Source: a virus
Virus record (IMG/VR): IMGVR_UViG_3300042453_002280
Span: 1 to 37,779 of that record
DNA length: 37,779 nt
Strand: one strand, 5' to 3'
Below are positions 1-37,779 of the stretch, piece by piece. How positions within the stretch are numbered: position 1 is the stretch's first letter; each line of letters opens with the position of its first letter. The position numbers and the translations under genes are program-made. The notes beneath the pieces were generated by a model. That model had not been told where the DNA came from, searched no databases, and saw only the letters and a list, made by a program, of their open reading frames with translations.

Positions 1-192
1 AGGAGTTATTTCGTCATACGAAAAAGTATCTATCTTTAAATCGTTTAAGGTAAAGTTTTCTTCTAAAAGTTCGTTTACCCTATCTCTTGCAACGCCATGC
101 ACCATTGCAAATTCACCGACATAGGTAAAGCAATAAAGCAGGGAAGATAAACCATCTTCGTTAATTTTTCTAACTGCTACATTGAGTTTCAT
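1..192 (-). CDS. Hypothetical protein, 3' end beyond window
   Basis: An ATG at 192 opens a frame that stays open for 64 codons to the window edge, so the gene is partial at its C-terminus. The visible part begins MKLNVAVRKINEDG and contains MVHGVARDRVNELLEE. I recognise no family. It lies 7 nt downstream of the stop of the next minus-strand gene, so it is probably the distal member of the small operon that starts at 765. There is no clear Shine-Dalgarno site in the gap, so translation may be coupled. Confidence 0.6.
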   Translation of the reverse strand, partial: MKLNVAVRKINEDGLSSLLYCFTYVGEFAMVHGVARDRVNELLEENFTLNDLKIDTFSYDEITP

Positions 193-199
193 AACTTTT

Positions 200-445
200 T
201 TATCTGTAGATTGTGTATCTATCAGCATTTTTCCTTTCTACTAAATTAATTATCTTTCGCATTTCAACTGCTTGTTCCACGCTTAACTCAAAATTTCTAA
301 AAGCGTATTCAAGTTCTAAATCACCTAATCTATCTGCTAAATAATCTTCTAATTCTTCCCTAAAGTTAAAGTCGCTAGACGCCTGTATCTCGTTGTAGAT
401 ACCGATTAAATCATTGATATGGGTATTTATTTGTTCGTTAGTCAT
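200..445 (-). CDS. Hypothetical small acidic protein
   Basis: This 81-residue protein begins MTNEQINTHINDLIG. It is rich in Glu and Asp with helical periodicity, for example REELEDYLADRLGDLELEY, and has no membrane segment or recognisable motif. Its start overlaps the end of the preceding gene (438-632) by 8 nt, as expected for translational coupling. It resembles 1592-1900 in opening with MTN and in its acidic helical character, but I cannot show homology. Function unknown; likely an early accessory protein. Confidence 0.6.
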   Translation of the reverse strand: MTNEQINTHINDLIGIYNEIQASSDFNFREELEDYLADRLGDLELEYAFRNFELSVEQAVEMRKIINLVERKNADRYTIYR

Positions 446-632
446 TTTTTGTTTCCTTTTGTAAAATTTTTACTAAGTCGCTTATTTCTTTTTTAGACAT
501 ATAATCTAAGTTGCTTGATATTAAATCGTGTAAGTAATCAATAGATATTGTCTGTTCAAGTATGTTAAACAAATTTGGTTTCTCCTGAATTTCCTTGTAA
601 AAGGTTTCGAAAATTTTTTCTCTATTATTCAT
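438..632 (-). CDS. Hypothetical small protein
   Basis: This 64-residue protein begins MNNREKIFETFYKEIQ and ends with a charged segment, KKEISDLVKILQKETKND. It is predicted helical with no recognisable domain. It overlaps the upstream gene (625-765) by 8 nt and the downstream gene by 8 nt, so the three genes form a tightly coupled early operon read from the promoter at 801-830. A plus-strand frame over part of the same DNA (575-877) has no ribosome site or promoter and I treat it as a shadow. Confidence 0.6.
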   Translation of the reverse strand: MNNREKIFETFYKEIQEKPNLFNILEQTISIDYLHDLISSNLDYMSKKEISDLVKILQKETKND

Positions 633-765
633 TTGTTTGTTCCCTTTCTATTTTTTCTAAAATACTTTTGATATTCCTAACTGCAAAGTGGATAGACCTG
701 CTATCTGTTTTACAGACAATATCAACTAAATACTCTTTAATTTTTTGTAAGTCTTTATCTGTCAT
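625..765 (-). CDS. Hypothetical 46-residue protein, first gene of left operon
   Basis: This short gene encodes 46 residues, from MTDKDLQKIKEYLVD to EKIEREQTNE. It has a Shine-Dalgarno site (GAAAGG) 9 nt before the ATG and lies about 35 nt downstream of a consensus promoter (801-830). Its stop overlaps the start of the next gene by 8 nt. The product is small, charged and probably helical. No family recognised. The promoter, ribosome site and coupling make it a credible gene despite its length. Confidence 0.6.
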   Translation of the reverse strand: MTDKDLQKIKEYLVDIVCKTDSRSIHFAVRNIKSILEKIEREQTNE

Positions 766-800
766 TGATAAAACCTTTCTGAAAACTTTTTACTGTTTTT

Positions 801-830
801 ATTATAACCACAACACTTCTCACTTGTCAA
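801..830 (-). promoter_or_regulatory. Left early promoter, overlapped by CACTT iteron
   Basis: On the minus strand TTGACA (830-825) is followed by 18 nt and TATAAT (806-801). This would drive the 765-to-1 operon. The -35 box is fused to one AAGTG pentamer (TTGACAAGTG), so whatever binds the array should affect this promoter. Confidence 0.75.
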
Positions 831-959
831 GTAATTCTTTACCCAACACCACACTTCTCACTTACCGATCCACTTAACTTACACCACACACCACACTTAT
901 CACTTTGCAACTCACTTACCACTTAGAAATTACAACACACAACACTTGGCATTTCACTT
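814..959. repeat. Iteron-like array of 11 CACTT (AAGTG) pentamers
   Basis: CACTT starts at 814, 821, 852, 859, 871, 894, 901, 913, 920, 943 and 955. Apart from one interval of 31, the spacings are only 7, 12 or 23. Several copies are embedded in longer shared words such as ACACTTCTCACTT. Such arrays usually bind an initiator or regulator. The array overlaps the -35 box of the left promoter. Confidence 0.7.
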
Positions 960-973
960 ATACAAAGATAAAA

Positions 974-1020
974 AATTGGATATTTCTTGGATATTTTTTA
1001 GGTATTTTTTGGGTATTTCC
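974..1020. repeat. AT-rich imperfect tandem repeats
   Basis: Four consecutive imperfect units of about 11-12 bp follow the form (T/A)(T/G)GG(A)TATTT(C/T). They begin near TTGGATATTTC and end at GGGTATTTCC. They sit immediately beside the CACTT array and could be an unwinding element. This function is inferred. Confidence 0.45.
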
Positions 1021-1238
1021 GGAAGAAAAGTTAAAATTAAAAAAAATGGGTATATCTGAGCATAGATATTCATGCCATTATACCTATTAAAATGAATTTT
1101 AAGACTGGATTATAGTTAAAGTGGGAATTGATAGCACTTAGCAATTAAAGACGCGTTAAAATCGATTATATAGCGTGTTTTAATATCTAACGCTGGAATA
1201 AAGTTATCATTAAAGCGTATATATGCCATTTTAAGCAT

Positions 1239-1274
1239 AAAAAAATACCCTATGCCATGCAACATAGGGTATTT
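1239..1274 (-). terminator. Intrinsic terminator of left early operon
   Basis: On the minus strand a perfect 12-bp stem (AAATACCCTATG with CATAGGGTATTT, 8-nt loop) is followed by a run of T residues (rc of 1239-1245). It lies just after the stop at 1300 and would end the transcript that starts near 3630. It falls inside a 65-codon open frame (1116-1313), which argues that this frame is not a gene. Confidence 0.85.
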
Positions 1275-1299
1275 AATCTGATACGCTTTAGAAATCATT

Positions 1300-1557
1300 T
1301 TAAAGGTTTTCATTGTACTGGTATATTTCTACATCGGCGTCGGGATATCTTTTTGCAATATACTTTTCTAAAGTGCTTAAATTTCTAAAGTACTTTAAAT
1401 GCTTTTTATTCGCCCATTCATTAAGAAAAGTATAATACTCAATGCACGCAACATAACCACCTTTAAAACTGTATCCAGCATTTGTAATATGTAGGGTATC
1501 ATCGTTCAAAACACCGTCACGCAATATATAACTCATTTTATTTTCTATTTTATCCAT
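1300..1557 (-). CDS. Hypothetical protein
   Basis: This 85-residue protein begins MDKIENKMSYILRDGV and contains GYSFKGGYVACIEYYTFL. It is mixed alpha/beta in character with no transmembrane helix and no motif I recognise. It is the last gene of the left early operon, followed directly by the terminator. It is preceded by the repeated leader cassette (GTTAAAG, AGGAT, A-rich spacer) that supplies its Shine-Dalgarno site. Function unknown. Confidence 0.7.
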   Translation of the reverse strand: MDKIENKMSYILRDGVLNDDTLHITNAGYSFKGGYVACIEYYTFLNEWANKKHLKYFRNLSTLEKYIAKRYPDADVEIYQYNENL

Positions 1558-1591
1558 TTTATTTTTATCCTTTACTTTAACAATTTATACT

Positions 1592-1900
1592 TTAGTATCC
1601 TATTTTTGGTCTATCACCGCACTCATAACTATTTTTTTCAAATAGTTTTTCTCTTAAGAGTTCAAGTCTATCTGATATCTCTTGGTACTCATTAGCTTTG
1701 CATTGGCATATTTCTCTTAAGTTATTAACAAAATCGTCTTTATCTAATCGTTCGTTAGCAAAATAATTAAATTCGTTAAATAATTCCAATTCGCCCATTA
1801 CTAACCCTAATTGTTCTAAAGTCTGAATACCATCCTCATAATGATTGAAATTATTGACTATAAAACTACTTAATTGCTCTTTTTTTTCTTTATTTGTCAT
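1592..1900 (-). CDS. Hypothetical acidic protein
   Basis: This 102-residue protein begins MTNKEKKEQLSSFIVNNFN and contains an acidic helical stretch around LVMGELELFNEF. It carries Cys residues near QCKANEY and YECGDRP, too few and too scattered to call a zinc site. It is preceded by the repeated hairpin plus ribosome-binding cassette (1917-1963 with AAGGAATAAAA before the ATG). Middle gene of the left early operon. Function not recognised. Confidence 0.7.
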   Translation of the reverse strand: MTNKEKKEQLSSFIVNNFNHYEDGIQTLEQLGLVMGELELFNEFNYFANERLDKDDFVNNLREICQCKANEYQEISDRLELLREKLFEKNSYECGDRPKIGY

Positions 1901-1916
1901 TTTTATTCCTTTTTTT

Positions 1917-1963
1917 TAACAATTTATACTGTAGCAAGGTTTACCTATACACCTTGCAAGGTT
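1917..1963 (-). repeat. Intercistronic hairpin/leader repeat, copy A
   Basis: This 47-bp segment recurs at 2697-2743 with one mismatch, at an offset of exactly 780. It contains an inverted repeat (GCAAGGT and ACCTTGC, 10-nt loop). On the minus strand this comes just before a conserved TATAAATTGTTAAAG block and the ribosome site of 1592-1900. Confidence 0.8.
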
Positions 1964-1973
1964 TATCTATCAA

Positions 1974-2675
1974 TTAAAAATTATAATCTAGTTCAACTTT
2001 GCAATCTTTAGCAAATGTAAAATCATCACTTGAACCATCAAAATTATCATCATCAACGTCAAGAGTTACGCCGTTATCCTGATTACTTACACCAACACCA
2101 TCAACTGTACCAGTTATAGTTACACCATAAAAAGCGTAAGAAATATAGAACGGTAACTTAAACAATTTAGCGTCGGTATAACCACCTCGAGCATCAGCAC
2201 CGTTATGGATACTTACCAAATAATAGGTATCATCATTTAATTTTAATTCGGTATATAAAACATTTTGACTAAAGTAATTATCAAAATTGTAGGTATTTTG
2301 TTTAGTTCTCTCCAATTCAAAACCATTACCATATAACCAATCTTGGGCGTCTGATGAGATAAAATTGTAATCGCTATCATAATCACCCATTACATTAAAT
2401 TTTGAATTGAACTCATTACATACACCATCAAGTTCAAATATATCTGATAAATAGTGGAATAATGATACCGTTATTGATATATCATCAAGTTTTGCAATAT
2501 TATCATCTGAACCGTTCCAAATTTCGTAAGATATTTTTGGTTCATTGATAAAATCTTGAATACTTTTTAATTTGTTTTGTTGCCAATGTCTACCATCAGA
2601 ACCACCACTATCTAAAAAATGAGTTCCTGTATTTTCGGTTAACATTTTATATACTAGATTTTGAACATTATCCAT
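1974..2675 (-). CDS. Conserved phage protein with TGTHFLDSGG motif
   Basis: This 233-residue protein carries near its N-terminus TENTGTHFLDSGGSDGRHWQ, a signature I associate with an uncharacterised family in phages and plasmids. Later it has YLVSIHNGADARGGYTDAK and a very Asp-rich C-terminal segment. The frame stays open to 2717, but those 14 extra codons are the copied leader cassette. The ATG at 2675 follows an AGGAT ribosome site at the same spacing as its neighbours, so I place the start there. Function unknown; probably an early host-interaction protein. Confidence 0.75.
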   Translation of the reverse strand: MDNVQNLVYKMLTENTGTHFLDSGGSDGRHWQQNKLKSIQDFINEPKISYEIWNGSDDNIAKLDDISITVSLFHYLSDIFELDGVCNEFNSKFNVMGDYDSDYNFISSDAQDWLYGNGFELERTKQNTYNFDNYFSQNVLYTELKLNDDTYYLVSIHNGADARGGYTDAKLFKLPFYISYAFYGVTITGTVDGVGVSNQDNGVTLDVDDDNFDGSSDDFTFAKDCKVELDYNF

Positions 2676-2696
2676 TTTATTTTTTATCCTATTCTT

Positions 2697-2743
2697 TAAC
2701 AATTTATACTGTAGCAAGGTTTACCTATACACCCTGCAAGGTT
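2697..2743 (-). repeat. Intercistronic hairpin/leader repeat, copy B
   Basis: This is the second copy of the 47-bp element at 1917-1963. Its single difference changes one stem pair of the inverted repeat to A-C on the plus strand. That is a G-U wobble on the minus strand, so the hairpin is kept in the direction of transcription. Confidence 0.8.
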
Positions 2744-2753
2744 CAGAATTATT

Positions 2754-3371
2754 TTAAGAGTTGTCCATCACGCCATTTTCTAGAAATGTGTACTCATTTG
2801 CCAAAAATGTCTCTATGATAGCGTCATCACTAGTTAAATACTCATAAACTCTATATAATTTCTTATGTAGATTTTTTGCAATTTCATTGATATATTCATC
2901 AATATCTTTTTTCAACCTATTAATGAGCGTTTCTAATTGCAAATACTCTAATTCATCAATATCATCAATTAAATCGTAAAAGTTATCCCCGGAAAATTCT
3001 ACATATTGTCTCTCTCTATAACTATTTCCAATGATTGAAAAAGATAAATTTCCATCATTTTTCTGATAAAAATCTACCAATTTTTGGTATTTATCTAGTT
3101 TAAATGATTCTATATACTTTATGCCGTCTATAGAACCTTTATCAAAATAGAGATAATCTGATTGACTATAAGCGATTGAAAAATAAATATCTTTAATATC
3201 AATTTTTATTCCATTTGTTTCAATCTCATCAGAAAAATCAATTAAATCATCAATCCACCACTCATACCCATCTGTATTGATATCGTTGTATTTTTCAATG
3301 GCGTACTCTTTAGCATTGTCGCTTAACTCATTAAAATTATATACAAAATATTCATTAACTATTTTTTTCAT
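2754..3371 (-). CDS. Conserved hypothetical phage protein (NELSDNAKEYAIEKY)
   Basis: This 205-residue protein opens MKKIVNEYFVYNFNELSD and continues with NAKEYAIEKYNDIN, a pattern I have seen in uncharacterised proteins of phage early regions. The middle is rich in Asp, Tyr and Ser (IYFSIAYSQSDYLYFD, then SFSIIGNSYRER). The C-terminal third is helical (LETLINRLKKDIDEYINEI). No catalytic motif is evident. It has the shared GTTAAAG/AGGAT leader and is the second gene of the left early operon. Confidence 0.7.
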   Translation of the reverse strand: MKKIVNEYFVYNFNELSDNAKEYAIEKYNDINTDGYEWWIDDLIDFSDEIETNGIKIDIKDIYFSIAYSQSDYLYFDKGSIDGIKYIESFKLDKYQKLVDFYQKNDGNLSFSIIGNSYRERQYVEFSGDNFYDLIDDIDELEYLQLETLINRLKKDIDEYINEIAKNLHKKLYRVYEYLTSDDAIIETFLANEYTFLENGVMDNS

Positions 3372-3402
3372 TTTATTTTTATCCTATTCTTTAACTTTTT
3401 TA

Positions 3403-3597
3403 CTATTTAACTAGATACAACGCTACTGTAGAAATACCACTTACTAACATTAAAAACAAAAACCTATAAGCACTTTTTTTATTTCTTTTTTTTGCTAAAT
3501 ATCTAGTTCGTTTTGTTAAATCTAGATAGTAAGCATAATAATAAATAGATACTAGAAACACTGAAACACTAATATAAATATAATTATCTATATTCAT
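3403..3597 (-). CDS. Small membrane protein, first gene of left early operon
   Basis: This 64-residue protein has two hydrophobic segments, YIYISVSVFLVSIYYYAYYL near the N-terminus and FLFLMLVSGISTVALYLV at the C-terminus. A basic loop (KRTRYLAKKRNKKSAYR) between them suggests a helical hairpin in the inner membrane with its loop in the cytoplasm. The open frame reaches 3660, but that extension runs across the promoter. The ATG at 3597 has the cassette's AGGAT site, so I use it. Function unknown; could be an early membrane-acting protein. Confidence 0.65.
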   Translation of the reverse strand: MNIDNYIYISVSVFLVSIYYYAYYLDLTKRTRYLAKKRNKKSAYRFLFLMLVSGISTVALYLVK

Positions 3598-3636
3598 AAG
3601 ATTGTTATCCTTTACTTTAACTTTTGTACTAATATC

Positions 3637-3665
3637 AATATAACATAGATAATAAATCATGTCAA
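3637..3665 (-). promoter_or_regulatory. Early promoter of the 3597-to-1300 operon
   Basis: On the minus strand TTGACA (3665-3660), exactly 17 nt, then TATATT (3642-3637). Predicted start near 3630, giving a leader of about 33 nt with an AAAGGAT ribosome site before the ATG at 3597. Confidence 0.8.
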
Positions 3666-3971
3666 GTACTAATTTACTAAGTGATTAAAGATAATATAAG
3701 AAGATTAAAACATTGAAATAATTAAAACAATGTAACATTGGAATATTTGTTACATAAAGCACCTTAGCACCATTATAACATAAAAATATACAAAATTCCT
3801 AGTACCAATGCCACTTTACGTTGTATTATCAATCAGAACTAAACTTGACAAATGAGTTTTTATGTAAATTATAATACCCAAAATCAAGGGATTTCGTTGA
3901 TAAATAGATACCCCTCCCCCTCGCTACAAATGTGACGTAGTGGTGGAGAGGAGCGAAGTGATAATTTCATG

Positions 3972-4030
3972 GATAGTTGCTTCCCATTTATAATCGCACA
4001 GATAGTTACCTCCTATTTATAATTGCTACA
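3972..4030. repeat. Tandem 29/30-bp repeat, each with a TTTATAAT core
   Basis: The first copy (3972-4000) and second copy (4001-4030) both read GATAGTT, then a pyrimidine-rich spacer, then ATTTATAAT, YGC and ACA. They could be tandem operator sites or weak promoters upstream of terS. No consensus -35 box sits at the right distance, so an operator is more likely. Confidence 0.5.
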
Positions 4031-4105
4031 TCAAGTTCCAAGTTCCAATGATACCCTACCCCCTCCTACAAAATACCCGTACCCTATAAAAAAAGTACCT
4101 GTCAA

Positions 4106-4114
4106 TGCTATAAT
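4106..4114 (+). promoter_or_regulatory. Extended -10 promoter of terS, leaderless start
   Basis: TGC followed by TATAAT (4109-4114) is a consensus extended -10 element. The predicted +1 is 4121, the A of the terS ATG, and no Shine-Dalgarno site is present. The spacing to the ATG matches the other late promoters. Confidence 0.75.
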
Positions 4115-4120
4115 TTTTAT

Positions 4121-4570
4121 ATGAAGGTACGAGAACACCCTGAGGTTAAAGGTCTATTATTTGAGGAACGAAGACACAAGACAGCATATAAAAGAGTAAA
4201 AATTAGTGATTATAAAATTGTAGATACCTACATTAAATGTAACTTCCACATTACCAATACGTGCAAGAAACTTAAAATAGCACCAGCTACCTGGTACGAG
4301 TGGCAGGAAACCTATCCTGAACTTAAAAAGATGTTAGATATTGCTAAAGAGTCTATTAAAGATGATATTGAAAAAACACTCATTACAAAAGCTAAAGAAG
4401 GTGATACTCAACTGCTCCTCTACCTTGCCAAGACAATACTTAGAGATAGGGGCTATGGTCAAGATACCCAAAACACTAATCAAAATACCCAAGTAAATAT
4501 TGTATTACCTGAAGATACATCCAAGAAATATGAGTGGTGGGGTTCTTCAAACAAGCCTGATGAAAAGTAA
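4121..4570 (+). CDS. terS: Terminase small subunit (putative)
   Basis: This 149-residue protein is followed, with an 11-nt overlap, by the terminase large subunit. Small subunits recognise the packaging site and hand DNA to the large subunit motor. The sequence has a helix-turn-helix-like segment (ITNTCKKLKIAPATWYEWQE) typical of small terminases that bind DNA at the N-terminus, then a helical core (AKESIKDDIEKTLITKAKEG) suited to ring assembly. The C-terminal tail is polar (QDTQNTNQNTQ). Assignment rests on the domain pattern and position. The ATG directly follows an extended -10 box, suggesting leaderless translation. Confidence 0.75.
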   Translation: MKVREHPEVKGLLFEERRHKTAYKRVKISDYKIVDTYIKCNFHITNTCKKLKIAPATWYEWQETYPELKKMLDIAKESIKDDIEKTLITKAKEGDTQLLLYLAKTILRDRGYGQDTQNTNQNTQVNIVLPEDTSKKYEWWGSSNKPDEK

Positions 4571-5834
4571 AGCTTTACAAGAAATCAAACTACATCCCAA
4601 GCAATCACTTGTTTTTTGGTGTCCTAAGAGGTTTAGAGTGCTTAATGCCGGACGTCGTTTTGGTAAAACCACTTTAGCTATTGCAGAGATGATTCGTACA
4701 GCTTCTCTAATACCTGGGAGCAAGTCAATATACTTTGCTCCGACTATCTCTCAAGCTAGGGACATTGCATGGACTGAGATGAAGAATCAAACCAAGAATC
4801 TGTGGGCTCGGGACCCTAATGAATCTAGACTTGAGATTTACCTTAAATCATCAACAGGTGACCCCTCCCAAATATGGCTTAGGGGAGCTGAGAATATTGA
4901 ATCTGCTCGAGGTAATAAAATCCACTTCCTTGTAGTTGATGAAATCTCATCCATTCGTAATTGGACCTATATTTGGAATGAAGTTTTAAGACCGGCATTA
5001 ACCGATACCTTGGGTGGGGGGCTATTTATCTCAACCCCACATGGTTACGGGCACTTCTTTGATTTGTACAATAAACAAAATACTGATGATGATTATGCTG
5101 CCTTTACATTCACCTCCTACGATAACCCTTATTTGTTACCTACAGAAATTGATAAAGCAAAGCTTGAAATTGGTGAGGACTCTTTTAGACAAGAGTATCT
5201 AGCTGAATTTGTATCGGTATCCGGTCAAGTCTATAAGGAGTGGAAGATGGATACTCAGTTCACAGAAGTAATTTATGACCCTAATCTTGAGGTTAATGTG
5301 TCTTTTGACTTTGGAGTTAATGACCCAACAGCTCTCATTTGGTTTCAAAGAAGTGGTGGTGAGTTTAGAATCATTGACTATTACGAGCAAAAGGACGCCT
5401 CTATTGACCATTTTGTCCATATCATAAGATCAAAGCCATACAGGCAACCTAGTCTTTATACAGGTGATATAGCCGGTCGTAGTAGGTCTATTGGTACTAA
5501 TACCTCACCTATTGAGGAATATGCTAAACACAAGATATTTATTCGTACCCGGTCAGTTAAATCAATCGAAGACCAAATTAGAATTACCCACAAGTACATA
5601 CCATCTCTCTTTGTGTCAAATAAGCTAGATAGGTTTAGAGATATTCTTTTAAATTACAGATATCCTGAGAAAAATGGACTTAATCAACAAAACGAGAACC
5701 CAATCCATGACGAGTATTCACATGGTGCTAGAGCTATGGAGTACTACTTCTTAAACATTGATGGTCTTGACCAAGAGGGATTAAACTATAACAAAACTAT
5801 TACCCAGAACAATTTTAAAGCGTGGGAAATCTAA
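4560..5834 (+). CDS. terL: Terminase large subunit
   Basis: This is the packaging motor ATPase and nuclease, 424 residues from the ATG at 4560. It has a Walker A loop (NAGRRFGKTTLA, about residue 31), a Walker B strand ending in acidic residues (FLVVDEIS), and a C-terminal RNase H-like nuclease domain with acidic strands (VNVSFDFGVNDP; later TGDIAGRS and HDEYSHGARA). The frame is open from 4500, but the upstream part overlaps terS. The ATG at 4560 gives the expected N-terminus before the ATPase and an 11-nt overlap suited to coupling. Confidence 0.93.
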   Translation: MKSKALQEIKLHPKQSLVFWCPKRFRVLNAGRRFGKTTLAIAEMIRTASLIPGSKSIYFAPTISQARDIAWTEMKNQTKNLWARDPNESRLEIYLKSSTGDPSQIWLRGAENIESARGNKIHFLVVDEISSIRNWTYIWNEVLRPALTDTLGGGLFISTPHGYGHFFDLYNKQNTDDDYAAFTFTSYDNPYLLPTEIDKAKLEIGEDSFRQEYLAEFVSVSGQVYKEWKMDTQFTEVIYDPNLEVNVSFDFGVNDPTALIWFQRSGGEFRIIDYYEQKDASIDHFVHIIRSKPYRQPSLYTGDIAGRSRSIGTNTSPIEEYAKHKIFIRTRSVKSIEDQIRITHKYIPSLFVSNKLDRFRDILLNYRYPEKNGLNQQNENPIHDEYSHGARAMEYYFLNIDGLDQEGLNYNKTITQNNFKAWEI

Positions 5835-5836
5835 AC

Positions 5837-5871
5837 TTGAATTAATGTTATTTATTTATTATTTCTAAATT
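5837..5871 (+). promoter_or_regulatory. Late promoter of portal, leaderless start
   Basis: TTGAAT (5837-5842), 17 nt, then TATTTCTA (5860-5867), with the ATG at the predicted +1 (5872). A preceding TTTATTATT word (5855-5863) is shared with other late promoters. No Shine-Dalgarno site. Confidence 0.75.
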
Positions 5872-7920
5872 ATGGCTAAAACACCTAAAAATCCTAAATA
5901 TTCTTTTCAAGACCCTGAACTTTTTGAAGAAGTTTCCTATCATTACACCTATTCACAAGATGATATGGATAAAAGAAAGTTAAGAAAGAATGGTTGGGAT
6001 GACATTATCAAAGCCTATTTTGGTTATTTACCTGCTAACTGGGCGTATCTTTCTAAAGTAACTGACCCTGTTATTAGAACCACCATCTTAGAGAAAACTT
6101 CTCGTATGTTTGCTGGAAAACTAAGAGGTACAGTAGCTCCAAGAGAAGGTAATGACGCTATAAAAGCTAAAATCATTAATGCTTTACTTGATTTTCAATG
6201 GGATAACGCCAAGGTTGGTGGCACAATGCTTGAGAAAGTTATTCTATCTGACATTCAAACAAGAATCTTTGGTGCTTCATTTGTCCTAAACTACTGGAAC
6301 GTAGTTGAAAAAGACGGAAAAATCTATGAAGGACCTGAAATTAAGGTATTAGATAACAGAGATGTCTTTGTTGATTTTCAAGCCAATCATATTAAAAATG
6401 CTAACTGGGTACAGGTAAGAGAGTGGATTACTTGGCAAGACCTAAAAAACAAGAAAAACCCTGACGGTACCCCATTTTACAAAAATTTAGATGTTTTAAA
6501 CCAAAGAATGAGAGGGGATGACAACCTACCTAAACCTGAAAGAAGAGATAATAGGTACACATCTATTACCAAACAAATAAGGTCACTTGAAGATAGAGTT
6601 GGACAAGACCTATACTTCCCAATTCAAGAGATTGTTACCGAATATAGAAGAGATAGAAAGATTATTTTTGCTCCAAGACATGGAGTTATCCTATTTGACG
6701 GTCCAAATCCACTAGATTCACAGGAAATTCCTATCTCAATGCTTAGATATTACCCAATTGGAGATGATGTATACGGAGAATCAGAAGTTGAGTCCGTATT
6801 GCCCCTTTATAGGGCTATAAATGCCACACTATGTGCCTTTTTAGACCAAATGAACTTGGCTATGCGACCTCCAATCAAGGTCGCTAACAACGCAGCTGGT
6901 GTCAGACTAGATACTTTAGTCTACGGACCTAATGCTGTGTGGCTTACTGGCGATAATCCAAACAATGTACAAGAACATCAATCAGGTACAGCAGCTATAA
7001 CAGGCTTTAATACCTCCTATACAGCCCTTAAATCAGCGTTTCAAGTAGCAATGGGGGATAACTCCATGGGTATCTCTTCCATGAACCCACTTGGTAAAGG
7101 AGATAAGACTGCGACCGAAATTAGAGCTACTACAAGACAACAGTTAGCTCGTGATAACTACAACCAAATCTACTTAGAAGAATTTTTAAAAGATGTTATG
7201 GAGTTTTGGATTAAGATGAACCAACAGTTCCTTTTCTCAGACCCTACAAAAGAACAAATGATTATTAGAATAGTCGGAAAGGATATTTTAAATGAACTTA
7301 AAAACATGGAACTTGCACAAACTCAAATCCCTGATGAAGTCATCACTCAAACTGCTGATCTCATTGACCAGACACCTGGTGGTTTGGCTCCAGAAGAAAT
7401 TGAAGTAATCTCAAATGTATCTCGCGTACCTACAAATCCTGTAACAGATGAACAAGGAAATATAGTACCTAAACTTGATATGAGTGAAGATGGTTCTATT
7501 GCAAGATTATTTGTCGAAAAAGATGATTTAGTTGGTTCTTTTGACTACATTCCTGACGTAAAGTCTATGCAAATAGGTGTATCTGAAGAAGCAATTAACG
7601 GAAGAAACCAAGCATTATACATCCTTTTATCACCTGGTGTTCAACAACAGCTCCAAATGGAAGGTGCTACAATTAATGTTAAAGACCTTCTTATTAGTGT
7701 TCTAGAAGACAATGGAGTTAAAAATGCAAGTAAATTATTTCAATCAGGACAAGTAAATGGACAAAGCCCTACTGGATTACCTGGACAATTACCAGGACAA
7801 GGACTCCCAGCAAATCTCCCACAAGGACTCGGAAACTTTGGAGGAAGCCAAATGCCTTCTGGACCTTCAATCGACCAAGGGATGGCAAATATTCCTCAAA
7901 CACCTGGTATTAGTGCCTAA
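5872..7920 (+). CDS. Portal protein
   Basis: The dodecameric portal forms the DNA gate at one head vertex and docks the terminase. This 682-residue protein follows terL directly and has the portal length and layout of podovirus-type phages. It has an N-terminal wing region (PANWAYLSKVTDPVIRTT), the central segment DDVYGESEVESVLPLYRAIN leading to the clip/stem, and a long C-terminal part ending in a Pro/Gly/Gln-rich tail (residues about 630-682). The call rests on pattern and context. Its first codons and 23 nt of upstream DNA are identical to those of 32005-32868. Confidence 0.88.
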   Translation: MAKTPKNPKYSFQDPELFEEVSYHYTYSQDDMDKRKLRKNGWDDIIKAYFGYLPANWAYLSKVTDPVIRTTILEKTSRMFAGKLRGTVAPREGNDAIKAKIINALLDFQWDNAKVGGTMLEKVILSDIQTRIFGASFVLNYWNVVEKDGKIYEGPEIKVLDNRDVFVDFQANHIKNANWVQVREWITWQDLKNKKNPDGTPFYKNLDVLNQRMRGDDNLPKPERRDNRYTSITKQIRSLEDRVGQDLYFPIQEIVTEYRRDRKIIFAPRHGVILFDGPNPLDSQEIPISMLRYYPIGDDVYGESEVESVLPLYRAINATLCAFLDQMNLAMRPPIKVANNAAGVRLDTLVYGPNAVWLTGDNPNNVQEHQSGTAAITGFNTSYTALKSAFQVAMGDNSMGISSMNPLGKGDKTATEIRATTRQQLARDNYNQIYLEEFLKDVMEFWIKMNQQFLFSDPTKEQMIIRIVGKDILNELKNMELAQTQIPDEVITQTADLIDQTPGGLAPEEIEVISNVSRVPTNPVTDEQGNIVPKLDMSEDGSIARLFVEKDDLVGSFDYIPDVKSMQIGVSEEAINGRNQALYILLSPGVQQQLQMEGATINVKDLLISVLEDNGVKNASKLFQSGQVNGQSPTGLPGQLPGQGLPANLPQGLGNFGGSQMPSGPSIDQGMANIPQTPGISA

Positions 7921-8089
7921 CTTCCCTGATCCTGCAAAGTATACGTCTAATGAAGCGTTAATCTTGCACTATACTAAAGCTTGTGGGCAACAGGATGTGA
8001 TTATGTGGGTAAGAGATTTTATGGGTAAACAAGAGGATACGATTAAGAGATTAACTAAAACACAAAATGAAAGAGAATCAGAATACTAA
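7913..8089 (+). CDS. Small hypothetical protein, GTG start
   Basis: This 58-residue frame follows the portal. The most plausible start is GTG at 7913, overlapping the portal stop by 8 nt, giving a protein that begins MPNFPDPAKYTSNEA and contains ACGQQDVIMWVRDFMGKQED. The open frame extends back to 7757, but that part lies antiphase within the Gln/Pro-rich portal tail and looks non-coding. It overlaps the next gene by 23 nt. Function unknown; the start is uncertain because no Shine-Dalgarno site is visible. Confidence 0.5.
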   Translation: MPNFPDPAKYTSNEALILHYTKACGQQDVIMWVRDFMGKQEDTIKRLTKTQNERESEY

Positions 8090-8333
8090 AGAACCTTTAG
8101 AGTTCTACGAACATACAACTAAAATTGATCCTAACTATTGCGACCATAGATTTAAAAGACTTTCCATAACTCGTGTTGTTTGTAAAAGATGTGGCTTAGG
8201 TTTCTTTGATAACCCCTTTAACCCTTTTCCTGTAACTGAAATGAATAGAGCGGCTCGAAAACAAAAAGAACAATTTGATAAACAAAAAGAAGAGTTTTAC
8301 GAGAAATATAAAAATGTTGAAAATAAAGAATAA
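8067..8333 (+). CDS. Small zinc-ribbon-like phage protein
   Basis: This 88-residue protein has NYCDHRFKRL followed by VVCKRCGLGFFDNPFNPFP. The Cys/His pair and the CxxC knuckle could bind one zinc ion. I have seen this C-H, CxxC, GFFDNP layout in uncharacterised small proteins that sit beside phage head genes. The C-terminal third is a charged helix (RKQKEQFDKQKEEFYEKYK). It ends 18 nt before the next gene. A structural or assembly role is inferred from position only. Confidence 0.7.
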   Translation: MKENQNTKEPLEFYEHTTKIDPNYCDHRFKRLSITRVVCKRCGLGFFDNPFNPFPVTEMNRAARKQKEQFDKQKEEFYEKYKNVENKE

Positions 8334-8351
8334 CTTTATTATTAATTGACT
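8317..8351 (+). promoter_or_regulatory. Late promoter of 8352 gene, leaderless start
   Basis: TTGAAA (8317-8322), 17 nt, TATTAATT (8340-8347), with TTTATTATT at 8335-8343. The predicted +1 is the A of the ATG at 8352. This decides that start over an in-frame TTG at 8346. Confidence 0.75.
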
Positions 8352-9518
8352 ATGGACAAAAATCTAGCAAAAAAAATAGGAAGTGCAGGAGCTGGAATTG
8401 CTGCTGGTAAAGCTGCATCTCAAGCTGTAGCTAAATCTACACCTAAATTAAATGTTACTGCACCTAAACCTTCAAGTTCTTCTAGCAAGAAGCAAGGTAT
8501 CAACCCTGAAAGTGCTTTTTTAAGACAACAAAACGATTTAATTAATAGACAATTTGCAGAAGCTCAAAGTCTTTATGACACACAAGCTCAACAATTAATA
8601 CAATTACAACCATTTTATGAGCAATCAGTTATAAGAGGTTATGAATCTCAAAGACCAATACTTCAACAACAGTTTCAAGCTGGTATGGAAAATATTGGAC
8701 TTCAAAAAGAACAAACAAGAGGTCAAAGAGAATCAGCACTAGCACAAGCTAGAAGACAATACGAAGAAGGATTACAAAAATCACAAACTTTATTTGGTGG
8801 TGTTGGTGGTTCATCTGCAGGGCAAGCATCTGCTGAAATATTAGGTGCTGAGCAACTAAGACAAATGGGTTCTGCACAAACTCAATCTGCACAAAATTTA
8901 ATGGCACTAGGAACTGCTGAAAGAGATTTACAAGGACAATTAACTACACAACTACAACAATTAGAAGTTAAAAAACAACAAGATTTAATGAAATTAAGAG
9001 ATTCTTTTAGACAAGAATTAAATCAAATCAATGCTCAAAAAGGTGCTTTATCTCAAAACAAAGCTAATGCACAGCTTCAAGCACTACAAGATTACAACAC
9101 AAGACGAAGACAATTAGAAGATTTAGTAACTGAGCAAAGAATGAACCTAGAATCCTTTGCACAACAAGCTGCAATTCAATTTAGATATAACCAAATGGGT
9201 AATGCACAAGCAAACCAAATAGCACAATTACCTAACTTTAATAATATGGAATCTGAAGAAATTGCTTCTAACATTTTTAATTTAAGAAACACAGACGCAG
9301 GTCTAAGAGCTTTATCAGCAGCAGGTTGGAACCCAACACCTTTACCTGGAGGTCAACAGATTTGGACTAATGAAAGAACAGGTTACACTTTAGACCTAGC
9401 TGGTAGAAGACTAGAAGATAACGCTATAAATCTATGGAACGATTTACAAAAAGCAGACCAAACAGTTGCAAATTTATACAATTCAAAAAGACTTAGAGAG
9501 CTAAGTGGCTTAAAATAA
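8352..9518 (+). CDS. Gln-rich coiled-coil virion protein (putative ejection protein)
   Basis: This 388-residue protein has a small-residue-rich N-terminus (IGSAGAGIAAGKAASQAVAK) and a long central region very rich in Gln, Ala, Leu and Arg (residues about 50-290) with strong coiled-coil character. A more globular C-terminus contains NPTPLPGGQQIWTNERTGY. Such Ala/Gln-rich helical proteins between portal and a giant internal protein are typical of podovirus ejected (core) proteins. That role is inferred from composition and order. The ATG at 8352 is preferred because it sits at the promoter's predicted +1. Confidence 0.7.
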   Translation: MDKNLAKKIGSAGAGIAAGKAASQAVAKSTPKLNVTAPKPSSSSSKKQGINPESAFLRQQNDLINRQFAEAQSLYDTQAQQLIQLQPFYEQSVIRGYESQRPILQQQFQAGMENIGLQKEQTRGQRESALAQARRQYEEGLQKSQTLFGGVGGSSAGQASAEILGAEQLRQMGSAQTQSAQNLMALGTAERDLQGQLTTQLQQLEVKKQQDLMKLRDSFRQELNQINAQKGALSQNKANAQLQALQDYNTRRRQLEDLVTEQRMNLESFAQQAAIQFRYNQMGNAQANQIAQLPNFNNMESEEIASNIFNLRNTDAGLRALSAAGWNPTPLPGGQQIWTNERTGYTLDLAGRRLEDNAINLWNDLQKADQTVANLYNSKRLRELSGLK

Positions 9519-9553
9519 TTGATTAAACAACCCTAATTTATTATTAGTTAGGT
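9519..9553 (+). promoter_or_regulatory. Late promoter of giant virion protein, leaderless start
   Basis: TTGATT (9519-9524), 17 nt, TATTAGTT (9542-9549), with TTTATTATT at 9537-9545. The ATG at 9554 is at the predicted +1. No Shine-Dalgarno site. Confidence 0.75.
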
Positions 9554-12500
9554 ATGGATATCCAAAACACACTAGAACAAGCAAAACAAAGAGGACTATC
9601 TGCAATAGATTCTATTAGAAAAGCTGTAACAACCCCTCAACCAACTACAATGGATAGGATATCGCAAGGTGTTCAGGTACTTAAAGCTTATGACCAAGCA
9701 AAAAAAGTATTAACACCTAAACCTACTAATGTTTTACAAAAAGCTTATGAAACATATCAAACAATTCAACCTATTGCTGGTGTAGTACAAGGTATTACTA
9801 AAGGTTTTGGTGTACCTAAAACAAGTTTACCTGCACCACTTCAAGCACCACTTACATCTAACGCTGTAAAATTTACATCTGAATATTTAGAAAGAGTTGC
9901 AAAACCAATAGCTGATACTATTCAAGTAGCAAAAGAATTAAACCCAGCAACTTTAGGCATAACTTCTGCAAATAGGGGAGCGGCGTTAGCTACTAAACAA
10001 ATAGAGTTAGGAAGAACTTTAACTCCTGAAGAATTTATATCTATTGCCAAACCACAGATTAGTTTAGATCAAATATTTGCGCCATTTGAAGTATTAAACC
10101 AAGCTATTGTTCAACCTGCATATGACACTTTAAAAGTTGATTTATACAATAAAAGAAAACAATTAGGTTATTCTGTAGCAGATATAACTGAAACTCCAGG
10201 ACAATTAAGAAGAGCTGCAATAACAGGTAAGCCTACTCCAACAGGGAGAAGTGAGATTACTCTAAATGAAGTATTTAATGTTGATGAAAAAACAAATCCT
10301 ACTTTATACCAAGTAAATAGATTTATTGACTTTACACCTGAACTTATTGCACCAGGACCAGGTGAATTAGCAGCTTTTGGAGCAAGTATAAAAGGAGTTA
10401 AGGGTGCTTCTAGAGTTGATGATGCTATTGATGCGTTTAAAGCTGAAGGAAAACCATTAACTAAAGCTGCTGAGGATTTTATAAAGGATACATTTAAATC
10501 AGCAGATGACGTTAAAAACTATCTTAAAGAACAAATTGGTGGAATTAAACAAATAGACCAAGCAGAAAGAAATGTAATTAGTGTAACTCAAAAGTTTGCA
10601 GATGAGATTGTTAGAAAAGAAAAAGCTGCAAGAGAACTTGCTAGAGGAGAAGTACCTGGCATCAAAGGTAAATTATCAAAAATATGGGAAGACTACAAAG
10701 TTAATTTTGAAACTCAGCAGGAAGCAATTTACAAAGCTATAAAACTAGCTGAAAAACAATACGGAAAATTAAATCCATCTCAAAATCCTATTTATTATTT
10801 AGATATTTTGTTTAGAAGTGGAAGACAAACAGAAGAGTATATAACTAAAAATGGTTTGGTAGATATTTTAACTCAAGCAAAACAAAAAGGTTCTACAGAT
10901 GAGTTTGGTTCCTTACTTTTAAACAGAAGACTTTTAACTGTTGCTGATGAAACTGGTATTGATTTACCAAATAGAGCTGAAAAAGAAAGATTCGTAGCAT
11001 TTGCTTCACAAAAATATGCAGATTTACTTGCAAGATACGACAACTATATGCAAGGTTTACTTAAATTTATTTACGATAACAATTTAATTGACGAAGCTGA
11101 ATACAATAGACTTAAAGAATTAAAAGATTACGCACCTTTTCAAAAGGTATTTGACGAAGCAGATACACCTGAGTTACCAAAACTATCCACCACAACATTT
11201 GGTAGTGTTAATGACCCAAGACTTGTACAAAAATTAAAAGATATAGCAAATACAATTCACGAGAACCCACTTGAATCAACCCTTTACTATACCTACAGGG
11301 CTGTTGATAAAGCAAATCAAAACAAGTTTGCATCTTTATTTGGAGATTTAATCAAACAAGGCAAAATTGATGGGGCTGAGATGATTAGAGTTGCTGAGGA
11401 TGTTATTAGAAGAACTGCACTTATTAATGATGTTGAGGAGTTAAAGAAAGTTAGAGATGCAGTTAGAAGATTTATCAAAAAAAAGAATATCCAAAAAGGA
11501 GTTCTTGAAAAAGAATTTAATTCACTAGCTAGAAAAGGAATTAATTTATCCCTTAAAAAAACTACTGTTGAAACAATGGATCCTGTAGTTAAAGACAGAT
11601 TAATTCAAAGAGTTAAATCTTTAACTAAAGACAGAAATAAATTACAAAACGAAATAGAAAAACTAAACATTAAAGGTTTAGATTTACAGGCAGTAAGAGA
11701 TTTCGAAGGTTTCACAAAGGCTGTACCTGCTCCTGAACTACAAAAGATTTTAGATAAAAATCTAGTTAAGAAAGAAGAGTTTTTAACTAAACTTCTTGCT
11801 AAATCAGATAATTTAATCAAAGAAAAATTTAATAAATATATTTCTAAAGAGTATGGTTTAAATCTAAAAGAATTAACAGATGAAGCAAGACTAAATTTCT
11901 TCAGGAACTCAACCCCTGATGAACTAGAAAGATTTGTTTTTGAAGTTCTTGATATAACTCCAAAAAGAGCTGCATCATTTTTTAACAGGTTAAGAACAAG
12001 TAAGGGCAAGATTGCAGAAACTGTTAAAGAAATTGAGGACCTAAGAAATCAATCTTTTGTAAATAACATAATTGATACTTTATACAGAGATGAACAACAA
12101 CTTTTAAAACAATTAGCAGGTAAGCAATCTGAATTGAAACCAATTTTAAGAGAAATTACAGATATTAAATCAAATATCTACTACAACGAATTATTTAACT
12201 CTCTTGTTAAAAAATCTCCTGATGAATTAGAGGTTATTCAAAAACAATTAGGTAAATCAGAAAAAAATATTAAAAAGATTGTCGATATTATTGTTGAGGG
12301 TCAAAGGAAGTTAGACGAAACCTCAGGAGCCATTGCAAGAAGAGAACAAGAAATTAAAACCTTAATGGACAAAGGTAAAGATGGTAAAGCAGTTATATCT
12401 TGGTACAACAACGGAGTTAGAGAACTAGCAACTGTTTCAAAAGAACTAGGAGAAGCATTTAAATTATCTAACGAAACAGGAACCATGGAAGCAGTTTTAA

Positions 12501-14473
12501 AAATTGCAGGTACAGTAACTAACCTTTGGAAAGCATCTGTAGTTGGTTTAAACCCTGTATCTCAAATCAGACAGTTTGTTAAAGACCAAGGAGCTATATT
12601 ATTTTTTACATCTCCTAGAGCAAAACTATCTGTACTTAACCCTCTTAACTTTATGGAAGCAGCTTATGGTGTTACAGCAAGTAGCACAAGGTTGGGTGAG
12701 TTTTTATCTAAAGCTCCAATTATTGGTAAAAGAATGGAACAAGCTCATCTTAAAGCAAGAAGAGAGTATAAAAACTTTCTTAAATTAGGAGGAGGTCAGA
12801 CATCTTATGATGCAGTTTCAGGAAGAGATACAGTTAAAAGTTTTGTAGAAGCAGGTGGTAAACCTAAAGCATTCTCAAGAGAAAACATAGAAAAATATAT
12901 AGCTAAGTCAGAAGAAGCTACAAGGTTTCAACTATATTTAATTCAAAAAAAACAGTATTTAAGAAAGGGTTATAGTGACCTAGATGCCTCTTTAAAAGCA
13001 GTTTATGATTCAAATAACCTTCTACCTAACTATTTCCAAAAGGGTAAATTTGGAAGGGTTTTAGAAGTAGCATCTCCATTTGCTAATGCTAAATTAAAAT
13101 CAGCAAGAGCATTAAGAACTTATATTGCTGAAAAACCAGCAGAGGCAACATTTAGCATTTTAACAACTGTTGCAGCTCCTGTTGCTGCTATAACTTACTG
13201 GAACTTATCTGATGAGAATAGAAGAAACGCTTATAGTGATATACCTGAATGGGAAAAAGAATTAGGTTTAATAATCCTTCCCCCATTCCCTGTAAAAAAT
13301 GAAAACGGTAAATATGAATACATAAGAATCCCACAAGAAGAAACTGTTGCAGGATTAGCACAAGGTTATAGAAGAGCAACTGAAATTGCTATGAGCGAAG
13401 ACCCTGATAAAGTTCAACAAGTATGGGGTGCATTACTTGATACTACACACGATCTAGTAATGGCAACTACAGGACAGGAAATAGGTCTTGCATCTACACC
13501 TGAAAAAGCTGTTGAAAACCTAAGACAGGGTAGTGCTGCAGCAATTAACCCTTATCTTAGAAGTCCTTTAGAACTCTTAACAGGATATGATTTATTTAAA
13601 GGTCAAACTATTGAAGACTTAGGCGACCTAAAAGAATACTCCTACAGAAGATTTAGCAAGAGTTCAACTCCACTTGCTGTTGATTTGTCTAAATTCTTAT
13701 TTGATAACGGAATTAAAAACGTATCTCCAAAAGAGATAGACTTCTTCTTAGCTGCTAATTTCCCTGGACTACCTCAATACGCCCTAGGTGGTTTAAATGA
13801 TTTACTAAATAAATCTAAAGCAAATCCTTCTGATTTTGAACCTAAGACAATGCTTAATGACATTGTTAAGATTTTTAGAAGAGAAGGTGGTGGTGAGCAA
13901 AACAGGAAACTATTTTTAGAAAAAGAACAACAAACATTTGAAAAGACTAAAGAAAATGCAGGTATCAAAGAATTAATTAAAGATATTTATACCGATACAA
14001 ACGCTGAAGATGCTAGAACAAAACTAAGAGAAATAACCCCAAATCTAACCTCACAACAATTTAGAGCATTAGAAAATTCAGTACAACTAGAGTTAGCAGA
14101 AGAAAGCTTAACTCCTGATCAAAAAGTTATTTTAAATTTTTCAAAAGATGATTTAGAAACATTAAAAGAAACTAACCCTGAGAGAACTGAGGATATTGAT
14201 AAGGTTTTGGAAGTTAAAGATTTAATTTCTAAACAAAAGAATATTTCAGGTTCTTCTATCGGACTTAAATCTACAGGTGGTGGTCCATCACTATCTATTA
14301 AAGCAAGTAAAATTAAACTACCTAAAATATCTAAACCTAAAAAGGTAAGAATGCCTAAGGTTTCTGCACCTAAGAGATTAACTGTTAAAAAACCTAAAGC
14401 AACTAAAGCTAAAAGAATTAAGGGAGTAAAAGTTCCTCGTGTAAAACCACTTAAAAGAATCAAAAGATTTTAG
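9554..14473 (+). CDS. Giant internal virion / large polyvalent-type protein
   Basis: This 1639-residue protein is the largest in the window. Residues about 1-340 are mixed, about 400-960 are long charged helices, and about 980-1400 contain a region that resembles the LPD38-type domain of large polyvalent proteins (LWKASVVGLNPVSQIRQFVK; later GRVLEVASPFANAKLKSARA). A hydrophobic segment (ATFSILTTVAAPVAAITYW) follows. The C-terminal 60 or so residues are a Lys/Arg/Pro tail. Podoviruses eject proteins of this size into the cell with the DNA, which is the likely role. The domain name is from memory and unverified. Confidence 0.75.
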   Translation: MDIQNTLEQAKQRGLSAIDSIRKAVTTPQPTTMDRISQGVQVLKAYDQAKKVLTPKPTNVLQKAYETYQTIQPIAGVVQGITKGFGVPKTSLPAPLQAPLTSNAVKFTSEYLERVAKPIADTIQVAKELNPATLGITSANRGAALATKQIELGRTLTPEEFISIAKPQISLDQIFAPFEVLNQAIVQPAYDTLKVDLYNKRKQLGYSVADITETPGQLRRAAITGKPTPTGRSEITLNEVFNVDEKTNPTLYQVNRFIDFTPELIAPGPGELAAFGASIKGVKGASRVDDAIDAFKAEGKPLTKAAEDFIKDTFKSADDVKNYLKEQIGGIKQIDQAERNVISVTQKFADEIVRKEKAARELARGEVPGIKGKLSKIWEDYKVNFETQQEAIYKAIKLAEKQYGKLNPSQNPIYYLDILFRSGRQTEEYITKNGLVDILTQAKQKGSTDEFGSLLLNRRLLTVADETGIDLPNRAEKERFVAFASQKYADLLARYDNYMQGLLKFIYDNNLIDEAEYNRLKELKDYAPFQKVFDEADTPELPKLSTTTFGSVNDPRLVQKLKDIANTIHENPLESTLYYTYRAVDKANQNKFASLFGDLIKQGKIDGAEMIRVAEDVIRRTALINDVEELKKVRDAVRRFIKKKNIQKGVLEKEFNSLARKGINLSLKKTTVETMDPVVKDRLIQRVKSLTKDRNKLQNEIEKLNIKGLDLQAVRDFEGFTKAVPAPELQKILDKNLVKKEEFLTKLLAKSDNLIKEKFNKYISKEYGLNLKELTDEARLNFFRNSTPDELERFVFEVLDITPKRAASFFNRLRTSKGKIAETVKEIEDLRNQSFVNNIIDTLYRDEQQLLKQLAGKQSELKPILREITDIKSNIYYNELFNSLVKKSPDELEVIQKQLGKSEKNIKKIVDIIVEGQRKLDETSGAIARREQEIKTLMDKGKDGKAVISWYNNGVRELATVSKELGEAFKLSNETGTMEAVLKIAGTVTNLWKASVVGLNPVSQIRQFVKDQGAILFFTSPRAKLSVLNPLNFMEAAYGVTASSTRLGEFLSKAPIIGKRMEQAHLKARREYKNFLKLGGGQTSYDAVSGRDTVKSFVEAGGKPKAFSRENIEKYIAKSEEATRFQLYLIQKKQYLRKGYSDLDASLKAVYDSNNLLPNYFQKGKFGRVLEVASPFANAKLKSARALRTYIAEKPAEATFSILTTVAAPVAAITYWNLSDENRRNAYSDIPEWEKELGLIILPPFPVKNENGKYEYIRIPQEETVAGLAQGYRRATEIAMSEDPDKVQQVWGALLDTTHDLVMATTGQEIGLASTPEKAVENLRQGSAAAINPYLRSPLELLTGYDLFKGQTIEDLGDLKEYSYRRFSKSSTPLAVDLSKFLFDNGIKNVSPKEIDFFLAANFPGLPQYALGGLNDLLNKSKANPSDFEPKTMLNDIVKIFRREGGGEQNRKLFLEKEQQTFEKTKENAGIKELIKDIYTDTNAEDARTKLREITPNLTSQQFRALENSVQLELAEESLTPDQKVILNFSKDDLETLKETNPERTEDIDKVLEVKDLISKQKNISGSSIGLKSTGGGPSLSIKASKIKLPKISKPKKVRMPKVSAPKRLTVKKPKATKAKRIKGVKVPRVKPLKRIKRF

Positions 14474-14485
14474 TATTTATATATT
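14451..14485 (+). promoter_or_regulatory. Late promoter of small basic gene cluster, leaderless start
   Basis: TTAAAA (14451-14456), 17 nt, TATTTATA (14474-14481), then 4 nt and the ATG at 14486. The same TAGTATTTATA word precedes the gene at 24658. Confidence 0.6.
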
Positions 14486-14671
14486 ATGAAACTACAAGAA
14501 TTTACAAACTTATACTACAAATTAAAAGAACTTAAAGAAAAGGTCAAAAAACCTTTGGAGAAAAAAATGGAAATGGCTGAAGAAAAAGACGACATGAAAG
14601 AAGATAAAATGGAAAAGGAAATGTACAAAAAAGTAAAAAAACAAGTAATGAAAAAAGTGAAAGGAAAATAA
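14486..14671 (+). CDS. Small Lys/Glu-rich charged protein
   Basis: This 61-residue protein starts MKLQEFTNLYYKLKELKEK and then is almost wholly Lys, Glu, Met and Asp, with repeated MEK/EKM words. It is predicted to be one long charged helix or disordered. It overlaps the next gene by 1 nt. It lies first in a chain of three tiny basic proteins after the giant internal protein, so it may be a minor virion or DNA-condensing component. That is inference; no family is recognised. Confidence 0.6.
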   Translation: MKLQEFTNLYYKLKELKEKVKKPLEKKMEMAEEKDDMKEDKMEKEMYKKVKKQVMKKVKGK

Positions 14672-14847
14672 TGAAAAAAACAGCATCACAAAAGAAAATT
14701 TCTAAAGTAATGAGAGAGTACAAAGCAGGAACTTTACATAGTGGTAAAAATCCTAAAGGACCAAAAAAAGCTCCTATCGTTAAATCAAGACGCCAGGCTA
14801 TCGCAATCGCCCTTAGCGAAGCAGGTAAATCTAAGAAGAAAAAATAA
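14671..14847 (+). CDS. Small basic protein, DUF6496-like
   Basis: This 58-residue gene begins MKKTASQKKISKVMREYKAG and contains the words LHSGKNPKGPKK, VKSRRQAIAIALSEAGKSK. That pattern (short N-terminal helix, LHSG, then SR-QAIAIALSEAG) matches a widespread family of small basic proteins in bacteria and phages that I recall as DUF6496. Function is not established. It overlaps both neighbours by 1 nt, so translation is coupled. Its very high Lys/Arg content suggests nucleic-acid binding. Confidence 0.75.
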   Translation: MKKTASQKKISKVMREYKAGTLHSGKNPKGPKKAPIVKSRRQAIAIALSEAGKSKKKK

Positions 14848-14999
14848 TGAAGAAAACTATCAAACAACTAAAAGCAATGAAAAATAGTTTGGTTAAAAAT
14901 ATAGCATTAGCTAAAAGAAAAGGAACTTCAAATCCTAAATCTAAATCAACTATTAGCCCTAAAGAGTTTGCTAAGTTAAAAACTTACAGAAAAAAATAA
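14847..14999 (+). CDS. Small basic hypothetical protein
   Basis: This 50-residue gene encodes MKKTIKQLKAMKNSLVKNIA, then LAKRKGTSNPKSKSTISPKE and a basic end. It overlaps the stop of the preceding gene by 1 nt and ends 2 nt before the thioredoxin gene. About a third of its residues are Lys or Arg. With the two genes before it, it forms a run of very small basic proteins. No family recognised. Confidence 0.6.
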   Translation: MKKTIKQLKAMKNSLVKNIALAKRKGTSNPKSKSTISPKEFAKLKTYRKK

Positions 15000-15001
15000 C
15001 T

Positions 15002-15268
15002 ATGTTGAAAATACTAGACTTCTACGCTGATTGGTGTAACCCTTGCAAAACAATGTTACCTATATTTGAGGAACTAAAGTCTGAGTTCCCTAATATAGAG
15101 TTTCAAAAGATCAACATAGAAGAATCTGATGAAGCAGGAAAGTTTGGAGTTACAAGTATTCCAACATTTATTATTACAAGAAATGACGTTGAAGTTTCAA
15201 GAAAAAATGGAGTAATGTCAAAAGAATTATTTAAAAATTGGCTAAAAGAATATGGCAATGAACATTAG
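15002..15268 (+). CDS. Thioredoxin-like protein
   Basis: This 88-residue protein has the thioredoxin fold signature: an N-terminal beta strand (LKILDFYADWCNPCK), the active-site WCNPCK, and the cis-proline loop TSIPTF. It is slightly shorter than the usual 105 residues. It should catalyse disulfide exchange in the cytoplasm, and in some phages a thioredoxin also serves as a processivity factor or assembly helper. Its place among virion genes suggests disulfide control in particle proteins or host redox diversion, which is inference. It overlaps the homing endonuclease gene by 11 nt. Confidence 0.9.
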   Translation: MLKILDFYADWCNPCKTMLPIFEELKSEFPNIEFQKINIEESDEAGKFGVTSIPTFIITRNDVEVSRKNGVMSKELFKNWLKEYGNEH

Positions 15269-15298
15269 AAAAACAACTAAAGGTAAAGATAGAAACTT
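15256..15298 (+). repeat. 43-bp direct repeat, left copy (5' end of endonuclease gene)
   Basis: This segment begins CAATGAACATTAG and recurs at 15768-15810 with a single C/T difference, exactly 512 bp away. Both copies hold a start codon and the first 14 codons of MNIRKTTKGKDRNF. The repeat flanks the homing endonuclease. Confidence 0.9.
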
Positions 15299-15773
15299 CC
15301 TAACTGATATTAACGGTTTTGAAGGTATATACAAAATTGATTCAAAAGGTAATATATATTCTTTTCATAAAAATAAATTAGGTAAGTTAAGAAAGCAAGT
15401 TTTAAATTCAAATGGTTACTTTTGTGTAAAACTTTATAAAGAAAAAAAATATAAAATGATTGATGTTCATAGAATAATTGCTCAAACCTTTATTGAAAAT
15501 AAAAATAACTATAATCAAGTAGACCATATAGACGGAAATAAACAAAATAATTCTTTAGAAAATTTAAGGTGGGTAGATAATAGATTAAATCAAATTTACA
15601 GATTTCAAAAAGTTAAAAAAAGTTCTAAATATTATGGCGTAACTTGGCACAAATTAAAAAATAAATGGCAATCTTCTATTAAAATTTCTGGAAAACAAAT
15701 ATATTTAGGGTTATTTAAAGAAGAAATAGATGCACATAATGCGTATAAAAATTATTTGGCAAACTTACAATGA
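15258..15773 (+). CDS. HNH homing endonuclease (NUMOD4-HNH-AP2 layout)
   Basis: From the ATG at 15258 this encodes 171 residues. After 14 residues copied from the next gene comes a NUMOD4-like segment (GFEGIYKIDSKGNIYSF), an HNH core (VDHIDGNKQNNSLENLRW) with the His/Asn residues expected for a metal-dependent nicking or cutting nuclease, and a C-terminal AP2-like DNA-binding segment (YYGVTWHKLKNKWQSSI). It should cut a site in a related phage and copy itself in. An in-frame ATG at 15252 is also possible. It overlaps the next gene by 4 nt. Confidence 0.9.
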   Translation: MNIRKTTKGKDRNFLTDINGFEGIYKIDSKGNIYSFHKNKLGKLRKQVLNSNGYFCVKLYKEKKYKMIDVHRIIAQTFIENKNNYNQVDHIDGNKQNNSLENLRWVDNRLNQIYRFQKVKKSSKYYGVTWHKLKNKWQSSIKISGKQIYLGLFKEEIDAHNAYKNYLANLQ

Positions 15774-15810
15774 ATATTAGAAAAACAACTAAAGGTAAAG
15801 ATAGAAACTT
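15768..15810 (+). repeat. 43-bp direct repeat, right copy (5' end of target gene)
   Basis: This is the right-hand copy of the repeat at 15256-15298. It holds the start codon and first codons of the gene at 15770, so the target gene keeps a complete reading frame despite the inserted endonuclease. Confidence 0.9.
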
Positions 15811-16015
15811 TTTACCTACAAATTTAGGTGCAGGTATGACAGCTAGGGGGGTTGCTGCTTATAGAAGAGCTAACCCTGGTTCTAAATTACAAACTGCAGT
15901 TACAGAAAAAAATCCGACAGGAGAAAGAGCAAAAAGACGAAAAGCTTTCTGCTCGAGATCAAAATCATGGTCTGGTGAAAGAGGTATAGCAGCCCGTAAA
16001 AGATGGAGATGCTAA
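15770..16015 (+). CDS. Small basic phage protein (GMTARGVAAYRRANPGSKL family)
   Basis: This 81-residue protein contains GMTARGVAAYRRANPGSKLQ and later AKRRKAFCSRSKSW, ending in RRW-type basic residues. The pattern matches a widespread uncharacterised phage family I recall as DUF6321. It is found among virion genes of many tailed phages, and function is not established. It starts inside the right repeat and overlaps the endonuclease stop by 4 nt. Its stop overlaps the stop of the antisense XRE gene by 3 nt. It is the likely original occupant of the locus before the endonuclease arrived. Confidence 0.75.
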   Translation: MNIRKTTKGKDRNFLPTNLGAGMTARGVAAYRRANPGSKLQTAVTEKNPTGERAKRRKAFCSRSKSWSGERGIAARKRWRC

Positions 16016-16227
16016 GCATTCTTATCTTTAAAATTTTGGAAGTAAACTCTATATTCAAACTGATTGCAAAATACTTCAATCACTTCGTGAGAAACTTTAT
16101 TTTTATAAGCTTCTATAGCAGATACAGCTTGTTTAGTAATTCCTAAAGCATCTGCAAATTGCTGTTGAGTTAAACCTCTTTTAAGTCTAGTTTTTTTAAG
16201 AAAATCATTAAAATAATATATATCCAT
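16012..16227 (-). CDS. XRE-family helix-turn-helix regulator
   Basis: This 71-residue protein has a Cro/CI-type helix-turn-helix (RLKRGLTQQQFADALGITKQ then AVSAIE, residues about 15-40). It is little more than the DNA-binding domain, as in Cro or an antitoxin. It runs against the late genes and its ATG lies at the predicted +1 of its own extended -10 box. No toxin gene is beside it. It may repress its own promoter or neighbouring late transcription. The locus reads as acquired cargo. Confidence 0.85.
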   Translation of the reverse strand: MDIYYFNDFLKKTRLKRGLTQQQFADALGITKQAVSAIEAYKNKVSHEVIEVFCNQFEYRVYFQNFKDKNA

Positions 16228-16233
16228 AATTTT

Positions 16234-16242
16234 ATTATACCA
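16234..16242 (-). promoter_or_regulatory. Extended -10 promoter of XRE gene 1, leaderless start
   Basis: On the minus strand TGG then TATAAT (16239-16234), with 6 nt to the ATG at 16227, so +1 falls on the start codon. No Shine-Dalgarno site and no clear -35 box. Confidence 0.7.
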
Positions 16243-16254
16243 CCGGGTAAAGCG

Positions 16255-16512
16255 TCAGTTGTTTTCAATTATAAATAAATCAGTTACTCGTTCTTTTGTT
16301 TTTTTATCAACAATGTGAATTTCATAACCTAGAAAATTAAACAACATTATAAAAGTGTGAAGTGATGGGTTGGTTCTCATATTCTCAATAGCGTTGATGT
16401 TTTCTCTTGAAAATCCCAACCTCTTTTCAAATTGATATTGGGTTTTTCCTTTACGCGTTCTCAAATCGTGTAAAACAAACCCTACGTTTGTAGGAACAAA
16501 TCTCTTAGGCAT
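16255..16512 (-). CDS. Second XRE-family helix-turn-helix regulator
   Basis: This 85-residue protein has an XRE helix-turn-helix (LRTRKGKTQYQFEKRLGFSR then ENINAIENM, residues about 17-46) and a short C-terminal extension (FLGYEIHIVDKKTKERV) of the sort seen in HipB/antitoxin-like regulators. It is tandem with, but only distantly similar to, 16012-16227. Both are driven by separate TGG-TATAAT promoters. No partner toxin is visible. It may control the divergent genes at 16572 onward, because their 5' ends share the same 60-bp interval. Confidence 0.85.
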   Translation of the reverse strand: MPKRFVPTNVGFVLHDLRTRKGKTQYQFEKRLGFSRENINAIENMRTNPSLHTFIMLFNFLGYEIHIVDKKTKERVTDLFIIENN

Positions 16513-16520
16513 CTGGGAAT

Positions 16521-16529
16521 ATTATACCA
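16521..16529 (-). promoter_or_regulatory. Extended -10 promoter of XRE gene 2
   Basis: On the minus strand TGG then TATAAT (16526-16521), 8 nt before the ATG at 16512. This leaves a leader of at most a few nucleotides. The element has the same form as the one in front of XRE gene 1. Confidence 0.7.
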
Positions 16530-16571
16530 AACATAGTATTCTTAACTTAGGCAATATTTAAGGAGGGGTAT

Positions 16572-16796
16572 ATGCCACCACATTTTCACTTTGAGTTAGT
16601 TGTCCATTTGGTCAAGTTTGGTGAAAAACCAATTTTTATGACCAAGAGAGTCGTGGACGTGTATATGTCTATTTATGTAGAGGTTGCATATAACATGGCT
16701 AAATCCTACATTCAAGATGGCTGGAGGATTGAAAAGATTGAGCTTAGGGACTACCAATTTTATCTAAACATGGAGTCAAGTTGGGAGGATTTCTGA
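16572..16796 (+). CDS. Hypothetical protein, paralogue A of a tandem pair
   Basis: This 74-residue protein begins MPPHFHFELVVHLVKFGE and shares with the next gene the layout V-LVK, MT, a YM/A helix, then GW near the end (AYNMAKSYIQDGWRIEKI against ILARPYAKEGWQMVHA). It is probably a small alpha/beta protein of unknown function. A strong Shine-Dalgarno site (AAGGAGG) precedes the ATG, unlike the leaderless late genes. Codon use is somewhat less AT-rich than its surroundings. It overlaps the next gene by 1 nt (TGATG). Confidence 0.65.
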   Translation: MPPHFHFELVVHLVKFGEKPIFMTKRVVDVYMSIYVEVAYNMAKSYIQDGWRIEKIELRDYQFYLNMESSWEDF

Positions 16797-16969
16797 TGGA
16801 ATCAATGCTAGTTATAACTCTGGTTAAGTACCATGAATATGGGAATCTTATGATGACCTTAAAGGCACCAAGAAACCCAGTTCTTGATTACATGGAACAA
16901 GCAGTAATCCTTGCTAGACCTTATGCAAAAGAGGGATGGCAAATGGTACACGCTTGTATCGAAAGGTAG
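16796..16969 (+). CDS. Hypothetical protein, paralogue B of a tandem pair
   Basis: This 57-residue protein begins MESMLVITLVKYHEYGN and is a shorter paralogue of 16572-16796. The open frame extends to a TTG at 16781, but the ATG at 16796 sits 5 nt after GGGAGGA and overlaps the upstream stop, so it is preferred. No catalytic motif is seen. The duplication together with the following HNH gene suggests a small acquired cassette. Confidence 0.6.
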   Translation: MESMLVITLVKYHEYGNLMMTLKAPRNPVLDYMEQAVILARPYAKEGWQMVHACIER

Positions 16970-16976
16970 GATTTAT

Positions 16977-17243
16977 GTGGCAAGGTTACCAAAACATCTT
17001 AGGTATGAAGTACTTGAAAGGGACGATTTTCTTTGTCGTTTCTGCGGTGCTGGTGGTAGGTATTCCGATATTATTCTTGAAGTCCACCACATCGTCTGGC
17101 GAAGACATGGTGGACAGGACGAACTTGCTAATTTGATGACAATATGCCGGACTCATCATGAAATTCTGCATTATGGTCGGGTGTTAGACACACCAAAAAC
17201 CTTTAGCGAGTTACGAAAGCGAGGGGGTTGGGGTGGTCGTTAA
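16977..17243 (+). CDS. HNH endonuclease
   Basis: This 88-residue protein starts at GTG 16977 after GGTAGGA and reads MARLPKHLRYEVLERDDFLC. It has the zinc-knuckle pair CRFCG and a later CRTHH, and the HNH core EVHHIVWRRHGGQDELANL. This is a McrA/T4-like HNH nuclease domain with almost nothing else. Small HNH proteins near head genes often assist DNA packaging by nicking, or behave as free-standing homing nucleases; either is possible here. Longer in-frame starts (16911, 16923) would overlap paralogue B deeply. Its stop lies inside the terminator stem. Confidence 0.88.
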   Translation: MARLPKHLRYEVLERDDFLCRFCGAGGRYSDIILEVHHIVWRRHGGQDELANLMTICRTHHEILHYGRVLDTPKTFSELRKRGGWGGR

Positions 17244-17260
17244 TTCGACTACCCCTTTTT
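17230..17260 (+). terminator. Intrinsic terminator after the HNH gene
   Basis: A 10-bp stem (GGGGTGGTCG 17230-17239 with CGACTACCCC 17246-17255, one G-U pair) with a 6-nt loop is followed by TTTTT. It ends the 16572-17243 cassette just before the tRNA. Confidence 0.9.
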
Positions 17261-17265
17261 CATAT

Positions 17266-17341
17266 GCCTAGATAGCTCAATCGGTAGAGCAGCAGTTTTG
17301 TAAACTGCAGGTTAGGAGTTCGATTCTCCTTCTAGGCTCCA
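17266..17341 (+). tRNA. tRNA-Thr (anticodon UGU)
   Basis: This 76-nt cloverleaf has acceptor stem GCCTAGA/TCTAGGC, D arm with AGCTCAATCGGTAGAGC, anticodon stem GCAGT/ACTGC with loop TTTGTAA (anticodon TGT), T arm GTTCGATTC, and an encoded CCA. UGU reads ACA, a threonine codon frequent in these AT-rich virion genes. It sits between the cassette terminator and the scaffold promoter. Confidence 0.96.
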
Positions 17342-17350
17342 TTAAATTAT

Positions 17351-17385
17351 TTGACATTTAAAAAATCATTTATTATTTCTTAATT
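17351..17385 (+). promoter_or_regulatory. Late promoter of scaffold/capsid unit
   Basis: A consensus TTGACA (17351-17356), 17 nt, TATTTCTT (17374-17381), with TTTATTATT at 17369-17377. By the same geometry as the leaderless promoters, +1 is A17386. Here the ATG is 56 nt further on, so this is the one late promoter of the family with a real leader. Confidence 0.85.
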
Positions 17386-17441
17386 AGTTTCTATAGGGTG
17401 ATGCTCCCCCACATAACAAGAGCATAGAAAGGTAGAACAAA
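17386..17441 (+). promoter_or_regulatory. Structured 5' leader of scaffold gene
   Basis: TTTCT (17388-17392) and ATGCTC (17401-17406) pair with GAGCATAGAAA (17420-17430), forming an 11-bp stem with an 8-nt bulge. The stem takes in the first bases of the ribosome site AAAGG (17428-17432). It may stabilise the mRNA or tune scaffold synthesis. Confidence 0.6.
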
Positions 17442-18236
17442 ATGGATGAATTAAATCCAAACGGCACACAAGAGCTAAATGCTCAGGGTGATGTTCAAAC
17501 AACCCCTCAGGACTTGCCATCTGAAAACGAAGTCGAACAAGGTTCTGAAGAATTTTCTCTGCCGGAAAGTTCAAATGACAGAACAAGAGAGCAATTCAAT
17601 AAGTTGCTCCAAAGTAACAAAGAGCTAAAAGAAAGATTAGCTCAAGTTGAAAGTACTAAGAACTCTGAACCAGCTATTGCTTATGGTTCAGTTTATGAAA
17701 CTTTCAAGGGCAACCCTGTTGTTTCACCTGTAGCAGATGTTCAGGACACAGACTACATAACAGCAGACGGGGAAGTAGATATTGAAAAACTTAATGCCGA
17801 CCTGAAAGCATTAAAAGTATCAGCCCTTGAGGCAAGACGTCTTGCAGAACAAGCAAGAGAGGAAATTGAGGTAAGGGAAGCTCATATGAAGCACCCATAT
17901 CTTGACCCTCAAAGCCCTGAATTTGATCCTAACTTCTTTGAGTTAGTAAAAGACAGGGTAATCAGGCAGAGGTACTACGAAGGGAAGTCTTCTTCACTTT
18001 CTAGTGTCGCTGACCAAGTAATAAGTTTTTATAAACCAAGTGGTATGTCTAAAAAAGAGGCTGAGAAAGCAAATCAAGAGTTCAAAAAAGCTCAACAACA
18101 AGTTGCATCAAATGCTCCTCTTTCTTCGAGTACTGGTCGAAGACAAGATGGACCAAATTTAGACGATTTGAGAGCAAGAACACAAAAAGGTGATTCTTCA
18201 GCTTTGAGAGAAAGACTAAAAGCTCTTGGAATATAA
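17442..18236 (+). CDS. Scaffolding protein (putative)
   Basis: This 264-residue protein directly precedes the major capsid gene. The N-terminal 50 residues are acidic and disordered (QDLPSENEVEQGSEEFSLPE). The centre is helical with coiled-coil segments (FNKLLQSNKELKERLAQVES; LEARRLAEQAREEIEVREA). The C-terminus is basic and polar, ending SSALRERLKALGI, as in scaffolds that contact the coat through a C-terminal helix. It should guide procapsid assembly and then leave. Ribosome site AAAGG with an A-rich spacer. Assignment by composition, length and order. Confidence 0.82.
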   Translation: MDELNPNGTQELNAQGDVQTTPQDLPSENEVEQGSEEFSLPESSNDRTREQFNKLLQSNKELKERLAQVESTKNSEPAIAYGSVYETFKGNPVVSPVADVQDTDYITADGEVDIEKLNADLKALKVSALEARRLAEQAREEIEVREAHMKHPYLDPQSPEFDPNFFELVKDRVIRQRYYEGKSSSLSSVADQVISFYKPSGMSKKEAEKANQEFKKAQQQVASNAPLSSSTGRRQDGPNLDDLRARTQKGDSSALRERLKALGI

Positions 18237-18270
18237 AGTTACCTGTAGAAAGGCAGGAAAATAAAATAAT

Positions 18271-19161
18271 ATGCCAATCGGATTACAAACCTATCAAGAC
18301 GCATCAAGAAGAGAAGACTTATTGTCTATCTTAAAAGATGTATCTCCTTTAGGTGGAAACTATCTAACTGGTAACCTTGGAACTTCCGTTGCTAGAAACA
18401 CGCTACACGAGTGGGTAACTTACTATCAAGCAAGACCTACAACTGTAACTTTCGCAATCGAAGGTGCTGACGCTACTATTGTTGACTTAACAGCTCCTGT
18501 TAGATCAAACAACTTCACAGCTATCATCACTGAAGTTATCCAAGTTACTGGTTCTGAAAGAGCTGTAACTGTTGCAACAAATCAAGACCCTCTATCCTTC
18601 CAAAAGGAAAAAGCTTTAATGAGATTAAACGCTAAAATGGAGTTCGCTCTATTAAACGGAACTAAAGCTTCTGGTGCTTCTGGAGTTGCAAGAGGAATGG
18701 TTGGAATCGATGGTTGTATCACAACAAACACTTCTGTTTTATCAAACGTATCATTGTCAATGGCAATGGTTGAAGATGCTATTCAAGCTTCTTGGGATAA
18801 AGTAGGTGCTGAATATGTTGCTGACACTATCGTTACAACTATGGCTCTTAAGAGAAGATTCACAACATTCGGAACATATGTAACCAACTTCGCAAACAAC
18901 ACAAATACCTTATACCAAAATGTAAGTACATTTGAGTCTTCAGCTGGAGTTGTTAACGTAGTTCCTCACAAGGATGTTGCTGCTGGTAAGATGTATGCTC
19001 TAAGACTTGACACATTCAAGATGGCTTTCTTAGAAGGTAGAGAACCTCAATTTGTTGAACTAGCTAAAACTGGTGATGCAGACAAAGGTATGTACCTAAC
19101 AGAATTGACAGTAGAGTCATTAGCTGAACCTGCATCTGTTAAAGTTTCTGGACTTCTATAG
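18271..19161 (+). CDS. Major capsid protein, DUF5309-like HK97 fold
   Basis: This 296-residue protein forms the head shell. It begins LQTYQDASRREDLLSILKDV and contains NTLHEWVTYY, IEGADATIVDL and ARGMVGIDGCI. This order of motifs I know from the DUF5309/SU10-type major head proteins with the HK97 fold. A Shine-Dalgarno site (AAAGGCAGGA) precedes the ATG, related to that of the scaffold gene. A strong terminator follows 28 nt after the stop. Its codon use is the most regular in the window, fitting very high expression. Confidence 0.92.
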   Translation: MPIGLQTYQDASRREDLLSILKDVSPLGGNYLTGNLGTSVARNTLHEWVTYYQARPTTVTFAIEGADATIVDLTAPVRSNNFTAIITEVIQVTGSERAVTVATNQDPLSFQKEKALMRLNAKMEFALLNGTKASGASGVARGMVGIDGCITTNTSVLSNVSLSMAMVEDAIQASWDKVGAEYVADTIVTTMALKRRFTTFGTYVTNFANNTNTLYQNVSTFESSAGVVNVVPHKDVAAGKMYALRLDTFKMAFLEGREPQFVELAKTGDADKGMYLTELTVESLAEPASVKVSGLL

Positions 19162-19188
19162 TCTAGCCTCTTAAACAGAGAACCAAAG

Positions 19189-19218
19189 AAGCAGGGCGTA
19201 AAACCCCTGCTTTTTTGT
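19189..19218 (+). terminator. Intrinsic terminator after capsid gene
   Basis: An 8-bp stem (AAGCAGGG 19189-19196 with CCCTGCTT 19205-19212, 8-nt loop) runs into TTTTTTG. It isolates the scaffold/capsid transcript from the genes downstream. Confidence 0.88.
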
Positions 19219-19238
19219 TGCCCTGTGGTCATACCATT

Positions 19239-19266
19239 TTGAGTTTTCTTATGGGGTATGTATAAT
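19239..19266 (+). promoter_or_regulatory. Promoter of 19270 gene
   Basis: TTGAGT (19239-19244), 16 nt, TATAAT (19261-19266). The ATG at 19270 is only 3 nt past the -10 box, so leaderless initiation would need an early +1 or the downstream ATG. An inverted repeat (CATACC/GGTATG, 19230-19260) overlaps the promoter. Confidence 0.55.
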
Positions 19267-19269
19267 GTA

Positions 19270-19725
19270 ATGGGGGTAATTAATTCAAACACGATTCAGG
19301 TTAATCTACCCCCAGCATTTACTATGAATTTAGACGACCAAGTAGAATTACAATATGTCGCTGTATCAGCCAAGAAATTACAAACAGTTGAAAGAATTGT
19401 AGAACTTGCCAAAGGCAGACCTACATTTGTTGATGGAGATAAAGATTGGGAAGTTATTTGGGAGTTATTTGTTTTGTGGTACACAGAGTATCCTGAGCAG
19501 TATCACGCCTTCCAAGAATCAGTTGCAACCATCAGAAAAGAACTTAAAGACGCTAATGGAATGATTAAAGAAGATGGTGCTGATTTGTGGCAAAGACAGC
19601 TTGAGATTCCCGTAACTTTTTACAATATGATTAAAGCAATTTACCCACACCAAAAATGGGATAGGAAGTTTGTTGCAGGATTGGCTAGGAGGATACCAAT
19701 TCTTAAAGTTGCTGATAAAATATAA
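19270..19725 (+). CDS. Hypothetical head/neck protein
   Basis: This 151-residue protein (ATG 19270) begins MGVINSNTIQVNLPP. It contains LQTVERIVELAKGRPTFVDG and then helical text with many aromatics (EVIWELFVLWYTEYPEQYH; ATIRKELKDANG). Position straight after the capsid suggests a head-completion or head-decoration role, but no family is recognised. Alternative starts are 19258 and an internal ATG before NLDDQVELQYV. It ends 4 nt before the next gene. Confidence is high for coding and low for function. Confidence 0.7.
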   Translation: MGVINSNTIQVNLPPAFTMNLDDQVELQYVAVSAKKLQTVERIVELAKGRPTFVDGDKDWEVIWELFVLWYTEYPEQYHAFQESVATIRKELKDANGMIKEDGADLWQRQLEIPVTFYNMIKAIYPHQKWDRKFVAGLARRIPILKVADKI

Positions 19726-19729
19726 AAAG

Positions 19730-20062
19730 ATGAATTACAACTATTTAAAACTGTCAAAGTTGAATTTATTAAAATTATCTAAGTGGGATTTAATTAATAT
19801 ACTTGATGCTAATGGAATTAACCAAGATACCCTAAAAGAAAAATTTATTACATACTTAGAAATTAGCCACCAGAGGCTAGCCCACCAAACCTATATGGAT
19901 TGGAGATTAAAATTAGCAGGTACTTATAATCACTTTTATAGAAAAGAAACAAATAAAATTAAATTATTTTTAATTAGAAGTTATTATAGGTATCAAGTTA
20001 ATAAAAGTTATAAAAAGCTAAATGAAATAGAAAGGACTTTATTTGCCCTTAAAAATGATTAA
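19730..20062 (+). CDS. Hypothetical basic helical protein
   Basis: This 110-residue protein begins MNYNYLKLSKLNLLKLSKWD, with a segment reading INILDANGINQDTLKEKFIT. It is rich in Leu, Lys and Tyr and largely helical; its C-terminal half is strongly basic (IRSYYRYQVNKSYKK). The frame extends upstream to 19670, but that overlaps the preceding gene, so the ATG at 19730 is used. It overlaps the glycosyltransferase gene by 8 nt. Function unknown. Confidence 0.6.
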   Translation: MNYNYLKLSKLNLLKLSKWDLINILDANGINQDTLKEKFITYLEISHQRLAHQTYMDWRLKLAGTYNHFYRKETNKIKLFLIRSYYRYQVNKSYKKLNEIERTLFALKND

Positions 20063-21851
20063 AGTAGCCCTCACCTACATCATCAAAGACGATTCCCAAA
20101 AAGAAGAATTTGAAAAATCCCTTAAATCTTTTACCCCATATTTTGACAAGGTATATGTAGCCGTTACAGGTCCGTCAGGTAAACATTCTGAGATACATAA
20201 ACTTGTTAAGAAGTATGGAGGTTACTCTATCTCAACCTCACCTGAAACACACCCACAAATCTATCATCAATGGGAAGAAGGTAAGTGGGAGTTTGCTAGG
20301 TTTCATGAGGCAAGACAAGTTGTGTGGGATATGGTACCTGCTGATAAATATGACTACATCTCTTGGGCTGACCATGATGATATTTTAATTGGTGGTGAGG
20401 AGATTCAAGGACTACTTAAACAAGCAACTGAAAAAGATTTAGATTTAATTTACTGCACCTATTGGTACTCAAATATCTTTGATGAAAAAGGTAATGTTAA
20501 AAAAACAGTTATCATGCACGAAAGAGAAAGGTTTGTTAGACCTGATGTGTCTAAATGGAAATCACACCTACATGAGGTTTTAATCCCTACTAAACCAAAT
20601 CTAAAGATGAGTCCTTATTCAAGAAGTGTAGAGGAAGGAAGAAACCTAGTTTGGGTACATACTGCAAACTTAGAAAACTCACACGCTTCATTGCAAAGAA
20701 ATATACGAATACTTGAACTACAAGCTAAAGAAGAAAACTATACAGATCCAAGAACCCTATTTTACTTGGCTAAAACTTACTATGACTTAGGTCCAAATCA
20801 TTTTGAAACTGCTTTGAAATACATTGATATGTATATTCCAATGTCAGGATGGGAAGAAGAAATTGGTAACGCTCACGAATACAGAGGAATGATTTTATCA
20901 AGATTTGGTAGAAATAAAGAAGCAATAGATGCCTATAAACTATCAACAGTATATTTTCCAACTAACCACACATCTTATCTAAAACTAGCAGAGCTTCTAA
21001 TTATTGAAAATAACCTGCCACTAGCTACTCATTACATCAAAGTATTTGAAGCTTTAGGTCCTGTAACTTCTAAAGCTACTATATCCTCACCCCTTGAGGT
21101 TGAGATGCTTTACTATTCAATTAAATGGCAACAAGCTCACAAGGAAGGAAAACTTGATGAGTGTTTAACTTGGGCTAAGAAAAGACACGAGTTAGTACAA
21201 GATAGACTACTTGAGGACACTATCTACCTAAAAGAATCTGAGATGTTAGCACAAGGGTTTTTAAACCTAGCAACATTTTATTTAAAGAACAAAATGTATG
21301 AAGAAGTCAAAGCACTTCTTGATATGACCCCTAAAGCATTTGAGGGGGAAGAATTTATTAAAAGAATAATGTCTCAAGTTCCTGGAGTTAAACATGATGA
21401 TAAGTCTATTGTCTATTTTGCTTCCTTCTATGGACCACATTTTGAGAAATGGAACGGAGATAACTTAAAAGTAGGTATCGGTGGTTCTGAATCTGCAGTA
21501 ATTTATCTTTCAGAGGAGTGGGTAAAGCTAGGTTATGATGTTACTGTTTACTGCGATACAGAGGAAGATAAGGTTATCAATGGAGTTAAATACAAGAAAT
21601 ATTGGAAAGTTAATTTTAATGATGAGTTTAATATCTTTATCTCTTGGAGAACTCCTGCTTTCTTAGACTTTAACATCAAGACTAGAAAACACTTTGTAGA
21701 TTTACACGATATAGTAAATGCTTCTGATTGGTTTGAATCAAGATGCGAGAAAGTTGATAAAGTGTTTTTCAAATCTAAATGGCACGCAAGGCAGATACCA
21801 CAACTTGAATTAGATAAACGAGTAGTTATTTCCAATGGAATTACATTATGA
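20055..21851 (+). CDS. Multidomain glycosyltransferase: GT2 + TPR + N-terminal half of a GT-B fold
   Basis: This 598-residue protein starts at ATG 20055. Residues about 1-220 are a GT-A (family 2 type) domain with the nucleotide-sugar metal site WADHDDIL near residue 110. Residues about 230-350 are TPR-like helices (LFYLAKTYYDLG; EAIDAYKLSTVYFP). Residues about 445-598 are the N-terminal lobe of a GT-B enzyme with the GIGGSESAV loop. It stops at VVISNGITL, just where a GT-B enzyme would cross to its second lobe, which is the next gene (4-nt ATGA overlap). Substrate unknown. Confidence 0.88.
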   Translation: MIKVALTYIIKDDSQKEEFEKSLKSFTPYFDKVYVAVTGPSGKHSEIHKLVKKYGGYSISTSPETHPQIYHQWEEGKWEFARFHEARQVVWDMVPADKYDYISWADHDDILIGGEEIQGLLKQATEKDLDLIYCTYWYSNIFDEKGNVKKTVIMHERERFVRPDVSKWKSHLHEVLIPTKPNLKMSPYSRSVEEGRNLVWVHTANLENSHASLQRNIRILELQAKEENYTDPRTLFYLAKTYYDLGPNHFETALKYIDMYIPMSGWEEEIGNAHEYRGMILSRFGRNKEAIDAYKLSTVYFPTNHTSYLKLAELLIIENNLPLATHYIKVFEALGPVTSKATISSPLEVEMLYYSIKWQQAHKEGKLDECLTWAKKRHELVQDRLLEDTIYLKESEMLAQGFLNLATFYLKNKMYEEVKALLDMTPKAFEGEEFIKRIMSQVPGVKHDDKSIVYFASFYGPHFEKWNGDNLKVGIGGSESAVIYLSEEWVKLGYDVTVYCDTEEDKVINGVKYKKYWKVNFNDEFNIFISWRTPAFLDFNIKTRKHFVDLHDIVNASDWFESRCEKVDKVFFKSKWHARQIPQLELDKRVVISNGITL

Positions 21852-22402
21852 AACTAATCTATAAGTCGAGCTATGATAGAGGCTTAATTCACTTACTACA
21901 AATGTGGTCTGAAATTAAAAAAGAAGTACCTGAAGCAACTCTTTCAATTTACTATGGCTGGAATTTATTTGACAAGGGTCATGCTAATAACCCACAGATG
22001 ATGAAGTGGAAAGAGAATATGATAAAAATGATGCAACAGGAAGGTATAACTGAGTATGGTAGGGTATCTAAAGAAGAACTAGACAAGGCTACAGCAAATG
22101 CAGATATATGGGCATACCCTACACATTTTGGAGAAACGAACTGCATAACTGCCCTAGATAGTTTAAAACTAGGTTGTGTGCCTGTAACTATTGCTTATGC
22201 AGGGTTACTCGATACTGTTTATGCAGGTGTTTTAATTGATGGAGATATATATGAAGAAGCAACTAGAAAAGAATTTGTTAAAGAATTAATTTCTTTGTGG
22301 AAGGACAAGGAAAGACTTGCCAAGGAGAAGCAAAAGGGTATAGATGGTGCAAAGAATTTTGAGTGGAAGAGAATTGCTAAACTTTGGACAGACCACTTCT
22401 AA
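21848..22402 (+). CDS. C-terminal half of a GT-B glycosyltransferase
   Basis: This 184-residue protein begins MKLIYKSSYDRGLIHLLQMW, the usual first strand of the C-terminal GT-B lobe. It contains the donor-binding stretch FGETNCITALDSLKLGCVPV. It cannot be a complete enzyme alone. It most likely pairs with the GT-B N-lobe at the end of 20055-21851, whose stop overlaps its start (ATGA). The linker usually found between the lobes is short or missing, so this looks like natural fission of one gene. No slippery heptamer for programmed frameshifting is seen at the junction. Confidence 0.85.
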   Translation: MKLIYKSSYDRGLIHLLQMWSEIKKEVPEATLSIYYGWNLFDKGHANNPQMMKWKENMIKMMQQEGITEYGRVSKEELDKATANADIWAYPTHFGETNCITALDSLKLGCVPVTIAYAGLLDTVYAGVLIDGDIYEEATRKEFVKELISLWKDKERLAKEKQKGIDGAKNFEWKRIAKLWTDHF

Positions 22403-23284
22403 ATGAGAGGTAAGAAACTAGCGTTTATTTATACAGACTATAAACCTGCTGATTACTATTTTGGGTTACATAATGGTCTATTTGAATCCTTTAACCATTT
22501 AAATAAAAACTTTGAGATGATGGTGTTTGCCTACACCGACCAAATGAACACGTTAAGAAGACCTAAGTTTGATATTAATTTTAGAAACACAGATAAGGCT
22601 ATTGAGTTTGGAGTTAACGAGTATTTTGATCCAACACATATCTATTTTGTTGGCAGTACTAACTATGACTATGCTAAATTTAGAACTAAGAAAGTACCTA
22701 AATATTTAATCCATAAGGGTAATAACCATAACTCTGAGTTATATGATTTCTTTGACCATGTGTTTGTTGAAACACAAGAAGAAGTTAAAAACTATAAATC
22801 TGCTAGTGTTGCAGTACCTGTTAATACTAAATCATATTTCCCACAACTTACAGAAAAATATTTTACATTTTGTTTTCCACAGGATTTGTCAGTTGGAAAA
22901 CTAGATTTCTTTTCAAAAGTTAGAGTATATGGCTCTATTTCACAAACTTTAAATTCAACTGTCAAACTTCCTCTTGATGCCACAAGTACTCTAACTACAG
23001 TAATAAATCAATCTAAAGCTGTGTCTTTAATTGAAGATACTAACGAGTCATTTGAAATCGCATTATCAGCACTAGCTTGTAACGTACCTGTACTTGCTAC
23101 GCTTGATTCTAAGGCATCTAAAATACCTGCTGTAGTCAAATCTATGGCAACTACTCCTGACTTCACCATAGCCATGCTAGAGGCTTTAAACTTAGAAAAT
23201 AAACATAACTTTAGAGATGAGTATATAATTCCAAACTATTCTCCAAAGACATTTGCAAAGGTTATAATGGACACAATTTTATGA
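22403..23284 (+). CDS. GT-B-like glycosyltransferase (divergent)
   Basis: This 293-residue protein begins MRGKKLAFIYTDYKPADYYF. It has HIYFVGSTNYDYAKFRTKK in its first half, and near the end the donor-site-like SFEIALSALACNVPVLAT, as in GT4-type enzymes. The N-lobe is short for the family. It follows the previous gene with no gap and overlaps the next by 4 nt, so it belongs to the same coupled operon. Probably a sugar transferase, but it could be a degenerate partner subunit. Substrate unknown. Confidence 0.65.
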   Translation: MRGKKLAFIYTDYKPADYYFGLHNGLFESFNHLNKNFEMMVFAYTDQMNTLRRPKFDINFRNTDKAIEFGVNEYFDPTHIYFVGSTNYDYAKFRTKKVPKYLIHKGNNHNSELYDFFDHVFVETQEEVKNYKSASVAVPVNTKSYFPQLTEKYFTFCFPQDLSVGKLDFFSKVRVYGSISQTLNSTVKLPLDATSTLTTVINQSKAVSLIEDTNESFEIALSALACNVPVLATLDSKASKIPAVVKSMATTPDFTIAMLEALNLENKHNFRDEYIIPNYSPKTFAKVIMDTIL

Positions 23285-23712
23285 AAAAAGTACTAACAAT
23301 AGGAACATTTGATTTGCTTCATGTAGGACATATAGATTTATTTAAACAATGTAGGTACCTTGCAGGTGAGGGTGGAACTGTTTTTGTTGCCATTAACGCA
23401 GATGAATTTGTAGAAAGATATAAAGGTAAAAGACCTGTTATCCATCAAGGAGATAGGATTGTTATGATTGATGCTTGTCGTTATGTAGACTTTGCATATT
23501 TTCACGAATCAGGAGAAGATTGCAGAGAAACTATTGAAAAAGTTAAACCTGATATTTTAGTTGTAGGTTCTGATTGGTTATCTAAAAACTATTTAAATCA
23601 AATTGGGATTATTCCTGAATACCTTGAAGATAATGAAATTACTTTAGTTTATACACCTAGAAAACACGAGTCTAGTACCAAGATAAAACAAAGGTTAGTA
23701 AATGAAAGTTAG
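23281..23712 (+). CDS. Cytidylyltransferase-family nucleotidyltransferase (TagD/RfaE-like)
   Basis: This 143-residue protein has the two family signatures: GTFDLLHVGHIDLFKQC (HxGH nucleotide-binding motif) near the N-terminus and ESSTKIKQRL (the ISSTxI-type motif) near the C-terminus. It should transfer a nucleotide from CTP or ATP to a phosphorylated alcohol or sugar, such as glycerol-3-phosphate or a heptose phosphate, making an activated donor. Within a run of glycosyltransferases it probably supplies one of their donors. Length matches TagD. It overlaps both neighbours. Confidence 0.88.
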   Translation: MKKVLTIGTFDLLHVGHIDLFKQCRYLAGEGGTVFVAINADEFVERYKGKRPVIHQGDRIVMIDACRYVDFAYFHESGEDCRETIEKVKPDILVVGSDWLSKNYLNQIGIIPEYLEDNEITLVYTPRKHESSTKIKQRLVNES

Positions 23713-24253
23713 TGTTGTTATCTCATCTTTATGGACTTCGGAAGGTAAAGCTAAGATGCTTTATGATTGTATGGAAAATCTTGTTGGTGCAGATGAAATA
23801 TTAGCTTTAGTTAATCCAATAAAGGCTCATATAGGGTTTGCTGATGCTTGGAATAGAATAGCAACTTTAGCTACTGGAGATTATATAGTGTTTGTAGGTG
23901 ACGCAAATTATCAAACTGAGGGTAACTTAAAAGAAATGTGTATCCCTGATACTGTTACTTACCCTAAATTAAATGGAAAATTTGATGCACTTCCATGGAT
24001 TTTTTGTGTTCCTAAAAATATTTACGAACAAATAGGTTTATACGATATGAGATTTAACGAAGGTTCCCATTGGGAAGATACAGACTTTTGGAGAAGAATT
24101 AGAGCAAACAATATAAAAATAGCTCCTATTGAATTTGTTAATTTTAATAAACCTGTTAATGGAACAAGCATAAGGCACATTGAAAACTCACAAGGGAGAA
24201 TTGAAAGAAATAAACAACTATACTTTGAAAAATGGGGAGATAACGATTACTAA
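23702..24253 (+). CDS. Small GT2-family glycosyltransferase
   Basis: This 183-residue protein begins MKVSVVISSLWTSEGKAKML. It carries DAWNRIATLATGDYIVFVGD, where the acidic residue after the strand occupies the place of the GT-A DxD motif, and WEDTDFWRRIRANNIKI, like the catalytic-base ED region of GT2 enzymes. It is shorter than typical family members. It overlaps the nucleotidyltransferase by 11 nt and the next gene by 1 nt. It closes the island of five glycan-type genes. Acceptor unknown: virion protein, DNA or host surface. Confidence 0.75.
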   Translation: MKVSVVISSLWTSEGKAKMLYDCMENLVGADEILALVNPIKAHIGFADAWNRIATLATGDYIVFVGDANYQTEGNLKEMCIPDTVTYPKLNGKFDALPWIFCVPKNIYEQIGLYDMRFNEGSHWEDTDFWRRIRANNIKIAPIEFVNFNKPVNGTSIRHIENSQGRIERNKQLYFEKWGDNDY

Positions 24254-24645
24254 TGGCTGGGGGTAAAACTGCAAGACGTAAAGGACATAACTTTGAAAGA
24301 GAAGTGGCAATCATGCTTAGACCCTATTACCCTGATGCTAAAAGGCAACTTGAGTATCAAGAAGGTCTTGGATACGATATTCAAGGTACTGGCGACTTAT
24401 CAATTCAATGCAAGGTCGGGAAATCATTTAAAATTGAAAAAGCGTTAAAAGAAGCAGAACAACCAAATAAAATACCTGTAGCAATAACTAAAAAAGATAG
24501 AGAAGATATTGTAGTTTCAATGTATTGGAAAGACTTTGAGTTTTTCTTAATAAGTTACCTTGATAATAAAGATAAAATCTATGTAAGACCTCCTGTTAAA
24601 AAGAAACCTAAAGCACCTGCAGTTGAAAAACCATCAATAAATTAG
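24253..24645 (+). CDS. PD-(D/E)XK nuclease, Holliday-junction-resolvase-like
   Basis: This 130-residue protein begins MAGGKTARRKGHNFEREVAI and continues through YDIQGTGDLSIQCKVG. The E of FERE, the D of GYD or GTGD, and QxK (IQCK) fit the resolvase-like PD-(D/E)XK core found in small phage endonucleases. It should trim branched DNA during replication or packaging. It has a Lys/Pro-rich tail. Its start overlaps the stop of the last glycosyltransferase, and it ends before the promoter at 24623-24657. Fold assignment by motif only. Confidence 0.75.
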   Translation: MAGGKTARRKGHNFEREVAIMLRPYYPDAKRQLEYQEGLGYDIQGTGDLSIQCKVGKSFKIEKALKEAEQPNKIPVAITKKDREDIVVSMYWKDFEFFLISYLDNKDKIYVRPPVKKKPKAPAVEKPSIN

Positions 24646-24657
24646 TATTTATAAACT
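24623..24657 (+). promoter_or_regulatory. Late promoter of tail-fibre unit, leaderless start
   Basis: TTGAAA (24623-24628), 17 nt, TATTTATA (24646-24653), 4 nt, then ATG 24658 at +1. The TAGTATTTATA word matches the one before 14486. Confidence 0.75.
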
Positions 24658-25026
24658 ATGCTCGGAGCAGAAGACGTCAAGAAAGTACAATTAGAAACCC
24701 CTGTTATAGCACCAATTATTGAGGAAGTTAAACCTCAAGATGTGGTTATACCTGGTGAAATGGCAAAGCTAAAAGTAGCTGAGATGTTTGGTATTAACTC
24801 TTATGACGTTGGTAAATACGAACACGATATCAATAGGATCCTAGAGTACGTTAATACTTTTAATCCACAAAATATGGATGACATTATCTATTACATAAAA
24901 TCTTTAGGTGCTAGACTTGGCACCAACAACCTAGAAAAACAAATTAAAACTATGTCTAGGTATTTATTTTTAAACAATCAAAAACAACAAATTGAAAGAG
25001 ATTTAGAAAGGATGACCAATGGCTAA
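24658..25026 (+). CDS. Hypothetical protein heading the fibre operon
   Basis: This 122-residue protein has a Pro/Val/Glu-rich N-terminus (VQLETPVIAPIIEEVKPQ) and then a helical part (KLKVAEMFGINSYDVGKYEH; later NNLEKQIKTMSRYLFLNN). It overlaps the next gene by 8 nt. It could be a fibre assembly or capsid-vertex protein. No family recognised, and the role is a guess from position. Confidence 0.65.
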   Translation: MLGAEDVKKVQLETPVIAPIIEEVKPQDVVIPGEMAKLKVAEMFGINSYDVGKYEHDINRILEYVNTFNPQNMDDIIYYIKSLGARLGTNNLEKQIKTMSRYLFLNNQKQQIERDLERMTNG

Positions 25027-25345
25027 CTTAAATTCTGTTGATGCAATGGGAAGTGGTATTAACTCCCCTGAAGCATTAATGATGTACGAACAATTCGGAA
25101 GAGTTGGTAATTCTACATCAGGTCAAGCTTTCAATAGAACTAGAGAAGTTGATGAAACTCAGCTTATTGATGTTGTTGGTTCTGATATTTATATTGGATA
25201 CGCTGTTCCTGGAACTGCAACATCTGCTGCTTCTTGGAAAATAAAAAGGGTTAATACTGTTAATCCTATAAGTATTTATTGGGCTGATTCTTCTACACTT
25301 TACAATAAGTCTTGGGATTCACGAGCTACCTATTCCTACGCATGA
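25019..25345 (+). CDS. Conserved phage structural protein
   Basis: This 108-residue protein ends IYWADSSTLYNKSWDSRATY, preceded by YIGYAVPGTATSAASWKI. The pattern of a short beta protein with WKI, YADG-like and W-DRA-Y motifs recurs in small proteins beside tail fibres of many phages. Likely a minor virion or fibre-attachment protein. The ribosome site GAAAGGA lies within the end of the previous gene. It overlaps the next gene by 4 nt (ATGA). Confidence 0.7.
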   Translation: MANLNSVDAMGSGINSPEALMMYEQFGRVGNSTSGQAFNRTREVDETQLIDVVGSDIYIGYAVPGTATSAASWKIKRVNTVNPISIYWADSSTLYNKSWDSRATYSYA

Positions 25346-26397
25346 GTACTATAATTCCATATTGGGATCCCATTTTAAATAAGCTTAGAAATTCGGACGT
25401 AGCTTTAATTTCTCTTGCTACACTTGTAGTTACTGACCCTGTAATAGTAAATAATCTAATCGTAAACTCAAATGCAACCATTGCTGGAACTCTTAGAACA
25501 ACTAATCTTGTTACTTCTTCAACTATTTCAACTAATCTTATCAATACTTCTCGTATTATTGCCTCTACTGCAACAATTAATACAGCACATATATCAAACA
25601 TTGATTGGAACTTAACCTCTGGAGCAACTTTATCTTCAGAAGGACAGATGAATTGGGTAAATGATATTGGAACTACAGTTGTAGGTCTTGCTGGTGGAAC
25701 AGTTGATGTGGCTCTTGGTATGGAAAATGTCTTTCCTAAAAGAGTAAGAAACTCAACAGGTTCTACAATGCCAAAAGGTACAGCAGTTTATATCAACGGG
25801 GTTTCTGGAAACACTCCAACAGTAGAAAGAGCTATTGCAACATCAGATATGACTTCTGCTTTTACTTTAGGGTTAACTGCAGAAACTATTAATGATGGTG
25901 CAACAGGTTGGGTAACTACATTTGGAGAAATTACAGGATTAAATTTATCATCTTTTAGTGCTGGAAACACTCTTTATCTATCAGGTGCAACTGCAGGTTA
26001 TTACACTAATGTTCCAACAAAAGCACCAACACATTATGTAAGACTTGGAACAGTTGTTAAAGCAACTACTGATGGTTCTTTAGTTGTTAATGTTATTAAT
26101 GGCTATGAGTTAGATGAGTTACATAATGTTGTAATCGCATCTTTAGCATCAGGTCAAATTTTAATTAGTGGAGCATCTCAATTTTGGTATAACAAAAGCC
26201 TAACTTCTGTACTTCCTCCTAGTGTTTCAGCACTTGCTTCCTTAACTGATGTTTCTTTTGTTTCTTTAGCCACAGGAAATTACTTAAAATATAATGGTTC
26301 TAATTGGACAAATGATGATGTATTTATTAACATAGATGGTGGGAGTGCAAATGCAGTTTATTTAATCTCCCAAAATATTAATGGAGGAAACGCATAA
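25342..26397 (+). CDS. Tail fibre / virion surface protein 1
   Basis: This 351-residue protein starts at ATG 25342 (an in-frame TTG at 25312 is rejected for its deep overlap). It begins MSTIIPYWDPILNKLRNSDV and then has Ile/Ser/Thr-rich beta repeats (NTSRIIASTATINTAHISN). It continues with a domain common in phage structural proteins (VERAIATSDMTSAFTLGLTA; GWVTTFGEITGLNLSSFSAG). The C-terminal part (ASLTDVSFVSLATGNYLKY) is echoed at the start of the next gene (ALASLTDVSISSLASGQ), showing shared modules. Probably a trimeric fibre. Confidence 0.75.
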   Translation: MSTIIPYWDPILNKLRNSDVALISLATLVVTDPVIVNNLIVNSNATIAGTLRTTNLVTSSTISTNLINTSRIIASTATINTAHISNIDWNLTSGATLSSEGQMNWVNDIGTTVVGLAGGTVDVALGMENVFPKRVRNSTGSTMPKGTAVYINGVSGNTPTVERAIATSDMTSAFTLGLTAETINDGATGWVTTFGEITGLNLSSFSAGNTLYLSGATAGYYTNVPTKAPTHYVRLGTVVKATTDGSLVVNVINGYELDELHNVVIASLASGQILISGASQFWYNKSLTSVLPPSVSALASLTDVSFVSLATGNYLKYNGSNWTNDDVFINIDGGSANAVYLISQNINGGNA

Positions 26398-29108
26398 TGG
26401 CACAGCAAATACAAATTAGAAGAGATACATCAACAAACTGGTCATCAGTAAATCCTACACTTGCTCAAGGAGAATTTGGACTTGAAACTGATTCAGGGAA
26501 ATTAAAAGTTGGTAATGGAACTTCTGCTTGGAACTCTTTAGCCTACTTTGGTGGTGCTGGTGCTTTAGCATCTTTAACTGATGTTTCTATATCATCTCTT
26601 GCATCTGGGCAAGTTATTTTATCTAATGGTTCTTCACAATTTTTAAATTTATCTTTGGGTAGCTTAGTAAATCAATTAGTTTCTTTTTCATCACTTGGTT
26701 CTTTAGCTGTAATGAACCAACTATCTTATGGTTCAATTTTAAATACCCCAAGTTTAGGTTCTTTAGCTGCAATGAATCAACTTTCATTTACAAGTCTAAC
26801 TAACCAACCAAGTTTAAGTTCTTTAGCTTTTCAAGCAACATTAGATTACACATCAAATCAATTAACAAACAAACCAAGTTTAGGTTCTCTAGCAGAAATG
26901 AACCAACTATCCTTTACAAGTTTAACTAATCAACCATCTTTATCATCTCTTGCCTACCAAGCTACAGTTGATTATTTAACCCAAATCACAAACAAACCAA
27001 GTTTAGGTTCTTTAGCAGTTCTCAATGATTATTCTTATACCTCACTTTTAAATTTACCAAGTTTAGGTTCATTAGCAGTTCTTAATTCATTAACTAAATC
27101 TGATGTAGGTTTAGGTAATGTAACTAATGATGCTCAGCTTAAGATTGCATCTAACTTATCTGACTTAAATAACATTGAAACTGCAAGAGGTAACCTATCA
27201 TTAGGTTCTTTAGCAGTTCTAAACACAGTATCAGCACAACTACCATCAACTGCATCTGTTGATATTTTATATTCAAATGGAATTGTAAATTCATCAACAG
27301 TTTCAACTGACTTTTTATATGCAAACAATTTATTTGCCTCAACAATCTCAACAGGAATTATAAATGCAATAGGTGGAGTATTTGCTTCTACAGTTTCTTC
27401 ACATATTTTAAGGTCAAGTGGAATGCTTGTAGCTTCTACAGCTTCTATAAGAATTATTAGAGGTTCATCTGGAACTTGGACAGGTACTTTAACATCTGCT
27501 AATTTATCAGGTACAAATACTGGTGACCAAATTATGCCATTTTACGGAGATGGTTCAGATGCAACTGTAAACCTTGATGGTACAGGAAGCACTAATACCC
27601 TACCATTTGTTTCTTATAATGCTTCAACACAAACATATACACAGTTAAGGGATATTTATGCAGATTCATTTTATTTGGCTAATGGATACACACTTTTAAC
27701 ATCTGGGTACAGAATTTTTGCTCTTTCAGGATTTACTAATGATGGAACAATATCAAATAATGGAGGTAATGCTTCAGCTAATACAGCAGGAACAGGTGCT
27801 ACTGGTGGATTTTTTAGAGCTGGGGGTAATGGGGCTGCTGGACTTGGTACTGGTGCTGTAGCTGGGTCTGGAGCAGTATCACCACTACCAACTGTTAACA
27901 CTTATATAGGAAATGTAGGTGGAAGAGGTGCAAGTGCAAGGTCTGCAATAACTGATAGAGTTGCAAACAATGTAGCATTAGCTTCTTTAACCTCTCCTGT
28001 TTTAGGTGGAAAACAATTAATTGGGAACTTTTTTACTTATCAAAACCCACTAATATCCCCAACTGTAACTACAGTAGCTCAACCAACTTACACAGTAGGT
28101 GGTGGTGCAGGTTCTAAATCTGCAACAGGTACTGGTGCTACTTCTGGTGCTGGTGGTGGAGGTGGAGGTGTTGTGTTTATTGCCTCACCTCAAATGACAA
28201 GTTTAGGAGCTATAGAAGCAAAAGGTGGTAATGGTGGTAATGCTACTGGAACTGGAGGTATATTTGGAGGTGGGGGAGGTGGTCAAGGTGGTTATGTAAT
28301 TTTACATACTGCTACTTCATGGGGATTTGATGGGGTTACTGTTCCAACTGTATCTGGGGGATTAGGTGGAACTTCAGCAGGTAATGCTAACACACTTGCT
28401 CTTGGAAGAAGTGATGCCACTATATTTTTATCAACTGCTACTGTTCAATATCTAAATATAAGACCAAATCAAGCATTAAATGAGGGCTCTTATTATCTGA
28501 TGGCTGTTCATGTTTCTTATGATGCAGGAAGTACAGTAGGAGTTAATAATTTTGACATTGGTGGAATGGGAATGTCATTTACAGAAGTTGCTCAAGTAGC
28601 ATTTGGAACTATTGCAAATCCAACAAGGTCTTTATTTTTATTCAGAGGTTATTTATTAAATCCAAATGATGACCAATTACAAGATAGAATATTTATAAAT
28701 TTTACTAATCCTGTTAATACCATCAGAATAACTCTTGATGAAATTCAAAATACAGCACAACATGAGGGTAACAGTCCTTATGTAAATTTTGCTACCAACT
28801 CAAGTGATAGTGCTACAACAGCAGTTACAAATTTAGGTTATACCCCAACTACAAATAATACTCAATACACAGTAGTTGCAACAAGTGTAGGTAGTGCTTT
28901 TGCAGGTGGTACAGGTGTTACACTTTTGACTAATGTGGCAACTGACCCAAGAGTTGTATCAGGACTTGCATTATCAAGAGTTTCAAGCAGTATTGCATGG
29001 ACAACAGCTGCAGCTTATGGTGCTATTACTGTTGATTTATCACAACCAACAGCACAAGAAGGTGGTAGACCAGGAGCTGGGGGAAGGGTTATTTATTTCA
29101 CTTCATAA
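26397..29108 (+). CDS. Large tail fibre with repeats and Gly-rich tip (probable receptor-binding protein)
   Basis: This 903-residue protein opens with a tropism-determinant-like N-terminal module (QIQIRRDTSTNWSSVNPTLA then QGEFGLETDSGKLKVGNG). Residues about 95-275 carry seven or so tandem units built on PSLGSLA and MNQLSFTSL. Residues about 430-660 are Gly/Ala-rich with poly-Gly runs like phage adhesin tips that display variable loops. The C-terminal part is beta-rich. It likely binds the host receptor. Ribosome site GGAGG, 1-nt overlap upstream. Confidence 0.85.
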   Translation: MAQQIQIRRDTSTNWSSVNPTLAQGEFGLETDSGKLKVGNGTSAWNSLAYFGGAGALASLTDVSISSLASGQVILSNGSSQFLNLSLGSLVNQLVSFSSLGSLAVMNQLSYGSILNTPSLGSLAAMNQLSFTSLTNQPSLSSLAFQATLDYTSNQLTNKPSLGSLAEMNQLSFTSLTNQPSLSSLAYQATVDYLTQITNKPSLGSLAVLNDYSYTSLLNLPSLGSLAVLNSLTKSDVGLGNVTNDAQLKIASNLSDLNNIETARGNLSLGSLAVLNTVSAQLPSTASVDILYSNGIVNSSTVSTDFLYANNLFASTISTGIINAIGGVFASTVSSHILRSSGMLVASTASIRIIRGSSGTWTGTLTSANLSGTNTGDQIMPFYGDGSDATVNLDGTGSTNTLPFVSYNASTQTYTQLRDIYADSFYLANGYTLLTSGYRIFALSGFTNDGTISNNGGNASANTAGTGATGGFFRAGGNGAAGLGTGAVAGSGAVSPLPTVNTYIGNVGGRGASARSAITDRVANNVALASLTSPVLGGKQLIGNFFTYQNPLISPTVTTVAQPTYTVGGGAGSKSATGTGATSGAGGGGGGVVFIASPQMTSLGAIEAKGGNGGNATGTGGIFGGGGGGQGGYVILHTATSWGFDGVTVPTVSGGLGGTSAGNANTLALGRSDATIFLSTATVQYLNIRPNQALNEGSYYLMAVHVSYDAGSTVGVNNFDIGGMGMSFTEVAQVAFGTIANPTRSLFLFRGYLLNPNDDQLQDRIFINFTNPVNTIRITLDEIQNTAQHEGNSPYVNFATNSSDSATTAVTNLGYTPTTNNTQYTVVATSVGSAFAGGTGVTLLTNVATDPRVVSGLALSRVSSSIAWTTAAAYGAITVDLSQPTAQEGGRPGAGGRVIYFTS
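26690..27230 (+). repeat. Tandem coding repeats in tail fibre
   Basis: Repeated units of roughly 60-75 bp encode PSLGSLA or PSLSSLA followed by MNQLSFTSLTN or close variants. The nucleotide words AGTTTAGGTTCTTTAGC and near-copies recur about every 60-130 bp. They probably form the fibre shaft and could change copy number by recombination. Confidence 0.8.
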
Positions 29109-29109
29109 T

Positions 29110-29319
29110 ATGATTAATTTAAATGGAACAAATTGGAATATAACCTCACTTGGAGTAAATAATAACTTCTACTATGTATCAGTTTCAGATGAAGTTAATA
29201 CTATAGACTATGTTATTGATGTGTCTGTAATTGATAAAACAAAGCTTATACTACCTCAAATTTATAACTACATACTAACTCAACCTGATTTTGCAGGTGG
29301 AACTTTAATTAGCAGTTGA
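29110..29319 (+). CDS. Small hypothetical protein after fibre
   Basis: This 69-residue protein reads MINLNGTNWNITSLGVNN and continues with YVSVSDEVNTIDYVIDVSVI. It is beta-rich. The open frame extends far upstream to 28933, but that part is out of phase within the fibre gene. The ATG at 29110, 2 nt after the fibre stop, is the natural start. It resembles small adaptor-like or chaperone-like fibre accessory proteins, but I recognise no family. It ends just upstream of the -35 box of the next late promoter. Confidence 0.6.
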   Translation: MINLNGTNWNITSLGVNNNFYYVSVSDEVNTIDYVIDVSVIDKTKLILPQIYNYILTQPDFAGGTLISS

Positions 29320-29350
29320 AATAACCTACACAATTTATTATTCATAAGTT
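29316..29350 (+). promoter_or_regulatory. Late promoter of tail adaptor unit, leaderless start
   Basis: TTGAAA (29316-29321), 17 nt, TATTCATA (29339-29346), with TTTATTATT at 29334-29342. ATG 29351 is at the predicted +1. The -35 box overlaps the stop of the preceding gene. Confidence 0.75.
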
Positions 29351-30013
29351 ATGACCGTATTCTATGACGTAGCTACAATACTTAAATCTGTTGGAGGATT
29401 AACCGAGCAAGAAGCTGTGCTTCCTACAGGTACCGACCTATCTGTTAGACTTCAATATGTTAATGATGCTTTAGGAGAGTGGGCTGATACCTATACTTGG
29501 AAAGATCTAAGAACTACTTTAGCTATCAACACTTCAACTGCATCTGTAAATGTAGTAAATCTCCCAACTAACTTTAGAGAGCCTTTATCTACTCTATACG
29601 TCTTTTCAGATACAGGAAATTTGCCTACAGAATACCCTCTCATTGATGCTAGAGAAAGATTTTCAAAATTCGATACTGATAAATACTGCTACCTTATGAA
29701 CACTTTTAGGAATAAACAGTTGATTGTAAATCCTGCACTTGAAAGTGGTGCATCATGTCAAATAGACTATATGTCTTTCCCTTCTTCTGTTGCAACTACA
29801 ACTGATTTTGTTCCAATTTCAGCATCACAATATCTAGTTAAGCGAGTATCTGCTATGGTATTTCAAGCTAGAGGTGATTCAAGATATCCACTTCTTCAAG
29901 CAGATGCTCAAAGAATGTTATCCAACGCTATTGAGGAACAAAATGTACCATTTGGAAAAGTTAATAGAATACCAATCGATACAAATAGTTTCACAATAGG
30001 AGTTGATGGATAA
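29351..30013 (+). CDS. Tail adaptor / tubular protein A-like
   Basis: This 220-residue protein begins MTVFYDVATILKSVGGLTEQ and has LQYVNDALGEWADTYTWKDL, as in the helical core of T7 gp11 / P22 gp4-type adaptors that join portal to tail. The second half holds beta text (REPLSTLYVFSDTGNLP; CQIDYMSFPSS) and a C-terminal helix (ADAQRMLSNAIEEQN). Length and position before the nozzle protein fit a podovirus tail adaptor. It overlaps the next gene by 1 nt. Confidence 0.78.
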   Translation: MTVFYDVATILKSVGGLTEQEAVLPTGTDLSVRLQYVNDALGEWADTYTWKDLRTTLAINTSTASVNVVNLPTNFREPLSTLYVFSDTGNLPTEYPLIDARERFSKFDTDKYCYLMNTFRNKQLIVNPALESGASCQIDYMSFPSSVATTTDFVPISASQYLVKRVSAMVFQARGDSRYPLLQADAQRMLSNAIEEQNVPFGKVNRIPIDTNSFTIGVDG

Positions 30014-31968
30014 TGCCTGTACTTAACACTAGAACTCCTAGCTACTCACCACAACCAAGATTTCAATCAATCTACAATGGCTTCCCAGGAGGTCTAAATC
30101 TTTATTACACTCCAACAGAAATTCAAAAAACAGAGTTAGTACAAGCTGATAACTGTATGTTGATTGGTGCTGGTGTTGTGACAGGTAGATGGGGTTCTCA
30201 GACCTATTTCTCAACAGGATCAACTACTATCAGAATGCTTGAGAAATACGAAAACTTAAACACCTCAGTTAATGAACTTTTAGTTGTAACTGATACAGGA
30301 TACCTAAGAAAGAAATCAGGTACATCAACAACAGTAGTTACAGGAGTTTCTTTTGCTTCAGGTGCTATTGTTAATTCTACTCAAATTGCTAACTACCAAT
30401 ACTTGGTTTCTTCTTCTACTAAATTTTCAAGATATGATGGCACTAATGTGTCTGTCTATAACGGCATTTCAGCTCCTGCATCTGTAACTGTAGCGTACGT
30501 ATCAGGTGCTACAGGTACTGCTACTTGGTCTTATAGAATCACAGCTTTTTCAAAAACAGGAGAAACCTTACCATCTTCTGCAGTTTTACTTAACAATATG
30601 TCTTTTGACAGAGAAAACTTTACAGCTAGAGTAAATTGGGTACAGCCATCAACAGCATCAACAGATATCGTAGGCTTTGGTATTTATGCAGGGCTACCTG
30701 GTGATGAAACCTTAATTGCAAACGTTGGACCTACAGTATCTTCTTACACCGATACAGGTACTCCACAATCATCTACCTTTACACCAACAGTTGATACTAC
30801 AGCAGGGGTAAAAGCTAAATACATTAAAAGATTTGATGATAGGTTAGTTTTAGCAGGTATTGAAAACGACCCTACAATGCTTATGATTTCAGGTAAATAT
30901 CCGTACCAAGATAGATTTAACTGGCAAAATGGTGGTGGATACATAAAGATTGCACCTGATAGTGGTGATGAAATTACAGGTATTGAAGTGTTAGGTCAAA
31001 ACTCTTTTGGTGGTTTTAATACTCCTGGCATCTTGGTATTTATGAAGGAATCAGTATACTTTGTTTCTTTAAGTTATGTTGATATTGGTAACTACTCTAT
31101 CTTAAATCCACAACAACAAATCATATCCCCAACAGGTGCTTCATCATTTAGAAGCATTGTTAATATTCAAAACAATACCTTCTACTTTGGAAGACTAGGT
31201 CTACAAACAATCGGAGCTGAAAGAAGCTACCTATCTCAAATTAGAACTGCTGAGGTTTCAGCTAGAATTAGACCTTATGTTCAAAACATATCTGCTTCTG
31301 ATTTAGGAACTATTGCATCAGGTTACATGGACTACAAATATTTATTCTCTTTACCAAATAGCAAAGAAACTATGATTTATGATTATGAAAGAGCTTGTTT
31401 TATGGGTCCTTGGAAAACTCCATTTGGCATCACTCAATGGCTTGAGTACATTGATTCTGATGGTATAGTCAGGTACCTTGCTGGCTGTAATGACGGAATA
31501 GTTAGAGAGTTTAATTCTAAATTTAACTCAGATTCAGGATCAGCTATTATTAAAACAGTTAAAACTAAAAAAGATGATTTTGATAATTGGTCAGTTCTAA
31601 AGACCTTTGAACTTTTAAACTTACTCTTTAGAGAAGTATCAGGAACTGTAAATGTTTCAATAATTTATGAAGATAGAGCAGGGATTATTAGACAAGCTGT
31701 TAAATCTTTCTCACTAACAGGTTCAACAGGAGGTACAGGATGGGGTACAGACCTATGGGGTTCCCATAATTGGGGTACTTCTAACACTAATGTTATAACT
31801 CCAACACCACAAGACATAATTAGATGGTCATCATTATATAAAACAGGTAGGAACGTACAGTTTCAAATAGTTCAAAACGATACAGAAACTAACTTTCAGT
31901 TGGTAGATATCAAATTATCAGCAACTTTACAACCTGAAGGTTCCCTGTCTTCATCTCTTCGAATATAA
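30013..31968 (+). CDS. Tail stabilisation / nozzle protein (P22 gp10 / T7 gp12-like)
   Basis: This 651-residue beta-rich protein has the family N-terminus FQSIYNGFPGGLNLYYTPTE, followed by ADNCMLIGAG and TGRWGSQTY. It then has repeated blade-like strands of a propeller (LLVVTDTGYLRKK; YQYLVSSSTKFSRYD; RFDDRLVLAG; TPGILVFMKESVYFVSLS), typical of the hexameric nozzle that closes the tail of short-tailed phages. A low-complexity WGTDLWGSHNWGT segment lies near residue 580. With the adaptor upstream this defines the podovirus tail. Confidence 0.85.
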   Translation: MPVLNTRTPSYSPQPRFQSIYNGFPGGLNLYYTPTEIQKTELVQADNCMLIGAGVVTGRWGSQTYFSTGSTTIRMLEKYENLNTSVNELLVVTDTGYLRKKSGTSTTVVTGVSFASGAIVNSTQIANYQYLVSSSTKFSRYDGTNVSVYNGISAPASVTVAYVSGATGTATWSYRITAFSKTGETLPSSAVLLNNMSFDRENFTARVNWVQPSTASTDIVGFGIYAGLPGDETLIANVGPTVSSYTDTGTPQSSTFTPTVDTTAGVKAKYIKRFDDRLVLAGIENDPTMLMISGKYPYQDRFNWQNGGGYIKIAPDSGDEITGIEVLGQNSFGGFNTPGILVFMKESVYFVSLSYVDIGNYSILNPQQQIISPTGASSFRSIVNIQNNTFYFGRLGLQTIGAERSYLSQIRTAEVSARIRPYVQNISASDLGTIASGYMDYKYLFSLPNSKETMIYDYERACFMGPWKTPFGITQWLEYIDSDGIVRYLAGCNDGIVREFNSKFNSDSGSAIIKTVKTKKDDFDNWSVLKTFELLNLLFREVSGTVNVSIIYEDRAGIIRQAVKSFSLTGSTGGTGWGTDLWGSHNWGTSNTNVITPTPQDIIRWSSLYKTGRNVQFQIVQNDTETNFQLVDIKLSATLQPEGSLSSSLRI

Positions 31969-31969
31969 C

Positions 31970-32004
31970 TTGCTATTTAAATATTTATTTATTATTTCTA
32001 AATT
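31970..32004 (+). promoter_or_regulatory. Late promoter of 32005 gene, leaderless start
   Basis: TTGCTA (31970-31975), 17 nt, TATTTCTA (31993-32000), with TTTATTATT at 31988-31996. ATG 32005 is at +1. The last 23 nt and the first 8 coding nt are identical to those of the portal gene. Confidence 0.75.
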
Positions 32005-32868
32005 ATGGCTAATTTATATAATGTACCACTTAAAAACGCAGTTCAGAAGGTTTTAGCAAATACTTTGCTTACCTCAGAAACAGGAACAATAACTTTTACT
32101 ACTTCTGTTACATCAGATTTACAAGCATCAGCTAGTATTCCTGGTATCTTAGTTGTAGATAGAGTTGATGTTAATGGTACTTTAACCCCATCCTTAACCG
32201 AATATATTTCTTTTACAGGTGTATCAGGATCAACTGTTACAGGTCTTGTAAGGGGTTTAGGTGGAACTTCAGCACAAGACCACGCAATCGGGGCGATCGT
32301 TGAGTTTGTACCTGACGTTGTTTGGGCTGATTCTTTAAATGACGTATTTACAACTCAACACAATGCTGATGGTACTCATAAAACTTTATCTAATTTATCT
32401 TTAGTATCAGTCACTATTAACAACTCTACTTTAAATAATATTTCTTTTGCTGGTAACTCTTTAGTATCAGTTAATATCGGTTCTTCAGTATTTGCTAGCG
32501 GTACTATTACCAACACCTCTTTAGTTTCAACTACTTTTGTAAATAGAACTTATATCCCTGTTGAAAGTAAATTAATCTCAACAGCTACATCTACATTTGA
32601 TTGGTCATTTGCAAATATACACTCTTTAACTTTATCTACAGCTACTACAACACTTGCTTTTTCAAATCCTGTTGCTGGTCAAGCTTTAATCACAAGACTT
32701 GGACAAGATGGAACAGGTGGTAGAAGAGTAGTATTCCCATCAACTATTTACTGGGCAGGAGGCACAGCCCCAACCCTAACCTCAACAGCATCAAAAAACG
32801 ATGTTTTCGGGTTCTTATGCACAGCATCAGGATTCTATGATGGTTATGCAGTTGGTTACAACTTGTAA
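32005..32868 (+). CDS. Virion fibre/structural protein 2
   Basis: This 287-residue protein contains IPGILVVDRVDVNGTLTPSL, ISFTGVSGSTVTGLVRGLGG and ADSLNDVFTTQHNADGTHK. That order recurs in phage tail-fibre attachment proteins. The middle is a pentapeptide-like beta-helical section (NLSLVSVTINNSTLNNISFA), and the C-terminus is a small beta domain (GQALITRLGQDGTGGRRVVF) seen in many fibre tips. It overlaps the next gene by 1 nt. Likely part of the adsorption apparatus. Confidence 0.75.
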   Translation: MANLYNVPLKNAVQKVLANTLLTSETGTITFTTSVTSDLQASASIPGILVVDRVDVNGTLTPSLTEYISFTGVSGSTVTGLVRGLGGTSAQDHAIGAIVEFVPDVVWADSLNDVFTTQHNADGTHKTLSNLSLVSVTINNSTLNNISFAGNSLVSVNIGSSVFASGTITNTSLVSTTFVNRTYIPVESKLISTATSTFDWSFANIHSLTLSTATTTLAFSNPVAGQALITRLGQDGTGGRRVVFPSTIYWAGGTAPTLTSTASKNDVFGFLCTASGFYDGYAVGYNL

Positions 32869-33515
32869 TGTACGAAACTATCAAATTTGACTCATCATTT
32901 GAAGAATATAATGCCAATTTTAATTACAGCAGCAATTTAACAATAGCTGCTAACCCTAACAGAGTAGTATTTTTTATTGCTTGTTTTAATAACGCATCTG
33001 TAACTGTTTCAAACAACACATTTGCAGGTCAACCAATGACAGTTGCTGTTCAAAGAAGTTCTAACAACATGACAGTCTATATTTCATATCTTGTAAATCC
33101 CCCTGTTGGAACAAATTTAATGTTTGCTGATTTTAGTGATGCTATCCCACATATTGGTTCAGCTATATGTTTTTACAATGTAAATACTGCAAATCCATTA
33201 TCTGCAACAAGAGATGTAGGTGTCGCAAGTGGAAGTTATACAGGAGCAATAGCAGTTCCTGAAAATGGATTATTTTTAGATACTATTAACAATGATACCA
33301 ATGCAGTTATTTCTCCATCTGCTGGACAAACTCTGGTTGCAAGACACAATGGGAGTTTTGGTAATGGTGGTATCTCTTATAGAATTTTTACAAGCGCTGA
33401 TCCAAACTATGTTGCAAGTTGGAACAATGGTACAACAAACGCAACAGTTTATGCAGAAGCAGTATTTAACCCAGCTCTAAGGCAGGGAGGGTCATTTTTG
33501 TATAACTTGATATGA
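32868..33515 (+). CDS. Beta-sandwich virion protein (putative fibre tip)
   Basis: This 215-residue protein is almost wholly beta-strand: VVFFIACFNNASVTVSNNTF, MTVYISYLVNPPVGTNLMF, AICFYNVNTANPLSATRD. Such jelly-roll-like proteins with alternating Asn/Ser/Thr and hydrophobics are common as surface-exposed phage proteins, perhaps carbohydrate-binding. No catalytic motif is seen. It overlaps the next gene by 4 nt (ATGA). Role inferred from composition and neighbours. Confidence 0.68.
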   Translation: MYETIKFDSSFEEYNANFNYSSNLTIAANPNRVVFFIACFNNASVTVSNNTFAGQPMTVAVQRSSNNMTVYISYLVNPPVGTNLMFADFSDAIPHIGSAICFYNVNTANPLSATRDVGVASGSYTGAIAVPENGLFLDTINNDTNAVISPSAGQTLVARHNGSFGNGGISYRIFTSADPNYVASWNNGTTNATVYAEAVFNPALRQGGSFLYNLI

Positions 33516-33700
33516 GGCTTGATGAGAGAATGGCTAAGCTTGAAGAAAAAGTTGAAAACATCAAGGAAAACTTGGATGAGGTAGTCAAACATAGACTCCC
33601 AAATATCGAAAAGAAAATCGAAGGATTACAAAAATATATCTTTATAGGCATTGGACTTGCAATGGCAGTTCAATTTGCTTTCACTCATTTTTATAAATAA
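33512..33700 (+). CDS. Coiled-coil single-TM protein, XhlA/holin-like
   Basis: This 62-residue protein has an N-terminal coiled coil (MAKLEEKVENIKENLDEVVK then NIEKKIEGLQ) followed by one hydrophobic helix (YIFIGIGLAMAVQFAFTHFY) at the C-terminus. This layout matches XhlA-type lysis accessory proteins. It lies about 650 bp before the CHAP endolysin. It probably sits in the inner membrane with the coil in the cytoplasm and helps lysis. A virion or spanin-like role cannot be excluded. Confidence 0.7.
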   Translation: MRLDERMAKLEEKVENIKENLDEVVKHRLPNIEKKIEGLQKYIFIGIGLAMAVQFAFTHFYK

Positions 33701-33713
33701 GGTCAATTCCTAC

Positions 33714-33742
33714 TTGACTAATTTCACCTATTGATAGATAAT
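33714..33742 (+). promoter_or_regulatory. Sigma70-type promoter of moron-like gene
   Basis: TTGACT (33714-33719), 17 nt, GATAAT (33737-33742). Predicted +1 near 33749. The transcript would begin with ACCC-GAAA-GGGT (33749-33760), a 4-bp hairpin closed by a GNRA tetraloop. Confidence 0.85.
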
Positions 33743-33790
33743 ATAGTTACCCGAAAGGGTATATAAACATAACCCAACAAGGAGGGTGCT

Positions 33791-34018
33791 ATGGGTTGGT
33801 TCAATTGGACTGTTCTCGCTGAGGACATTGCCGACAAAGACGAGGGTAAGCCCTCAACCGGTCATTACGAGCAACACCACGCTCGAACTGAAACCGGTGC
33901 AACAAACAACCAGGCACGAAGTGCTTGGCATCAGGCTCGTGTGGACGCTTCTGCTTCTGGGGATCTCAACGAACGTGTTGAGAACAAGAACAAGCAAAAC
34001 AAGCCTTGGTGGAAGTAA
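33791..34018 (+). CDS. Moron-like hydrophilic protein of foreign composition
   Basis: This 75-residue protein begins MGWFNWTVLAEDIADKDEG and ends with KPWWK. It is rich in Asn, Ala, Glu, His and Gln, has no hydrophobic core and is probably disordered. It has a perfect ribosome site (AAGGAGG). Its DNA is near half G+C by eye, against about a third around it, and uses CGT/CGC/CGA arginine codons where its neighbours use AGA. It sits between its own promoter and terminator, the hallmark of a moron. Function unknown. An overlapping frame at 33786 is a shadow. Confidence 0.8.
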   Translation: MGWFNWTVLAEDIADKDEGKPSTGHYEQHHARTETGATNNQARSAWHQARVDASASGDLNERVENKNKQNKPWWK

Positions 34019-34030
34019 GTAGTAAAGTCT

Positions 34031-34064
34031 TGGGAGCAGACTATAAACGCTCCCACTTTCATTT
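34031..34064 (+). terminator. Terminator of moron-like gene
   Basis: A 7-bp stem (TGGGAGC 34031-34037 with GCTCCCA 34049-34055, 11-nt loop) is followed by CTTTCATTT. It ends 9 nt before the next ATG. Confidence 0.75.
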
Positions 34065-34325
34065 ATGAAGCAAAATTTATTTAACTCAAATTTTAATCAC
34101 GACAATTTTATAGAATATATGTGCCTTGTATTCGAAGATAAGCATTTTAAATCTGATGAACTTAGACCTAGTGTTTTAACAGGTATAGAAAAAGGTCTAA
34201 ATAAATACAACGAAAAAAGAAGAAAAGTTAATCTCTTTGTTTATGTAACATATTTTGTTAAAAAAGAAGTTACCGACTACAAAAAATCTAAACTTCTATT
34301 CAATCTCTCTTTCAAAAAAAGATAA
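34065..34325 (+). CDS. Small protein resembling sigma factor region 2 (tentative)
   Basis: This 86-residue protein contains GIEKGLNKYNEKRRKVNLF, then YVTYFVKKEVTDYKKSK. The order GL-KY, a basic turn, F-Y-T aromatics, then a KKE-DY-KK helix resembles sigma70 region 2.1-2.2 (core binding and start of -10 recognition). It is far too short for a full sigma factor and lacks regions 3 and 4. If real it could be a gp55-like late specificity factor matching the TATTTATA boxes, but the similarity is by eye. It starts just after the moron terminator without a clear ribosome site. Confidence 0.6.
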   Translation: MKQNLFNSNFNHDNFIEYMCLVFEDKHFKSDELRPSVLTGIEKGLNKYNEKRRKVNLFVYVTYFVKKEVTDYKKSKLLFNLSFKKR

Positions 34326-34344
34326 ATTATATTATTTATATCTC
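34310..34344 (+). promoter_or_regulatory. Late promoter of endolysin gene, leaderless start
   Basis: TATTTATA (34333-34340) lies 4 nt before ATG 34345, the same spacing as at 14486 and 24658. The -35 position (34310-34315, TTTCAA) is poor. This fixes the start over an upstream frame opening at 34255. Confidence 0.65.
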
Positions 34345-34968
34345 ATGACATTTAAAGATTTTGTTTCTAAATATAAAAATAAAAGTATAGATTTTGATAA
34401 AGCTTACTCTTTTCAATGTGTCGATTTATTTAATCAATACCTTGTAGATGTTTTAGGTATTTCAAATCCAATTCAAATGTTTCCTGTAGCATCAGCCTAC
34501 CAAATTTGGGATTACGCTAAAGATAATGAAAAGTTTGAAAGAGTTGTTAATGATCCTAATGCTGTTCCTCAAGAGGGGGATATTATAGTTTGGGGTAAAG
34601 GCGTTGGACCTCATGGACACGTTGCTATCTACATTAATGGTGATGTCATGAAATTTACATCATTTGATCAAAATTGGAACTCTATTAAAAAATGTGTTGA
34701 GATAACACACAACTATGATGATGTCATTGGTTGGCTTAGACCTGTTAAGGTTGAAGATAAACCTACAACTAAACCTCCTTTTATAGACCTTGTAACTGCT
34801 TGGAGCAGTTTAGACGGTAATAAAACCTATGTTGCTGTAGCAGGTATGTTTTTAACTATCGTTGCTTATAACTTAGGTTATATAACTGAAGACCAATTCA
34901 ATATGTTTGACACTTTATTCTTAGCTCTTATGGGATTTTCCCTTAGGGATGCAATAAAAAAGAAATAA
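34345..34968 (+). CDS. CHAP-domain endolysin with C-terminal membrane helices
   Basis: This 207-residue protein has a CHAP amidase/peptidase domain: the catalytic Cys in FQCVDLFNQYL (residue 25) and the His in GPHGHVAIYI (about residue 94), preceded by PQEGDIIVWGKG. It should cut peptidoglycan. Residues about 165-205 hold one clear and one weaker hydrophobic segment (TYVAVAGMFLTIVAYNLGYI; FNMFDTLFLALMGFSL). This suggests a membrane-tethered or holin-endolysin fusion. The ATG at 34345 is chosen because it sits at the late promoter's +1. The last of the plus-strand late genes. Confidence 0.88.
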   Translation: MTFKDFVSKYKNKSIDFDKAYSFQCVDLFNQYLVDVLGISNPIQMFPVASAYQIWDYAKDNEKFERVVNDPNAVPQEGDIIVWGKGVGPHGHVAIYINGDVMKFTSFDQNWNSIKKCVEITHNYDDVIGWLRPVKVEDKPTTKPPFIDLVTAWSSLDGNKTYVAVAGMFLTIVAYNLGYITEDQFNMFDTLFLALMGFSLRDAIKKK

Positions 34969-34974
34969 CTTAAT

Positions 34975-35019
34975 GCCATCCTAATATGGTTTTGGCGAAA
35001 AACTAAATACTAAGATGGC
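34975..35019. terminator. Hairpin after the late genes, possible terminator
   Basis: GCCATC (34975-34980) pairs with GATGGC (35014-35019), enclosing a smaller GTTTT/AAAAC hairpin. A T-rich but interrupted tail (TCTTATATTTTAT) follows on the plus strand. It may end late transcription. The weak T-run makes this uncertain. Confidence 0.45.
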
Positions 35020-35033
35020 TCTTATATTTTATC

Positions 35034-35095
35034 ACCCTACCTTGTTGGTTTTAAAGTAAAAATTTTTAAAAAATTAATAATTTACAAGGCAGGGT
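35034..35095. repeat. 12-bp inverted repeat upstream of RNA promoter
   Basis: ACCCTACCTTGT (35034-35045) pairs with ACAAGGCAGGGT (35084-35095) except at one position. That position is A-C on the plus strand and G-U on the minus strand. The interior is very AT-rich and adds GTAAA/TTTAC. It lies directly against the TTGACA at 35097 and downstream of the minus-strand gene, so it could be a minus-strand 3' hairpin or an operator. Confidence 0.55.
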
Positions 35096-35096
35096 T

Positions 35097-35124
35097 TTGA
35101 CAAAAGAATTATGTATATTATACA
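35097..35124 (+). promoter_or_regulatory. Promoter of candidate small RNA
   Basis: TTGACA (35097-35102), 16 nt, TATACA (35119-35124). Predicted +1 is near G35131. No open frame follows on the plus strand. Confidence 0.65.
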
Positions 35125-35130
35125 AGAAAA

Positions 35131-35215
35131 GGCTAGGTATTACCCCAGCCCAATCTTGATGAAAAATTATCTCGCTAGTTTCCTGCCTAAGTTATATCTA
35201 GCAACAATATAAAAA
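35131..35215 (+). ncRNA. Candidate small structured RNA
   Basis: Starting at the predicted +1 the RNA folds at once into GGCTAGG (35131-35137) against CCCAGCC (35144-35150). A second hairpin GCTAG/CTAGC (35174-35178 with 35198-35202) follows. No start codon, ribosome site or frame is present. The 3' end is not defined; readthrough would be antisense to 35216-35563. A small regulatory RNA is inferred from promoter plus structure only. Confidence 0.45.
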
Positions 35216-35563
35216 TTATAGCACAGGGAGTTTTTTTAATTTAGGTATAGGATTTAGATTAGGCTTTGGTCCTGGCTTTTTATACTCTTTTCTAGGTGGT
35301 TTCTCTTTTCTTAATCTTCTTCTATATGGTTTTGCTAAGGTTCTTAAATCCCTTGCTACCTTCATAAACTCTTTAGCAGGTATTTTAGGATCTATATAAG
35401 TCTGTGGTAGACCTTCAAGTCTAACAAACTCATTAACTATCTTAGAGTAGAACTCACTTGTGTAATATTCAATCGATACAGGGTTTCTATTAAACACTAT
35501 AGACTTGCTATAGGCTTCTAATTCTTTGCTTAAAAATTCTTTAAATTCTCCAATTTTGTCCAT
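35216..35563 (-). CDS. Hypothetical protein with basic Pro/Lys tail
   Basis: This 115-residue protein begins MDKIGEFKEFLSKELEAYSK and has a helical N-terminal domain. The last 45 residues are basic and Pro-rich (YRRRLRKEKPPRKEYKKPGP), suggesting nucleic-acid binding. There is no Shine-Dalgarno site. The ATG lies 8 nt after a 26-bp inverted repeat that forms its 5' leader, so expression may be controlled by RNA structure. Position after an ssDNA-binding-like gene suggests a DNA metabolism role. Family not recognised. Confidence 0.65.
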   Translation of the reverse strand: MDKIGEFKEFLSKELEAYSKSIVFNRNPVSIEYYTSEFYSKIVNEFVRLEGLPQTYIDPKIPAKEFMKVARDLRTLAKPYRRRLRKEKPPRKEYKKPGPKPNLNPIPKLKKLPVL

Positions 35564-35571
35564 ATTTATTT

Positions 35572-35714
35572 ATGATACCAAGTTGCTGAGTATGAGTTAG
35601 TAAAGGTGTTAAAGATAAGGTTGCTTAGAGCAATTTAAAATTATTTGACCCCCTATGACTTTCAATATATGGTCATAAGACTCATACTCAACAACCTGGC
35701 ATCATAACCAGGTT
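35572..35714 (-). ncRNA. Structured leader RNA with 26-bp closing stem and competing hairpin
   Basis: Arms 35572-35597 and 35680-35705 are inverted repeats over 26 positions with three mismatches. All three are G-U pairs when read on the minus strand. Two inner hairpins lie between (TATGAC/GTCATA; TTGC/GCAA). A separate hairpin (AACCTGG/CCAGGTT, 35708-35714 with 35693-35699) shares bases with the long stem, so the two folds exclude each other. The element lies between the stop at 35720 and the ATG at 35563, like a switch or attenuator. No known class recognised. Confidence 0.6.
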
Positions 35715-35719
35715 AGAAG

Positions 35720-36073
35720 TTACTGATTACTCCAATCGTTCTCAAAAGTTACAGTATCCATTGGTTTGGATGCTGGTTTATGGAAGATGTCGTAGTCTTT
35801 GTAAGTTCTTTTTGTTTTCTCGTTTCTTTTTTCTCCGAGAAATTTAACAAGAATTTCGTTTCCTAATGGAACGTGCTTCATCTTGTTATCGATAACAGTA
35901 CTACCCCAGAAAGATACAATACCATTTGGTGTTCTAACTTCGTAGATGTTTGAATTATTAGCACCTAGATTGCTTTTCATAGCAATATAAACACCTGTTA
36001 GTTCTGCATTTACTGAGAAGTCGTGAGTACTACTTTCATTAGAAGAAGTATCAACTTTTATCCAATTACTCAT
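35720..36073 (-). CDS. OB-fold ssDNA-binding-like protein
   Basis: This 117-residue protein contains GVYIAMKSNLGANNSNIYEV, VSFWGSTVIDNKMKHVPLGN and EILVKFLGEKRN, then TYKDYDIFHK. This beta pattern (strand, variable loop, VSFWGS, G-E-ILVK-LG, K-Y-DIF) is typical of small OB-fold proteins that bind single-stranded DNA in phages. It ends in an acidic tail (TVTFENDWSNQ), as SSB proteins do. It has a ribosome site (GAAAGGAAA) and its own extended -10 promoter. Likely a replication or recombination ssDNA-binding protein. Confidence 0.75.
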   Translation of the reverse strand: MSNWIKVDTSSNESSTHDFSVNAELTGVYIAMKSNLGANNSNIYEVRTPNGIVSFWGSTVIDNKMKHVPLGNEILVKFLGEKRNEKTKRTYKDYDIFHKPASKPMDTVTFENDWSNQ

Positions 36074-36111
36074 GTTTAAATTTCCTTTCTTTGTAACTTT
36101 ATACTTGTGTC

Positions 36112-36120
36112 ATTATAACA
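36112..36120 (-). promoter_or_regulatory. Extended -10 promoter of ssDNA-binding-like gene
   Basis: On the minus strand TGT then TATAAT (36117-36112). Predicted +1 near 36105, leaving a leader of about 32 nt that contains GAAAGGAAA. No clear -35 box. Confidence 0.65.
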
Positions 36121-36142
36121 TCTATTACCAAAATTCACAGGG

Positions 36143-36343
36143 TTATTTCTCACTTTCATTAAAGTATTTGATACATTTTGCTGGAACATTCTTTAGTGAA
36201 GAGTTTGAATATCTTGGACAAAGAACCTCAACAGGTTGTGCCATATATTTTCTATCTTCTTCCATAAAATAATTTACACCAAAAAATATTATCGCTATGA
36301 GAATTATTATTGATAAACAACCTAAACAACTATTATCTTCCAT
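36143..36343 (-). CDS. Small single-TM protein
   Basis: This 66-residue protein has an N-terminal hydrophobic helix (LGCLSIIILIAIIFFGVNYF) and a hydrophilic C-terminal part with two Cys (VEVLCPRY, PAKCIKYF). The topology suggests a membrane anchor with an exported or periplasmic domain that could form a disulfide. The ribosome site AAGGAAAAG lies in the end of the exonuclease gene, and the start overlaps that stop by 1 nt. Function unknown; may be a membrane partner of the replication genes or a superinfection factor. Confidence 0.65.
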   Translation of the reverse strand: MEDNSCLGCLSIIILIAIIFFGVNYFMEEDRKYMAQPVEVLCPRYSNSSLKNVPAKCIKYFNESEK

Positions 36344-37170
36344 TATTTCTTTTCCTTGTAGAGATTTTTATAGAGCATAGTGAAATACTTGCTATATTTA
36401 TATCTCCAATCTTTCTCATCAAATACGAGTGGAGGTCTAATATCTTCCTTGATATATCTTGAGATTTTAGATACATCTTCCTCCCAAATTTTATTTAGTT
36501 CCGGGTCATCTTTTTTAACTACAAACTCAAGCATATTTCCATACTCTTTAGCAATATAGATAATATGCCCTTCAGACACGTTATATGCCTTAAGATAAGT
36601 CAAAAGTTGTAGTTTGTGATTCAAGGATGCACCCTCAACTTTTCGTGCCTTAAAACTTGTTGTAGAGGCTGATTTGATTTCAAAGATTGTTTTTTGAAGT
36701 CCTTGTGGGTACTTATCCCTAAATCTCTTCATAACCTCAATCTTTTTATTTAACTTTTCTCTTTCTCTATCCTGATACTTAGGTTCAAGTTCTTTTAACT
36801 TTTCCTTTTCTGCAATTAGTTTTTGTCTAATATCTTCCCAATTAGTTATTTCAACTATCAGGTCAGGTTTAGCAACAACAGGTAAGTAGTCTTTTTCTTG
36901 GTACAACTTTCTCTCGTTATCGGTATAGGCAATACCAATGTTTTCAAGCATGGTTTTCAGACCTGTTTCAATCTGTTCCCCCAAGAAGAAGTTAGCTAAC
37001 CCCCTGCCATCAGGTAAATCTGAATAAGGAGTGCCTTTCATATCTAAATACCTATCAAGCATAATGCCACCTAGATCTGATGCCCAGATTTCATTTCTTA
37101 CCTCACCTTTGCTATTAGCACGAGTTCCGATAAGGTCGGTTAAAAGATATGAAAGATTCCAATTACTCAT
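36343..37170 (-). CDS. PD-(D/E)XK exonuclease (RecB/Cas4/lambda-exo-like)
   Basis: This 275-residue protein has the nuclease core: an early acidic helix (SDLGGIMLDRYLDMKG), VAKPDLIVEI (the PD motif), and TIFEIKSASTTS (the E-x-K motif). The motif QLLTYLKAYNVSEGHIIY follows, as in RecB-type nucleases. A 55-residue charged insertion (about 118-170) lies between PD and ExK. It should resect DNA ends, probably with the nearby ssDNA-binding-like protein as a recombination pair. It overlaps the upstream gene by 1 nt. Confidence 0.85.
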   Translation of the reverse strand: MSNWNLSYLLTDLIGTRANSKGEVRNEIWASDLGGIMLDRYLDMKGTPYSDLPDGRGLANFFLGEQIETGLKTMLENIGIAYTDNERKLYQEKDYLPVVAKPDLIVEITNWEDIRQKLIAEKEKLKELEPKYQDREREKLNKKIEVMKRFRDKYPQGLQKTIFEIKSASTTSFKARKVEGASLNHKLQLLTYLKAYNVSEGHIIYIAKEYGNMLEFVVKKDDPELNKIWEEDVSKISRYIKEDIRPPLVFDEKDWRYKYSKYFTMLYKNLYKEKK

Positions 37171-37538
37171 TATCTAAGTGATGTAGCAACTAAATAACCA
37201 ATTACAATGCCTAATAACCCTGCTAGAATAAAAGTAGTTCCTTCAAACGAACTGTTAGAAGTTGTTTTGATTGTTTTTGGCGCACTAACATTTGAAACAA
37301 CTTTCTTAACTGATTTGCTTTTTTTGTTTCTTAATTTTTTAATTCTGCTTTTGTTTTCGTCTGCTCTTTTTTTAATATCTTCTAAAGAAACTAAAATCTT
37401 ATGTCCCTCTTCTTGAAACTTAATCTTCTTCTTAGTAACTAAGTTGTAGATATGGTTTCTTGAGTAACCAGTTACTTTAACTGCCTCAGGAACTGAAACA
37501 AATACACTCGCACTAGATTGCACTAATTTTTTAGACAT
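37170..37538 (-). CDS. Membrane-anchored helix-turn-helix protein
   Basis: This 122-residue protein has an excisionase/MerR-like winged HTH (VSVPEAVKVTGYSRNHIYNL, then KKKIKFQEEGHKILVSLEDI; residues about 13-55). A basic linker (KSRIKKLRNKKSKSVKK) follows, and a C-terminal hydrophobic helix (TFILAGLLGIVIGYLVATSL) ends it. The DNA-binding domain would be cytoplasmic and held at the membrane. It may anchor phage DNA or sense the envelope. The ribosome site GAAAGGA lies in the end of the upstream gene. It heads toward the exonuclease gene with a 1-nt overlap. Confidence 0.8.
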   Translation of the reverse strand: MSKKLVQSSASVFVSVPEAVKVTGYSRNHIYNLVTKKKIKFQEEGHKILVSLEDIKKRADENKSRIKKLRNKKSKSVKKVVSNVSAPKTIKTTSNSSFEGTTFILAGLLGIVIGYLVATSLR

Positions 37539-37539
37539 T

Positions 37540-37722
37540 TTATAGTCCTTTCAATAAATAATTAATTACAAGATGTAAAACACTTCCTAAAATCAAATTT
37601 AAGGCGAGGTAAATACCTAAGGTGGAGTAGTTGTCGTAAAAGTATTTAACTACTGTCCTAGACCAAAATAGGTGGCTTAGAAACCCAAATAGGAAGTAAG
37701 TTAGAGCTGTTAAAAAGCTCAT
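37540..37722 (-). CDS. Small membrane protein with two TM helices
   Basis: This 60-residue protein begins MSFLTALTYFLFGFLSHLFW and has a second hydrophobic segment (LGIYLALNLILGSVLHLVIN). It is a probable inner-membrane helical hairpin. The frame opens at a TTG (37737), but the ATG at 37722 is preceded by GGGAAGAA and overlaps the upstream stop (ATGA), so it is preferred. Function unknown. It is coupled to the membrane-anchored HTH gene that follows. Confidence 0.65.
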   Translation of the reverse strand: MSFLTALTYFLFGFLSHLFWSRTVVKYFYDNYSTLGIYLALNLILGSVLHLVINYLLKGL

Positions 37723-37779
37723 ATATTTTCTTCCCAAAAACTAGGTACATTTGTTTCGTCAATTACATTAACTACTTCA
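37719..37779 (-). CDS. C-terminal fragment of an upstream gene
   Basis: The frame enters from the window edge and reads EVVNVIDETNVPSFWEENI before TGA (37721-37719), which overlaps the ATG of the next gene. The 19 visible codons look like a typical acidic protein end. Coupling supports a real gene, but its identity lies outside the window. Confidence 0.45.
   Translation of the reverse strand, partial: EVVNVIDETNVPSFWEENI

Follow-up and report, generated by a model that had tools for sequence, protein, structure and literature searches.

Late genes whose promoter-like upstream text adjoins the ATG, and at which no Shine-Dalgarno (SD) site is recognised, raise the question of where their transcripts begin and how they are translated. 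Such genes occur in a window (the whole stretch of DNA analysed, 37,779 bases, 33.6% GC) that is the entire IMG/VR record of an uncultured phage. The window comprises the late half of the genome and part of the early region, with podovirus-type head genes. A preliminary description had read the late genes as a leaderless regulon with +1 on the start codon, a reading that is supported by motif enrichment in relatives and by the arrangement at the scaffold gene.

The plus strand carries genes for the terminase subunits (4121 and 4503-5834), the portal (5872), a 1639-aa protein with an LPD38 polyvalent-protein domain (9554-14473, the first gene of its own putative leaderless unit), a scaffold protein (17442, so assigned because it precedes the capsid gene), the major capsid protein (18271), glycosyltransferases, a RusA-like resolvase (24253), tail fibres (26397 and 32005) and an endolysin (34345). 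A glycosyltransferase-like gene cluster (20043-24253) lies within the late scaffold/capsid unit and is largely kept across the clade. Minus-strand genes at both window ends are of early type, a label based on strand, gene content and promoter type; an HTH_17 protein (37170-37538) found no match in a PDB search. Two HTH_3 repressor-like genes (16012-16512, minus strand) are situated within the late region and are kept in the relative G003, and a tRNA-Thr(TGT) gene (17266-17341) ends just 5' of the scaffold promoter, with a tRNA-Thr also present in G001 and G013.

The clade consists of uncultured phages that are AT-rich for the most part. The window's capsid protein is homologous to that of the LUZ24/PaP3 and HTVC106P phages (PHROG 1328, E 3e-50; 27-30% identity by tblastn), and no phage isolate in the collection searched is close in its portal or tail protein. 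Searches for the host, by a portal-alignment scan of a genome contig collection and by the exact tRNA-Thr pattern, returned no relative and no match, respectively.

A two-part motif at a fixed distance from the start codon

Seven genes had been described as preceded by a TTGAAA-like hexamer, exactly 17 nt and a TATT box, and this is borne out at each of them: the hexamer occupies -35 to -30, and a -10 element of the form TATT[TAC][ACG]T starts at -12, 17 nt after it. The portal promoter (5837-5874, plus strand, as are all that follow) has TTGAAT at 5837-5842, TATTTCT at 5860-5866 and a predicted +1 on the ATG at 5872, and is kept by orthologues at 55-91% protein identity. The promoter at 8317-8354 (TTGAAA, TATTAAT, ATG 8352) is the same in G003, G005, G007, G008 and G009, and that of the LPD38 gene at 9519-9556 (TTGATT, TATTAGT, ATG 9554) in G003, G004, G005 and G006. 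The promoter at 14451-14488 (TTAAAA, TATTTAT, ATG 14486) occurs otherwise only in the near-identical G001. At 24623-24660 (TTGAAA, TATTTAT, ATG 24658; same in G003, G005 and G006) the -35 sits inside the upstream RusA-like gene, and the -10 and ATG spacing are also kept in G012 and G013. The remaining two lie at 29316-29353 (TTGAAA, TATTCAT, ATG 29351; same in G003, G005, G007, G008 and G009, with a TAG-type counterpart in G010) and, before a tail fibre gene, at 31970-32007 (TTGCTA, TATTTCT, ATG 32005; same in G003 and G005-G009). As had been claimed, TTTATTATT is found at -17 to -9 of the genes at 5872, 8352, 9554, 29351 and 32005, and an SD check of the named starts revealed no such site.

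Two further genes had been attached to this family. Before the endolysin gene (34310-34347, ATG 34345), the -10 element TATTTAT fits and the -35 is weak (TTTCAA), just as first noted; this promoter is kept in G008 and G009. The endolysin gene of G003 is SD-led, so late units can switch. Weak -35 boxes are also found at 14486 and in the G013/G014 group. For the terminase small subunit, the reported TATAAT-N6-ATG text is present (4109-4123), but it falls outside the late motif class: the -10 is of host type, and the arrangement is not kept in the relatives examined, L007-L009 having AGGAG before the orthologous start. The gene at 4121 is possibly expressed as a leaderless transcript from a host-type promoter.

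In the window, TTTATTATT-N8-ATG occurs five times on the forward strand, and neither on the reverse strand nor as the reversed pattern. TTG-N20-TATTnnT-N5-ATG occurs six times on the late strand and not on the other, compared with a mean of 0.032 (maximum 1) over 500 Markov shuffles, and a laxer form with TT-N21 gives 8 matches versus 0.18 in the shuffles.

Recurrence of the motif at gene starts in related phages had been proposed as a check, and relatives were collected through portal and capsid scans (portal identities between 100% and about 41%). Ten TATT-clade records, mostly incomplete and with predicted start codons, were pooled, and the motif is enriched in one fixed geometry, with 33 matches forward and 0 reverse, counts that are not all independent because several of the records are related. 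A spacer of 20 between TTG and TATT accounts for the 33, with 6 more one base shorter and 1 at the other neighbouring length; likewise, an ATG distance of 5 gives 33 and the neighbouring distances 0 and 3. GTG, TTG and CTG in place of ATG give none in the pooled records, and minor peaks at ATG distances of 18 and 21 coincide with the ATG within the scaffold leader. In L010, L011 and L013 the portal ATG is displaced with respect to the protein alignment, and the motif is displaced likewise.

More distant relatives have a different -10. In G010 and G019 (portal 46-47% identical), TTG-N17/18 is followed by a TAG-type -10 and then ATG; the outgroup variants include TAGTWRTT and CTAGGTT, both the -35 and the ATG spacing being retained. 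G016 (portal 43%) has TTGATAACCT..CTAGGTT..ATG, and TTGCAAACCCC precedes several starts of G020, where the -10 text varies. In these predicted promoters the start-codon geometry outlives the -10 sequence, being retained while the -10 diverges in the outgroups. The late-gene starts of HTVC106P and ctf1B273, which have only the capsid and terminase families in common with the clade, were found to have mostly SD-like sites and not the motif, so the leaderless promoter trait belongs to this clade. In a motif scan of viral contigs, the matches listed were mostly single per record, as by chance, and known clade members recurred among them.

Recognition of late promoters by RNA polymerase

Candidate opposite-strand promoters take the form TTGACA-N16-18-TATAAT, followed by roughly 30-50 nt in which AGAAAGG precedes the ATG. 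For comparison, 53 late starts were chosen solely by TATT at -12, T at -6 and a start codon that opens a reading frame. T is found in 53/53 at position -15, for which there was no selection, and TTG at -35 is strongly conserved; T stands at -7 in 4/53, and at -6 in all by selection. The late promoters have a TTGACA-like -35 and a spacer of about 17, and lack a TATAAT-type -10 with T at -7. Because they differ from the early promoters in the -10, a changed polymerase specificity is likely, and the altered -10 points to the host core polymerase with a different sigma or accessory factor.

SigA-like sigma genes were found only in G010 (8739-9557, flipped) and G019 (3305-4117), outgroups with a TAG-type late -10. 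Their products share 46% identity along most of the sequence and are best explained as the late sigmas of these phages. A difference in the -10-recognising residues of the G010 sigma (WWIRAYIMRAL vs WWIRQAITRAI) was considered as the cause of the TAG-type -10 and rejected: G019 has the same kind of -10, yet its sigma retains Q and T. In the window-clade records (the near-complete G003 and the large G006, G013 and G014 included), Pfam Sigma70_r2 and Sigma70_r4 gave nothing above cut-off, a result to be read with the window's incomplete early region in mind and with the fact that divergent sigmas could escape. One weak Sigma70_r4 match at 16108-16182 was rejected as a late sigma, since it belongs to an HTH_3 protein. 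When a common activator was sought, no early gene proved to be kept across the whole clade. A divergent protein or a sigma of the host might serve as the late factor of this clade.

The late promoters might also be ordinary ones, read by the unmodified host sigma70 holoenzyme with no phage-specific recognition, which would be compatible with leaderless transcripts. The TTGaaa -35 and the 17-nt spacer are indeed sigma70-like, and the window's clade has no detected sigma gene; against this, the late -10 has T at -15, -9 and -6 and seldom at -7 in genomes whose early promoters are TATAAT, and the outgroups with a different -10 carry their own sigma. We consider such ordinary recognition possible but rather unlikely.

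The start site and the scaffold leader

All 53 selected starts are ATG, and position -1 is a pyrimidine in every one (T 44, C 9). At SD-led ATGs in the same genomes, -1 is A in 104 of 162. The scaffold/capsid operon offers a further view of this position. A scaffold promoter with the same boxes and no ATG at +1 had been placed at 17351-17385, and it is present as described: TTGACA (17351-17356), N17, TATTTCT (17374-17380) and a predicted +1 at A 17386. Scaffold promoters with the same boxes, a spacer of 16-18 and no ATG at +1 were found in nearly every relative; at 14 such sites, T is at -1 in 14/14 and A at +1 in 13/14. Because T and A are kept here without an ATG, the T-A step appears to be part of the promoter, onto which the ATG of other late genes is fitted.

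These observations bear on whether transcription from otherwise genuine promoters might begin 1-6 nt upstream of the ATG, for instance in the A-rich -5 to -3 interval, giving very short leaders and nearly leaderless mRNAs. A is frequent at -5 to -3 of the leaderless starts, and start sites often vary by 1-2 nt. The uniform pyrimidine at -1, the T/A retained at -1/+1 of the scaffold promoters and the single ATG distance all speak against it, however, and such short leaders seem improbable. From these positions, we infer that the start site would be exactly at the A of the ATG.

That the late motif is a promoter and not a translation signal was argued in the preliminary description from the scaffold gene, which has the same boxes without an ATG, and almost all relatives found bear it out. 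An AT-rich binding site for the ribosome or S1 would account for text that adjoins the ATG everywhere but at the scaffold gene, and for the missing SD sites. The median anti-SD duplex energy is +1.7 kcal/mol at leaderless starts, as against -4.2 at other late genes (p about 1e-20) and -6.3 on the opposite strand (4e-18), SD sites being common at many other late genes and at opposite-strand (early) genes. A translation signal would explain neither the -35 box at fixed spacing nor the boxes before relatives' scaffold genes, and is very improbable. Chance in DNA of 33.6% GC is effectively refuted by the empty opposite strand, 6 matches versus 0.03 by shuffling and the fixed spacing over ten records.

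The scaffold mRNA would have a leader of 56 nt (17386-17441), in which a candidate H-type pseudoknot is followed by the SD site AGAAAGG (17426-17432). Stem 1 pairs GGG (17396-17398) with CCC (17408-17410) and covaries; stem 2 pairs ATGCTC (17401-17406) with GAGCAT (17420-17425) and is nearly invariant. Fourteen leaders (the window, G003, G005, G006, G008-G010, G013, G016, G018-G021 and L316) were aligned from stretches trimmed around the invariant ATGCTC, which lies 12-17 nt past the predicted +1 within a short stem, with GAGCA downstream. In stem 1, column pair 7-22 is UA, GC, AU or CG and is paired in 14/14 leaders, and column pair 9-20 is GC or CG; the covariation score is reached by no shuffle. 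The leader is probably an H-type pseudoknot, for which conservation and complementarity are the evidence in stem 2. Rfam reported the tRNA only and no match for the scaffold leader, and the matches listed in a pseudoknot pattern scan of viral contigs were mostly unrelated sequences, plus clade members. In phage T4 the gene 32 leader pseudoknot is a site of autoregulation (PMC3014915), a precedent in kind only.

A probable leaderless late regulon and its known counterparts

It is highly likely that the late genes form a leaderless regulon that starts on the ATG and is read by a host polymerase of changed specificity. In the scheme proposed, the early minus-strand genes would be expressed from ordinary sigma70-type promoters, with leaders and an AGAAAGG SD. 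In the late phase, the host core polymerase with another sigma or accessory factor would read some ten short units, the majority having a two-part promoter of their own, made up of TTGaaa at -35, 17 nt and an extended -10 (TTWKTATTnnTAA), with +1 at the A of ATG. Transcription would thus be initiated at the start codon itself, and translation of the late mRNAs would begin at a 5'-terminal AUG, with SD sites or overlapping starts serving the downstream genes of each unit. The scaffold/capsid operon, with its 56-nt leader, candidate pseudoknot and SD, would be the sole leadered exception. Both the identity of the late factor and any role of the pseudoknot would be suggestions of the same kind. 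A bolder version, in which the promoter-ATG coupling is a deliberate switch, a changed translation apparatus prefers leaderless late mRNAs over those of the host and only scaffold/capsid is exempt, its pseudoknot leader tuning scaffold and capsid output, is speculative and appears unlikely.

The arrangement is of interest in that transcription and translation signals would be joined to the exact base, and would stay joined as the promoter sequence changes, in phages that otherwise use SD sites. It fits promoters into gaps of 12-37 nt, and late start codons and units of these uncultured phages should be readable directly from DNA. The question of why late units would be leaderless becomes testable, since the phage has its own leadered control in the capsid operon.

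T4-type late promoters, which depend on gp55, consist of TATAAATA at -10 with no -35. The window likewise has an AT-rich -10 before late genes, but with TATTnnT in place of that element, a conserved TTG at -35 and different head genes. With LUZ24/PaP3 and HTVC106P-type phages it has a homologous major capsid protein in common; HTVC106P and ctf1B273 do not have its mode of late regulation. Phages 7-11 and phiEco32 are similar in having a recurring late promoter before many structural genes (bipartite in 7-11), host core RNA polymerase and opposite-strand early genes. A phage-encoded sigma reads their late promoters (consensus GTAAtg-16-aCTA or tAATGTAtA; PMC8948821), and the paper on them nowhere uses the word "leaderless"; no sigma gene was recognised in the window's clade, although the outgroups G010 and G019 have one. 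In Thermus phage P23-45, a host RNA polymerase of altered behaviour reads the middle and late genes from a distinct promoter class (PMC7403470, PMC10770324), as is proposed here. The extended -10 promoters of P23-45 depend little on a -35, which the window's clade conserves, and P23-45 encodes its own RNA polymerases, none being recognised among the genes examined here.

The preliminary remark that leaderless late units are unusual needs qualifying, since phiYS40 and bacterial leaderless genes are already documented. In Thermus phage phiYS40, most middle and late mRNAs are leaderless (PMC3594737), a likeness in kind; its host belongs to a phylum rich in leaderless genes, whereas the window phage has strong SD sites at early and internal genes. 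In some bacterial phyla, leaderless genes are put at about 20-40% of the total, and TANNNT about 12 nt 5' of the start codon is a published genomic signature of such genes (PMC3160421). The late genes described here have the same distance, TA at -12/-11 and a predicted 5'-terminal AUG, but their -10 is far more constrained and is joined by a -35, in an otherwise SD-using genome. Within the open-access literature, what is new is a clade in which a two-part late promoter is fused to the ATG in such a genome, with a geometry that persists through turnover of the -10 and with one leadered exception.
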